The notes under the pieces: generated by a model | What the model was told of the DNA's origin: nothing | Database searches by the model: none | What the model saw: the letters and a program-made list of their open reading frames with translations, nothing else | Shown here: positions 1 to 45,083 of the stretch, piece after piece | Layout of the letters: every line of letters starts with the position of its first letter | Position numbering within the stretch: position 1 is the stretch's first letter | Assembly: GCA_001303415.1 (NCBI GenBank) | Contig: LJTN01000023.1 | Location: 1 to 45,083, forward strand | Source of the DNA: Myxococcales bacterium SG8_38 | GTDB lineage: Bacteria; Myxococcota_A; Polyangia; Polyangiales; Houyiibacteriaceae | Length of the DNA: 45,083 nucleotides | Direction of reading: 5' to 3' | Translations under genes and position numbers: made by a program

Positions 1-34
1 CCAAGCGCTGCCTCGGTGTATTCTAGCAGGCTCA

Positions 35-163
35 AGGCACGCTTCGCCGAGCCCGCTTCGCTTCTTCACCGACCGCCAACCTCGGTCAGATCTTTTACGC
101 TAGGCACGCTTCGCCGAGCCCGCTTCGCTTCTTCACCGACCGCCAACCTCGGTCAGATCTTTT
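35..163. repeat. Two direct copies of a 62-bp repeat
   Basis: A 62-bp unit at 35-96 is repeated without a mismatch at 102-163, a period of 67 bp with a 5-bp spacer. Each copy contains a short inverted repeat (ACCGA...TCGGT) followed by a T-run. The unit has no long open frame of its own. Further copies may lie to the left of the window. This looks like a recent tandem duplication of an intergenic terminator segment rather than a mobile element, since I see no transposase or terminal repeats. Confidence 0.85.
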
Positions 164-165
164 TT
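68..165 (+). terminator. Duplicated weak intrinsic terminator, rightward
   Basis: Each repeat copy has a 5-bp stem, ACCGA (68-72) with TCGGT (82-86), and again 67 bp later. The alternative pairing GACCG/CGGTC is equally possible. The first copy is followed by TCTTTT and the second by TC plus six T. Read left to right, this fits a weak rho-independent terminator for a gene entering from the left, converging on the leftward gene that ends at 179. The stems are short, so the assignment is tentative. Confidence 0.4.
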
Positions 166-178
166 ACTTTTTTGTTGG

Positions 179-2245
179 TCACCTCCTCTCGATGGCTCCG
201 ATGTCGCAGAGCTCGTTTTGTGGCCGTGCGTTGCCCAGCTGATCGACCGCCAACGCTGCAAGGCCGGGAACGGCGTGCTCCCTCATGAAGATTCTGAGAT
301 ACCGGTTTTCGGGAAGGGGACCCGGCGTGAAGAGGGTCATCCATTCGTCGTCACCAAGCACCTCAGGCCCCATCCCCGGCAGGTCCGCGGCAAGAAGAGC
401 AACGTCGAGACGATGCCAAAAGTGGATGTAGGGGTGGTTCGAAAGCTCCGACGGCCACGTCACGCGCGGACCGAACCATTGCGTGTCGGCGAGCGTGACG
501 ATGGCATTGCCCGAGGGATCCAGATACGGCTGCGCCCCTGGCGTCTCGGGATCCAAATCCACCGACTGGAGGAACGATTCGAAATCCACCGTGAAGTCAC
601 GGGCAAAACCGTCGAGCCCGTAGTGTGCCTCGAGCCGGTCGAGCACGATGGAAAGGAAGTCGTCCTGATGACCGCCCGCGACCTCGTATTCGGCAAGCAC
701 CTCAGTCACCGCATAGGCCGCCGTCGGTATCTGATCCAAGGCGCTTCCCTGGGGCTCGTAGTGCAGCACCACGGGCTCTCCAGGGTCGACCCCCGCGGAG
801 AGAATCGAGCTCGATTGCGTGACTCCGGTCGCCAGATCCAGCACGTCCGCGACCTCGGCTCCGTCTTCGTCTCCCTGTTTGGGGTAGTGCCTCCGACAAA
901 GTGAACGCCAGTCCCTTTGTCCAACCGGCACCAGGATCTGACTGAAATCGATCACCCCGATGCGATTGTACCCCTTGCTCTTGAAGTAGAAGGCGGACCC
1001 GGTGAAGATGTCGTGATCGTCGGCTTCGCCGTCCGCTTCGTGGACGGTATTGCCAGCGATGATGGAATGCCCGATGGTCATGTCCTCTAAGGCGTGCGCG
1101 TTGCCGATCGTTGCCGCCACGCCGCCGGCGAGGTTGGGTTTGTCTAGATCGTCGGTGCGTGGGGTTCCATGGACCTCGTTCTCCACGATCGTGCACCCGT
1201 GAATCTCGAGAAAGCCGTTCGACACGTAGACCCCTCCCCCCCGCCAGTAGCCGATCCCGTACAAGGGAGGCGGCGCGTCCGGCAGCATTGCGACGAGGTT
1301 CCTCGCGATGGTGCTGTTTTCCAAAGCGAGCTTCTTGGCTTTGCCGATACCGCCTCCATCCGAATAGACCCCACCGCCGTAGGCAAAGATTCCATGAATG
1401 CCGTTGCCCGTAATGACGGATCGACGGATCCTGGAGACCGTGTTCGACGCCTCGGCACCACCGACGGCAAACACACCGCCTCCAGAGACTCCGGTAGCAG
1501 AAACGGAATTGCCGCTCACGAGGCAGTTGTCCATGTGGACGACGTCCGCGTAGACGCCCCCTCCAAAGACGCCCGCGTCGCGGGATCTGGCCGGAACTTC
1601 AATCGCCCTCGCACAATGGTTGTCGTAGAGCTTGCAGCGCTCGAGCCGGGCGACCCCCCACACGGCAATCCCGGCACCGCGCGCGCGGGTCGACAGCTGA
1701 CCGTGCTCGTCGTCGGGATGTGGAGGCGGCAACTCCTCCGCTACGCTCCAGCCGCCGGTGACGGACACGTTCGTCATGGTCAAGTTCCCATAGACTGCGA
1801 GCACCCGGGCCGGATTGGATTCGCCGCCGGTCCACGCGAGGGTAATCCCGGAGGGAAGATCCGAAGCGTCGATCACGACGTTCTTGCGCGCGTAGAGAGC
1901 CGAACGACCGTAGTCTCGATCGAAGTAGCCCACCAAGTAGGACACCGGCCCGCTCGGTTCTTCCCGAATGCCCATCACTTCGCCTTTCAGCGTCGTGTGG
2001 TCCTCCCCAACGATGGAAAGCTCGAGGACTGCCCCATCGAGGCTTGGATCGAACACGATCGGTTGACCGCTCGCTGCGGAAGCGAGCGCGGAACGAAGCG
2101 TGACCGTCCCCTCGGGTGGCATTTCGATATCTTCGGCGCTGTTGACGACGATGGGTTCGTGCTCAGAACAACCGATGGAGAAGACGGCGATGAGAAGAAG
2201 CGCAAGCGACGCCGAAGAGACGAAACCAGTACGTAGATGAGCCAT
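179..2245 (-). CDS. Secreted choice-of-anchor-Q beta-helix lipoprotein
   Basis: The ATG at 2245 gives MAHLRTGFVSSASLALLLIAV with lipobox FSIGC, a lipoprotein signal peptide, so the longer frame from 2335 is not used. The mature protein of about 665 residues opens with 'GTVTLRSALASA', a phrase common in polymorphic-outer-membrane-like and choice-of-anchor-Q proteins. It continues with repeated Gly/Asn-rich rungs (ITGNGI, IVENEV, IAGNTV) typical of right-handed parallel beta-helices. It ends with 'LCDIGAIERR', matching the D-I-G-A-x-E tail of the choice-of-anchor-Q domain. It is likely exposed on the cell surface. The ligand is unknown, and no catalytic residues are recognisable. Confidence 0.8.
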   Translation of the reverse strand: MAHLRTGFVSSASLALLLIAVFSIGCSEHEPIVVNSAEDIEMPPEGTVTLRSALASAASGQPIVFDPSLDGAVLELSIVGEDHTTLKGEVMGIREEPSGPVSYLVGYFDRDYGRSALYARKNVVIDASDLPSGITLAWTGGESNPARVLAVYGNLTMTNVSVTGGWSVAEELPPPHPDDEHGQLSTRARGAGIAVWGVARLERCKLYDNHCARAIEVPARSRDAGVFGGGVYADVVHMDNCLVSGNSVSATGVSGGGVFAVGGAEASNTVSRIRRSVITGNGIHGIFAYGGGVYSDGGGIGKAKKLALENSTIARNLVAMLPDAPPPLYGIGYWRGGGVYVSNGFLEIHGCTIVENEVHGTPRTDDLDKPNLAGGVAATIGNAHALEDMTIGHSIIAGNTVHEADGEADDHDIFTGSAFYFKSKGYNRIGVIDFSQILVPVGQRDWRSLCRRHYPKQGDEDGAEVADVLDLATGVTQSSSILSAGVDPGEPVVLHYEPQGSALDQIPTAAYAVTEVLAEYEVAGGHQDDFLSIVLDRLEAHYGLDGFARDFTVDFESFLQSVDLDPETPGAQPYLDPSGNAIVTLADTQWFGPRVTWPSELSNHPYIHFWHRLDVALLAADLPGMGPEVLGDDEWMTLFTPGPLPENRYLRIFMREHAVPGLAALAVDQLGNARPQNELCDIGAIERR

Positions 2246-2331
2246 GAAACCCGAGCGGAGAAGATGCCACGAGTGGATGCCAACGACCACGCGGGGGCGA
2301 TCGTGAAGTGAAGAACGCGACGCGCAGGCGA

Positions 2332-3501
2332 TCATCCAGCAAGAGTGCGGCTCGCCCGACGACGCCGAGCTTCGAGACGTCGATGAGCCCGAGGCAGCAC
2401 GCCTTTGTCTTGGAAGCCTTCGAGTGCTCGGCGGAACGCCCGGGCTCGCCAGAGCTGAAGCATGTGGGCTCCGGGGAACGTGATGAGCTCCGTCCCAAAG
2501 TGGGAAGCGAGACGCGCTCCGTGCTCTACCGTCGCGAGACGGTCGAACTCGGCTGAGATGATCGCGACGCGGTCCGGCTCGATCATGGGCTTTCGGCTTT
2601 CCGGGCTGACCGGCTCGAGCAGCTTGCGATATCCCTCGAAGAGCTTCCGTTGCACTGTTCCGGTACCCGGGATCAAGCCTAGCTCGTTCATGGTGTCCGG
2701 TAGGTTCGCGATGGGAATGTACGACAGCATGAAATCGACGTCGGCGGCGGCGGTCGCCAGCAGGCTCACGGTGTAGCCACCGAGGCTCATGCCGGCGACG
2801 CCCACGTGGCTTGCGCCCGCTTCACGCACCGCCCGAATGGCGGTTCGCAAATCCCAAATCGCCTGCCGAAAGCCCTCGATGGTGAGCTTGGTGTCTTGTT
2901 GGGGCCACGCGGGCGGAAACGAACGGCCGCGCGGACCGTGAAACGGCAGCGCAAACAACGACACGTTGATCCCCAGGCGACGAAACTCCCGCATGGGCCA
3001 CGCCACCCGCTCCAACAGGTGGTGTCCGGAGGAGAAGCCGTTCACGAGGATCGCCATCGGCCTGCCCTTGATCCGTAGATTCAAGGTCCTGAGAAGGGCG
3101 GTTTGGTTTTCCTCGTGGCTCCGATAGGCGGGCTCGATGTCCTCGAAAATCAGGGGATGAACGCTTTGCCAGGTCCACTCTGCGAAGCCGACGCGATGCG
3201 GTGCCAGCCAGCGTTTTCTGATCGCGGTACGCGTGGGATTCGGAAAAAGCGCCTCAGGATCGTCCCGGTAGGTCCGATAGGCGGGCGTCTTTTCGAAGTC
3301 AGCCACGTCCTGAATGAGCTCGGAAGCATCCTTCAAATCGCGGGGCTTGAGGCTCGCGAGCTTGGAAACGAGAAGCTTGTCGGTCTCGTGCGCGAGCTTC
3401 TGCACGCATCCGCGCGGGCTTGGCGCCCGCAACCCGGCGCTGGGCTCAGCGGTCGACTGGAGGTGGCCGGCGGTCCGCGCGCCGTGAAGCTTTGGTATCA
3501 C
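2332..3501 (-). CDS. Alpha/beta hydrolase family protein
   Basis: The frame of about 389 residues carries an alpha/beta-hydrolase core: the oxyanion-region strand 'PMAILVNGFSSGHH', the nucleophile elbow 'GMSLGG', a late acid in 'SAEFDRL' and a catalytic-type His in 'PGAHMLQLW'. An N-terminal extension of roughly 150 residues precedes the core, resembling ABHD18-like or other large hydrolases. The listed start is a GTG at 3501. No ATG precedes the core, so the true N-terminus is uncertain and could be one of several internal GTG or TTG codons. There is no signal peptide. The substrate cannot be inferred. It lies upstream of the beta-helix lipoprotein on the same strand with an 86-bp gap. Confidence 0.75.
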   Translation of the reverse strand: MIPKLHGARTAGHLQSTAEPSAGLRAPSPRGCVQKLAHETDKLLVSKLASLKPRDLKDASELIQDVADFEKTPAYRTYRDDPEALFPNPTRTAIRKRWLAPHRVGFAEWTWQSVHPLIFEDIEPAYRSHEENQTALLRTLNLRIKGRPMAILVNGFSSGHHLLERVAWPMREFRRLGINVSLFALPFHGPRGRSFPPAWPQQDTKLTIEGFRQAIWDLRTAIRAVREAGASHVGVAGMSLGGYTVSLLATAAADVDFMLSYIPIANLPDTMNELGLIPGTGTVQRKLFEGYRKLLEPVSPESRKPMIEPDRVAIISAEFDRLATVEHGARLASHFGTELITFPGAHMLQLWRARAFRRALEGFQDKGVLPRAHRRLEARRRRASRTLAG

Positions 3502-3614
3502 AACGGTAGTGCGTATATCGAAACCGTGCGTTCAGCGCAATTGCCGGCTTCGAAGGCGTGGACCCCGCGGGAAGGCGGCGTGCGTCCGGCGCGAAACCTG
3601 ATAACCCCACCCCC

Positions 3615-4130
3615 ATGGCCAATCCCACTGCCACCTTGGAGACTTCGCTTGGGAACATCGAGGTCGAGTTGTTTACCGATCAGATGCCGATTACCGCGGG
3701 TAACTTCATCGAGCTCGCCAAGAGCGGGTTCTATGATGGGCTTCATTTTCATCGCGTCATCGAGGGGTTCATGATCCAGTTCGGGTGCCCGCACAGCCGC
3801 GACCCGAACAGCCCGCGCGCGGGGACTGGGAACAGCCCGAAAGGCACCATTCAGGACGAGCATCCGGCCGGTGCGAAGATTTCGAACGAGCCCGGCACGC
3901 TTTCGATGGCAAACACGGGCCGTCCGAACAGCGGCAGCTCGCAGTTCTTCATCAATACGGCCCACAACGCGTACTTGGACTGGTTCAGCCCAGGGCCGTC
4001 GAAACATCCCGTGTTCGGCAAGGTCGTAAAAGGCCTGGATGTCGTCAATAAGATAGAGACGACCCGGACGGGCGCCGGCGATCGCCCGGTCACGCCCGTC
4101 AAGATGATCAAAGTCACGGTCCACGACTGA
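3615..4130 (+). CDS. Cyclophilin-type peptidyl-prolyl cis-trans isomerase
   Basis: The 171-residue protein is a single cyclophilin domain: '[13 protein letters not shown]', '[13 protein letters not shown]', '[20 protein letters not shown]' and '[14 protein letters not shown]'. The Arg of FHRV and the QFF segment, which line the proline pocket in this family, are present. The usual MIQGG is MIQFG here. The ATG at 3615 starts exactly where homologues begin, so the longer frame from 3558 is discarded. There is no signal peptide, so it is a cytoplasmic PpiB-like enzyme that catalyses cis-trans isomerisation of X-Pro bonds. It is divergent from the hydrolase at 3501. Confidence 0.93.
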
Positions 4131-4177
4131 AAAACGGCCGCTCGACCGAGCACATCGAGATTGATAGCCTACCTGCC

Positions 4178-4762
4178 ATGAGAGCGTTTCGCTTCATGGC
4201 GGTGGCCATTCTGCTGAGCGCCATCTACGCCTGCGCGGACGAGGCTCCGCCACCACCCCCGATGGGCGGCACCGATGGTGGAGGCGGATTCGCCGGGTCC
4301 GGCGGGTCCGGTGGCACTGGCGGGACGGCGGGCGCGGCAGGCACGGGAGGCACGGCGGGCACCGGCGGGACGGCCGGCGCGGGAGGCACGGGCGGTGTCG
4401 GTGGTGTGAGCGCTGGCGCCTGCGATAATCCGGAGGACATCGCCGCGTTGACAGAGCTTCTGAGAAACCCGCGCGAAGTTTCCGCGACCTGTGCTCTGAC
4501 GCAGTGCCAGCTCGACTTCAGCGAGGGAGAGGAGGCATTCGTCACCTGCGTCGCCGCCGACTGCATGCAGGAGGACGTCCCGGGCCTGTCCTTGGAATGC
4601 GCGCGCTGCTACGGCGAGCTCGAGTGGTGCAGCGGCGATGTGCTCATCTGGACCCGCTGCGCAAACGCCCCGTGCGCATCTCAATGTCTCGACGATACCC
4701 TTCAATGTCGCATCGAGCTCGATCAGTGCACGGGTCGAATGTCGACGGACTGCGACACGTGA
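4178..4762 (+). CDS. Cys-rich lipoprotein with Gly/Thr/Ala linker
   Basis: The 194-residue protein has a lipoprotein signal peptide (MRAFRFMAVAILLSAIYAC). A Pro run follows, then about 50 residues of GGTGGTAGAAGTGG-type low complexity. The C-terminal domain of about 110 residues holds 13 or so cysteines, including 'CALTQCQLDF', 'CARCYGELEWC' and 'CASQCLDDTLQC', presumably disulphide-bonded. This architecture (lipid anchor, flexible Gly/Thr spacer, Cys-rich head) is common in Myxococcota outer-membrane lipoproteins. Its function is unknown. It faces the cytochrome-like lipoprotein gene ending at 4772, 9 bp away and convergent. Confidence 0.75.
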   Translation: MRAFRFMAVAILLSAIYACADEAPPPPPMGGTDGGGGFAGSGGSGGTGGTAGAAGTGGTAGTGGTAGAGGTGGVGGVSAGACDNPEDIAALTELLRNPREVSATCALTQCQLDFSEGEEAFVTCVAADCMQEDVPGLSLECARCYGELEWCSGDVLIWTRCANAPCASQCLDDTLQCRIELDQCTGRMSTDCDT

Positions 4763-4771
4763 GCTGCCGCA

Positions 4772-5920
4772 CTAGTCGTTCGGCGCGCCCGCGTTGATCC
4801 ACTGCTCGACGACCGCGATCACGGCGTTCGAGATGGTTTGCGTGCCGCTACCGAGCGGCATCTCGCGGCCGCAAGTCTGCTCCGCGCGCATCTTTTGGAT
4901 CATCAACGAGCCGGGACCGTCGGTTGGAATCACGTTGATGACACCCGGCCCTTCACACGCTCCCGCGGCAGAGGCCGGGACGTCGACCAGGGCTCCGTGG
5001 GATTCGGAGGGCCAGTTGGAGGTATCCGCCGGATCGGAGCCCGTCAGGTCGAGGGCCGCGAAACCCTGCGGGCTGGCGCCTCCGGGAATGGTGCCGGTTT
5101 CGAGCGGATTCGCCGGGTTTGGATCGTCTGAGTTCAAGTTGGAGTTCGCCGGGCCGTGACAGGTCACGCACTGGGTGAAGATCAGGCTCCAGTAGATCGA
5201 GCTCCATGTCGGATCGGGGAGGTCCCCCTGCGGACCCGAATATACGCAGACCTCGTCCTCCAGCGACTGGCAGGGAGCCAGCTCGTTCTGGGGCGTCGGC
5301 GCGATCTCGGTTCGGGCGACCACGGGCGCGCCACATGCGAGCCAGTTCCGCACGATGTCTCGACCCTCTTTGGTGTCGAGCCGTGGCAGCTCGGTCAGGT
5401 TGGGACGAATCCAGGGCGTGTCGTTTTGAACCTGTTCTCCCGCGGCGCCCGGAGGCATCGTGCCGTCACGAATCTCGTTCATGATGTCTCCACCCCACGA
5501 GGCGGTGGTGTCACGATTGCTCTGCAGCCGTTCGAGGCGTTCGCAGTACGGGGACTGCGCGCCGGCGCCTTCGCAAGGCTGTAGGTTGGCACAGGTGGGA
5601 TCGACGCTCGGGTCCGTGCAAGCGAGCTGCACGTCGAAATCGAGGCCAGCGGGCACGCCGATTCGCCCAGCCCCTACCGCACTAGGCGCGTGACAGAAGC
5701 TTCCGTTGCCGCAGCTCGCCTGCACGAGGGCTTGACCCTCGAACATCGGGCGGCCGTCGATCGAGTTGTAGACCAAATCGAAAGCCTTGGGACCCGGGAG
5801 CCCGTCTTCGTCACCTTCGAGACTGCCGAGATTGCACTCGCCGAGGTCTCGATCGTTGCAGCCGGAGGCCAGACAGGCGATTGGAAGAATCGCACAAACG
5901 AGGAGGCGTCTTGGAAGCAT
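4772..5920 (-). CDS. Cytochrome c-like lipoprotein
   Basis: Starting from the ATG at 5920, the 382-residue product begins MLPRRLLVCAILPIACLASGC, with lipobox Cys21. It contains one canonical haem c site, C251-V-T-C254-H255. An upstream site, C70-G-N-G-S-F-C76-H77, has five residues between the cysteines instead of two. Methionines in 'DGTMPPGAAG' and 'GREMPLGSGT' sit where sixth haem ligands occur in Planctomycete-type cytochrome C domains. It is probably a periplasmic or outer-membrane electron-transfer or structural lipoprotein. No redox partner is encoded nearby. The longer frame starts at a TTG (5959) and is less likely. Confidence 0.65.
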   Translation of the reverse strand: MLPRRLLVCAILPIACLASGCNDRDLGECNLGSLEGDEDGLPGPKAFDLVYNSIDGRPMFEGQALVQASCGNGSFCHAPSAVGAGRIGVPAGLDFDVQLACTDPSVDPTCANLQPCEGAGAQSPYCERLERLQSNRDTTASWGGDIMNEIRDGTMPPGAAGEQVQNDTPWIRPNLTELPRLDTKEGRDIVRNWLACGAPVVARTEIAPTPQNELAPCQSLEDEVCVYSGPQGDLPDPTWSSIYWSLIFTQCVTCHGPANSNLNSDDPNPANPLETGTIPGGASPQGFAALDLTGSDPADTSNWPSESHGALVDVPASAAGACEGPGVINVIPTDGPGSLMIQKMRAEQTCGREMPLGSGTQTISNAVIAVVEQWINAGAPND

Positions 5921-6004
5921 CGCGAGTCGGAAGGTGCGTCGATGGCCGCTTGCGGTCAAGCTAGCAGCAGCTGGCTTTCGGAGCGTAGCTGCCCGGTCTC
6001 GGTT

Positions 6005-7140
6005 TCAGCCCACGGTCTCTGCAAACGCCGGGTCGCTGGCGAAGCGCGCCACTTGATGCTCTTGGTCCCCGAAAAGCGCGTTGAGCGCATACATGCGCTT
6101 GAAGTAGAGGCCGATGTCGTGCTCGTCGGTGACGCCGATTCCGCCGTGGAGCTGCAGCGACTGTTGGGCGACCCAGATGCCGCCCGTCGCAAGCTGAAGC
6201 TTTGCCGCGGAGACGTCGCGACGGCGCGTGCTCAGATCGTCGTCATCGGCCCGCACCATGGATGCCATCGAGATCGAGCGGAGCAGCTCGGTCTCGGCGT
6301 ACATGTCCACGGCCCGATGCTGAAGGGCCTGAAAAGAGCCGATCTTGACCCCGAACTGCTCCCTGGTGCCCAAGTAGTCGAGGGTCATGTGGAGCATCGT
6401 GGTGGCGATGCCGACGGCTTCGGCTACCGCGGCGGCAGCGGCGTAGTCCATCGTGCGGTCGAGGATCCGGCCGCCGTACCCTCATCTCCGAGCCGGGCGT
6501 CCGGACCGACCTCGACATTTTGGAATGTGATGAATGCCGCTTTGTGGCCGTCGATGGTGTTCGCGACGGTGACGTGGACCCCTCGGGCCTGGCGAGGCAC
6601 CACGAACAGCGTGGGCCCGTTCGGCGCGTCGGCCGATACCAGCAAGTGATCGGCGTGATGCCCGTTGAGCACCCAAATCTTTCGTCCCGAGATCCGGTAG
6701 CCCGCGCCGTGAGGCTCGGCCTTGGTCGCGATGGCCGCAACGTCGTAGCGGCTCTGCGGCTCCGAATAGGCCAGGGCCAGCGTCCCTTCCCCTTCGATCA
6801 TCGGCATCAGGTACGCCTCGTGCTGGGCGGCGTCACCCGCCCGCAAGAGCGTCATCCCGCCGAGCACCACCGAAGCGAGATACGGCTCTGGCGTCAGAGT
6901 GGCAGCGAGATTCTCGAGCACGATGGCGCACTCGACGAAGCTGCCACCGATTCCGCCCACCGACTCGGGAAAGGCGACCCCGAGCCATCCGAGCTCACCC
7001 ATCTTCCGCCACACCGCGGGGTCGTATCCGACGTCGTCATCACGTAGCTTACGGAAGCGACTCACGGGCGACTCGTTCTTGGCGAAGCCCGATACCGTCT
7101 TCGCCAGCATGCGTTGGTCTTGATTTAGCTCGAAATCCAT
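6005..7140 (-). pseudogene. Acyl-CoA dehydrogenase, second subunit, frameshifted
   Basis: The gene starts at the ATG at 7140 (MDFELNQDQRMLAKTVSGF), with a GGGGGAG ribosome site upstream, and runs as an acyl-CoA dehydrogenase to 'VGPDARLGDEG'. It then loses frame near 6477-6482. The next frame resumes at 'YGGRILDRTMDYAAAAAVAEAVG' and continues to a normal C-terminus at 6005. One missing base in the G-run restores a product of about 378 residues. The second half has 'LHGGIGVTDEHDIGLYFKRM' and an Asp in the helix that carries the catalytic Glu in its neighbour, as in the non-catalytic subunit of heteromeric enzymes. It is either a real decay event or a sequencing error. Confidence 0.8.
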
Positions 7141-7166
7141 CGGTAGCTCCCCCTCGGTCTTTCGCG

Positions 7167-8345
7167 TCAGCTGCTCGGAAGCTGCAGAATCATCTTGGCG
7201 ATGACGTTGCGTTGAATCTCGTTGGAGCCGCCGTAGATGGTCGCCGCACGCTCGTAGCAGAAGTACGGACCGATCGACTCTTCGACCGGGGGACAAACGC
7301 CCTCGTTGTACCAGGTCAGGGCGTTTTCCCCCATGACCTCCATGCCGAGCTCGGTCATCTCCTGCACGAGCTTCGTTCCGACGAGCTTCAAAATCGACGA
7401 CTCGGGCCCCGGCATCTTGCCTTTCTGCTGATCCGCGAGGGCACGGTAGCTCACCATGAGATGGGCGCGGAAGCGCATCTCGAGGCGCGCGATCTTGGCC
7501 CGCCAAACCGGATCCTCGAGCATCGGGCGCCCGTGCACCGTCTTGGTCGCGGCAATGCGCTTGATGTTCTGCAGCGTCTTTCGGCAAGGACCGATCATGG
7601 CCAGCAAGGTCCGCTCGTGTCCGAGAAGCGCTTTGGCCATGGTCCAACCTTGGTTGATGCCGCCGACGACGTTGGCCTTGGGTACCCTCACGTTCTCGAA
7701 AAAGGTGTCGCAGAAAGCTGGCGTGTGGCCGAGCGTGAGCATCGGCTTCACCTCCACGCCCGGTGTCTCGAGATCGATCAACAAGAACGTGATGCCAGTC
7801 TGCTTCTTGGCTTTCGGATCGGTGCGCACGAGACAGAAAATCCAGTCGGCATACTGCGCATACGAAGTCCAGGTCTTCTGCCCGTTGACGATGAAATGGT
7901 CGCCGGCGTCCTCGGCCGTCGTCCGTAGGGACGCAAGGTCGCTACCTGCGTTGGGCTCCGAGTATCCCTGACACCAGAGCTCCTCCCCACTGAGGATCTT
8001 GGGGAGAAACCTCTTCTTCTGCTCCTCTGTTCCAAAGCTAATGATCAAGGGGCCGACCATCGACAGCCCGAACACGGAAAGCTGGGGAGCGCCGGACAGC
8101 TCCATTTCCTCCGTGAAGATGAAGCGTCGGGCAGCGTCCCAGCCGGTGCCTCCGTGCTCCTTCGGCCAATGGGGGGCTGCCCAGCCCTTTTCGTGGAGGA
8201 TCTTGTGCCAGACCAACGAGTCCTCGGGTGTGAAGTGGCCTGCGCCCCGTGCCTTGCGTCGGATGTCCTCGGGCATGGCGCTCTCGATCCAGCTGCGAAC
8301 CTCGTGGCGGAACGCCTCTTCTTCCTCGGTGAATGTGAGATTCAT
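7167..8345 (-). CDS. Acyl-CoA dehydrogenase, catalytic subunit (PimC/FadE-like)
   Basis: The 392-residue FAD-dependent acyl-CoA dehydrogenase has an N-terminal helical domain, the FAD segment 'CQGYSEPNAGSDLASLRT', the beta-domain 'NGQKTWTSYAQYADWIFCLVRTD' and the C-terminal 'ERAATIYGGSNEIQRNVIA'. The position of the MCAD-type catalytic Glu is Gly (YGG). A Glu in 'LLGHERTLLAM' matches the isovaleryl-CoA or FadE26-type base. It is followed 26 bp later by the companion subunit. This fits the two-gene heteromeric dehydrogenases (PimC-PimD, FadE26-FadE27) that desaturate dicarboxylic-acid or bulky side-chain CoA esters. The true substrate is unknown. Confidence 0.88.
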   Translation of the reverse strand: MNLTFTEEEEAFRHEVRSWIESAMPEDIRRKARGAGHFTPEDSLVWHKILHEKGWAAPHWPKEHGGTGWDAARRFIFTEEMELSGAPQLSVFGLSMVGPLIISFGTEEQKKRFLPKILSGEELWCQGYSEPNAGSDLASLRTTAEDAGDHFIVNGQKTWTSYAQYADWIFCLVRTDPKAKKQTGITFLLIDLETPGVEVKPMLTLGHTPAFCDTFFENVRVPKANVVGGINQGWTMAKALLGHERTLLAMIGPCRKTLQNIKRIAATKTVHGRPMLEDPVWRAKIARLEMRFRAHLMVSYRALADQQKGKMPGPESSILKLVGTKLVQEMTELGMEVMGENALTWYNEGVCPPVEESIGPYFCYERAATIYGGSNEIQRNVIAKMILQLPSS

Positions 8346-8412
8346 GTCCCTATGGGTGACACAATCTCGGCGGCGGGACCATTGGGCATCTGTACAGGAG
8401 GGCCCTGCAACG

Positions 8413-9549
8413 CTACTGCCCGGGAACCCCGTCGATGCCGGGCTTGAACCGGAAGATCAGATACGGCGCATTGGCCTGCATGTGGGCCTTCGATCGAAGC
8501 ATCTGGTCGGGAATCGCGCTGTCCGCGACATAAAGCCAGCCGTCAGGACCGTAGCTCAGCGCATCAGCCCAACGAATGCGGTCGGTTCGGATGAGCGTGG
8601 TGAGCTCTCCTCCCGGCGTCATCCGCAGCACCGCACCATGCTCGACATCCGTGATCAGTACGTTGCCCTGGAGGTCGGTGCTGAGACCATCATTCAGCGG
8701 CTTGCGGCCCACCGCCTGCACCTTCGCTCCGAGCGCGCCTTCGCTCAACGAGGCATCCAACAGATCCTCGACCGCGATGCGATAGAGCGTGTCGTGGGCC
8801 ATCGCACCGTAGTACAGCCACTTGTCGTCGCGATCGATGACGATCCCATCGACGCCGGGCTTGAGCACGACCAACCCTCCGAAGAACTCCATGTCTTTGG
8901 TGGGATTGCGGATCAGCCAGTCCTGGGCACTAACCGACGGATGGCTGTTGAGCACTCGGCGCGCTTGCCCGTGCTCCACGTCGTAGACGACGAGACCGGG
9001 ATTCTTTCGCCAGAAGCTCACATCGGCGATGAAGACGTGCTTCCCGCTCGAATCGACCTGCAAATCCTGTAGAAAGGACCCGAGCTGCGCGACCGACCCG
9101 TCGAAGACGTGCTCGTGCGCGAGGGCGCCGGTGCCGAGGTCATATGCCAGGAGCTTGGCTGCCCCGGTTCCATGATTGCCGTGATCGATCGTCCACAACC
9201 TGTTCTGCTGATCCACCACCACGCCGAGCGGCGTTTCGAGTTGCGCTTGGGCAGCTTCACTCGGATACGCCCGGGGCACCCCATCGACCCATTCGAGGAG
9301 CTTCGGGCCGGTGGGGCGGCTTTCCGGGTGGATCGTGTAGAACACCCGGCCCTCCGCAGAGACGGCCACGTTGCCGATGGGCTCGGGGCTCGTTACCGCA
9401 ACCTCGAGCGTGCTCTGGTCGAACAGCGGCTCGCTGGTGAGATCGGGATATGGCGCACCACCGCCGTATCGGAGGTAGAGCACCAATGCCGCAAGCCCGA
9501 CGATCAACAGAGCTGTCGAGAGCAGGCGGACGAGAACCGCTCGCCACAT
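8413..9549 (-). CDS. Membrane-anchored yellow/royal-jelly-family propeller protein
   Basis: The 378-residue product starts with one hydrophobic segment (VRLLSTALLIVGLAALVLYL), an uncleaved anchor or signal, and is probably periplasmic. The rest is a beta-propeller with 'PLGVVVDQQNRLWTIDHGN', 'KHVFIADVSFWRKNPGLVVYDVEHGQARRVL' and 'PLNDGLSTDLQGNVLITDVEHGAV'. This order is typical of the major royal jelly protein/yellow family, whose bacterial members are usually annotated as L-dopachrome tautomerase-related, with likeness to SMP-30 and gluconolactonase folds. Enzymatic activity is not established for most bacterial members. It lies 67 bp downstream of the acyl-CoA dehydrogenase start, in the same direction. 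Confidence 0.7.
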   Translation of the reverse strand: MWRAVLVRLLSTALLIVGLAALVLYLRYGGGAPYPDLTSEPLFDQSTLEVAVTSPEPIGNVAVSAEGRVFYTIHPESRPTGPKLLEWVDGVPRAYPSEAAQAQLETPLGVVVDQQNRLWTIDHGNHGTGAAKLLAYDLGTGALAHEHVFDGSVAQLGSFLQDLQVDSSGKHVFIADVSFWRKNPGLVVYDVEHGQARRVLNSHPSVSAQDWLIRNPTKDMEFFGGLVVLKPGVDGIVIDRDDKWLYYGAMAHDTLYRIAVEDLLDASLSEGALGAKVQAVGRKPLNDGLSTDLQGNVLITDVEHGAVLRMTPGGELTTLIRTDRIRWADALSYGPDGWLYVADSAIPDQMLRSKAHMQANAPYLIFRFKPGIDGVPGQ

Positions 9550-9603
9550 CAGGTGACGCTAGCATGGGGTGGACCGGGGCGCTGGTAGCCCTAGACTTCA
9601 CCC

Positions 9604-10152
9604 ATGGCGCAACTGTCAGGGCAGCTCATCGTTGCGTTGCGGCAAACCGCGGCGCGTTTGGCTCGGCAAGATGTGACCTATCGCTGGTCCAGCTTCGCGT
9701 ATTGCAACTGCGGTCACTTGGCGCAGACCATCACGGGGCTCGATCCGGCCGAGATTCAGAAACGCGCGATGAGACGTGAGGGCGACTGGGGCGGCCAGGC
9801 GCGGGACTCGGTTTTGCGGCGGCCCTTTCCGGAGTTTGACTTCGGCGACCGCCCTACCCTAGACGAGGGAGCTTGGGAGCCACAGGACGTCGGAGCGTGC
9901 CAAGTGACCGGTGCGCCGCTCGACGAGGTGCTGGCCGAAATGTACGAGCTCGGCTTGAGCCCAGACGACGTCGCCCATCTGGAGCGCTTGAGCGATCCGG
10001 AGGTTCGCCGTCGGCTCGGCAACAACACGGAGGCCTTTTCCCATCATCGACGCGAAAACGTGATCGTGTATCTTCGCGCCTGGGCGGATCTGCTCGAGGC
10101 GCGGCTCGAAACGGTGGAACCGGCGGAACGGTTCCCCGAAGCCGCAGAGTGA
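9604..10152 (+). CDS. Conserved-looking protein of unknown function
   Basis: The 182-residue soluble protein has no signal peptide or transmembrane segment. It has an N-terminal stretch 'YRWSSFAYCNCGHLAQTITGL' with two close cysteines and a His. A charged middle region follows, then a C-terminal helical part 'EVRRRLGNNTEAFSHHRRENVIVYLRAWADLLEARL'. Codon use and dense packing suggest a real gene. It is divergent from the propeller gene (54-bp gap) and convergent with the ZIP transporter (7-bp gap). I do not recognise the family. The Cys/His cluster could bind a metal, but the sequence does not prove it. Confidence 0.65.
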   Translation: MAQLSGQLIVALRQTAARLARQDVTYRWSSFAYCNCGHLAQTITGLDPAEIQKRAMRREGDWGGQARDSVLRRPFPEFDFGDRPTLDEGAWEPQDVGACQVTGAPLDEVLAEMYELGLSPDDVAHLERLSDPEVRRRLGNNTEAFSHHRRENVIVYLRAWADLLEARLETVEPAERFPEAAE

Positions 10153-10159
10153 ACGCCCA

Positions 10160-10900
10160 TCAAGGCAATGCGATTCGGGTGCCCCACATCAACCCGAGCC
10201 CGGCCACGAAGCAAACGAAATAGACCAGATTGGCTCTTCCGCCCTGATGCTTGGTGACTTCTGGAACGAGGTCCGAGGCGGCGATGTAGATGAAGTTTCC
10301 TGCGGCGAGCGGCACCAGAAACGAAACATCGATGGCGGAGGACAGCGACCAAGCGAGCAATCCTCCGAGCAGAAATGTCAGCCCCGAGAGCAGGTTCATG
10401 AGCAACGCTTTGCGGGGCGCCCATCCTCCATGAACCAGGACGCCGAAATCCCCGAGCTCCTGGGGCACCTCGTGTGCAGCTGCCGCGAGCCATGCTGCGA
10501 TTCCAAGGCGCGGGTCGATCAGGAAGACGCCTCCCACGCCGAGACCGCCCAGGAAGTTGTGCAGCGCATCGCCGATGAGAATCAAGTACGTCAGCGGCTG
10601 CCGGCAGCTCGAGCTCGCGCGCTGACAATGGTGCCAATGCAGAAGTTGCTCGAGCGCAAAGAACGACACGAATCCGACGGCCGTCCATCCGTAGATGGGT
10701 AGCGGATCAGAGCTGCCATCGAGCGCGGCGGGCAACATGTGAAACAGCGCGCCGCCTAGCAAGGAGCCGGCAGCAAACGCGACGAGCGGCAAGATGATGC
10801 GTTCGAGCGTCTTTTCCTTCATGAGGAGCGTGGCGCTTCCCGCGAGCGCTATCGCGCTCATGAGCAGGCCGCCGATCACGATCCAGGTCAGTGAGATCAT
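10160..10900 (-). CDS. ZIP-family divalent metal transporter
   Basis: The 246-residue membrane protein has about eight hydrophobic segments. A His-containing loop lies between segments III and IV ('EQLLHWHHCQRASSSCR'). The two signature helices are 'LILIGDALHNFLGGLGVGGVF' (TM4, HN) and 'AAAAHEVPQELGDFGVLVHGG' (TM5, HEVPQE). In the ZIP family these His, Asn and Glu residues form the binuclear metal site for Zn2+, Fe2+ or Mn2+ uptake. The metal cannot be assigned from sequence. The start at 10900 gives MISLTWIVIGG, in line with a first membrane segment. Confidence 0.88.
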   Translation of the reverse strand: MISLTWIVIGGLLMSAIALAGSATLLMKEKTLERIILPLVAFAAGSLLGGALFHMLPAALDGSSDPLPIYGWTAVGFVSFFALEQLLHWHHCQRASSSCRQPLTYLILIGDALHNFLGGLGVGGVFLIDPRLGIAAWLAAAAHEVPQELGDFGVLVHGGWAPRKALLMNLLSGLTFLLGGLLAWSLSSAIDVSFLVPLAAGNFIYIAASDLVPEVTKHQGGRANLVYFVCFVAGLGLMWGTRIALP

Positions 10901-10951
10901 CGACTGAGGAGGCTCGAGCTCGGTATACGGGCAGCCAAGAGCCTCGCTTCC

Positions 10952-11350
10952 TCACCCGGCGAAGATCTGGAGGGCCACCATGATCTGCGCAGCAAAGCTC
11001 ACCAAGAACGCGAGGGTACGAATCCCAGTCCAACCCATGGTGAGCGCGGGGAAATGAACCACGCGAGCCCAGAAATACGACTGCGTCGCGAACAAGACCT
11101 GCCCGTCCTCGCCCCGACCGATCACCTGCGCCACGAGCACTAAGGTCGCAAACACGACCAAGTTCTCCACGGCATTGTAGTGGGCACGCTTGGCCCGGCG
11201 AGCCCAGAGCCGCTGCTTGAGCTCGTCTTCGGGTTCAACGGGCTTGAGCGTCCCGACGATCCCGAGGGATACCATGCGCTCGAGAACGTAGGGAATCCAA
11301 AGAAGGGCGGTGAGGACGGCGCTGGCCGCAAGCCATTCGACTGGGGTCAT
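10952..11350 (-). CDS. MAPEG-family membrane protein
   Basis: The 132-residue protein has four predicted membrane segments. It carries the family hallmark 'ARRAKRAHYNAVENLVVFATLVLVA', where the Arg, His, Asn and Glu residues of the second helix contact glutathione in characterised MAPEG enzymes. The ATG at 11350 is preceded by a strong AAGGAG site, which decides against the longer upstream frame. MAPEG proteins in bacteria act as membrane glutathione transferases or peroxidases. No direct substrate evidence exists here. It lies 51 bp upstream of the ZIP gene on the same strand and could be co-transcribed. Confidence 0.82.
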   Translation of the reverse strand: MTPVEWLAASAVLTALLWIPYVLERMVSLGIVGTLKPVEPEDELKQRLWARRAKRAHYNAVENLVVFATLVLVAQVIGRGEDGQVLFATQSYFWARVVHFPALTMGWTGIRTLAFLVSFAAQIMVALQIFAG

Positions 11351-11524
11351 GGCGGTCTCCTTTCGGGGGGTCCGACGGGGGTAGCCTCGCACGAAACCGC
11401 AGAGCTTGAAAAGAAGGGGCCGTGCGCGTGGTTCGAGGACGGGGTCCGAGGGTCGAGGGTCGAGCAGCTAGCGGGGCCTGTGCATCTTGACAGGCATCCT
11501 CCGGCGGGCTCACGGTTGCGGGTG

Positions 11525-12166
11525 ATGTCTCGTATCGTTTTTGCCGTCTCATGCGTGGTCTCGTTGTTTGTTGCCCCTTTTGCGACAGCCGAGGAAGAAA
11601 AGCAGCAGCCGAAGACCGAAGAGCAGTGGCTCGTCGAGCTGCGAAATAGCGCGACTTACAAGAAGGGGGCGGAGCTCATTCGGCAGCGGATCGACTTTGC
11701 GTACGACGCCGGCGCAGTTCGAGGAGCCAAGCACTGGGAGACGGCGCACGCGTACTACGTTGACCTCGCTGGGGCGAACGGTTGCAAGAAGGGCATGGAG
11801 CTCGCCGACGACCCGGTGAAGTCATGCCGGAAGGTCTCCGGCCCCGAGCCCGCGCTTCGAGGCGATCGGTATGAGAAGGGACGTGCAGAGATCTCCGCCT
11901 TGTCGGCGGAGGCGCTGCGGCCCGCCCGCGCGCAGAGCGTGCTCATCAACATCTACGACTACGGCTACGTGCAGGGCCTCGAGCATGGCTTGCGTGCTCG
12001 CAACGAGAGCATGGAATGGACGCAACGCTACTATGCCTCCTGCATCACGCGGGCGAACAAGGCCGACGCCGAGCCCGTCTGCTCGAGAGAATCGAAAGCA
12101 TGGTCGGCTGCTGCGTTCGAAAAGCTGCGCGCGCAGATCGAATCGTTCGGTGCGGACGGCCAGTAG
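11525..12166 (+). CDS. Exported protein of unknown function
   Basis: The ATG at 11525 gives a Sec signal peptide (MSRIVFAVSCVVSLFVAPFATA) that cleaves before EEEKQQ, so the 328-residue reading from 11180 is rejected. The mature part of about 190 residues is mostly helical. It contains four cysteines, including 'NGCKKGMELADDPVKSC' and 'YYASCITRANKADAEPVCSRE', which may form disulphides, and repeated 'YxYGYVQGLEHGL' and 'FAYDAGAVRGAKH' helices. No family is recognised. The 170-bp gap to the divergent MAPEG gene contains a perfect TTGACA (11488) but no convincing -10 element. Confidence 0.65.
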   Translation: MSRIVFAVSCVVSLFVAPFATAEEEKQQPKTEEQWLVELRNSATYKKGAELIRQRIDFAYDAGAVRGAKHWETAHAYYVDLAGANGCKKGMELADDPVKSCRKVSGPEPALRGDRYEKGRAEISALSAEALRPARAQSVLINIYDYGYVQGLEHGLRARNESMEWTQRYYASCITRANKADAEPVCSRESKAWSAAAFEKLRAQIESFGADGQ

Positions 12167-12252
12167 ATGGCTAGGCGGCCCGCCAGACGTTTGTGTCTCC
12201 ACATGCCGCGAACGCGGCTGGATTCAACCGAAACTTTCGCTGCTCGAGTGAA

Positions 12253-12399
12253 TCAGTAGTCGGCAGGCGCCGTTTCCTGCGTCTCCCGAAGCTCTTTTTC
12301 GAGCTCGTTGACGCGCGCCTCCAAGACCTCGATTCGCTTCTTCAGCGCAAGGACGTCACTTTGCAGCGCTGGCTCGTCGTGTTCTTTTCGTTCTGACAT
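12253..12399 (-). CDS. Small coiled-coil (SlyX-like) protein
   Basis: A 48-codon frame starts at the ATG at 12399, with an AAGGGGG ribosome site just upstream, and ends in TGA at 12253-12255. The product is MSERKEHDEPALQSDVLALK then KRIEVLEARVNELEKELRET, ending QETAPADY. Its heptad pattern of Leu/Val (VLALKKRIEVLEARVNELEKEL) predicts one amphipathic coiled-coil helix, as in SlyX or leucine-zipper-like small proteins. It is the last gene after the GroEL and methyltransferase operon, 33 bp past its end, and could be the operon's distal gene. The role is unknown. Confidence 0.6.
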   Translation of the reverse strand: MSERKEHDEPALQSDVLALKKRIEVLEARVNELEKELRETQETAPADY

Positions 12400-12432
12400 G
12401 CGGCCCCCTTGGTGGTGTCAAAGCACTGTGAG

Positions 12433-14415
12433 TCATCCGTAGACCTGGGGAATTTCGTGGCGCGCCGACTCCGCGTCAAGCGCACGGACCGCATGAGTCT
12501 CGTCGAACCAAACATAGGCGTCGAACTGCCACGGCAGCGCCGCTTGAAAGTAGTGGCTCTGCAGCTCGGTCTCTGGCCGATAGATGACGCCGATGGCCCG
12601 CTCCAAGCGCGGTGACGCCAACTCCTCGCGCACCGCCTCGCGGACCGGGTTGCGCAACGCCAGAAGAAAGGCGGGCACCTCCGCGTCGTGAAATAGTCGT
12701 TCGTAGCTCGTCGGATGCGACGGTCGCACTCTCTTGACGGCCATTGGTCCGCCCCAGTCGGTCGCAGCGGCCACGGTTCCCGTGTGGGTGCCGAAGCCGA
12801 TGGAAAACGCGGAATGGCCGAAGCTCATCCGGCAGAGCTGGCCGATGTTGTGCTCCCCGCGTGCTGCACCCATTTCGGTCGCCCGCGCATCGCCGACGTG
12901 CGAGTTGTGTGCCCAGACGACCGCCTTGGCCCGCGGGCCGCGAAACTCCAGCAGGCGCTCCAAGGTGTCGAACATGTGCTGGTCGCGGAGGTTCCACGAA
13001 TCGGGGCCTCCGTAGTACATCACGCGGTAATACTCCTCTGCCGCAGCCACCAAATGCGCGTTGGAGGTGGCATCGAAAAAGCGATCTCCGTCCGCCAAGG
13101 CGTACTCGAGGCGACGCTCGAGCAGGTCTCGAAGAACCTCGACCACCGGACCCTCGCACCGCGCGTAGCCTCGGCTGATCGCGGCACGTCCATAGAGCGC
13201 CGGGTCGCGCTCCCAAGGCGAGAGACAGGCGTAGCGTTGTTTTGCGATCTCGGCAGCCTTCGGATCGACGTCGCGCAGGTAGTCGAGCACCGCGTCGATC
13301 GACTTGTACAAGCTGTAGAGGTCCAGTCCGCAAAATCCGACCCGCCGCCGTGAATCGTCGATGAGCTCGTTGTGCGACTTGAGCCATGCGATGAGCTCGA
13401 CCACCTCTCGATTCCGCCACATCCACGTAGGAAAGCGCGTGAAGATCGGCTCTTCCCGAATCGGATAATCCAAGTCACGAATGTGATGATCGATGCGGGC
13501 GGCGTCCGGCCAGTCGCCCTCGATGGCCACCACGTCGAAGCCGCGCCGCAGGACCAGCTCGGTCGTGATGCGCGTTCTCATGCGATAGAACTCCGAGGTT
13601 CCGTGCGTGGCCTCGCCGAGAAGGACGACCCGAGCATCGCCGATCTGATCGAGCAAGGGACCGAGCTCTACGTCGTCGATTGCCGCAAACGGCTGACAAG
13701 CCTCGCGCACCAGATGGGCGACCGGAGGCTCCGGCGTCGGAACTCGCTTGGCGCTCGGTGCTCCGGCGTCTTCCGCAAAACCCGCCGCGCCGATGAGCGG
13801 GACGAACCGCACGCCCCCCAGATCCTCAGTGCGCGCTTCGCCATCGGGCTGCTTGGTCACCCTCAACAAGCGTTGGTCGCGGACCTCGGCGCCGACGGGA
13901 ATCACCATTCGGCCGCCGGGAGCAAGCTGCTCCACGAGGGCTTGGGGGACCGAGGGCCCTCCTGCAGAGACGAGGATCGCGTCGAAGGGCGCGTGCTCGG
14001 GCCAACCGAGGGTTCCATCTCCACACAACACGTGCACGTTGGGATAGCCGAGCTCCCGCAGCCGGCTTCTTGCCTCGTCGGCAAGCGCGCGGTGCCGCTC
14101 GATGGTGTAGACTTCCGCTGCGATTTCTCCGAGGACGGCAGCCGCGTAGCCCGAACCGGTTCCGATCTCCAAGACCTTGTCGTTCGGCCCGATGCGCAAC
14201 GCCTCGGCCATCGCGGCAACGATGTAAGGCTGAGAGATCGTCTGTCCCTCCTCGATGGGCAGCGGGGTGTCCTCGTAGGCAAACTCGGACAGGTGCGTGG
14301 GAAGGAACGCCTCTCGGGGCACGCTGCGCATCGCTTCGAGCACGGCCGTCTGACGCACTCCCCGCGCCTCGATCTGGCGCTTCACCATTTGCCTCCGCTG
14401 CTCTTGCCTGTCCAT
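12433..14415 (-). CDS. Protein-L-isoaspartate methyltransferase fused to erythromycin esterase-like domain
   Basis: The 660-residue product has two parts. Residues 5-210 form a PIMT domain: 'MVKRQIEARGVRQTAVLEAM', motif I 'VLEIGTGSGYAAAV' at 81-94 and 'GPFD/APFDAILVSAGGP'-type motif II. In this family it uses S-adenosylmethionine to repair isoaspartyl residues in aged proteins. Residues 235-660 form an EreA/EreB-like hydrolase: 'LLGEATHGTSEFYRMR' with His271, 'VAIEGDWPDAARID' and 'VWAHNSHVGDARATEMG'. The linker (212-232) is Pro/Ala-rich. The start at 14415 lies one base after the groEL stop codon (14417-14419), so translation is probably coupled. The substrate of the second domain is unknown, and a drug-resistance role should not be assumed. 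Confidence 0.85.
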   Translation of the reverse strand: MDRQEQRRQMVKRQIEARGVRQTAVLEAMRSVPREAFLPTHLSEFAYEDTPLPIEEGQTISQPYIVAAMAEALRIGPNDKVLEIGTGSGYAAAVLGEIAAEVYTIERHRALADEARSRLRELGYPNVHVLCGDGTLGWPEHAPFDAILVSAGGPSVPQALVEQLAPGGRMVIPVGAEVRDQRLLRVTKQPDGEARTEDLGGVRFVPLIGAAGFAEDAGAPSAKRVPTPEPPVAHLVREACQPFAAIDDVELGPLLDQIGDARVVLLGEATHGTSEFYRMRTRITTELVLRRGFDVVAIEGDWPDAARIDHHIRDLDYPIREEPIFTRFPTWMWRNREVVELIAWLKSHNELIDDSRRRVGFCGLDLYSLYKSIDAVLDYLRDVDPKAAEIAKQRYACLSPWERDPALYGRAAISRGYARCEGPVVEVLRDLLERRLEYALADGDRFFDATSNAHLVAAAEEYYRVMYYGGPDSWNLRDQHMFDTLERLLEFRGPRAKAVVWAHNSHVGDARATEMGAARGEHNIGQLCRMSFGHSAFSIGFGTHTGTVAAATDWGGPMAVKRVRPSHPTSYERLFHDAEVPAFLLALRNPVREAVREELASPRLERAIGVIYRPETELQSHYFQAALPWQFDAYVWFDETHAVRALDAESARHEIPQVYG

Positions 14416-14416
14416 G

Positions 14417-16036
14417 TCAGAACTCCGGCATGGCCGGGCTTGGCTCGCGGCTCTTCTCCTCGATCTCGGTAAGCGTGCCCTCGGTGAGCAGCAGGGTTCC
14501 TGCCACCGAGATCGCGTTTTCCAACGCGACGCGGACGACCTTGGCCGGATCGATGATCCCGGCTTCACCGAGATCGACGTACTGTCCCGTGTTGGCGTCG
14601 AAACCAAAGTCACCGGTCCCCGAACGCAACCGGTCGACGACCACTCCCGGATCGACGCCGGAGTTGAGGGCGATCTGTCGCACCGGGGCCTCGAGAGCCC
14701 GCCGTAACACGCCGATCCCGGTCTTGATGTCGCCATCCGCACGGCGCTCCTCTTCCGCCAGCGCGTCGGCGAGCCGCAAGAGAGTGAGCCCACCGCCCGC
14801 CACGATGCCCTCCTCGACCGCTGCTTTGGTCGAGCTGATCGCATCGTCGAACGCGTCTTTGCGGTTCTTCAGCTCCACTTCGGAGGGTGCGCCCACGTGG
14901 ATCACGGCGACGCCGCCCGCCAGCCTGGCCAGCCGCTCTTGGAGCTTTTCACGATCGTAGTCCGAGGTGGTTTGCTCGATTTGCGCGCGAATCTCCGCAC
15001 AGCGGCCCTCGATGGCGGACTTTTCGCCTTCGCCGCCGATGATGGTCGTCGTGTCTTTGTCGATGACGACGCGCTTTGCAGTCCCGAGGTCGCTTAGCGT
15101 CACGGCGGAGAGCTTCACACCGAGCTCCGAGGAAACGACCTGCCCTCCGGTCAGCACGGCCAAGTCTTGCAGCATCGCCTTGCGTCGATCGCCAAAGCCG
15201 GGAGCCTTGACTGCGGCGCAAGGAAACGTGCCCCGGAGCTTGTTGACGACCAGGGTCGCCAAGGCTTCGCCTTCGACGTCCTCGGCGACCAGCAGGATCG
15301 CACGCCCCGCTTGGGCGACCGCCTCGAGGACGGGTAACAAGTCCCTCATCGATGAAATCTTGGTATCGCTGAGCAAGACATAAGGAGTTTGCAACTCGAC
15401 CTCCATGCGCTCGGCATCGGTGACGAAGTAGGCCGAGAGGTAGCCACGATCGAACTGCATGCCTTCTACCACCTCGAGGGAGGTTTCCGTGCCCTTGGCT
15501 TCCTCGATCGATACGGTTCCCTCGTCACCTACTTTGTCGAGCGCCTCGGCGACGAGCTCGCCGATCGAGGCATCGCCGTGTGCCGAGATCGTGGCGACTT
15601 GCGTTTTTTCCTTTGCGCTCGTCACCGGCCTCGAGAGCTTGGCGAGCTGCTCGACGGCGAGCTTCGTGCCGCGATCGAGACCACGCTTGATGTCGATGGC
15701 GCTTGCGCCGGAGGTCACGTTTCGAAGCCCGTCGGCGTAGACGGCGTGCGCGAGCACGGTCGAGGTGCTGGTGCCGTCACCCACCAAGTCGCCCGTACGG
15801 ACCGCTGCCTGACGCAGCATCTGCGCGCCGAGGTTCTCCTCTGGATCTTTCAGGTTGATCTGTTTGGCGATGGTCACGCCATCGTCGCAAACGAGGGGCG
15901 AGCCCCACTTCTTTTCGATGAGAATGCTCTTGGCCTTGGGGCCCAGCGTGACGCGGACGGCATTGGCCAATGCCGCCGCGCCCGCCAGCACCTTTGCCCT
16001 TGCCTCATCGCTGAATCGAAGCTGGGTGTGCGTCAT
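14417..16036 (-). CDS. Orphan GroEL/Cpn60 paralogue
   Basis: The 539-residue chaperonin subunit has the ATP-binding loop as '[11 protein letters not shown]' (usually GDGTTTAT) and retains the catalytic Asp. '[14 protein letters not shown]' and the second catalytic Asp region '[10 protein letters not shown]' are also present. It lacks the C-terminal GGM repeat, ending [13 protein letters not shown], and no groES lies anywhere in the window. A GGAG site sits 6-7 bases before the ATG. It follows hsp20 by 15 bp in the same operon. It most likely acts as a stress-specific paralogue beside a housekeeping groESL elsewhere, using an external GroES, though this is inference. Confidence 0.9.
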
Positions 16037-16051
16037 CGGTGACTCCGTGAG

Positions 16052-16507
16052 CTAGGATTTGACCGCAACGGCGCGCGCCGTGGACTTCTTCGGCTCCGTG
16101 CGTGGAATCCGTACCGTCAGCAGGCCGTCCTTATAGCTTGCGTCGACTTTGTCCTCGTTGGCATCATCGGGCAGCTTGAAGCTCCTCATGAAGCTGCCGT
16201 AGGAGCTCTCGACGCGGTGATACTTCTTGCCCTTTTCTTCCTTCTTCTCCCGCCGCTCCCCGCGAAGCGTGAGCACGCGATCTTCGACGTTCACCTCAAG
16301 GTCCTCCTGCTTCACACCGGGGAGCTCGGCCTCGATCCGGTACTCCTCATCCGTTTCGGAGACGTTGCATGAGGGAGTCCAATCCGCGATGGACAGCGAC
16401 TCGCGCTCCCCAAACGGCCATGTCGCCAACATGTCGCGGAACGCTTCTTGGAGGCTTCCAAACCCTGCAAACGGGTCTCGCCCTCTTCTCATGAGTGTCA
16501 TGGTCAT
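16052..16507 (-). CDS. Hsp20 small heat-shock protein
   Basis: The product is about 151 residues long. It has the alpha-crystallin domain 'WTPSCNVSETDEEYRIEAEL', then PGVKQEDLEVNVEDRVLTLRG and the closing 'ASYKDGLLTVRIPR'. It acts as an ATP-independent holdase that keeps unfolding proteins soluble. Start choice is ambiguous: the ATG at 16507 has its GGAG only 3 bases away, while the ATG at 16501 (MTLMRRG) has the same site at good spacing and may be the true start. It sits between porB and groEL in the operon, passing clients to GroEL or Lon by analogy with other bacteria. Confidence 0.9.
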   Translation of the reverse strand: MTMTLMRRGRDPFAGFGSLQEAFRDMLATWPFGERESLSIADWTPSCNVSETDEEYRIEAELPGVKQEDLEVNVEDRVLTLRGERREKKEEKGKKYHRVESSYGSFMRSFKLPDDANEDKVDASYKDGLLTVRIPRTEPKKSTARAVAVKS

Positions 16508-16525
16508 CTTCTCCTTTCTCATATG

Positions 16526-16542
16526 GCACGCCCGGCGCGTGC
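16526..16542. promoter_or_regulatory. Inverted repeat in the hsp20 leader
   Basis: GCACGC (16526-16531) and GCGTGC (16537-16542) are separated by 5 bases, with partial extension outward (ATG/CAT). It lies about 20 bases upstream of the hsp20 start codon and just before the ribosome site. It could be a repressor site or a leader hairpin that influences hsp20 translation. It does not match the CIRCE or HAIR operator consensus sequences that I know. Confidence 0.35.
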
Positions 16543-16597
16543 ATGGATAAGCGAAGCAAAAGTCGCGCCAACGTATCCCGCACCAAGACGCGGGAGA

Positions 16598-17509
16598 TCA
16601 GACCGAGTCCCAGTAGCCGTCCACCCGTGCTTGCAGCTCCGCCAGCAGCCGATCGTTGCGCTGAGGATGGAATAGATGGGCGAATCGACCCTGCTTCTCG
16701 AGGTACTGCTCGACGGGCGCCCTCCGCCGCGGCACGACCGTGTGCGCCACCGATCCGTCCACGTACTCCTTGAGCGGCCAGATTCCCGTCTTGACCGCGA
16801 GCTGACCGATTTCGATCGAGTCGCGCGGCTCGAACTCCCAACCGGTCGGACAAGGCGCAAGCGCGATGATTAACCGGGGCCCACGCAGGCTCTTTGCTTT
16901 TTCGATCTTTCGCGCGAGGTCAAGGGGCTCTGACCCGATGACCGTGGCGACGTAGGCGGGTTGATGCGCCGCCCAAATCGAAAACAGATCCTTCTTGTAC
17001 CCGGAAAACCCACCCGGTCCCCGAGTCGTGCTCGTCTTGGCGGCGTGGGGCGTCGCGCCGGAAGCTTGGTGGCCGGTGTTTCCGTAGCCCTCGTTGTCGT
17101 AGCAAATGTAGAGAAAGTCCAAGCCGCGCTCGATTGCGCTCGAGGTCGAAGAAAGCCCCATGCCGTAGGCAGACCCGTCGCCCGTGAGCACGACGACGTC
17201 GAGATCGTCCTCTGGCGGCATCCTTCCCTGCTCGAGGAGGATGTCGAGCGCGTCGCGCACACCTTGCGCACCCGCGGGCGCAGAGGCCATGGAGGTGTAC
17301 AACCACGAGCTCCGAAAAGGTGTGAACGGAAAGACCGAGAGGAGTGTCATACACCCTGCGGCGTTGACGAATACGCTCTTCGGACCGAGGACGTCGTAGA
17401 TCTCGTGAAGGGCGATCAAGCCTCCGCAACCCGCGCACATGGGAGTTCCCGTGCCGAGCAAGTGCGTCGACGGCAGGTCTTTCATGCGCTTGAACGCGGT
17501 TTCATTCAT
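16598..17509 (-). CDS. 2-oxoacid:ferredoxin oxidoreductase, beta subunit (PorB-like)
   Basis: The 303-residue protein has the thiamine-diphosphate and Fe-S pattern of the POR beta subunit: 'GTGTPMCAGCGGLIALHEIY' (two Cys), 'NAAGCMTLLSVFPF' (third Cys), 'VVVLTGDGSAYGMGLSSTSSAIERG' (the GDG...N-type ThDP motif continuing to 'CYDNEGYGNTGHQASGATPHAA') and 'LAPCPTGWEFEP' (fourth Cys). With the alpha subunit it would oxidise pyruvate or another 2-oxoacid to the acyl-CoA and CO2 and reduce ferredoxin. It overlaps porA by the ATGA junction at 17506-17509. Substrate specificity (pyruvate, 2-oxoglutarate or branched-chain) cannot be read with certainty. Confidence 0.9.
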   Translation of the reverse strand: MNETAFKRMKDLPSTHLLGTGTPMCAGCGGLIALHEIYDVLGPKSVFVNAAGCMTLLSVFPFTPFRSSWLYTSMASAPAGAQGVRDALDILLEQGRMPPEDDLDVVVLTGDGSAYGMGLSSTSSAIERGLDFLYICYDNEGYGNTGHQASGATPHAAKTSTTRGPGGFSGYKKDLFSIWAAHQPAYVATVIGSEPLDLARKIEKAKSLRGPRLIIALAPCPTGWEFEPRDSIEIGQLAVKTGIWPLKEYVDGSVAHTVVPRRRAPVEQYLEKQGRFAHLFHPQRNDRLLAELQARVDGYWDSV

Positions 17510-18753
17510 CGTTTCACCTCGAGCTCATTGCGCTCGACCTCTGCGATGGCTTGGAGCTTTCGAATCTCGCGCAGCTCGTCGCGCGTGAAGAGAAGTCGAG
17601 GCAGCGGGCTCCGTCCCTCATCGATCGCCTTGCGTGTTTCCGCAGCGATCTCATAGAGCTCCTCTGGGCTGATGTCGCGCCCGCCGAGGCCCCCGATGAA
17701 GCTCGCCAAGATCGGGGGTGCTTTCGGATGACCGTAGAGCGCCGAGGCAACCTCGCTGTGGAGCACCCCGCCCTGGCCCATCGACAGATTCTGGTCGATG
17801 ACCGCCAGACCGCGCGCCCCCGAGGTGACCCGCCGCAAAGCGTCGACCGGCAGAGGCCGCAGCAGGCGGATCCGCGCCAGCCCGACGCGCCAACCAGCCT
17901 CTCGAAGCTGATCGACCGCCGCCTTGGCCTTTGTGGCGAAGGAGCCGATCATGACGAACAAGATGTCGGCGTCCTCGCAACGATAGGCCTCGATCGCCTC
18001 GTGGCGGCGCCCGAACGCCGCCTCGAATTCATCGGCAACCTCGTCGTAGACCTCGATTGCTCGCAGGGACGCCAAGTGCGCTTGGTAACGAAAGTACGAG
18101 TAAGGCGAGCCGCCCAGCACGGCGACCCCCTGGCTGGTGGGCGCACTTGCTCGAAATCGCAGGTTTTGCGCATCGAACGGTGGAAGGAACCGCCGCGCCA
18201 GGGCGGGATCGGGCAGCTCGACGGGCTCGCGCGTGAACGACAAATAGAAGCCATCCAGATTGACGATGACCGGGAGCCGGATCCGAGTGTCCTCGGCGAT
18301 GCGGTACGCCATCAAGATCGTGTCGACTACTTCTTGGCAGGTGGCGCAGTGAAGCTGCAAGAAGCCCGAGTCCCTGGCGGCCAGAACGTCCGTATGGTCG
18401 CTCTCGAGCGTCGTCGGGGTTCCAAGCCCCCGCGACACATTCACCAGGACAAAGGGTGCTCGCCATCCCGCGACCGAAAAGATCATCTCCATCCCGTAGA
18501 GCAGGCCCTGGCTGGAGGTGGCAGTAAACACGCGCACCCCGGTGGCCGCGGCGGCGCCCGCCGCCGTAATCATCGAGTGCTCGGACTCGAGCGTGACGAG
18601 CCTCCCCGGCATCTCGCCCGACTCGAACCAGTTGGCGAGTGTTTCGATGATCTCCGTCTGGGGCGTGATGGGAAAGGCGGGCACGTAGTCGACCTCGGCC
18701 AACCGTGCTCCCCAGGCAGCGGCGCCATTGCCGGTCAGTAGCTCTCGGCTCAT
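17506..18753 (-). CDS. 2-oxoacid:ferredoxin oxidoreductase, alpha subunit (PorA-like)
   Basis: The 415-residue protein starts MSRELLTGNGAAAWGARLAEVDYVPAFPITPQTEIIETLA, with the GNxAxAxG and YPITPQT-like signatures of the POR alpha pyrimidine-binding domain. It continues with 'ESEHSMITAAGAAAATGVRVFTATSSQGL' and a C-terminal transketolase-like domain 'ADILFVMIGSFATKAKAAVDQLREAGWRVGLARIRLLRPLP'. It carries no Fe-S cysteine motif, as expected. The ATG at 18753 overlaps the upstream gamma-delta gene by ATGA, and its own stop overlaps porB likewise. This points to strict translational coupling of the enzyme complex. Confidence 0.9.
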   Translation of the reverse strand: MSRELLTGNGAAAWGARLAEVDYVPAFPITPQTEIIETLANWFESGEMPGRLVTLESEHSMITAAGAAAATGVRVFTATSSQGLLYGMEMIFSVAGWRAPFVLVNVSRGLGTPTTLESDHTDVLAARDSGFLQLHCATCQEVVDTILMAYRIAEDTRIRLPVIVNLDGFYLSFTREPVELPDPALARRFLPPFDAQNLRFRASAPTSQGVAVLGGSPYSYFRYQAHLASLRAIEVYDEVADEFEAAFGRRHEAIEAYRCEDADILFVMIGSFATKAKAAVDQLREAGWRVGLARIRLLRPLPVDALRRVTSGARGLAVIDQNLSMGQGGVLHSEVASALYGHPKAPPILASFIGGLGGRDISPEELYEIAAETRKAIDEGRSPLPRLLFTRDELREIRKLQAIAEVERNELEVKR

Positions 18754-19682
18754 CGGCTCTCGAGCTCCTCTCTTGGGGTCGCCTCTTCGGGGACGGCAGC
18801 GATCGCATGGGATGGGCAAATCGCGACGCAAATCATGCAGCCCTTGCAGTGATCGTAGTCGATTTCAGGCCTGCCTTCGGGGCTCACCGCAATCGCGCTT
18901 TCCGGACAGTACGTGCTGCAAATCCACCAGCAACGGTTGCACCGGGCCTCGTCGACGACAGGCCGTGCCGTGCGCCACGCGCCGGTCTCCACATGCTCGC
19001 TGGTAGCGGCAGCATGGATTGCCGGAGCCGAAATCTTGGCCTCCTCCGGCGCGAGGTGGATCCAGTCCGGCGCCTCGTACTCCTCGGCACGAATGTCGCG
19101 GGCTTCTCTCACGACACCCTCGTGCGCCTCCATGTCCTCGTACGCAGCCAGGGCACGCCGCTCGTTCTCGCGGACGGCGCGATCGCCAAGCGGTTCGAGC
19201 TCTTTTGCGACCGCTGCCATCAGCGCCTCCCGCGAGATGACGCCGGTGAGACGCGCCGCCGCTCCTGCCGACACGCACCCCACGAACGGCAAGTCGGTGT
19301 CTGCAGCCACGTCCCCATTCGTGGGTAGGACGATCACCGGGCCAGCGAGATTGAGCCGATGCCTCCACGAGTCCGCATCGTCACGGCTGTGAATGAGCAT
19401 CACTGTCTGCGCGCCGACGCCGTGCATCACCCCTGCCGCGGGCACGGCGGGCAAGGTATCATCGCCGACGATGACCAAATCCGGATTGCGGATGACGCCG
19501 CGCTCCTGGATAGGCTTCTGGGAAGCGCGAACATACGCGAAAGTCGGGGCGCCCCGGCGCTCTGCTCCGTACCGCGGTGCGTCTTGCACCTCGAATCCGC
19601 AAGAGAAGAAGGCGGTACCGAGCACGCGGCTCGCCGTCTTCATTCCTTGTCCGCCCCGACCGTGAAACCGGATTCGAAACAT
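18750..19682 (-). CDS. 2-oxoacid:ferredoxin oxidoreductase, fused gamma-delta subunit
   Basis: In this 310-residue fusion, residues 1-180 are the gamma domain ('RIRFHGRGGQGMKTASRVLG', 'GFEVQDAPRYGAERRGAPTFAYVR'), which binds CoA in this family. Residues 235-300 are a delta-type 2x[4Fe-4S] ferredoxin domain: 'CNRCWWICSTYCPE' (Cys spacing 2-3-3) and 'CKGCMICVAICP'. A helical linker joins them. The two Fe-S clusters relay electrons to an external ferredoxin. It lies 2 bp downstream of the glutamate dehydrogenase stop codon, so the genes share one transcript. Confidence 0.88.
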   Translation of the reverse strand: MFRIRFHGRGGQGMKTASRVLGTAFFSCGFEVQDAPRYGAERRGAPTFAYVRASQKPIQERGVIRNPDLVIVGDDTLPAVPAAGVMHGVGAQTVMLIHSRDDADSWRHRLNLAGPVIVLPTNGDVAADTDLPFVGCVSAGAAARLTGVISREALMAAVAKELEPLGDRAVRENERRALAAYEDMEAHEGVVREARDIRAEEYEAPDWIHLAPEEAKISAPAIHAAATSEHVETGAWRTARPVVDEARCNRCWWICSTYCPESAIAVSPEGRPEIDYDHCKGCMICVAICPSHAIAAVPEEATPREELESR

Positions 19683-19684
19683 GA

Positions 19685-20821
19685 CTAGACGAAGCCCGGT
19701 GCCGTGGAGAACGAGCCAAACCGCCTGACACGCATCGCGTTTTCGATACGCGCCGTTGCCAGCTCGACGGCAGCGCGGCGCGGCAAGATTCCGTTCGTCT
19801 TGGCCACGTGCAAAACAAGCTCGGTGTTTCGACGAATTTTCTCTGCGATGGTGGCAAATGCGATCGATTGGCTCGAACCTCGGTATTCGACTGCCGCGCA
19901 GATCACGCCTCCAGCGTTGGCGATGAAGTCCGGAATACTGAGCACACCCCGGTCTGCCAGCATCTGCTCGGCAGCACCCGTGATGGGAATGTTTGCGCCT
20001 TGCACGACGAGCTTGGCTCGTAGACGGTTCACATTGTCCTCGCGAATCACATCGGGCCGCGCAGCAGGAATCCAGATCTCGCAGGCTATGTCGATGATAT
20101 CGTCACGACGGAGCCTGCGCGCGTCGTCGTAGTCCAACAGCGAGCCACCGCTGGTCTTGATCTCCATGAGCCGCAAGACGTTCAGTCCATCCGGATTGTG
20201 AATCGTGCCCTGCGAGTCCGCAGCAGCGATTAGTATCGCACCCTTTTCAGTCAGAAACCGGGCTGCGTGCATACCGACCGCGCCGAAACCTTGGATGGCA
20301 ACGCGCGCGCCCTTCAGCTCGAAGTCGCAATGTCCGAGGGCCACGTCGGTGGCGTGACTGATGCCGAAGCCAGTCGCTCCCAGCTCGTCGAGGGGAATCC
20401 CACCGAGCTCGGCTGGAAGCCCTATTGCGCGTCCGATCTCATCGTGGACCCAGGCCATGCACTCCTCGTCCGTGCCCATGTCGGGACCGAAAATGTACGC
20501 CTCTTCGTTGCGCAAGGCGCTGGCAAAGCCTCGAATGAGGCGCTCCTTGTCACGCTTGGGCATTTTGGGGTCGCCGTAGAGCACCGCCTTGCCACCACCG
20601 TGGGGCAACCCGGCGGCGGCGTTTTTCAAGGTCATCGCGCGCGCCAAACGAGCGCATTCTACGGCGCTCACGTCGGGAGCCATCCGCACGCCGCCAATCG
20701 ATGGCCCGATCGCCACGTTGTCGACGACTAGAATGCCGCGGAGCCCAAGCGACGCCTCATGAACGTGAATCGTCTTGAGCGGGCCCAGCGCATCCGCATG
20801 CTCGAAGATGTCCGCCGTCAC
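19685..20821 (-). CDS. Glu/Leu/Phe/Val-type amino acid dehydrogenase
   Basis: The 378-residue NAD(P)-dependent oxidative deaminase family member has 'GPSIGGVRMAPDVSAVECARLARAMTLKNAAAGLPHGGGKAV', containing the two catalytic-type Lys. The Rossmann segment is 'GARVAIQGFGAVGMHAARFL', followed by 'NAGGVICAAVEYRG'. The start is a GTG at 20821. It is the first gene of the seven-gene operon, so it may feed 2-oxoacid directly to the adjoining ferredoxin oxidoreductase. Family knowledge supports glutamate as the likely substrate, but leucine and related amino acids cannot be excluded. A second enzyme of the family is encoded at 34805-36211. Confidence 0.88.
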   Translation of the reverse strand: MTADIFEHADALGPLKTIHVHEASLGLRGILVVDNVAIGPSIGGVRMAPDVSAVECARLARAMTLKNAAAGLPHGGGKAVLYGDPKMPKRDKERLIRGFASALRNEEAYIFGPDMGTDEECMAWVHDEIGRAIGLPAELGGIPLDELGATGFGISHATDVALGHCDFELKGARVAIQGFGAVGMHAARFLTEKGAILIAAADSQGTIHNPDGLNVLRLMEIKTSGGSLLDYDDARRLRRDDIIDIACEIWIPAARPDVIREDNVNRLRAKLVVQGANIPITGAAEQMLADRGVLSIPDFIANAGGVICAAVEYRGSSQSIAFATIAEKIRRNTELVLHVAKTNGILPRRAAVELATARIENAMRVRRFGSFSTAPGFV

Positions 20822-20878
20822 GACCTCGTCTCGACTCGTGGCGAGCAGGATACCACTCCGGGAAGCAAGCCATCAATC

Positions 20879-20893
20879 GTGGCAGAATGCCAC
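20879..20893. promoter_or_regulatory. Perfect inverted repeat between divergent operons
   Basis: GTGGCA-GAA-TGCCAC is a perfect 6-bp inverted repeat with a 3-bp spacer. It sits 58 bp upstream of the glutamate dehydrogenase start and 160 bp upstream of the hibernation-factor start, within the 231-bp divergent control region (20822-21052). That region must hold both promoters. The symmetry and position suggest a protein operator. I cannot identify the regulator or clear -10/-35 boxes. Confidence 0.4.
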
Positions 20894-21052
20894 AGCGCTT
20901 GGGGTGCCCCATGCGAATAAGTAGCGCCAGGAATGCTTGGTCGCGCAAGATCTGCGCCTCGCCTTTTCTCCGAGGTCGACGGAATTCGCCCGATACGCCG
21001 GTCGGTTCCGCGGCACGAACTTTGCCTGATTGGGAGCCGAGAGGAGTAAGCC

Positions 21053-21616
21053 GTGCAACAGCCCTTGCAAATCACTTTTAAGGAGATGGAGCCGTCGGCT
21101 GCGATCGAAACGTGGGTGAGAGAAAATGCCACGAAGCTCGAGAAATTCTACGAGCCGATCGTGCATTGCCACGTGGTCGTCGAAGCGCCGCACCGTCATT
21201 CGCATCGGGGTCGACTCTACGACGTGCGTATCGACATCACCGTGCCTGGAGGCGAGATCGTGGTGAGCCATCAGGGTCCCAAGGACCAAGCACACGAGGA
21301 TGTCTACGTGGCGCTTCGGGACGCCTTCCGGGCCGCACGCCGACAGCTTCAAGACGTCGCGCGAAAACAGAGAAAGGAGGTCAAGAGCCACGACCTGCCT
21401 ACCCACGCGCGCGTGACCAAGTTATTCCCGGCCGATGACTACGGCTTCATCGAAGGAGAGGATGCGCTTGAGATCTATTTTCACCGCAATGCTGTTCTCG
21501 ACGATGCGTTCGATGCCCTCAGCGTCGGAAGCGTGGTGCGCTACGTGCTCGCGGAGGGCGAAGGCCAAGCAGGCCCACAAGCGAGCACGGTGGAGCTCAT
21601 CGGCGAGGCACGCTGA
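21053..21616 (+). CDS. Ribosome hibernation factor (HPF/RaiA) with C-terminal cold-shock domain
   Basis: The 187-residue product starts at a GTG with a clear AGGAG site. Residues 1-108 form the S30AE/HPF domain ('PLQITFKEMEPSAAIETWVRENATKLEKFY', 'DVRIDITVPGGEIVVSH', 'EDVYVALRDAFRAARRQLQD'). In that family it binds the decoding centre of the 30S subunit and silences ribosomes. Residues 118-184 form a cold-shock fold with RNP1-like 'DDYGFIE' and RNP2-like 'IYFHRNAV', a nucleic-acid binder. The usual dimerisation tail of long HPF is absent. It is the first gene of a rightward operon with archease and rtcB. Confidence 0.88.
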   Translation: MQQPLQITFKEMEPSAAIETWVRENATKLEKFYEPIVHCHVVVEAPHRHSHRGRLYDVRIDITVPGGEIVVSHQGPKDQAHEDVYVALRDAFRAARRQLQDVARKQRKEVKSHDLPTHARVTKLFPADDYGFIEGEDALEIYFHRNAVLDDAFDALSVGSVVRYVLAEGEGQAGPQASTVELIGEAR

Positions 21617-21636
21617 GGCCATGTCTGTGGTTTCCG

Positions 21637-22053
21637 ATGGCTAGCTGGGAGCACTTTTCCCACGAAGCGGACATCGGCGTTCGCGGCCGGGGCGAGTCGC
21701 CGGACGCGGCTTTCGAGCAGGCTGCGCTGGCCCTCACCGCTGCGATTACGGACCTAGCGCTGGTGCAACGAGATGCGCAGGTCGACATCCGCTGCCACGC
21801 ACCGCGACTGGACATCCTGTTCGTCGATTGGCTCAACGCCATCATCTACGAGATGACGACGCGATCGATGCTGTTCCGCGAATTTGAGGTCCGCATCGAG
21901 GGACAGGAGCTGCGCGCGCAGGTTCGTGGTGAATCGGTGGACCGAAAGCGCCACCAGCCCGTGGTCGAGCCCAAAGGGGCGACTTTTACCGAGCTCTTGG
22001 TGACTCAGGAGGATGACGGACAATGGGTTGCGCAATGCATCGTGGACGTGTGA
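21637..22053 (+). CDS. Archease
   Basis: The 138-residue protein has the archease signature: 'WEHFSHEADIGVRGRGESPDAAFEQAALALTAAITDL' with the N-terminal H-x-A-D metal ligand region. 'LFVDWLNAIIYEMTTRSMLFREFEV', 'GESVDRKRHQPVVEPKGATFTELLV' and a terminal Asp (IVDV) follow. In characterised systems archease activates the RNA ligase RtcB by promoting its guanylylation and multiple turnover. It lies 20 bp after the hibernation-factor gene and 12 bp before rtcB, so the three are co-transcribed. There is no strong ribosome site before the ATG. Confidence 0.92.
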   Translation: MASWEHFSHEADIGVRGRGESPDAAFEQAALALTAAITDLALVQRDAQVDIRCHAPRLDILFVDWLNAIIYEMTTRSMLFREFEVRIEGQELRAQVRGESVDRKRHQPVVEPKGATFTELLVTQEDDGQWVAQCIVDV

Positions 22054-22065
22054 GATCAGATAGCC

Positions 22066-23496
22066 ATGGACATCACAGCGCTGAAGAGGGTTTCTGAGGA
22101 TCATTGGGAGCTTGCTCCTACCGGCAAGATGCGCGTGCCGGTCGTTTTCTATGCGGATCGAGCGCTGCTCGAGGGCATGGACGACAAAGTCCAGCAGCAG
22201 GCCCGCAACGTGGCCTCGCTGCCGGGGATCGTGAAGGCGAGCTACGTGATGCCCGACGGGCACTGGGGCTACGGCTTTCCGATCGGTGGGGTCGGCGCCT
22301 TCGATGCCGAGCAAGGTGGCGTCGTCTCGGCAGGCGGCGTTGGCTTCGACATTTCCTGTGGTGTTCGCTGCCTGCTCACCGGGCTTCGCACCAGCGACGT
22401 CGAGCCCATCAAAGAGCAACTGGCCGACGCGCTTTTCGAACGCATTCCGGCTGGCGTTGGAAGCACCGGCCGCATTCATCTCGATGATCAGGAAATGACG
22501 GCCATGTTGGAAGGCGGCGCGCGTTGGGCGGTCGACCGCGGATGGGGCCGCTCTGAAGACCTGGAGCGAATCGAGGAGCACGGCTGCATGCGGGGAGCCG
22601 AGCCGCAATATATCTCGGAGAAGGCGCGACATCGGCAACGAGACGAAATGGGAACGCTCGGCTCGGGAAACCATTATCTCGAGGTCCAACGGGTCGCCGA
22701 GGTGTTGGATCCCGAGGTTGCGAATCAGCTATCCATCGCGCAGGACGACGTCGTCGTCAGCATCCACTGCGGATCGAGGGGACTCGGCCATCAGGTAGGG
22801 ACGGAGTTCTTGCGGGAAATGGCGCTCGCAGCCGAGAAGCACGGAATCGAGCTGCCCGATCTGGAGCTCGCCTGCGCGCCGCTGCGCTCCGAGGTGGGCC
22901 GCCGGTATCTCGGCGCAATGCGCGCCGGGATCAACTGCGCCCTCGCCAACCGCCAGATCATCACACACCTCACCCGCGAGGTGTTTAGCCGGGTCCTATC
23001 CAAAGCCGAGCTTCCGTTGCTCTACGACGTGTCGCACAACACCTGCAAGGAGGAAGAGCACATCGTGGACGGGGTGCAGCGGCATCTTTTCGTCCATCGA
23101 AAGGGGGCCACCCGCGCCTTCGGGCCGGGGCATCCAGACCTACCCGAGCAGCTCAGCGAGATCGGCCAACCCGTCCTGATCGGCGGCAGCATGGGAACCG
23201 AATCGTGGTTGCTGGTCGGTACGGCGGAAGGCATGTCGTTGGCATTCGGGTCGGCCTGTCACGGTGCAGGGCGAAGAATGAGCCGCCACGCAGCCAAGAA
23301 GCAATGGCGCGGCAGCAAGCTGATCAAGAACCTCGCACATCGAGGCATCATCGTTCGTTCGGTCAGCATGCGAGGCGTGGCCGAGGAGGCGCCCGGCGCG
23401 TACAAGGACGTCCGTGCAGTCGTGGATTCCGCCGATCGAGCCGGGCTTGCGCGCAAGGTGGCCCGCCTCCAGCCCATGGTGTGCATCAAGGGCTAG
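22066..23496 (+). CDS. RNA-splicing ligase RtcB
   Basis: The 476-residue ligase has the full RtcB pattern: 'YVMPDGHWGYGFPIGGVGAFD', 'SAGGVGFDISCGVRCL' with Mn ligands Asp95 and Cys98, 'GTLGSGNHYLEVQ', 'VVVSIHCGSRGLGHQVGTEF', 'YDVSHNTCKEE' and the guanylylation site 'FGSACHGAGRRMSR' with its His. The length is normal. It joins 2',3'-cyclic phosphate to 5'-OH RNA ends using GTP and Mn2+. In bacteria it repairs tRNA or rRNA cut by toxins or stress. Its stop codon lies inside a 24-bp palindrome shared with the convergent usp gene. Confidence 0.95.
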   Translation: MDITALKRVSEDHWELAPTGKMRVPVVFYADRALLEGMDDKVQQQARNVASLPGIVKASYVMPDGHWGYGFPIGGVGAFDAEQGGVVSAGGVGFDISCGVRCLLTGLRTSDVEPIKEQLADALFERIPAGVGSTGRIHLDDQEMTAMLEGGARWAVDRGWGRSEDLERIEEHGCMRGAEPQYISEKARHRQRDEMGTLGSGNHYLEVQRVAEVLDPEVANQLSIAQDDVVVSIHCGSRGLGHQVGTEFLREMALAAEKHGIELPDLELACAPLRSEVGRRYLGAMRAGINCALANRQIITHLTREVFSRVLSKAELPLLYDVSHNTCKEEEHIVDGVQRHLFVHRKGATRAFGPGHPDLPEQLSEIGQPVLIGGSMGTESWLLVGTAEGMSLAFGSACHGAGRRMSRHAAKKQWRGSKLIKNLAHRGIIVRSVSMRGVAEEAPGAYKDVRAVVDSADRAGLARKVARLQPMVCIKG

Positions 23497-23516
23497 ACCG
23501 AGTGCACTCGGTCTAG
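23493..23516. terminator. 24-bp perfect palindrome spanning two convergent stop codons
   Basis: CTAGACCGAGTG at 23493-23504 is followed directly by its reverse complement to 23516, a perfect 24-bp palindrome. It supplies the TAG of rtcB (23494-23496) and the TAG of the convergent usp gene (23513-23515). It may act as a bidirectional transcription stop, although no T-run follows on either side. A related motif overlaps another stop codon at 40531-40540. Confidence 0.6.
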
Positions 23517-24331
23517 GCGGCCTCGGTACGAACCACCACCACCGGACACCTCAGCTCTTGGCGAAGCGAGGTGAGACGGAGCTCTTCGAAGCCGCCCTCG
23601 CCGGCAGCGACGATCAACACGGTGGGCGATGCGCGACGGATGGCTGCGGCAAGGACTTCACGCTCGGCTTCGCGCACTCTGTGAATCGCCGCACGCTTCG
23701 GCCCAAAAGATTGAAGCCGGCGCCTCACTTCGTTCCAAGCTCGAGGCGACGGATCGGCCAGAAATACGAGCAGGGGCCGGCTGCTGGCTTCGGCGAGCTC
23801 GATCCCGGCTTCGAGCGCGCGGCTGCCACTGTCGGCCTGATCGAGGAGCACGGCGACCGGGCGGAGCCACGCGGCCTCGGCGGCCTGCAACATGCGCGAA
23901 GTCTCGTGAAGCTCTGCTGCCGACGCAAGGGCACGGCGCGCTGCGCCAAGCAGCAGCAGATCGACGTTTTGCGCCTCGGCCAGCGCGCTGCTCAGCGGGC
24001 CTCGATGCGTCCTGAAGGACCAAGGCAGCCCGAGGCTTTCCGCGAGCCGCTGTAGCTCCCGTTCGGCGCGCCTGGCTTGAACCTTGAGCTGACGCTCGAG
24101 GTCGCGCACGGCGAGAGGACGACGCTTGCTGGTGATTCGGGACACTTCGGAGATGAAAGGAAGGCTAGCGAGGCGGAAGAGGGTCTGATCTTCGATGAAG
24201 ACGCCGGTGATGTCGGCGCCCGTCTTGGGCAAAAGGGACCCCAAGACGCGAACCAGACCCGTATCGGAGCTTCCGCCCGCGAATATGACGGCGATGCGGC
24301 GCGTGCGGCGGTGCTCGGTCACGGCGGTCAC
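23513..24331 (-). CDS. Universal stress protein, two-domain
   Basis: The 272-residue protein starts at a GTG (24331) that overlaps the lon stop in a GTGA junction. The N-terminal half is 'RRIAVIFAGGSSDTGLVRVLGSLLPKTGADITGVFIED', with 'VDLLLLGAARRALASAAEL'. The C-terminal half is 'RPVAVLLDQADSGSRALEAGIELAEASSRPLLVFLAD', ending 'TVLIVAAGEGGFEELRLTSLRQELRCPVVVVR'. Both halves show the UspA alpha/beta fold. The ATP-binding G-2x-G-9x-G(S/T) motif is not obvious, which places it with non-ATP-binding types. It is probably produced together with the Lon protease. The role is a stress-survival accessory; the partner is unknown. Confidence 0.78.
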   Translation of the reverse strand: MTAVTEHRRTRRIAVIFAGGSSDTGLVRVLGSLLPKTGADITGVFIEDQTLFRLASLPFISEVSRITSKRRPLAVRDLERQLKVQARRAERELQRLAESLGLPWSFRTHRGPLSSALAEAQNVDLLLLGAARRALASAAELHETSRMLQAAEAAWLRPVAVLLDQADSGSRALEAGIELAEASSRPLLVFLADPSPRAWNEVRRRLQSFGPKRAAIHRVREAEREVLAAAIRRASPTVLIVAAGEGGFEELRLTSLRQELRCPVVVVRTEAA

Positions 24332-26775
24332 GGGCCCGACTCCTGCTTCTCTTGGCCGCGGAGCTTCCGGCGCTTCTCGGCCAGGTCCGACAGCCGAGCG
24401 CGCACCCGTTGATTGACCGTGCCATCGGGGAATGCGCCATCGGGGCCGGCCTCCCCGGCGGGAACACCGGTCAGGATCTCGATGGCCTGATTGACGTGAT
24501 TGACCGCATAGATGTGAAACTTGCCTTGATTGGCAGCCTCTCGGACGTCGCGACGCAGCATGAGATGCTTGACGTTGGCCTCCGGTATCAAGACCCCTTG
24601 GGAACCGCTGAGGCCGCGCGCCCGGCAGATGTCGAAGAAGCCCTCGATCTTCTGATTGACGCCGCCAATGGCCTGGACGTCGCCGCGTTGGTTGACGGAC
24701 CCGGTGACGCCGAAGGACTGATCGATCGGCAGCCCGGACAACGCCGAAAGCAAGGCGCATAGCTCGGCGCACGATGCGCTGTCACCCTCTACTCCACCAT
24801 ACGACTGCTCGAACACGAGGCTCGCTGACAAGGAAAGGGGCTCGTCAGACGAGTACGTCGCGGCCAAGTAGCTCGACAGGATGAATACGCCCTTGGAATG
24901 AATTGGGCCGCCAAGCTCGACCTCCCTCTCGATGTCGATGACCTTCCCGGGGCCCAAGGCGACGCGCGCCGTGATCCTGTTTGGCTTCCCGAACGCGAAG
25001 TCTGCGATCTGGAGCACCGCGAGACCGTTGATCTGACCGACGGTCTTGCCGGCCGTATCGATCAAAATCGTCTTCCGAAGGATCTCTTCTTGCAGCCGAT
25101 CGCGAATGCGACTGCTACGGCGAACGCGGCTTTCGATCGCTTGCTCGACGGCTTGTCGACCGATGATTTCCGAGCCGCTCTTCGACGCCCAAAAATCGGC
25201 CTCCCGCATGATGTCGGTGATAGGCCGGATGCGAGCCGAAAGCTTCTCGGCATCCCAAGCCTCGCGGGCGCTCTCCTCGACGAGGCGCCCGATCGCCGGG
25301 CCGTCGAGAGGTTTGAGCGATTCTCTTCGTGCAATCGTCGCTAGCAGCCTGGCATAGAGCGCGGTGTTCTCATCGGTTCGAGCCACTTCGTCCTCGAAGT
25401 CGGCAGCCACCTTGAAGAGCGTCGAGAACTCCGGGTCGTATGCTTGAAGCAGGTAGTAGAGGATGCGCTCGCCGACCAACACGACCTTGACCGAAAGCGG
25501 AATGGGCTTGGGCTCCAGAGACACGGTGCTGACCAGGCTGTATGCTTGTCCGAGCGACTCGATACGAAGCTCACCCGATTGCAGGGCTCGCTTCAGCCCA
25601 TCGTAGGCGAAAGGCTGCATCAACAGCTTTCGGGCGTCGATCACCAGATAGCCGCCGTTGGCCTTGTGAAGCGCGCCGGCTTTGATCAGTTGGAAGTTGG
25701 TGACCAACGTGCCCATCTGGGAGACGTGCTCGACCCGGCCGAGCAGTTGGTGATAGGTGGGATTCCGCTCCAGCTCGACGGGAGCCCCCTTCGCGCCGGA
25801 GTGGTCGACCAGTAGATTGACGGCATAACGCTGCGTGGCGCCCGATGCTTCGCCATCCGGTGTCCCCATTCGTCCACCGAAAAGCTGTTGGAGCTGCGAC
25901 TGCTCCTCGGGCGACGTGCGAAAGATGGAAATGTTCTCGACGATGTCCTCACGGACCTGTTGCAGGTAATCGACCACCTGCTCGTGATCCACATACTTGT
26001 GCGACAGCTCCTCGATGAGGCTGCCCACTGCCCACAGTGCGATCTCGCGGTCGAGCTCTCGAATTCTGCGCCGAGCTTCGCGCACGCGCTTCGGCGCCTG
26101 CTGCATCACGGACTGGAGCTCCTTGCCGACTTCCTCGGTCTCCCGCACCAAGCGTTCTTGCTCCTCCTTCGGCAGCTCGTTGAACTCCTCGGGGCCGAGG
26201 GTTTCGCCGTCACGTATTGGCGCGAACGCGATACCGGTGGGCGTCTGGATGATCCCGATCCCCCGCTCCTTGGCGCGTCGACTCACCTCTTCGAAGGCCG
26301 CTTCCTGTTCCTCCTGTAGCTCGTTTTGGATGGCTTCGCGCCGTGTGCGGTAATCCTCCGTCTCGAACGCCGCCGGAATCGCGCCGCGGGCATCGTCGAT
26401 CAGTTGACGCATGTCCTCCGCCAGCTCCCGGCCACGGCCGGCTGGCAGCTCGATGGCATGAGGCTGTCTGGACTCCTCGAAGTTGTTGACGTAGCACCAA
26501 TCGGACGCCGGTTTCTCATCGCGCGCTTTTCCCTCGAGGTACCGCTGCACCAGAGAGTGCCTTCCGGTGCCTTCCCGGCCGAGCACGTAGAGGTTGTAGC
26601 CTTCGTGCCTGATGCTCGCGCCGAGGTGGATGGCTTCGGTAGCGCGGTCCTGCCCCACCAGATCCTCGAGATCTTCGAGCTCTTCGGTGGTCTTGAAACC
26701 GAGCTCTTGCGGATCACAGCTTTGATAGAGAGCAGCTGGAGCCAGCTTTCGTGATGTAGACGAGTCTTCGGCCAT
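24328..26775 (-). CDS. Lon-family ATP-dependent protease (LonB/AAA_32 type)
   Basis: The 815-residue product begins MAEDSSTSRKLAPAALYQSC. It has 'LVGQDRATEAIHLGASIRHEGYNLYVLGREGTGRHSLV' (nucleotide-binding loop), a coiled-coil insertion (residues ~145-235) and 'NGGYLVIDARKLL' (Walker B-like). The Lon protease domain has catalytic Ser666 in 'GVEGDSAS' and Lys709 in 'GGVNQKIEGFFD', the same 43-residue spacing as E. coli Lon. There is no N-terminal LAN domain and no membrane segment. It degrades damaged or regulatory proteins. The longer frame from 26877 is not needed. Confidence 0.92.
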   Translation of the reverse strand: MAEDSSTSRKLAPAALYQSCDPQELGFKTTEELEDLEDLVGQDRATEAIHLGASIRHEGYNLYVLGREGTGRHSLVQRYLEGKARDEKPASDWCYVNNFEESRQPHAIELPAGRGRELAEDMRQLIDDARGAIPAAFETEDYRTRREAIQNELQEEQEAAFEEVSRRAKERGIGIIQTPTGIAFAPIRDGETLGPEEFNELPKEEQERLVRETEEVGKELQSVMQQAPKRVREARRRIRELDREIALWAVGSLIEELSHKYVDHEQVVDYLQQVREDIVENISIFRTSPEEQSQLQQLFGGRMGTPDGEASGATQRYAVNLLVDHSGAKGAPVELERNPTYHQLLGRVEHVSQMGTLVTNFQLIKAGALHKANGGYLVIDARKLLMQPFAYDGLKRALQSGELRIESLGQAYSLVSTVSLEPKPIPLSVKVVLVGERILYYLLQAYDPEFSTLFKVAADFEDEVARTDENTALYARLLATIARRESLKPLDGPAIGRLVEESAREAWDAEKLSARIRPITDIMREADFWASKSGSEIIGRQAVEQAIESRVRRSSRIRDRLQEEILRKTILIDTAGKTVGQINGLAVLQIADFAFGKPNRITARVALGPGKVIDIEREVELGGPIHSKGVFILSSYLAATYSSDEPLSLSASLVFEQSYGGVEGDSASCAELCALLSALSGLPIDQSFGVTGSVNQRGDVQAIGGVNQKIEGFFDICRARGLSGSQGVLIPEANVKHLMLRRDVREAANQGKFHIYAVNHVNQAIEILTGVPAGEAGPDGAFPDGTVNQRVRARLSDLAEKRRKLRGQEKQESGP

Positions 26776-26818
26776 CGCAAGAGCGGTAGACCAGGACCGC
26801 GAGCAAGGCAAGCGTGGA

Positions 26819-26861
26819 TGGAAGAGAATCCCTTTTGGAAGCCGAAAGGCTTGCTCTTCCA
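26819..26861 (-). promoter_or_regulatory. Nested hairpin in the lon leader
   Basis: TGGAAGAG (26819-26826) pairs with CTCTTCCA (26854-26861). Inside lies a second perfect hairpin, AAGCC-GAAA-GGCTT (26839-26852), with a 4-base loop. It falls in the 127-bp gap between the FAD-oxidoreductase stop and the lon start, about 45 bases upstream of lon's ATG. It could be a leader structure controlling lon expression or a weak terminator of the flavoprotein gene. There is no T-run on the minus strand. Confidence 0.45.
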
Positions 26862-26902
26862 CCCCAAGCCTCGTCAATGGGAAGGCGACTGCGCTAGGGC
26901 GT

Positions 26903-28075
26903 CTATGCGGCCGTGGCGGGGGCGTCTGTCAGTGCGACTAGCGCTTCCTCTTCGCGGTTCATCTCCTGACTCATCATCTTGTGGTAGTGCTGCACGGTGG
27001 GGATGTCCCAGTCGAGCGATGCGACTCGATCGGAGATTTCGAAGAACTGGAGAGATAGGTCGTCGCGTGCCGTCTGATACTCGCTGAGGTCGTTGCCTTC
27101 GATGATGGATCGCGCCAAGAGCTCTGCATCGCGAAGCGCATTGGTGATTCCGTGGGCCGTGATGGGATCGCTCATGTATCCCGCATCACCCACCAGCGCC
27201 CAGCCGTCGCCCCAAGGCTGCCGTAGGAAACCGCGAAGGCCAGGGAAGAAGTGGAGCTTGCTCACCGCGCGCGCGCTCAGAAGAGCTTCCGCAATGTCCG
27301 GAGCGCACTGCCCGAGGACCTGGCGAAAGGTTTCTGCACGATCGGCTGCTGGGCCGGAGGCAAAAGCATGAGGGACCGAAGCGAACACACAGGTCTCGCC
27401 TCCATTGGTCGGAATCGCGCCCCCGCCCATGCCCGGCCGGAAGTACCAACGATTGCCATCTACGGGTAGGTCCCTGAAATATCGATAGGCGACGCTCGTC
27501 GTGTGGCGGCCGACCACATAGGGTGTGGATCCGGCGAGCCTCGCGACCGTGGAGCGGCGACCGTCCGCGCCGATGACCAGGCCGGAGCGCACTTCACGAG
27601 TGCCGCCCGATTCGTCGCGCAGGCGGACGCCCGAAACCCGCCCTTCCTCAGTTCGCAACAGATCCAACATCTGCACGCCATGGCGGACTTCGGCTCCCGC
27701 ATCGCGTGCCGCATCTGCCAATACGCGGTCCAAGACCGTCCTCCGGGGCGCGTAGAGGGCGTCGACACCGAGCCGTGGCTTGATGTCGACCTCGACCGTG
27801 TTGGTTCTTCGATGGTCGGCGTAGATGAAGGAGGTCTTCCGAATCGGCGGTGTCCCTTCCTTCGCGAGACGTTCGGTGAGACCCCAACGATGAAGCAGCA
27901 AGACCGCAGGTCGCATCAGCGCATGGGTCGATAGAGTGTCGGCGCCAAGAGGGCTCTTGTCGAATACGAGAACCCTCATGCCGGACGCCGCCAAAAGCAT
28001 GGCGGTGGCGGACCCCGCGCAGCGCGCCCCAACTACGATTGCGTCGTAGGTGTCTTCGATTGGTTGCATCGTCAT
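26903..28075 (-). CDS. FAD-dependent oxidoreductase (geranylgeranyl-reductase/PHBH-like)
   Basis: The 390-residue protein starts at 28075, with AGGAG 8 bases upstream. It has the FAD Rossmann motif 'DAIVVGARCAGSATAMLLAASGMRVLVFDK', the middle 'GLVIGADGRRSTVARLAG' (DG motif) and the C-terminal 'GWALVGDAGYMSDPITAHGITNALRDAELLA' (GD motif). These are the three FAD contacts of the p-hydroxybenzoate-hydroxylase fold. The substrate could be an aromatic, a lipid or a halogenation precursor, and the sequence does not decide. It follows a second flavoprotein by 11 bp and is probably in the same operon. Confidence 0.82.
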   Translation of the reverse strand: MTMQPIEDTYDAIVVGARCAGSATAMLLAASGMRVLVFDKSPLGADTLSTHALMRPAVLLLHRWGLTERLAKEGTPPIRKTSFIYADHRRTNTVEVDIKPRLGVDALYAPRRTVLDRVLADAARDAGAEVRHGVQMLDLLRTEEGRVSGVRLRDESGGTREVRSGLVIGADGRRSTVARLAGSTPYVVGRHTTSVAYRYFRDLPVDGNRWYFRPGMGGGAIPTNGGETCVFASVPHAFASGPAADRAETFRQVLGQCAPDIAEALLSARAVSKLHFFPGLRGFLRQPWGDGWALVGDAGYMSDPITAHGITNALRDAELLARSIIEGNDLSEYQTARDDLSLQFFEISDRVASLDWDIPTVQHYHKMMSQEMNREEEALVALTDAPATAA

Positions 28076-28086
28076 GACGTCATCTC

Positions 28087-29325
28087 CTATGCGGCGATTG
28101 AAGATCGGTTGAAGCGCCGAACGATGTGTGCCGCGATCGCCCGGGCATCGCTTCCAACCCCGTCGATGAAGCTGGACTTGCGCGTACGCTGAAAGTTGAG
28201 ACCGAGCGCATAGACGCCGGGGGCGGGCGTGACCCCGCCGTCGTGAATGATCTCTCCCCGGATATCGAGCACCGGAACGTGCAACCAGGGATACCGACGG
28301 CGAAAACCCGTTGCCCAAAGCACGGTGGAAATGCCGGCGTCTCGCACGTCGATCTCGGTCGCAGACTCGCGCGCCACGATCGGTGAACGTCGATTGGGCG
28401 CATCGGCGCTCATCCGCGTTTCGTCGATGAACGCATCGATGCGACCGAGTAGCCTGTCGAGCTTGCGCTCGGCAGAATCGATGTTGCGCTGTAGATCATC
28501 GCAAAAACGAATTCTCGTGCCCCCTGCCCCATCGACCCTTCCAACCAGGCGGACGCCTTCGTACTGCAAGATTCCCAAATCGATGGTTCGATGATCCGGT
28601 GTGCCGACCAGCTGCAACGAGGGCTGGCGCCGCGCCGAGTCGAGATCGAACGCGTGCTCGGCCCGTTCGCCCAAGACGCCGCTTGCCTCGAGCCACCAGG
28701 AGATGTCTCTGCCGCGGTAGCGTCTCGGCATGCGGATGTGGCGACCGACGGCCAGCGTCACCGGACGCCCCGACTGATGAATCTCCTGGGCTAGCTGAAT
28801 CCCCGACGCGGACGCGCCCACCATGAGCACTCCACCTTCGGGAAGCTGCTCGGGATTCTTGTAGCGAGACGGCACGAGCTGATGCAGATCGGGCGACAGA
28901 TTCGCGGCGACCTCAGGAACGAACGGGACGTCGCAATGTCCGGTCGCGATGATGACGTTGGGCGCCGTCCAGTCGCCCTGATCGGTCTGCACGCGGTAGC
29001 CGCCGTCGGCGCGCTCCACACGGAGCACGGTGGTCTCTTCTTGCACCGGCGCGTCGAATGAGTTGGCGTAGGCTTCGAAGTAGCCGATCACCTCGGGCAT
29101 TGTCATGAAGCCGTCGGGATCGTCGCCTCGATAGCTGAATCCCGGAAGGCGCGTGTGCCACCTCGGGCTGAGCAACCGAAGAGAGTCCCAGCGCTCGCTC
29201 CGCCAACGCTCTGCGATGCGGCCTCGCTCCAAGACGACGTGGTCGATGCCCTCATCGACGAGACACCGGCTCACTGCCAATCCAGCTTGTCCGCCGCCAA
29301 TGATGATGGTGTCTGTGCGTCTCAT
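28087..29325 (-). CDS. Flavin-containing monooxygenase-like NAD(P)/FAD oxidoreductase
   Basis: The 412-residue protein has 'DTIIIGGGQAGLAVSRCLVDEGIDHVVLERG' (FAD Rossmann fold), 'RWDSLRLLSPRWHTRLPGF', 'VIIATGHCDVPFVP', and a second nucleotide-binding motif, 'GGVLMVGASASGIQLAQEIHQSGRPVTLAVG', for NAD(P)H. The C-terminal 'VLWATGFRRRYPWLHVPVLD' is the ATG motif. This matches CzcO/FMO-type enzymes. It is the first of two tandem flavoprotein genes. The gap to OsmC upstream carries a strong GC-rich hairpin that may split the transcripts. Confidence 0.82.
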   Translation of the reverse strand: MRRTDTIIIGGGQAGLAVSRCLVDEGIDHVVLERGRIAERWRSERWDSLRLLSPRWHTRLPGFSYRGDDPDGFMTMPEVIGYFEAYANSFDAPVQEETTVLRVERADGGYRVQTDQGDWTAPNVIIATGHCDVPFVPEVAANLSPDLHQLVPSRYKNPEQLPEGGVLMVGASASGIQLAQEIHQSGRPVTLAVGRHIRMPRRYRGRDISWWLEASGVLGERAEHAFDLDSARRQPSLQLVGTPDHRTIDLGILQYEGVRLVGRVDGAGGTRIRFCDDLQRNIDSAERKLDRLLGRIDAFIDETRMSADAPNRRSPIVARESATEIDVRDAGISTVLWATGFRRRYPWLHVPVLDIRGEIIHDGGVTPAPGVYALGLNFQRTRKSSFIDGVGSDARAIAAHIVRRFNRSSIAA

Positions 29326-29356
29326 GCCTCTGCCCTTTCCGCCCTGCCGCCGGTGA

Positions 29357-29390
29357 CCGGCCGACCAGCCCTACTCTCGGGGCCGGCCGG
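29357..29390. terminator. GC-rich hairpin between osmC and monooxygenase
   Basis: CCGGCCG (29357-29363) pairs with CGGCCGG (29384-29390), enclosing a second stem, GCCC/GGGC, with an 8-base loop and one 4-base bulge. It sits in the 86-bp gap between the osmC stop and the monooxygenase start. It would fold strongly on either strand. There is no T-run, so it may attenuate transcription or protect mRNA ends rather than act as a classic terminator. Confidence 0.45.
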
Positions 29391-29411
29391 CTTGCTCCGT
29401 CGGGTCAGACA

Positions 29412-30014
29412 TCAGTCCGCATCCACTTCGATCGACACCGGAACTCCGTTGGTGAGCACGTCGTACACAGCAGAGCGCGCCTGGGACTGCGCAACGATCT
29501 TGCGAAGGGTCTCGGCGTCGGCGTCGCCCTTTACCTTGAAGGCGAGGCGAATGCCCTGGTAGCCGTTGCGGACCTGATCGGAAATCCCGAGCAACCCGCG
29601 GAGGTCGATGTCGCCCTCGACCCGTGATTCCACCGACTCGAGTGTGACTCCACGAGCGGCAGCCACATTGCCAATGCCAGCGGTGATGCAGGCAGCCAAG
29701 GCGTGGAGAAGGAACTCGACCGGCGTCGGCGCGTTGCCTGCTCCGCAGAGGACGGGGGGGTGATCTCCGTCATACACGAAGTCCCCGGTCTGTGCGTGCT
29801 CGCCGCCGGCGCCGCTGTAGCCCTCGATGCGGCTGCGGCTGTGCGTACCTTTGATCCATTCGTTCGACGCCCGGAACTGGAACTTCGCGAGCTCCGGCTG
29901 CTCGGCCACGGCGTTGATGGTCGCGAACAGGGTCGGTACGTCGACGCCGTTCAGGGGGCGCTTTTCCCGACGTGGCTTGCTTTGATTGGTCTCGGTGGTT
30001 GCATTGGTTTCCAT
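29412..30014 (-). CDS. OsmC/Ohr-family protein
   Basis: The 200-residue protein has an N-terminal tail of about 45 residues (METNATTETNQSKPRREKRP). The OsmC fold follows: 'GDHPPVLCGAGNAPTPVEFLLHALAACITAGIGNVAAARGV' with the two cysteine positions of the peroxidase pair, then 'GDIDLRGLLG', 'GYQGIRLAFKVKGDADAETLRKIVAQSQARSAVYDVLTNGVPVSIEV'. In this family the Cys pair reduces organic hydroperoxides with lipoyl or thiol donors. The ATG at 30014 is preceded by AGAGGA and AAAGGA sites. It is upstream of the flavoproteins and downstream of the leftward DUF4242 gene. Confidence 0.85.
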   Translation of the reverse strand: METNATTETNQSKPRREKRPLNGVDVPTLFATINAVAEQPELAKFQFRASNEWIKGTHSRSRIEGYSGAGGEHAQTGDFVYDGDHPPVLCGAGNAPTPVEFLLHALAACITAGIGNVAAARGVTLESVESRVEGDIDLRGLLGISDQVRNGYQGIRLAFKVKGDADAETLRKIVAQSQARSAVYDVLTNGVPVSIEVDAD

Positions 30015-30038
30015 GATTTCCTCTTTCCTTTGGTTGGG

Positions 30039-30062
30039 GTGGCGGGAATCGTTCCCGTCCAC
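30039..30062. promoter_or_regulatory. Inverted repeat in the osmC leader
   Basis: GTGG-CGGGAA-TCG-TTCCCG-T-CCAC is a near-perfect inverted repeat (10 paired bases each side, one unpaired T). It begins 25 bp upstream of the osmC ATG, inside the 140-bp gap (30015-30154). It looks like an operator or leader hairpin. A second, weaker inverted repeat, TTTCGC/GCGAAA, lies at 30136-30154, directly after the DUF4242 stop codon. Confidence 0.4.
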
Positions 30063-30154
30063 ACACGTCAACCTACGGAGCGCCCGTGTGAGGCTCCGTG
30101 TGAAGGACCGTGGAAAAACCGAGGCCTGAGCGCCTTTTCGCTAACTATGCGAAA

Positions 30155-30400
30155 TTACGGCGTATGAAGGGTGCAAGGCCAGACGATGCCCTCCGATCGG
30201 TTCACTCTGAGAAACGAGCGAACCGCCTCGGCGTCGGGAGCCTGAAAGACGCAAACCAAGCGCTTTCGATCGGGCATCAGGTAGCTCCGAATGCTCGTCA
30301 CCCGATAGAGATCGACGCACTTCGATTCGTCGTGCATGCGGCGCATTTCGTCGTCGCTCAGAGGCTCGGGAAACGCACGCTCGACGACGACCCATTCCAT
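30155..30400 (-). CDS. DUF4242 small protein
   Basis: From the ATG at 30400 the 81-residue product is MEWVVVERAFPEPLSDDEMR..., with 'VTSIRSYLMPDRKRLVCVFQAPDAEAVRSFLRVN'. This is the pattern of the DUF4242 family (small ferredoxin-like-fold proteins; a nickel-binding Streptomyces member is known). It resembles the product of 33573-33830 ('VKFIRSYFSKDRRRMICEYEAPDAETVREVQ'). The 142-residue longer frame upstream overlaps the divergent regulator and is unlikely. The start has no strong ribosome site. Its role is unknown. It is divergent from the large regulator, with only 50 bp between them. Confidence 0.8.
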   Translation of the reverse strand: MEWVVVERAFPEPLSDDEMRRMHDESKCVDLYRVTSIRSYLMPDRKRLVCVFQAPDAEAVRSFLRVNRSEGIVWPCTLHTP

Positions 30401-30450
30401 CGCGGGCAAATTAACACGAATCGACCGGTCGCGAGGGACAAAAGGACCGT

Positions 30451-33400
30451 TTGACTGAATCCCGGAAGATGGGGGAACCTCCATGGGTGAGCGTCGTCGC
30501 CGCGCTTCAGGTCCAAGTGTTGGGACCACTTGCCGTCTTGCAAAACGGTGAGGCGGCGCGTCTTCCCCAATCGAAAAAGACACGCGGGCTCCTCGCCTAT
30601 CTCGCGATCACGGGCCGCGCACACCGGCGGGATAGGCTCTGCTCCCTATTGTGGGACGTCGCGGACGACCCGCGGGGCGCCCTGCGCTGGAGCCTCTCGA
30701 AAATCCGTCCGCTCGTCGATTCCGGCACCAAGCGCTGCCTGCGGGCCGATCGGGAGACGGTGCAGCTCGACCTCGACGATGGCTCACTCGACTGGCGCTC
30801 GGTTCGGCGCGAGCTCGCCTCGGGCGTGGCGTTGATTCCTTCAGGTCGCCTTCTCGAGCTCGCCTCGGTTTTTCGAGGCGAGCTGCTCGAGGGTCTCGAC
30901 CTGCTCGATTTCGACGAGTTCACCGCTTGGTGCGCAGCCGAAAGAGAGCATGCGCGCAAGCTGCAAGGCCAGATTCTGCAGACACTCGTGGAGCGGCTCG
31001 AAGAGACACCAACCGAAGCCCTTCCGCACGCGCGGGAGCTCGTGCGCATCGATCCTCTGAACGAAGAAGCGAGGGCGCGTTTGATCCGTCTTCTCGCGCT
31101 GGCTGGGCGACGCAACGAGGCCCAGGCGCAATATGAAAGCGCCGCTCGCATGTTGAAAGAGCTAGGCGCTGGACCCGGTGGACCACTGCTCGCTGCTTGG
31201 CGGGAGGTGAACAGCGCGGCGGCCATGACCCGAGAAGACGCGGCGCCGGTGTCCCTTTCCACTCCCGCGCCGAAGGAATCTCCGGTCTTGAAGCACCGTA
31301 GCGAGGGCCTTCTGGTGGGGCGGCAGGACGAACGAGCGCGCCTCGTGTCGCTCCTGGACGATGCGGCTCACGGAAGCCTCAAGATCTTCTTGCTCAAGGG
31401 CGAGTCCGGGGTGGGCAAGACCCGCCTCCTGACCGAGCTGAGTGACCAAGCACGCCGTCGCGGATGCACCGTATTCGAAGCCACAGCGTACGAAGCCGAA
31501 GCGGGACGCCCCTACGGTCCCTGGATCGACGCCCTGCGACGGCTTCCCGAGGAGGTCATCGCAAACGCCGATCGCCCTGCCCTGGCACCGTTGCTGCCGG
31601 AGCTAGGTGAATCCGACGCCGATTCACACAGCCGAGACCGGTTGTTTGGCGCTGTCGTCGACGTGATCGCGGCTCGGGCCACCGAAGAAGAGCCCGTGCT
31701 GCTCATCTTCGATGACCTGCACTGGTGCGACGATGCGACTGCAGAGCTGCTGCACTACGTGGCGCGAATGAGCCTCGCCCGGCCGGTGCTCATCGTCCTG
31801 GGCGCCCGCGATGGCGAGCTAATCGACAACGAGTCCGCCATGCGCGTGTTGCGAAGCTTCCGGCGTGACGGCTTGATCGACGAACATCTGCTCTTGCCAC
31901 TGACGGAGCAGGAGGTGGCCGTCCTCGTGCAGGAGATGGACAGTGCGGCAGACCCCGCGGAAGTATTCGCATTGAGTGGAGGAAACGCCCTGCTCGCGAG
32001 GGAGCTCGCGCAAGCTGCCTTGCGGAAGGGTGAATCGGTCCCCCGGTCACTCAAAGAGCTGGTCGGCGATCGGCTCGCCCGCCTTGCTCCCGAAGCAGGC
32101 GACGTGCTTCGTTGGAGCGCGGTCTTGGGGCCGACCTTCGATGTCTCCCGTCTGACCGAGCTGGTATCGCTCGAGCTCGACCCGTTGATGACTGCGCTTA
32201 CCGAGCTCGAGCGCCATGCGCTGCTCGAAAGCTCGAGCACCGCGACGGGGACGTACGCGTTTCATCACGCACTGGTCCACCGTGTGGTGTACTCGGAGAT
32301 CTCCGAGCCGCGCCGCAAGCTCATGCATCTACGCATCGCACGGCTGTTGGAGGACCGGAACGACCCGGACGGCACCATTGCGCTCGAGCTTGCACATCAT
32401 GCCTCAGTGGGCGGCGACGCGGCCATGGCCGCCCGCGCTTGCGTGGTTGCAGGCAATCGGTGCCTTCGTGTGTTTGCCAATGCAGAGGCCTATACGCACG
32501 CGCGCCGAGGTCTTCGATTGGTCGAAGAGCTCCCGGATCCCGAGCGCCTCAAGCTGCGAATCGAGCTCGAGCAGGTGAGCCTCGGCGCACATTGGCCGAA
32601 AGACGCAGAAACGGAGGCGCGGCGCATCGAGGCCCTCGCGGAGCATGCGCTCGACGCAGGCTGCGCGGAGCACGCACGCCTCGGGTTCACGTTGGTCAGC
32701 TATCTACGGTGGTACGAGGGCGCGGTGGGTGAGGCCCATCGGGCATCTCTACGGGCCGAGTTCGCGAGCCGCGGCGCCGACGACGAGGATCGTGTCATCG
32801 GTATCGCCGAAGCAGGCCGATGCCTCGTGATTCTCGAGCGCGACCTCGCGCAAGCCGAAGCGCTTCTGCTCGAGGCGCGTGCGTTGACGGAGCGCTCTGG
32901 AAGGTCCGCCTGGGCCGTCTTCGATGGTATCGGCCTACTGCGGTTGCACGCGGGTGCACTCGAGGAAGCAAAGGGCGCATTCGAGCAGGCCTGGGCGCTC
33001 GCGAGAAAGGATGGGAACCGACTGCAAGAGTTCATGGCGCTCGAACACCTGGTCACGGTATGCATCCATCGACGCGAGGAAGACGAGGCCTGCGACTACG
33101 CGAGAGAGCTCGCGATCATCGGTGAAAAGCTCCGGGAAGGCAGCGAACGGCCGCTCGGGCGCGCGATGCTGGCGCTTTGTCGGTATCGAAAAGACGATGT
33201 CGACTACCGGCGCGCGCTCGACGATGCGCTTCAGGCGCTGCGCGAGGTCGACGCGAAGCAGCGCCTCGCCTTCGCGCTCACCCAGGCGGCGACCATCGAG
33301 TCGGAACGCGGCGAGCTGGAAAGCGCCGCCGCACGCGCTCGGGAGGCGGCCGATCTCGGGCAAGTCTTGCAGCAGCCGAGTGAGACGGCTTTGGCCAGAG

Positions 33401-33576
33401 CCGTGTTGCTTCGCATCGCACGCGAACGCGGCGACCTGCCAGCGATGCGCGAGCAGGCCTCGGAGCTGATGAAGCTTCGAGGCTACGCGAATCACGTGCG
33501 TGCCGTGGTCGAGCGTGAGCTCGCGGCTTCCGGACTCAGCCTCGGGAGCGACCCCAGCGAGCTAGGGGTGCAATGA
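30451..33576 (+). CDS. SARP/BTAD-type regulator with AAA ATPase and TPR domains
   Basis: The 1041-residue protein has an N-terminal winged-helix segment (residues 18-105; 'QVLGPLAVLQNGEAARLPQSKKTRGLLAYL') and a BTAD helical domain (115-255). An AAA_16 ATPase follows with Walker A 'GESGVGKT' (317-324) and Walker B 'VLLIFDD' (416-422) plus 'LHWCDD'. The remaining 450 or so residues are TPR-like helices with no C-terminal LuxR helix. It is a cytoplasmic transcriptional regulator of the SARP/MalT-like STAND type. The start is TTG (30451, AAAGGA upstream), ATG (30469) or GTG (30487); the first is listed. It overlaps the next gene by ATGA. Confidence 0.86.
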   Translation: MTESRKMGEPPWVSVVAALQVQVLGPLAVLQNGEAARLPQSKKTRGLLAYLAITGRAHRRDRLCSLLWDVADDPRGALRWSLSKIRPLVDSGTKRCLRADRETVQLDLDDGSLDWRSVRRELASGVALIPSGRLLELASVFRGELLEGLDLLDFDEFTAWCAAEREHARKLQGQILQTLVERLEETPTEALPHARELVRIDPLNEEARARLIRLLALAGRRNEAQAQYESAARMLKELGAGPGGPLLAAWREVNSAAAMTREDAAPVSLSTPAPKESPVLKHRSEGLLVGRQDERARLVSLLDDAAHGSLKIFLLKGESGVGKTRLLTELSDQARRRGCTVFEATAYEAEAGRPYGPWIDALRRLPEEVIANADRPALAPLLPELGESDADSHSRDRLFGAVVDVIAARATEEEPVLLIFDDLHWCDDATAELLHYVARMSLARPVLIVLGARDGELIDNESAMRVLRSFRRDGLIDEHLLLPLTEQEVAVLVQEMDSAADPAEVFALSGGNALLARELAQAALRKGESVPRSLKELVGDRLARLAPEAGDVLRWSAVLGPTFDVSRLTELVSLELDPLMTALTELERHALLESSSTATGTYAFHHALVHRVVYSEISEPRRKLMHLRIARLLEDRNDPDGTIALELAHHASVGGDAAMAARACVVAGNRCLRVFANAEAYTHARRGLRLVEELPDPERLKLRIELEQVSLGAHWPKDAETEARRIEALAEHALDAGCAEHARLGFTLVSYLRWYEGAVGEAHRASLRAEFASRGADDEDRVIGIAEAGRCLVILERDLAQAEALLLEARALTERSGRSAWAVFDGIGLLRLHAGALEEAKGAFEQAWALARKDGNRLQEFMALEHLVTVCIHRREEDEACDYARELAIIGEKLREGSERPLGRAMLALCRYRKDDVDYRRALDDALQALREVDAKQRLAFALTQAATIESERGELESAAARAREAADLGQVLQQPSETALARAVLLRIARERGDLPAMREQASELMKLRGYANHVRAVVERELAASGLSLGSDPSELGVQ

Positions 33577-33830
33577 TGGCGCGTGTGATCGTGGAAAGGG
33601 CATTCGACCAGCCGGCATCCTTCGCGGACATCCAGGCTCGAGAAGACCAGTTTGCTTGGTGCCTCGAGCAACACCGGGTCAAATTCATCCGAAGCTACTT
33701 CTCGAAAGATCGGCGGCGGATGATTTGCGAATACGAGGCGCCGGACGCCGAGACGGTACGTGAAGTTCAACGCACCGCCTCGATGCCGTTCGAGCGCATT
33801 TGGACCGCAGAAGCATTCGAGTGGGAGTAG
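33573..33830 (+). CDS. DUF4242 small protein, coupled to the regulator
   Basis: This 85-residue protein of the same family as the one at 30155-30400 has 'ARVIVERAFDQPASFADIQAREDQFAWCLEQHRVKFIRSYFSKDRR' and 'RMICEYEAPDAETVREVQRTA'. The ATG at 33573 overlaps the regulator's TGA (ATGA), and a second ATG at 33576 gives MARV; either could be used. Translational coupling to the giant regulator suggests a functional partner, for example a ligand sensor or modulator. No metal or small-molecule ligand is proven here. Confidence 0.8.
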   Translation: MMARVIVERAFDQPASFADIQAREDQFAWCLEQHRVKFIRSYFSKDRRRMICEYEAPDAETVREVQRTASMPFERIWTAEAFEWE

Positions 33831-33845
33831 CGCACCGCGACCGGG

Positions 33846-34757
33846 TCACGGCGTCGCATCGACGCGCAAGCCCATCTGCTGCGGCCTCGGAGCATGAGCG
33901 GCGAAGTGATCGCGCAGCGCGGCGTTGAGCTCTGCGGCCTTCTGAAAGGTCACGCCATGCCCGGCGTCGTCGAATCGAAGAACCCGCGCATTCGGAAGGC
34001 GGGCTGCGAGGCGATCCGTCTGGCTCGGCCGAATCAGAATGTCCTTGCCGGGACGGACCAAGAGCGTGGGCGTCAGAATCTGCCACAGCCGGGGCTCCGT
34101 GGAATGTCTCCAGACGGCCGAGAGCTGACCGACCACCGTTCGAAATGCGGGAGGTCTACCCAGACGCACGCTCATGTGCTCCCGTAAGAGGTCACGGTCG
34201 ATCGACCGGAGAAACGCGTCGGGATAGAGCAACCGTGGCAGGGATCTCCTGCGCGCATTGGGTCCGCCAAAGAGACCCTTCAAGAAGAGCCGCATCCCCT
34301 TGGGCGTCGGCCAGGACGCGATGGGCGCTCCACCATGGGTCGCTATCAAGGTCAGGCTTTGGCAGCGTTCTTGCGACCGAAGCGCCAGCTCCTGCGCGAT
34401 CATGCCTCCCATCGACACACCGACGACGTGCGCGCTGTCCCAGCCGAGTCCGTCCAGAATCCGGAGCGCATCCTCGGCCATCGCGGGCATGGTTCGGAAA
34501 AGAAGTCCCCGGTCACTATCACCCACCCCGAGATGATCGTAGTAGCAACACTCGTGATCCTTCTGAAGGTCATCGGTCTGCGGCGTCCAGACATCCCCGG
34601 GCATGCCAAAGCCCATGACCAAGAGAACCCGAGGACCGCTTCGCCCGAATACGCGATATGCAAGCCGCGGCGAAGACTCGGTCAACGAGACACTCAAAGA
34701 TCCGCTCCGGACGCTGCCACTGACCTTACCCTCGACACCGCGCCTCACTCTGCCCAC
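33846..34757 (-). CDS. Alpha/beta hydrolase
   Basis: The protein of about 303 residues has 'PRVLLVMGFGMPGDVW' (oxyanion hole) and the nucleophile elbow 'VVGVSMGGMIAQELALRS'. The acid lies in 'LLVRPGKDILIRPSQTDRL' and the His in 'RFDDAGHGVTFQKAAELNAAL'. The motif layout is that of the canonical hydrolase, epoxide-hydrolase and esterase superfamily. It has no signal peptide. The GTG start at 34757 leaves a 15-residue, weakly conserved leader, so the start may lie further downstream. It is convergent with the DUF4242 gene. The substrate is unknown. Confidence 0.8.
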   Translation of the reverse strand: MGRVRRGVEGKVSGSVRSGSLSVSLTESSPRLAYRVFGRSGPRVLLVMGFGMPGDVWTPQTDDLQKDHECCYYDHLGVGDSDRGLLFRTMPAMAEDALRILDGLGWDSAHVVGVSMGGMIAQELALRSQERCQSLTLIATHGGAPIASWPTPKGMRLFLKGLFGGPNARRRSLPRLLYPDAFLRSIDRDLLREHMSVRLGRPPAFRTVVGQLSAVWRHSTEPRLWQILTPTLLVRPGKDILIRPSQTDRLAARLPNARVLRFDDAGHGVTFQKAAELNAALRDHFAAHAPRPQQMGLRVDATP

Positions 34758-34804
34758 AATCCGCCGCTCGCGTCAAACCAGACATAAGCTATCCTCCGCC
34801 GGCC

Positions 34805-36211
34805 ATGTCCTCGAGCTTCTTTGACGACGTCAACCATTACTTCGACGCGGCCCGTCGGTACACCGACGTTCCCCAAGGCATTCTCGAACAGATTCGGGCC
34901 TGCAACGCGGTCTACCGCATGCGGTTCCCGGTGCGGCAGGATGACGGCTCAGTCGTGGTCGTGAGGGGGTACCGCGCAGAGCACAGTCACCACCGCCTAC
35001 CCACCAAAGGCGGGATTCGCTACGCGCTCGACGTTTCGCAAAACGAGGTCATGGCGCTCGCCGCCTTGATGACCTACAAGTGCGCCGTCGTCGACGTACC
35101 CTTCGGCGGCGCCAAAGGCGGCGTATGCGTCGATCCCCGAACCGAGTCGCCTTCCTTTCTCGAGCGTGTAACTCGGCGATATACGAGCGAGCTCATTCGG
35201 AAGCGGTTCATCGGTCCCGACGTGGATGTGCCCGCGCCCGACGTTGGCACCGGCGAGCGGGAGATGGGATGGATCGCCGACACCTACAAGGCGCAAGGGC
35301 CCGATACCTTGAATTGGCTCGCCTGCGTCACCGGAAAAGCCCTCGCCATGCACGGGGTCGGCGGGCGCCGTGAGGCGACGGGGCTCGGCGCAGTCCTCGC
35401 TCTCGATCTCTTCCTCTCGGAACGAGAGGACGTAAAGCCCCTGGGGCTCGGGACTGGCATCGCGGGGAAGCGGATCATCGTATCGGGACTCGGCAAAGTG
35501 GGGCTTCATGCGGCGCTCGCAGCAATCGAGCGGGATGCCATCGTCGTAGGCGTATCCGTGAGCGATGGCGCCCTCTACGACGAGGGCGGGTTGGACGTCG
35601 AGTCGGTGCTGCGGCATCGAACCGAAACGGGGTCGCTCCGGGGCATCGCGGGTGCGCAATTTTTCGCCGATCCGGATACGATTCTCGAGCGACCTTGCGA
35701 CATCCTCATTCCCGCGGCCCTCGAGCATCAGATCACGTCCGAAAACGCGTCTCGACTGAAAACGAAGCTCATCGTCGAGGCGGCGAACGGGCCGATTACT
35801 CCGGAGGCAGACTCCATCCTGCGAAACGCGGGCGTCACGATAGTCCCCGACATCTATGCAAACGCGGGCGGCGTGGTGGTGTCTTACTTCGAGTGGATCA
35901 AGAACTTGTCCCACATCAGCTTCGAGCGGATGACCCGTCGCTACCAGCAGATCGCCAATAACCGCTTGCTCGACGTGATCACGCGTCTCACCGGCAAGCC
36001 GCTTCCGCCCGAAGATGCCGCGGTGCTCTCGCGAGCTCCCAACGAGATCGACTTCGTGCGAACCGCGCTCGAAAACACGATGGCTATCTCCTACGAAAAG
36101 GTGCGTGAGCCCTGGAAACGAAGATCGCTTCCCGACCTTCGTACCTCGGCGTACTTGATGTCCATCGAAAGCATCGCCAATTCGTATGCGCTAGACGGCA
36201 TCTTTCCTTAG
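34805..36211 (+). CDS. Glutamate dehydrogenase-type enzyme, second copy
   Basis: The 468-residue member of the Glu/Leu/Phe/Val dehydrogenase superfamily has 'YRAEHSHHRLPTKGGIRYALDV' (substrate Lys), 'MALAALMTYKCAVVDVPFGGAKGG' (catalytic Lys), the Rossmann segment 'GKRIIVSGLGKVGLHAALAAIERDAIVVGV' and 'VPDIYANAGGVVVSYFEWIKNLSHISFERM'. It is longer than the 378-residue relative at 19685 and shows little identity with it beyond family motifs. It lies outside the stress operon and is probably monocistronic. Its stop codon overlaps the convergent esterase stop by 4 bp (36208-36211). Confidence 0.9.
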   Translation: MSSSFFDDVNHYFDAARRYTDVPQGILEQIRACNAVYRMRFPVRQDDGSVVVVRGYRAEHSHHRLPTKGGIRYALDVSQNEVMALAALMTYKCAVVDVPFGGAKGGVCVDPRTESPSFLERVTRRYTSELIRKRFIGPDVDVPAPDVGTGEREMGWIADTYKAQGPDTLNWLACVTGKALAMHGVGGRREATGLGAVLALDLFLSEREDVKPLGLGTGIAGKRIIVSGLGKVGLHAALAAIERDAIVVGVSVSDGALYDEGGLDVESVLRHRTETGSLRGIAGAQFFADPDTILERPCDILIPAALEHQITSENASRLKTKLIVEAANGPITPEADSILRNAGVTIVPDIYANAGGVVVSYFEWIKNLSHISFERMTRRYQQIANNRLLDVITRLTGKPLPPEDAAVLSRAPNEIDFVRTALENTMAISYEKVREPWKRRSLPDLRTSAYLMSIESIANSYALDGIFP

Positions 36212-37116
36212 AAAGCGTGTTGTTTCCGTGTGATGAACGCGGCGATTTCGCGCATGGCTCGGTCGGCAGCTTCGAGGATTCCCGCGTGGGATTGAAAGTC
36301 GTGCCAGAAGCCCTCGTAGATGCGAAGCGTGACGTCGACGCCGGATTCTCGGCATCGTGCAGCAAGGCGAGTCGAGTCATCGACCAGCACCTCGTCGCTT
36401 CCCGCCTGAATCAAGATTGGCGGCAGGCCTCGGTGAGGCGCGAAAAGCGGTGAGCAGGCGGGAGTCTCGGGATCGAGACCTCCGAGATACGTCGAAGCGC
36501 ACTGTCGCGACCAGCTGGGTCTGATCATCGGATCGATCCGCGCGTTGTGACGCATCGAATCGGAGCTCCCGGTGAGATCGAGCCAGGGCGAGAGGAGCAC
36601 GATCGAAGCAGGCGGGGGAAGCTCGGAGTCACGAATGCGAAGGGCGGTTGCAAGCGCAAGCCCGCCGCCCGCAGAATCACCGGCCACCGTCACCTGATCG
36701 GACGAAAGACCTCGATCGAGAAGCCACCGGTATGCATGAAGCGCATCGTCGAGCGCAGCCGGGTGGGGATGCTCCGGCGCGAGGCGGTAGCTCGGCGCAT
36801 AGACCGTGGCATTCGCAGCCACGGCGAGATGCGTGATCGGCCCAAGATGGGTGCCCCAGCTCCCGACGCAGTAACCTCCCCCGTGAAGGTAAAGCACCGT
36901 GCGCTCGGGCGCCCCTCCGCGCGGCCGTGCGCACAGCGACGAAAGCCCTGCCATGTCGATCACGTCCCTCGAGCAGCGCCGCGACGGAAGGTTGGCCCCA
37001 GACACGATCCGCAACCAGACCCGCTGAAACCAGAAGGGAAATGGAGGCCCCAAGAACGGCTTCACAGTCAAGCGGATGAGCGCACGGATGAGTCTCGGAG
37101 GAAGTCGGATCGCCAT
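36208..37116 (-). CDS. Hormone-sensitive-lipase-type esterase
   Basis: The 302-residue enzyme has the HSL signature 'TVLYLHGGGYCVGSW' (HGGG oxyanion hole) and the nucleophile 'VTVAGDSAGGGLALA'. The acid is in 'LIQAGSDEVLVDDSTRLAARCRE' and the His in 'IYEGFWHDFQSH'. It is a carboxylesterase or lipase of the alpha/beta-hydrolase_3 class, hydrolysing short to medium acyl esters. The N-terminus is amphipathic (LPPRLIRALIRLTVKPFL), a likely membrane-association helix. It lies 77 bp downstream of the D-aminoacylase gene, which begins the same leftward unit. Confidence 0.88.
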   Translation of the reverse strand: MAIRLPPRLIRALIRLTVKPFLGPPFPFWFQRVWLRIVSGANLPSRRCSRDVIDMAGLSSLCARPRGGAPERTVLYLHGGGYCVGSWGTHLGPITHLAVAANATVYAPSYRLAPEHPHPAALDDALHAYRWLLDRGLSSDQVTVAGDSAGGGLALATALRIRDSELPPPASIVLLSPWLDLTGSSDSMRHNARIDPMIRPSWSRQCASTYLGGLDPETPACSPLFAPHRGLPPILIQAGSDEVLVDDSTRLAARCRESGVDVTLRIYEGFWHDFQSHAGILEAADRAMREIAAFITRKQHAF

Positions 37117-37193
37117 GGTGTGTCCGGTTCTTGCAGGCGAGTCGGAGGAAGGTCAATGGGCATCGTGGTTCGGGGATTGAAATACTGCCGCCG

Positions 37194-38804
37194 TCAGAAG
37201 ACGAGCACTTGTCCCGTCTCGCGACGGTCTTGGATCTCGCCGTCCTGCAGGATGGCATGGCCGTTCACGAATACATGGTCGATTCCCGTCGGCGCGGCAT
37301 CGCCCGTTTCGTTCGTGCGATCCGTGACGCGCTGCCAATCGAAGACTACGACGTCGGCGGCCTGGCCCTCCTCGATTCGTCCCCGGTCGTGCAGGCGGAA
37401 TCGCGACGCGGCTGCGCCCGTCATCTTGTGCACGGCGGCTTCGAGCGAGAGGTTGCCCCGCTCCCGAGCCTTTCGAAGGAACCGCGGGAAGGTGCCGAAA
37501 GCGGCTGGATTCTGATGTCCGCCTGGCTCGGGCCATGAATCGGAAGAGAAAATCGATGCGGGATGCTGCATCAGGCGATCGATGATCGCTTCGTTGTAGT
37601 AGTCGTGGAAGAGCACGCGTGCTTCGGCATTGCTCTTGTCGAGGATGTCGAGGAGCGTGTCGAAGTTGGACTTTCCAACCCGCCCAGCAATGTCGGGAAG
37701 TAAGCGACCGTTGTGCTGCTCGTACTCGGGGCAGCTCGCATTGGTGATCTGCATCTGGGGATAGCCGAAGCCGACGAGCCGGAATCCAATCTCGGCTTCG
37801 GCGCGAAGGCGCGCCCGAGCCAGAGGGCTTCGCAGCGCGCCGGGCATTCGGGCCATGAACCACTCGGGAAGAAGCGTGTTGAGCAGCGTGGCTCCGCACC
37901 GGTATGGAAACATGTCGAAGCAAACATCGACCCCCTCGCCGATCGCGCGGTCGAACAAATCGATCGCTTCGTCTACGGTCTTCCACGTCCGGGAGCCGAC
38001 GAAGATCAAGTGGGAGAACTGAAGCCGGACCCCGGTGCTGCGCGCGAGGCCGAGCATGTCATCGATTGCTTTCAGATTGTGCGGCCGCCCGAAAGGGATC
38101 ATCGGATAGGTCCCGGAAAACGACGAATAGGCCTTGGCATGGACCGTCAGGAGCTTGCCGCGCTTTTCGACCAACCGGGCCACCTCCTCGAGCTCCCGCA
38201 TCTCGGCAAACACCCCAGGCTTGTACTGGAGCCCGAGCGAGACACCCGCGGCCCCCTCGCTCATGGCCTCATCGAGCAGATCCAACATCTGCGCGTGCTC
38301 GGCATGGCTCAAGCGTCGAGCTTCGAAGCCGGTCAGCGACGTTCGTGCGGACCCGTGTCCCACGAGATGGACGAAATTCTGCGTCAGCCCTTTGCTTTCC
38401 AAAACGCCCCGGTATTCGGCGAAGCGATTCCAGTCGAAGTGCTCGTGCCCCGCCTTGAAGAGCGAACGCTCCAGAAGCCCGCGATGCTTCGTCTGAGGAG
38501 CAAAGCCGAATGGGCTGAATCCGCAGTTTCCGGCTACGAAGGTGGTCACTCCCTGCGCCGTGAAGGAATCGAAGTGACGCGGATCGTCGCTCGCGGCAAA
38601 AAAGTCCATGTGTGAATGCGCATCGATGAATCCCGGGGCGATGACGCGTCCACTACAGTCGACAGGCCTGCCGGCGCCCTCGGGAACCTCTCCCACTTTC
38701 TCGATGCAGCCGTTGCGCAGGAGCACGCTGCCGGGACGCGGCGCCGCGCCGGTACCGTCGACGATGAGGCCGCTGCGAAGAATAGCTGGGTCGTCGTGGG
38801 CCAT
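37194..38804 (-). CDS. D-aminoacylase/N-acyl-D-amino-acid deacylase-type amidohydrolase
   Basis: The 536-residue metal-dependent amidohydrolase has 'GRVIAPGFIDAHSHMDFFA' (HxH zinc motif with HSHMD), 'GVTTFVAGNCGFSPFGF', 'GKLLTVHAKAYS', and the C-terminal 'LEAAVHKMTGAAASRFRLHDRGRIEEGQAADVVVFD'. The last two are typical of the N-acyl-D-amino-acid deacylase subgroup. It cleaves N-acylated D-amino acids to free acid and D-amino acid in characterised members. There is no signal peptide, so it acts in the cytoplasm. It is divergent from the AAA_28 protein gene. Confidence 0.85.
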   Translation of the reverse strand: MAHDDPAILRSGLIVDGTGAAPRPGSVLLRNGCIEKVGEVPEGAGRPVDCSGRVIAPGFIDAHSHMDFFAASDDPRHFDSFTAQGVTTFVAGNCGFSPFGFAPQTKHRGLLERSLFKAGHEHFDWNRFAEYRGVLESKGLTQNFVHLVGHGSARTSLTGFEARRLSHAEHAQMLDLLDEAMSEGAAGVSLGLQYKPGVFAEMRELEEVARLVEKRGKLLTVHAKAYSSFSGTYPMIPFGRPHNLKAIDDMLGLARSTGVRLQFSHLIFVGSRTWKTVDEAIDLFDRAIGEGVDVCFDMFPYRCGATLLNTLLPEWFMARMPGALRSPLARARLRAEAEIGFRLVGFGYPQMQITNASCPEYEQHNGRLLPDIAGRVGKSNFDTLLDILDKSNAEARVLFHDYYNEAIIDRLMQHPASIFSSDSWPEPGGHQNPAAFGTFPRFLRKARERGNLSLEAAVHKMTGAAASRFRLHDRGRIEEGQAADVVVFDWQRVTDRTNETGDAAPTGIDHVFVNGHAILQDGEIQDRRETGQVLVF

Positions 38805-38894
38805 GAGCTAGCGCTGTCGATACCATTGCCGGGGAGCCTTCGACAAAGGCTTTCGCCGTGCATCGATCTCCCCGAATCGGCTATCGTTGTCGCC

Positions 38895-39509
38895 ATGAAG
38901 TCATCGGGGAGGAACCATTTTCGAATCGTGCTGACCGGCGGCCCCGGAGGCGGCAAGACGACGGCGGCCGATCTATTTCGGCGGGAGATCGGAGAGAAGG
39001 TCGTCATCGTGCCGGAAACGGCTACGATGCTGTTCGTTGGCGGCTTTCCCCGCCTTGGCGAGTGGGAGGCGCGAGCCGCGACCCAGCGGGCCATCTTCCA
39101 CGCGCAGGTAGCCCTCGAAGACATTCAAGGCTCGCACTACCCGAACCGCATTCTGCTCTGCGACAGGGGAACCATCGATGGCGCTGCGTTTTGGCCGAAG
39201 GAAGCGCCGAAGGGATTCTTCGAGTCGCTCGCCACCACGGTCGACGAGCAGCTCGCCCGCTACGACGCCGTCATCTTCTTCGAGTCCGCGGCGGTCGGGG
39301 ACATCGCGATCGAGGGAGGCAACCCGGCCCGGACGGAAACGAACGAAGAGGCCCGCCAGCTCGACATGCGCCTTCGGGAAGTGTGGTCAGAACACCCCAA
39401 TTTCCACTTCATTCCCCACAGGGGCTCGTTTTTTTCCAAGCTCGAAGACGGCCTGGCACAGCTCCAGCGCATCGTCGACGACAACGGCCTACTCCAACGG
39501 CCCTCTTAA
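38895..39509 (+). CDS. AAA_28-type small NTPase/kinase-like protein
   Basis: The 204-residue P-loop protein has Walker A 'VLTGGPGGGKTTAADLF' (residues ~11-22), 'EKVVIVPETATMLFVGGFPRLGEWEARAATQRAIF', 'ILLCDRGTIDGAAFWP' and a lid-type region with several Arg. Related AAA_28 proteins resemble thymidylate or nucleoside kinases and a family of ATPases in eukaryotes (TTD14-like). The substrate is not known. The ATG at 38895 follows a short 90-bp divergent region with the aminoacylase. The longer frame from 38616 is rejected, as it runs antisense over the aminoacylase. Confidence 0.78.
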   Translation: MKSSGRNHFRIVLTGGPGGGKTTAADLFRREIGEKVVIVPETATMLFVGGFPRLGEWEARAATQRAIFHAQVALEDIQGSHYPNRILLCDRGTIDGAAFWPKEAPKGFFESLATTVDEQLARYDAVIFFESAAVGDIAIEGGNPARTETNEEARQLDMRLREVWSEHPNFHFIPHRGSFFSKLEDGLAQLQRIVDDNGLLQRPS

Positions 39510-39545
39510 AATGGCCTGCGTAACCCATTCATAATAAACCCCCGG

Positions 39546-40373
39546 ATGATGGGGATGTTTCGTTGGTTCGATTCGCCGGGCCCGGCCATTCGAGCGGGCC
39601 TTCTCGCAATTCCACTCGCGGTGGTCGCAGCGCCGGGCTGCATCAGTCAGATGAAAGCCGACATCGCGGCCAACCAGGCACGGCTCGATGATCTCGAACG
39701 AGATCTCGAGGCCAAGCGCAAGGAGCTCGAGGAAGCGCTGGCCGAGGCCAGCCGCGTCTTGCGGCGCAACAGCGCCGACCAAGGACTGCAGATTGAACAG
39801 ATCCAGCAACGGCTGGCCGTCATGGAGGGCCAGATTGCCGAGCTGAGAAATGAGACCATCGGGGCAACGCAGGCGCAGGCACAGCGAAGCATCGAGCTGC
39901 AACGCCGGCTCGGCGACGTGGCACGCGCGGCGGGCATGGATGTGCCGCTCGATCCAGAAGATGTTCCCGAAAGCAAGAGCGCCCATTGGGATGCGCTCAC
40001 CAAGGCCTATCGGATCAATCAGCATTCCTACGCGCGTGCGCTCGCGCGAGCCTACGTCGAACGGTATCCGAAGGACGAGCATGCCGACAACGCGCAGTAC
40101 ATGATCGGCTCCAGCTATCTAAAGCAGGGCCAGGCCGCGGCCGCGCTCGGCGAGTTCCAGAAGGTGTTGTCGAACTACCGAAAAGGCGACGCGCTCGACG
40201 AGACGTTGTTCGACATGTCGCAAGCGTTTCTCCAGGTGAGGTCGTGCAACGACGCCGGCACCGCCCTCAAGGCGCTTCTGAAGAACCACAAGAATTCACC
40301 CTTGTTCGAGCAAGCCAGACAAGAGCTTCGCAAGGTGCGCGAGCTCGGTCCGGCCGACTGCGACGATCGATAG
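39546..40373 (+). CDS. CpoB/YbgF-like lipoprotein
   Basis: The protein of about 275 residues has a lipoprotein signal ('IRAGLLAIPLAVVAAPGC'). A long N-terminal coiled coil follows ('QARLDDLERDLEAKRKELEEALAEASRVL' and onward). C-terminal TPR-like repeats are present ('YARALARAYVERYPKDEHADNAQYMIGSSYLKQGQAAAALGEFQKVLSNY'). This is the architecture of the Tol-Pal partner CpoB/YbgF, which links Tol-Pal to septal peptidoglycan synthesis. The start is ATGATG at 39546 or 39549. It lies opposite the TolB/TolA/TolR run, separated by a DUF3604 gene, instead of in its usual place right after pal. Confidence 0.72.
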   Translation: MMGMFRWFDSPGPAIRAGLLAIPLAVVAAPGCISQMKADIAANQARLDDLERDLEAKRKELEEALAEASRVLRRNSADQGLQIEQIQQRLAVMEGQIAELRNETIGATQAQAQRSIELQRRLGDVARAAGMDVPLDPEDVPESKSAHWDALTKAYRINQHSYARALARAYVERYPKDEHADNAQYMIGSSYLKQGQAAAALGEFQKVLSNYRKGDALDETLFDMSQAFLQVRSCNDAGTALKALLKNHKNSPLFEQARQELRKVRELGPADCDDR

Positions 40374-40376
40374 CCT

Positions 40377-40540
40377 CTGGACCGAGTACACCTTGAAATG
40401 ATTCGATGATGGGAGCCTCAGGGCGTCGAGGCGGCCGTTGCGAAGACGAAGGACTGCTGCGTACATTCGAGGATGAGCGGCGGGCGAATCGGCGTCTTGA
40501 GGCTTCGAGGGCGGATCAGTTCAGGGTGTACTCGGTCTAG
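40377..40540. repeat. Inverted repeat with 21-bp arms, about 164 bp overall
   Basis: The left arm, 40377-40397 (CTGGACCGAGTACACCTTGA plus A), and the reverse complement of the right arm, 40520-40540, match at 19 of 21 positions, enclosing 122 bp. The right arm overlaps the TAG stop of the DUF3604 gene. The core GACCGAGT is shared with the palindrome at 23493-23516. It could be a MITE-like element or a long hairpin at convergent 3' ends. I see no convincing target-site duplication and no gene inside. Confidence 0.65.
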
Positions 40541-42747
40541 GGCTCTCGAGATTTGGAGTTCAGATAGATCGGCGATGACCACGCCCGTTCCTCGGTCATG
40601 GAAAGGCAGTCGTCTTCGAAGGGTGTCCGGTAGTCGCCGTAACACGGCTCGCACTCGTCGCCGTCGCAACGCAGCAGCGCGGCGTTGACCGCCGGGGTCG
40701 GTTCCTGAATCGCGCGGACATAGTAGAGCAGCTCGCGGTCGGCCGAAGGAAACCAGGGGTCCTCGAACTCCACCTCACAAACCGAAGCCTCGGGCGGGCA
40801 GGGGAGCGTGAGCCAGGGGTCCTCGATCAGCTCTTCGATGAGCTCCGTCTCCTTCATTTGCCGCCCGATGCGAACCACCTCGATTCGGGTGATGCGCCGT
40901 CGCTCATCAGACGGATGGTAACACTCACCGGCGCAGATGCTTTCCACGCGCTCTTCTCCGAGGGCTTCCGTCACTTCGTCCGGACAACCCGCGAGTTGCT
41001 CGAATGCACCCGCTGCGCGGGCTCGGAACTTTGGCACGCCCTCGAGCTCGAGCCGGCTTCCCATCGGCATGCTGGAATCCCCCGCATTGACGATGTCGAA
41101 CCAAAGCAGGATCCGGTCCCCGGAGGTCCCGTAGACGCGCCGGTCGCGCAGCGCCTGCCAAATCGCCTCTCGCGTACGCTCCTCGGCATGCACGGCCACC
41201 AGCCCGCCCGCGAGGAAGAAGGATGCCTGACGCTCCAACCACACGCGCCGAAACGGTGGCCGTGAGAACACGTCCTCGGGGGAGAGGGACACCGACTCCG
41301 TCGTTCTCGGAGGATCCCCGAACAGGACTTCATGCCAATGTCGGCTCGCCGCGCCTCGTGCCTCGGTCATCTTGCGTCGTTCGTATTCCTTGTAGCCGGT
41401 ACCGGGGCGGGCCGAGTGATTGTCACTCGACGCAATGAAGCCCAACGTGGCATGACGAGGCGCGCCGTCATCTTCGAAGCTGCCGCGAGCGAGGAGGTAT
41501 TGAACCGAGCCGCCGGGCCGATAGGAAAAGGCCGGCTGAAAGCAATCGGTGCATTGTCCGCAATTGCCCCACTCGGTCACGTCGGTGCCCGGTAAGGTCA
41601 GATGGCCTGCCACCCCCACCCGCAGATAATTCTCACGGGCGGCTTCGACTTTGGCATCGCACTCCTCGGACAAGGGATTGTCACAGCGGCTGCGGATGAT
41701 CTCGCCGGCGCGCCAACAACACGGCTCGTAGTCGTCGGTGGGCTCCGGACAGGTCAAGCCGTCTTCGGTTCGTTTCACTGCACGAAAGGAGCGGTACTCC
41801 TCGGAGTTGCCATGCCCGGAGAACACTTCGATCAACTGCTGCCACTCGGGATCGTCGTGCTTGGCCTGCAACTGCTTGTCATAGGCGTACCCAGGGGGCG
41901 TGTAGAAGCCCCAGGTCGTGCCGTGGGGGATCACGGTGGCATCGAACCCCCACTCCTCGAGCTTCCGAAACAGGTCCGCCGGCGTCTCCGCAAGCTCCCG
42001 GCAATCGTTGGGAAGATTCGGGGACGCCGCTTCCTCGGGGCAATTCAACAAGCTGGCGATCTCCCTGACGTGCACCGTCACGTCGTTGTACGGCTGCTGG
42101 TGAGGGAAGGCCCGAAACGGAATGCTGATGTTTCGCCTCAGGGTTTTGAGGTCTTGGAACGCCTGCGATGCGAGCCCGGGCGCGGCAATCGGCCGTGCTG
42201 GAAGGCGGACGTCGCCGGTTTCCTTGAAGATCACGTTGCGGTGACCAAAATGCGTTTCGGGAGTCGTGCCGATCTGAGTCCATTCGAATCCGGTGAACGC
42301 GACGAGGTCCTGCTGCTCGCTTTCGGAACCGACGGCGTTGCACTGACGAATCGACTGTTTGACCATGTCCCAGGTGCGAGGCGTCAGCGCCTCGGCATGA
42401 TCGGTCAGCGAGTAGAAATCGAGCTGTGAGCAGAAGCGTGCGAAATCGCAAGCATCGGATGGCGGATGGACTCCTTCCCCTCCCATTAAGGGCAGGCTCC
42501 ACTGGAAGGCGTCGACCGACAGCGTGGAGTGCACGTGCAAGTCGCCGAAGAGGATTCGAGCTTCGGCATCCCCCGCGACGCTGCGTTGGTCAGCGTCGCG
42601 AGCGCTCAGTAGCTCACGGTCGAGCGGAGTCGCGGTGATCTCACCGTCGGTTTGAAGCTCGCCCCCGCCGAGAACGACCCACAGCCCTCCCGCCACCAAG
42701 GCGGAGAACGGGATCGCGAGCAGGCAGCCGACCTTGAACCGCGCCAT
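40537..42747 (-). CDS. DUF3604 domain protein
   Basis: The 736-residue protein has an N-terminal membrane segment or signal (VGCLLAIPFSALVAGGLWVVL). The PHP-like DUF3604 core includes 'LFGDLHVHSTLSVDAFQW', 'LDFYSLTDHAEAL', 'FTGFEWTQ...HFGHRNVIF', 'EVFSGHGNSEEYRSF' and 'LGFIASSDNHSARPGTGYK'. His and Asp/Glu residues are placed as in PHP metal-dependent phosphoesterases. Its enzymatic function is unknown. It is probably periplasmic or secreted. It is encoded 51 bp downstream of tolB on the same strand but is not a known Tol-Pal component. Confidence 0.88.
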   Translation of the reverse strand: MARFKVGCLLAIPFSALVAGGLWVVLGGGELQTDGEITATPLDRELLSARDADQRSVAGDAEARILFGDLHVHSTLSVDAFQWSLPLMGGEGVHPPSDACDFARFCSQLDFYSLTDHAEALTPRTWDMVKQSIRQCNAVGSESEQQDLVAFTGFEWTQIGTTPETHFGHRNVIFKETGDVRLPARPIAAPGLASQAFQDLKTLRRNISIPFRAFPHQQPYNDVTVHVREIASLLNCPEEAASPNLPNDCRELAETPADLFRKLEEWGFDATVIPHGTTWGFYTPPGYAYDKQLQAKHDDPEWQQLIEVFSGHGNSEEYRSFRAVKRTEDGLTCPEPTDDYEPCCWRAGEIIRSRCDNPLSEECDAKVEAARENYLRVGVAGHLTLPGTDVTEWGNCGQCTDCFQPAFSYRPGGSVQYLLARGSFEDDGAPRHATLGFIASSDNHSARPGTGYKEYERRKMTEARGAASRHWHEVLFGDPPRTTESVSLSPEDVFSRPPFRRVWLERQASFFLAGGLVAVHAEERTREAIWQALRDRRVYGTSGDRILLWFDIVNAGDSSMPMGSRLELEGVPKFRARAAGAFEQLAGCPDEVTEALGEERVESICAGECYHPSDERRRITRIEVVRIGRQMKETELIEELIEDPWLTLPCPPEASVCEVEFEDPWFPSADRELLYYVRAIQEPTPAVNAALLRCDGDECEPCYGDYRTPFEDDCLSMTEERAWSSPIYLNSKSREP

Positions 42748-42798
42748 GGGGGCGGAGCATAGGGGCCGAGTCCTCCGCGAGCAAAGAAGATTCTGGGC

Positions 42799-44112
42799 TC
42801 AGTCGGACCAGCGAACGGTTTCCGCTGGACCTCCGATCACCAGATTCTGATCGAGACCATCCTGCCCCGTGAGATAGACCCCAGGCGAGCTCCGGCGATT
42901 CGACGTGAAGGCGATCAAACGGCAGTCGGGCGAGAACGCCGGGTCTTTGTTGTCGCCCTGCCCTTGCGTGAGCCGTTTGTACTCTTGGGTCTCCAGGTTG
43001 ACGGTGAAAATGTCGAAGCTTCCATCGCGTCCGCTGAATGCGATGAGCGGCTGCTCCGGGTCTTGGCACCAGACCGGTGTCTGGTTGTGGCTTCCACGGA
43101 AGGTCACGCGCTTCACGTTCGTCCCGTCGGCGTTCATCGTGAAGATCTGAGGGCTGCCATGGCGGTCTGATACGAAGGCGATCTTGCCACCCGGGCCGCA
43201 GGTGGGGCTCACATCGATGGCTTGGTTTTGCGTGAGGCGCCGAAGGCTGCTTCCATCCAGATTCGAGCTGTAGATTTCGGTATTTCCCGACCGCGAAGAC
43301 ACGAAGTACACCCGATCGCCGCAGATGGCTGGCGCCATGTTGATGCCTCTGCCACCGATGATCGCTTTTCCTCCTGCGCGCGTGTTGGTGATGAACGTGC
43401 CTTGCTTGCTCATGCGCGTGTACCAGAGCGACCCCTTGCCGAAGGTCGGCAACATCGACACGCCCTGCCCGCTCGAAACCTGGCGAACGCCATGTCCGTC
43501 CATCTCTGCAGCAAACACGCTCTTCCGTCCGGGGCCGATCTTGCGAGCGAAAGTGATGTCGGTGCCGAACGACCCCTTGGTCCCGGTCACGATACCAATG
43601 ACCTCGTTCACGAAATCGTGGATCCACCTGCGAAGCTCGGACGCGGGCCCTCGATAGGTGCGCACGAGCGCGGGTACCTGACCGCCACTCGACTGATAGA
43701 AGCGGAGCTCGACCCTCAGCCCGGCTTCGTTGCCGCCAACCAGTCCCTTGATGACGCCGTTGGCGCCCAACGCGGACCAGGCCTCGAGGTCGACCCCCAA
43801 GCCTATGCTCTCGTAGTCGTGGCGGACCGCAGAAGGACCGATGACGCGAAAGCCCGGCATGAGGCGAAAGTCGTTTTGCAGGATGGCGCCGCCGCTCGTG
43901 ACGTACGCCTCGGGCGCGCCGAGTAGCTTCGGAATGCCGATCCGAAATACATCCTCGTCTGGCGCGTCGATGTCGACGACGATTCGGTCTTCCGGCAGCG
44001 GCTCCTCGTCCTGACCAAACGCGTGCGGCGCCGAAGAAACGAGGGGCACGAGAAGCACCCCTAAGAAGAAAAGCCATCGAAGCAAACGTTGACGAAAAGA
44101 AACCATGACCAT
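42799..44112 (-). CDS. TolB
   Basis: The 437-residue periplasmic beta-propeller starts at the ATG at 44112, with GAGG 6 bases upstream (an alternative ATG is at 44106). It has a Sec signal peptide ('RQRLLRWLFFLGVLLVPLVSSAPHAFG') and an N-terminal domain 'IGIPKLLGAPEAYVTSGGAILQNDFRLMPGF'. Repeated propeller blades follow, each with 'GNTEIYSSNLDGSSLRRLT', 'GSPQIFTMNADGTNVKRVT' and 'SFDIFTVNLETQEYKRLTQGQGDNKDPAFSPD'. TolB binds Pal and the TolA C-terminus in the Tol-Pal envelope system. It lies directly downstream of the TolA-like gene. Confidence 0.9.
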   Translation of the reverse strand: MVMVSFRQRLLRWLFFLGVLLVPLVSSAPHAFGQDEEPLPEDRIVVDIDAPDEDVFRIGIPKLLGAPEAYVTSGGAILQNDFRLMPGFRVIGPSAVRHDYESIGLGVDLEAWSALGANGVIKGLVGGNEAGLRVELRFYQSSGGQVPALVRTYRGPASELRRWIHDFVNEVIGIVTGTKGSFGTDITFARKIGPGRKSVFAAEMDGHGVRQVSSGQGVSMLPTFGKGSLWYTRMSKQGTFITNTRAGGKAIIGGRGINMAPAICGDRVYFVSSRSGNTEIYSSNLDGSSLRRLTQNQAIDVSPTCGPGGKIAFVSDRHGSPQIFTMNADGTNVKRVTFRGSHNQTPVWCQDPEQPLIAFSGRDGSFDIFTVNLETQEYKRLTQGQGDNKDPAFSPDCRLIAFTSNRRSSPGVYLTGQDGLDQNLVIGGPAETVRWSD

Positions 44113-44120
44113 GTGAAACC

Positions 44121-44942
44121 TCAACGGACGTGACTCCCAAAGAAACGCAGAGAGATTGTCTCCCCCAAGATGCGATCGGCCACCGACTCCGGTGGAGTCG
44201 GAAGCTTTGCGCCCTCTGCTTGGTCGATTCTCCGACGAACGGATTCGTCGAATGCTTCATTCCCGCTCGACCGCTTCACCTCGTACCCACCGACACGTCC
44301 GTCTTCGGTGATCGACAGCTCGATGACGCAAGTCAACTTCTGAAGCTCTTCCTGTGAAATCAGCGTCGGAACCTGCCAGCCCCGGCGAAAATACGAATAG
44401 AGCTTGCCGAGATAGATGTCCTCTTCGCTACCGGTCGCCTTGGTCCCCTCGACGATGCCCTCCGGATCACCCTCTAGCTCCGGTCCCTTCGTCAGCTCCG
44501 AGATCGCACCAGCTCGCTGTCCGAGCTGAGACAGCAAATCCTCCTCTTCCTTCCGGTCGCGCTTCTCCTCAGGCTTTCTGAGCCCCTTTTCTTGCGTGCC
44601 GCTCGGAATCGCGTCCATCGGCTCAGCGCTCGGAGCCTTGGGGACGGGCGCATTTTGGGGGGCGTGCGGAACTTCTTTGCTGGGTAGCCTCCTCGGCTCC
44701 TTGCGCTTGCCGAGTCGGACGAACCGCGTCTCGATCACCTCGAGCGGAGCGGGAGGCAGCTCGTCGACGGCGGTTCCAAAAAACGATTGAAGCCCGCCCA
44801 ACAGCAAATGACTGAGCACTACCAGAGTGGGCACGAGCAAGAACACCGCGAACGCGAACGCCACGCCCCCAGCGACCTCGGTCGGCGTCGGCTGTTCCGT
44901 CTCCAAGAGAGAAAGTGCTCGCCAGTCGTTCGCCTCCACCAT
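44121..44942 (-). CDS. TolA/TonB-like energy-transducing protein
   Basis: The 273-residue product begins at the ATG at 44942. One N-terminal membrane segment ('GGVAFAFAVFLLVPTLVVLSHLLLGG') is followed by a long charged, Pro/Glu/Lys-rich periplasmic arm. The TonB/TolA C-terminal domain reads 'YFRRGWQVPTLISQEELQKLTCVIELSITEDGRVGGYEVKRSSGNEAFDESVRRRI'. It transmits proton-motive energy from TolQ/R to the outer membrane. Its context, between TolR and TolB, favours TolA. It is shorter than E. coli TolA. Confidence 0.85.
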   Translation of the reverse strand: MVEANDWRALSLLETEQPTPTEVAGGVAFAFAVFLLVPTLVVLSHLLLGGLQSFFGTAVDELPPAPLEVIETRFVRLGKRKEPRRLPSKEVPHAPQNAPVPKAPSAEPMDAIPSGTQEKGLRKPEEKRDRKEEEDLLSQLGQRAGAISELTKGPELEGDPEGIVEGTKATGSEEDIYLGKLYSYFRRGWQVPTLISQEELQKLTCVIELSITEDGRVGGYEVKRSSGNEAFDESVRRRIDQAEGAKLPTPPESVADRILGETISLRFFGSHVR

Positions 44943-44945
44943 CAA

Positions 44946-45083
44946 CTATCTCGGCTCTCGGGTCAGCGGGTCGGTGACCAGCCCCATCTTCCCGATGCCT
45001 GCCTGCCGAACGATCGCAAGAACCTGAGCGACTACTCCGTAAGGAACTTGCTCGTCCGCCTGCACGAACACCTCGTCGACGTT
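44946..45083 (-). CDS. TolR/ExbD C-terminus, cut by window edge
   Basis: The last 45 codons of a leftward gene are present, reading 'NVDEVFVQADEQVPYGVVAQ' then 'VLAIVRQAGIGKMGLVTDPL' and ending TREPR before a TAG at 44946-44948. The V-x-A-D-x-x-x-x-Y-G-x-V and 'AGIxKxGLVTDP' patterns identify the periplasmic end of TolR/ExbD. The gene is partial and its N-terminus and TolQ presumably lie to the right. It ends 3 bp before the TolA-like start codon. Confidence 0.88.
   Translation of the reverse strand, partial: NVDEVFVQADEQVPYGVVAQVLAIVRQAGIGKMGLVTDPLTREPR

Follow-up and report, generated by a model that had tools for sequence, protein, structure and literature searches.

The gene families considered here are themselves already known; the role of archease-RtcB in bacteria is poorly known. 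According to the accessible part of the HPFcold structure paper, dated June 2026, the cold-shock domain (CSD) of this hibernation factor binds and shields the anti-Shine-Dalgarno (anti-SD) sequence (PMC13392368). The available excerpt of another report describes how MazF cuts off 43 nt carrying the anti-SD and how RtcB re-ligates them (PMC12186496), while less 16S rRNA was reported in E. coli ribosome fractions upon rtcB loss (PMC5175333, accessible sections) and RtcB is activated by archease (PMC3973293, accessible sections).

The window analysed here, i.e. the whole stretch of 45,083 nucleotides, carries genes for HPF with a cold-shock domain (HPF-CSD), archease, and RtcB side by side, within what the initial annotation had read as a 14-kb stress-survival island. 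We give an even chance to the view that the centre of this island is an HPFcold-archease-RtcB operon, serving to protect and repair the translation machinery when cells are not growing.

Gene content of the island

The following genes were identified, with the evidence used for each in brackets:

12433 to 14412, minus strand: PIMT-erythromycin-esterase-type fusion (PIMT-Ere), 659 aa (Pfam PCMT, E 4.7e-65; Erythro_esteras, E 2.4e-133)
14417 to 16036, minus strand: GroEL, an extra paralogue without adjoining GroES (Pfam Cpn60; NCBIfam GroEL, 731.6 bits)
16052 to 16522, minus strand: Hsp20 small heat-shock protein (Pfam HSP20, E 1.9e-30)
16598 to 17509, minus strand: 2-oxoacid:ferredoxin oxidoreductase beta, KorB/PorB-like (Pfam and NCBIfam)
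17506 to 18831, minus strand: 2-oxoacid:ferredoxin oxidoreductase alpha, KorA, start codon uncertain (Pfam and NCBIfam)
18750 to 19682, minus strand: 2-oxoacid:ferredoxin oxidoreductase gamma and delta (4Fe-4S) fusion, KorC (Pfam and NCBIfam)
19685 to 20821, minus strand: Glu/Leu/Phe/Val dehydrogenase family enzyme, GDH1 (Pfam)
21053 to 21616, plus strand: HPF-CSD, HPFcold class (Pfam S30AE and CSD)
21637 to 22053, plus strand: archease (Pfam, E 1.5e-36)
22066 to 23496, plus strand: RtcB RNA ligase (Pfam, E 1.3e-169)
23513 to 24331, minus strand: divergent tandem-Usp-like protein, coupled to LonC (low-confidence model, Foldseek)
24328 to 26775, minus strand: LonC-type S16 protease (Pfam LonC_helical and LonB-like AAA)

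Pfam agrees with the initial annotation on the Hsp20, GroEL, PIMT, Lon-type, HPF-CSD, archease, RtcB, oxidoreductase, and dehydrogenase genes and their places, with the GDH1 score lying under every NCBIfam cut-off listed. The tight spacing it described is likewise borne out by the coordinates, with gaps of 2 bp (GDH1/KorC), 4 bp (PIMT/GroEL), 12 bp (archease/RtcB), 15 bp (GroEL/Hsp20), and 20 bp (HPF/archease), an overlap of 4 bp for KorB/KorA, and a short one for Usp/LonC. GroEL was rightly called an orphan, with no GroES alongside among the proteins scanned; elsewhere in the same genome, contig C89 encodes another GroEL and contig C54 another HPF, a short one, and the island GroEL and HPF are therefore extra paralogues. 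Three other labels needed revision. The protein named PIMT does contain a PCMT domain, but fused to an erythromycin-esterase-type domain that had gone unmentioned, a fusion also present in L003 and the planctomycete locus L230; PADLOC gave a single match, between its methyltransferase part and mad2 (E 1e-26), and this was not read as a sign of a defence gene. The Lon-type protease could be narrowed to LonC, with LonC_helical, LonB-like AAA, and S16 domains all present, TTC1975/LonC as the top PDB match (4FWD, E 6e-93), and long relatives (≥66% identity) in 11 of the 19 genomes of the genus, its own included. The protein named Usp does not pass in Pfam (E 0.09), although tandem Usps are the best Foldseek matches of its low-confidence AlphaFold model (mean pLDDT 64; 3AB8, E 1e-7; Rv2623 3CIS, E 4e-7; TM-scores only ~0.35), and we read it as a probable divergent tandem Usp. 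Neither Rfam nor tRNA scans gave a match in the window.

HPF-CSD carries an S30AE domain (PF02482, E 6e-16) followed by a cold-shock domain (PF00313, E 9e-8) and matches HPFcold chain 9T0Z across residues 1-178 (phmmer, E 7e-37); by this domain order it belongs to the HPFcold class. The window RtcB, the sole RtcB match in its own genome, can be aligned with P. horikoshii RtcB from residue 4 to residue 476 (E 4e-154), and the D-x-x-CGVR, GNH, GSRGLGHQ, HN, and CHGAGR segments agree between the two. These are the metal-binding and guanylylation segments of RtcB, and the protein is full-length with both kinds of segment conserved.

Sigma54-type elements and an upstream palindrome

Three candidate control elements stand out in the window:

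20943 to 20957, plus strand: palindrome GCGCA-AGATC-TGCGC, putative enhancer of a sigma54 activator (the window's only perfect match)
21011 to 21026, plus strand: sigma54-type -24/-12 element CGGCACGAACTTTGCC (the window's best plus-strand score)
16555 to 16570, minus strand: sigma54-type -24/-12 element TGGCGCGACTTTTGCT before Hsp20 (top score of the 45-kb window, both strands)

HPF-CSD is preceded by GG-N10-GC at -24/-12 and by a palindrome, the arrangement of a sigma54 promoter with an enhancer, with sigma54 elements scored against a consensus; a sigma54 gene is present. The GG of CGGCACGAACTTTGCC starts 54 bp past the palindrome, and the element ends 26 bp before the HPF-CSD start. Across five aligned genomes of the genus, the palindrome GCGCA-N5-TGCGC is followed 51-54 bp on by a conserved sigma54-type element, and then by HPF-CSD. 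Pairs of like kind precede PolX and Hsp20/PIMT-Ere in relatives, as well as an esterase operon, and the combined palindrome/-24/-12 pattern yielded 21 matches in 19 genomes vs 3 for the reversed pattern. Elements like TGGCGCGACTTTTGCT lie before Hsp20 or PIMT in L075, L073, and L003; no palindrome (≤2 mismatches) was found within ~190 bp upstream of the window Hsp20.

Window-wide counts are near chance for both sigma54-like sites (3 scoring ≥20 vs ~2 expected in a shuffled window) and palindrome near-matches (14 at ≤3 mismatches vs a chance mean of 18), and it is therefore where the sites lie, and their conservation, that carry the case. The third-best window site (14490-14505, minus strand, score 20) lies within the GroEL gene, 77 bp ahead of PIMT. 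A loose pattern (palindrome ≤2 mismatches, gap 25-119 bp) gave 173 matches over all loci, mostly before no island gene, and 12 further matches at 0-1 mismatch precede no identified island gene (L014, L024 twice, L074, L078, L108, L115, L150 twice, L182 twice, and window position 34253); hence, little weight can be given to lone sites that depart from the spacing of 51-54 bp. For LonC, Usp, or GDH1, a sigma54 promoter was searched for and not found, and neither KorABC-GDH1 nor LonC-Usp is preceded in the window by the palindrome-plus-sigma54 signature. Where HPF-CSD lies ahead of LonC, a sigma54-like site occurs in G017 and none in its relative G012. Taken together, promoter and palindrome support a putative shared control of HPF-archease-RtcB and, in relatives, of Hsp20/PIMT-Ere. 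The signature yields an initial prediction, for a genus of myxobacteria, of a small regulon that includes genes for the repair of RNA, DNA, and protein. The members of this genus named here are all MAGs.

HPF-CSD and archease-RtcB in other genomes

Among 80 HPF-CSD loci (a single peptide pattern led to 152 confirmed relatives, of which these are the best 80), archease and/or RtcB lies ≤3 kb from HPF-CSD in 15 and is first met at 3-10 kb in none, a contrast between 425 kb of near and 751 kb of far sequence with P 2e-7 if placement is taken as uniform and independent and relatedness is ignored. In 14 of these 15 loci the genes share a strand, with a nearest gap ≤91 bp, and in the 15th (L134) RtcB is on the opposite strand; close relatives of Geminicoccaceae type make up six of the 15, and the window's genus contributes two. 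The adjacency occurs in some Myxococcota, Alphaproteobacteria, and Planctomycetota, and gene orders differ: HPF-Arch-RtcB (window, L075, L078, L122), Arch-RtcB-HPF (e.g. L089, L099, L127, L137), or RtcB-Arch-HPF (L009). An RtcB tree of 108 rows, built with FastTree alone and leaving many forks open, requires at least 6-7 changes of HPF-CSD/RtcB adjacency. Neither RtcB nor archease is within reach in the other 65 of the 80 loci, and 87 of 96 archease loci have no S30AE gene ≤3 kb away, these absences being lower bounds since many loci stop at contig ends; in one single-contig relative (L072, G300), HPF-CSD lies ~340 kb away from archease.

Starting from archease, an S30AE gene was found ≤3 kb away in 9 of 96 loci, with a CSD in eight of the nine; L228, in which a CSD was not detected, was counted as S30AE, and the L210 match, a cold-shock domain alone, was removed from the counts. 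The S30AE model, derived from HPF-CSD proteins, recognises other HPFs poorly (E 9e-4 for the genome's own short HPF), so that these counts do not prove specificity for HPFcold over other HPFs. The samples comprised 41 of 44 archease places for Myxococcota (window included), 14 of 14 for Alphaproteobacteria (archease recovered by the model in 13), and 42 of 96 for Planctomycetota, i.e. the first 40 by E-value with a start ≥8 kb away from the low end of their contig, together with L122 and L158. These two had first been taken as HPF-anchored or HPF-genome loci and are also in this sample as G635 and G312. In view of matching contig numbers and lengths, G300-G305 were counted as identical with G292, G282, G287, G284, G012, and G017. 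Archease occurs in 38 of the 80 HPF-CSD genomes and, in genomes at large, in 13/289 alphaproteobacterial, 43/282 same-phylum, and 90/294 planctomycete ones. A search of the available literature found no paper linking HPFcold with archease-RtcB.

Shared regulation might by itself account for this adjacency, with HPF-CSD and archease-RtcB both useful under stress but acting on different targets, HPF on ribosomes and RtcB on cleaved tRNAs. We hold this to be a serious alternative, if one with clearly less than an even chance: the palindrome and sigma54 element also front DNA polymerase X and the esterase operon, both non-ribosomal, and damaged tRNAs are reported as regulators of the E. coli-type Rtc operon in the accessible part of PMC7790460. 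However, the adjacency recurs where the scanned upstream sequence holds no sigma54-like site ≥20 (L078, L122, and nine Arch-RtcB-HPF loci), and co-regulation by this activator is therefore not its sole cause. Gene neighbourhood speaks for shared selection and not for a shared substrate, and RtcB could be acting on tRNA.

The initial annotation had treated the island as a single functional block, and we consider it quite unlikely that the full 12.4-26.8 kb forms one co-evolved dormancy programme, including amino-acid fermentation via GDH and 2-oxoacid:ferredoxin oxidoreductase. Every gene is together in the window, and Hsp20, PIMT, PolX, Lon, and Usp recur close to HPF or archease elsewhere; yet the parts are shuffled within the genus, and the KorA family model matched only the window among the loci examined. 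LonC-Usp adjoins HPF-CSD instead of archease-RtcB in G012 and G017, with PIMT-Ere close to archease-RtcB in the latter, and in G284 LonC-Usp lies on the same contig ~7.5 kb from PIMT-Ere-Hsp20-PolX/HPF-archease-RtcB. The position divergent to HPF is taken by PolX in G284 and, in G287 (L074), a short PolX match alone remains there, with a 788-aa permease-like ORF (judged by eye) replacing PIMT-Ere/GroEL/Hsp20/Kor. Since KorABC-GDH1 and LonC-Usp lack the shared promoter and, among the loci examined, KorA is window-only, there is no indication that all units are induced together. LonC tallies by our model mix Lon types across loci: true LonC (≥600 bits) is near HPF or archease in the genus, L081, L093, L109, and L226, and matches at 52-64 bits (L112, L122, L195, L196, L198-L201, L204) were set aside as other Lon proteases, Pfam showing classical LonA in the two checked (L122, L196). 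Plasmid spread was also discarded, the plasmid collection giving just two short matches, one of 71.7% identity with 4% coverage and one of 78.9% with 2%.

What stands of the proposed joint stress-survival set is that like genes cluster non-randomly elsewhere, in the smaller HPF-CSD/archease-RtcB grouping rather than as a conserved 14-kb block, and that two units, the Hsp20/PIMT-Ere one in relatives, share a sigma54-type promoter and palindrome; homologues scattered at random are not what was seen in other genomes. Fourteen arbitrary 20-kb regions (round coordinates, large contigs, ten genomes) gave 0 matches to 14 family models, and island clustering therefore exceeds chance. An accidental gathering of unrelated genes in a variable region, as variation within the genus and the permease-like ORF of G287 might suggest, is barely credible given these empty regions, the near/far contrast, the repeated adjacency on the tree, and the conserved promoter sequences; it is disfavoured for HPF-archease-RtcB and LonC-Usp, and may still apply to KorABC-GDH1.

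Proposed function and relation to known systems

The best reading is a sigma54/enhancer-controlled stress regulon whose centre would protect and re-ligate ribosomal RNA, a function that we infer along with operon transcription, activator, substrate, and timing. The identities of the genes, their recurrent adjacency, and the conservation of the promoter and enhancer-like sequences are observed. Under stress, a sigma54 activator other than RtcR would bind the palindrome at 20943-20957 and turn on the promoter at 21011-21026. HPFcold would then occupy the tRNA/mRNA cleft of the 30S subunit, its cold-shock domain gripping the anti-SD tail of 16S rRNA, as in the structure in the accessible part of PMC13392368, which is from another species. 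Archease-activated RtcB would re-ligate RNase-cut rRNA (and tRNA), with the 16S 3' tail as the most telling substrate, and neighbours would serve the protein side through folding (Hsp20/GroEL), isoaspartate repair (PIMT), and turnover (LonC-Usp). The assembly of the same genes in other orders in distant bacteria suggests a shared protect-and-repair job. A stronger form, which we regard as unlikely, is that HPFcold and archease-RtcB make up one repair unit that arose separately in at least three bacterial groups, HPFcold keeping the cut 16S 3' tail in the mRNA exit channel for RtcB; hibernation would then not only shelter ribosomes but also serve as a repair bay. With the repeated operon partnership, the anti-SD tail that 16S rRNA carries in resting ribosomes becomes a concrete substrate that can be put to the test, and the field of ribosome hibernation would be linked with that of RNA repair.

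The mycobacterial DosR dormancy locus also brings together Usp, Hsp20, and an erythromycin-esterase-domain protein, and the low-confidence window Usp-like model resembles Rv2623 by Foldseek; the regulator type of the DosR locus differs from that of the window, and no RtcB-archease unit is known there. In E. coli, the partner of RtcB is RtcA. The window differs from RtcR-controlled rtcBA in that none of the 19 genomes of the genus yielded RtcR (the E. coli control was detected) and the proteins scanned around rtcB contain no RtcA domain. With E. coli rtcBA (RtcR, sigma54), as presented in the accessible sections of PMC5175333, it shares the RtcB ligase, probable sigma54 control, and a link to ribosome stability, whereas its RtcB partners are archease and HPFcold. 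Archease adjoins rtcB in the operon of PMC3973293 as in the window, although the available text of that report names it a tRNA splicing operon and contains "stress" and "ribosom" 0 times, and the window operon adds an HPF gene. The accessible part of the Balon report names RaiA, Hsp20, OsmC, and RtcB among the neighbours in stress operons and leaves archease unmentioned (PMC10901736); by Pfam, no aeRF1-type domain occurs in the 40 window proteins scanned. In prfH-RtcB rescue/repair units, RtcB is coupled to a ribosome-acting protein as in the window, but that partner is a release factor (PMC6514570, accessible part) and here a hibernation factor. Finally, HPFcold CBU_0020 has, like the window HPF-CSD, two domains and ~180 residues, and the available main text of its report contains 0 mentions of RtcB and 0 of operons; unlike CBU_0020 as described there (PMC13392368), the window HPF-CSD is the first gene of a predicted RNA-ligase operon behind a sigma54-type promoter.

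HPF-CSD beside archease and RtcB across phyla

Within the best 80 of 152 confirmed HPF-CSD loci in GTDB genomes, archease and/or RtcB were found no more than 3 kb from the hibernation factor gene (S30AE plus cold-shock domain) in 15 cases:

L074, L075, L078, L089, L097, L099, L100, L101, L102, L122, L126, L127, L128, L134, L137: HPF-CSD loci with archease and/or RtcB within 3 kb

These loci are partly non-independent, L089, L097 and L099-L102 being close relatives. In 14 of the 15, archease/RtcB share the strand of HPF-CSD, the nearest gap never exceeding 91 bp; in L134, RtcB is on the opposite strand, and the genome yielded no archease match. No locus had archease or RtcB first appearing 3-10 kb from HPF-CSD, even though 751 kb was searchable there versus 425 kb nearer. 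Archease was present in 38 of the 80 genomes (24/50 plus 14/30). When 96 archease loci were used as anchors instead, an S30AE gene was no further than 3 kb away in 3 of 41 from Myxococcota (the window, L007, L009), 4 of 13 from Alphaproteobacteria (L078, L089, L099, L174) and 2 of 42 from Planctomycetota (L122, and L228 with no cold-shock domain detected), and at ~4-6.2 kb in three more (L010, L182, L211); by chance, ~0.26 of the 96 loci would be expected to have one, assuming a 4.5-Mb genome with two S30AE genes. The order of the three genes varies from group to group, and HPF/RtcB adjacency changed at least seven times on a 108-row RtcB tree without L210, or six times without L228 and L211 as well. 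Since most HPF-CSD and most archease loci are unassociated, the pairing is a recurrent option rather than a rule.

Composition of the island within and beyond the genus

Contig C77 of a 105-contig, 3.6-Mb draft genome (63% G+C) makes up the window, and the nearest HPF-CSD loci with named records, among the best 80 of 152, are MAGs labelled as Myxococcales or Polyangiaceae plus one "uncultured bacterium". Gene identities in the initial annotation were borne out by Pfam and NCBIfam, with three refinements: the PIMT gene carries a fused erythromycin-esterase-type domain (PIMT-Ere), the protease is of the LonC subtype, and the "Usp" product is too divergent for Pfam detection, tandem universal stress proteins being the best structural matches of its low-confidence predicted model. 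The fusion occurs in two phyla:

Window 12433-14412; L003 12001-13992: PIMT plus erythromycin-esterase-type fusion, Myxococcota
L230 12073-14058: the same fusion, planctomycete

The genome also encodes a second GroEL (contig C89) and a second, short HPF near the sigma54 gene (contig C54).

The proposal that these ~14 kb form one stress-survival island did not hold at the level of a conserved block, as the partners around LonC-Usp differ between genus genomes. Long LonC relatives were detected in 11 of 19 genus genomes including this one, followed by a Usp-like gene in 10 (tblastn) and, in G293, by a 104-aa ORF that starts similarly. In order-level comparisons, the pair was seen in G149 and not found in G296, G066, G258 or G239. 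G292 and G287 share the window arrangement, with OsmC-PNDR-FAD3-LonC-Usp facing RtcB-archease; in G012 and G017, HPF-CSD lies immediately upstream of LonC-Usp and GDH2 further out; and in G284, PIMT-Ere-Hsp20-PolX, divergent from HPF-archease-RtcB, lies ~7.5 kb from LonC-Usp. The G287 locus looks like an ortholog of the window locus: HPF-archease is on one contig, with an acyl-CoA dehydrogenase flank common to both genomes, and archease-RtcB-Usp-LonC is on another, both contigs ending within archease. Between that flank and HPF-CSD, PIMT-Ere, GroEL, Hsp20 and the 2-oxoacid:ferredoxin oxidoreductase-dehydrogenase genes (Kor-GDH1) were not found, and PolX only as a short match. The window's KorB-KorA-KorCD-GDH1 (16598-20821), which resembles a unit for oxidising amino acids to acyl-CoA, occupies the position held by PolX in G284, and the KorA model had no match outside the window among the loci examined. 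Adjoining the conserved FAD3-PNDR-OsmC flank is a 1041-aa BTAD plus AAA_16 regulator (30451-33576).

PolX, Hsp20, PIMT or PIMT-Ere, and Lon proteases are likewise recurrent neighbours. In 14 arbitrary 20-kb regions, no family model had a match. In 7 of 42 planctomycete loci, archease-RtcB is preceded at 0.6-1.1 kb by a Lon gene whose score resembles that of classical LonA, and L195, L196 and L198 also have PIMT on the downstream side; the L196 protein is LonA by Pfam. These loci are a parallel protein/RNA repair cluster in a second phylum.

L195, L196, L198-L201, L204: LonA-like gene upstream of archease-RtcB, Planctomycetota
L122 (Planctomycetota KatS3mg102) 10001-20558, single strand: HPF-CSD, archease, RtcB, Hsp20, LonA, CitMHS/ArsB-type transporter, Usp-domain protein, PolX

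In L230, Hsp20 and the PIMT-Ere fusion lie near archease-RtcB. As side observations, a GroEL 71% identical to that of the window is encoded near archease in a different Myxococcota family (L010, ~5300-8350), and Hsp20-GroEL adjoins a partial archease match on an alphaproteobacterial contig (L183).

Candidate sigma54 sites and a predicted regulon

The top two sigma54-type scores in the 45-kb window, both strands considered, each precede a stress unit:

21011-21026, + strand: sigma54-type site, 26 bp before HPF-CSD
16555-16570, - strand: sigma54-type site, 32 bp before Hsp20

Because scores of at least 20.5 number only 2, versus 0.67 expected from Markov-resampled sequence, the case rests on position and conservation. 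Upstream of HPF-CSD, an alignment of five genomes (window, L072, L073, L074, L075) revealed two strongly conserved blocks in otherwise variable DNA, namely CGGCA-G-A-TTTGC and, 51-54 bp upstream of it, the palindrome GCGCA-N5-TGCGC. The spacing and symmetry of this palindrome/-24/-12 pair are those expected for the enhancer of a sigma54 activator. Eight of 235 loci contain the exact sequence GCGCANNATCTGCGC, seven of them upstream of genus HPF-CSD genes (some identical places being counted twice) and the eighth being L139. When up to a single mismatch is tolerated, the pair is likewise found ahead of PIMT-Ere in L003 (gap 52), Hsp20 in L075 (gaps 52 and 109) and PIMT in L073 (gap 108), and a single palindrome in L075 is shared by HPF-CSD and divergent PolX; 12 further matches (0-1 mismatch) precede no identified island gene. 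The window Hsp20 unit carries a sigma54-like element, but no such palindrome was found in the ~190 bp upstream, where Kor genes now lie, which weakens the case for its co-control with HPF-CSD in this genome.

Across the genus, the combined pattern gave 21 matches in 12 of 19 genomes, versus 3 for a reversed control, and none in the other seven, including G012 and G017. Two groups account for 16 matches: HPF-CSD/PolX (6 matches, 5 genomes) and a hydrolase-esterase operon (10 matches, 10 genomes), with the esterase gene itself after the promoter in six of the latter genomes. The remaining 5 are singletons, at about control level.

Own contig C27 (L257), ~7326-9773: alpha/beta-hydrolase plus beta-lactamase-family esterase operon, same palindrome and sigma54 element as HPF-CSD

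This operon perhaps serves lipid mobilisation. Of 6 such loci examined, 5 have a stand-alone PIMT match no more than ~8 kb away, and a wax-ester-synthase/DGAT gene in G289 (L242 1600-3027) carries the pattern, a single case that may be chance. RpoN is encoded in the window's own genome, and a search of the 19 genus genomes for RtcR found no copy; hence the activator should be some other protein.

A possible common target in the 16S rRNA tail

The recurrent adjacency, read from gene order, supports a partnership between HPF-CSD and archease-RtcB. A 2026 paper describes HPFcold, a hibernation factor with a cold-shock domain by which the 16S rRNA anti-Shine-Dalgarno tail is bound and shielded (PMC13392368), and the window protein aligned with the described chain across 178 residues. 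In E. coli, MazF cuts off the last 43 nt of 16S rRNA, including the anti-Shine-Dalgarno sequence, and RtcB re-ligates it (reviewed in PMC12186496), while cells without rtcB have reduced 16S rRNA in ribosome fractions (PMC5175333). HPFcold would thus protect the tail and RtcB-archease would mend it once cut. As one factor shields and the other re-ligates the same sequence, the 16S tail is the simplest common target, and we infer that it may be the substrate of RtcB-archease here. That RtcB instead mends tRNAs and is merely co-regulated with HPF-CSD is a serious alternative, if a somewhat less probable one.

In literature searched mostly without subscription journals, we found no paper joining HPFcold or hibernation with archease-RtcB, nor one combining archease, Hsp20 and universal stress protein. 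In general, RNA repair in the neighbourhood of hibernation genes has precedents, as RaiA and RtcB are listed as common neighbours of Balon (PMC10901736) and RtcB is elsewhere coupled to a release factor (PMC6514570).
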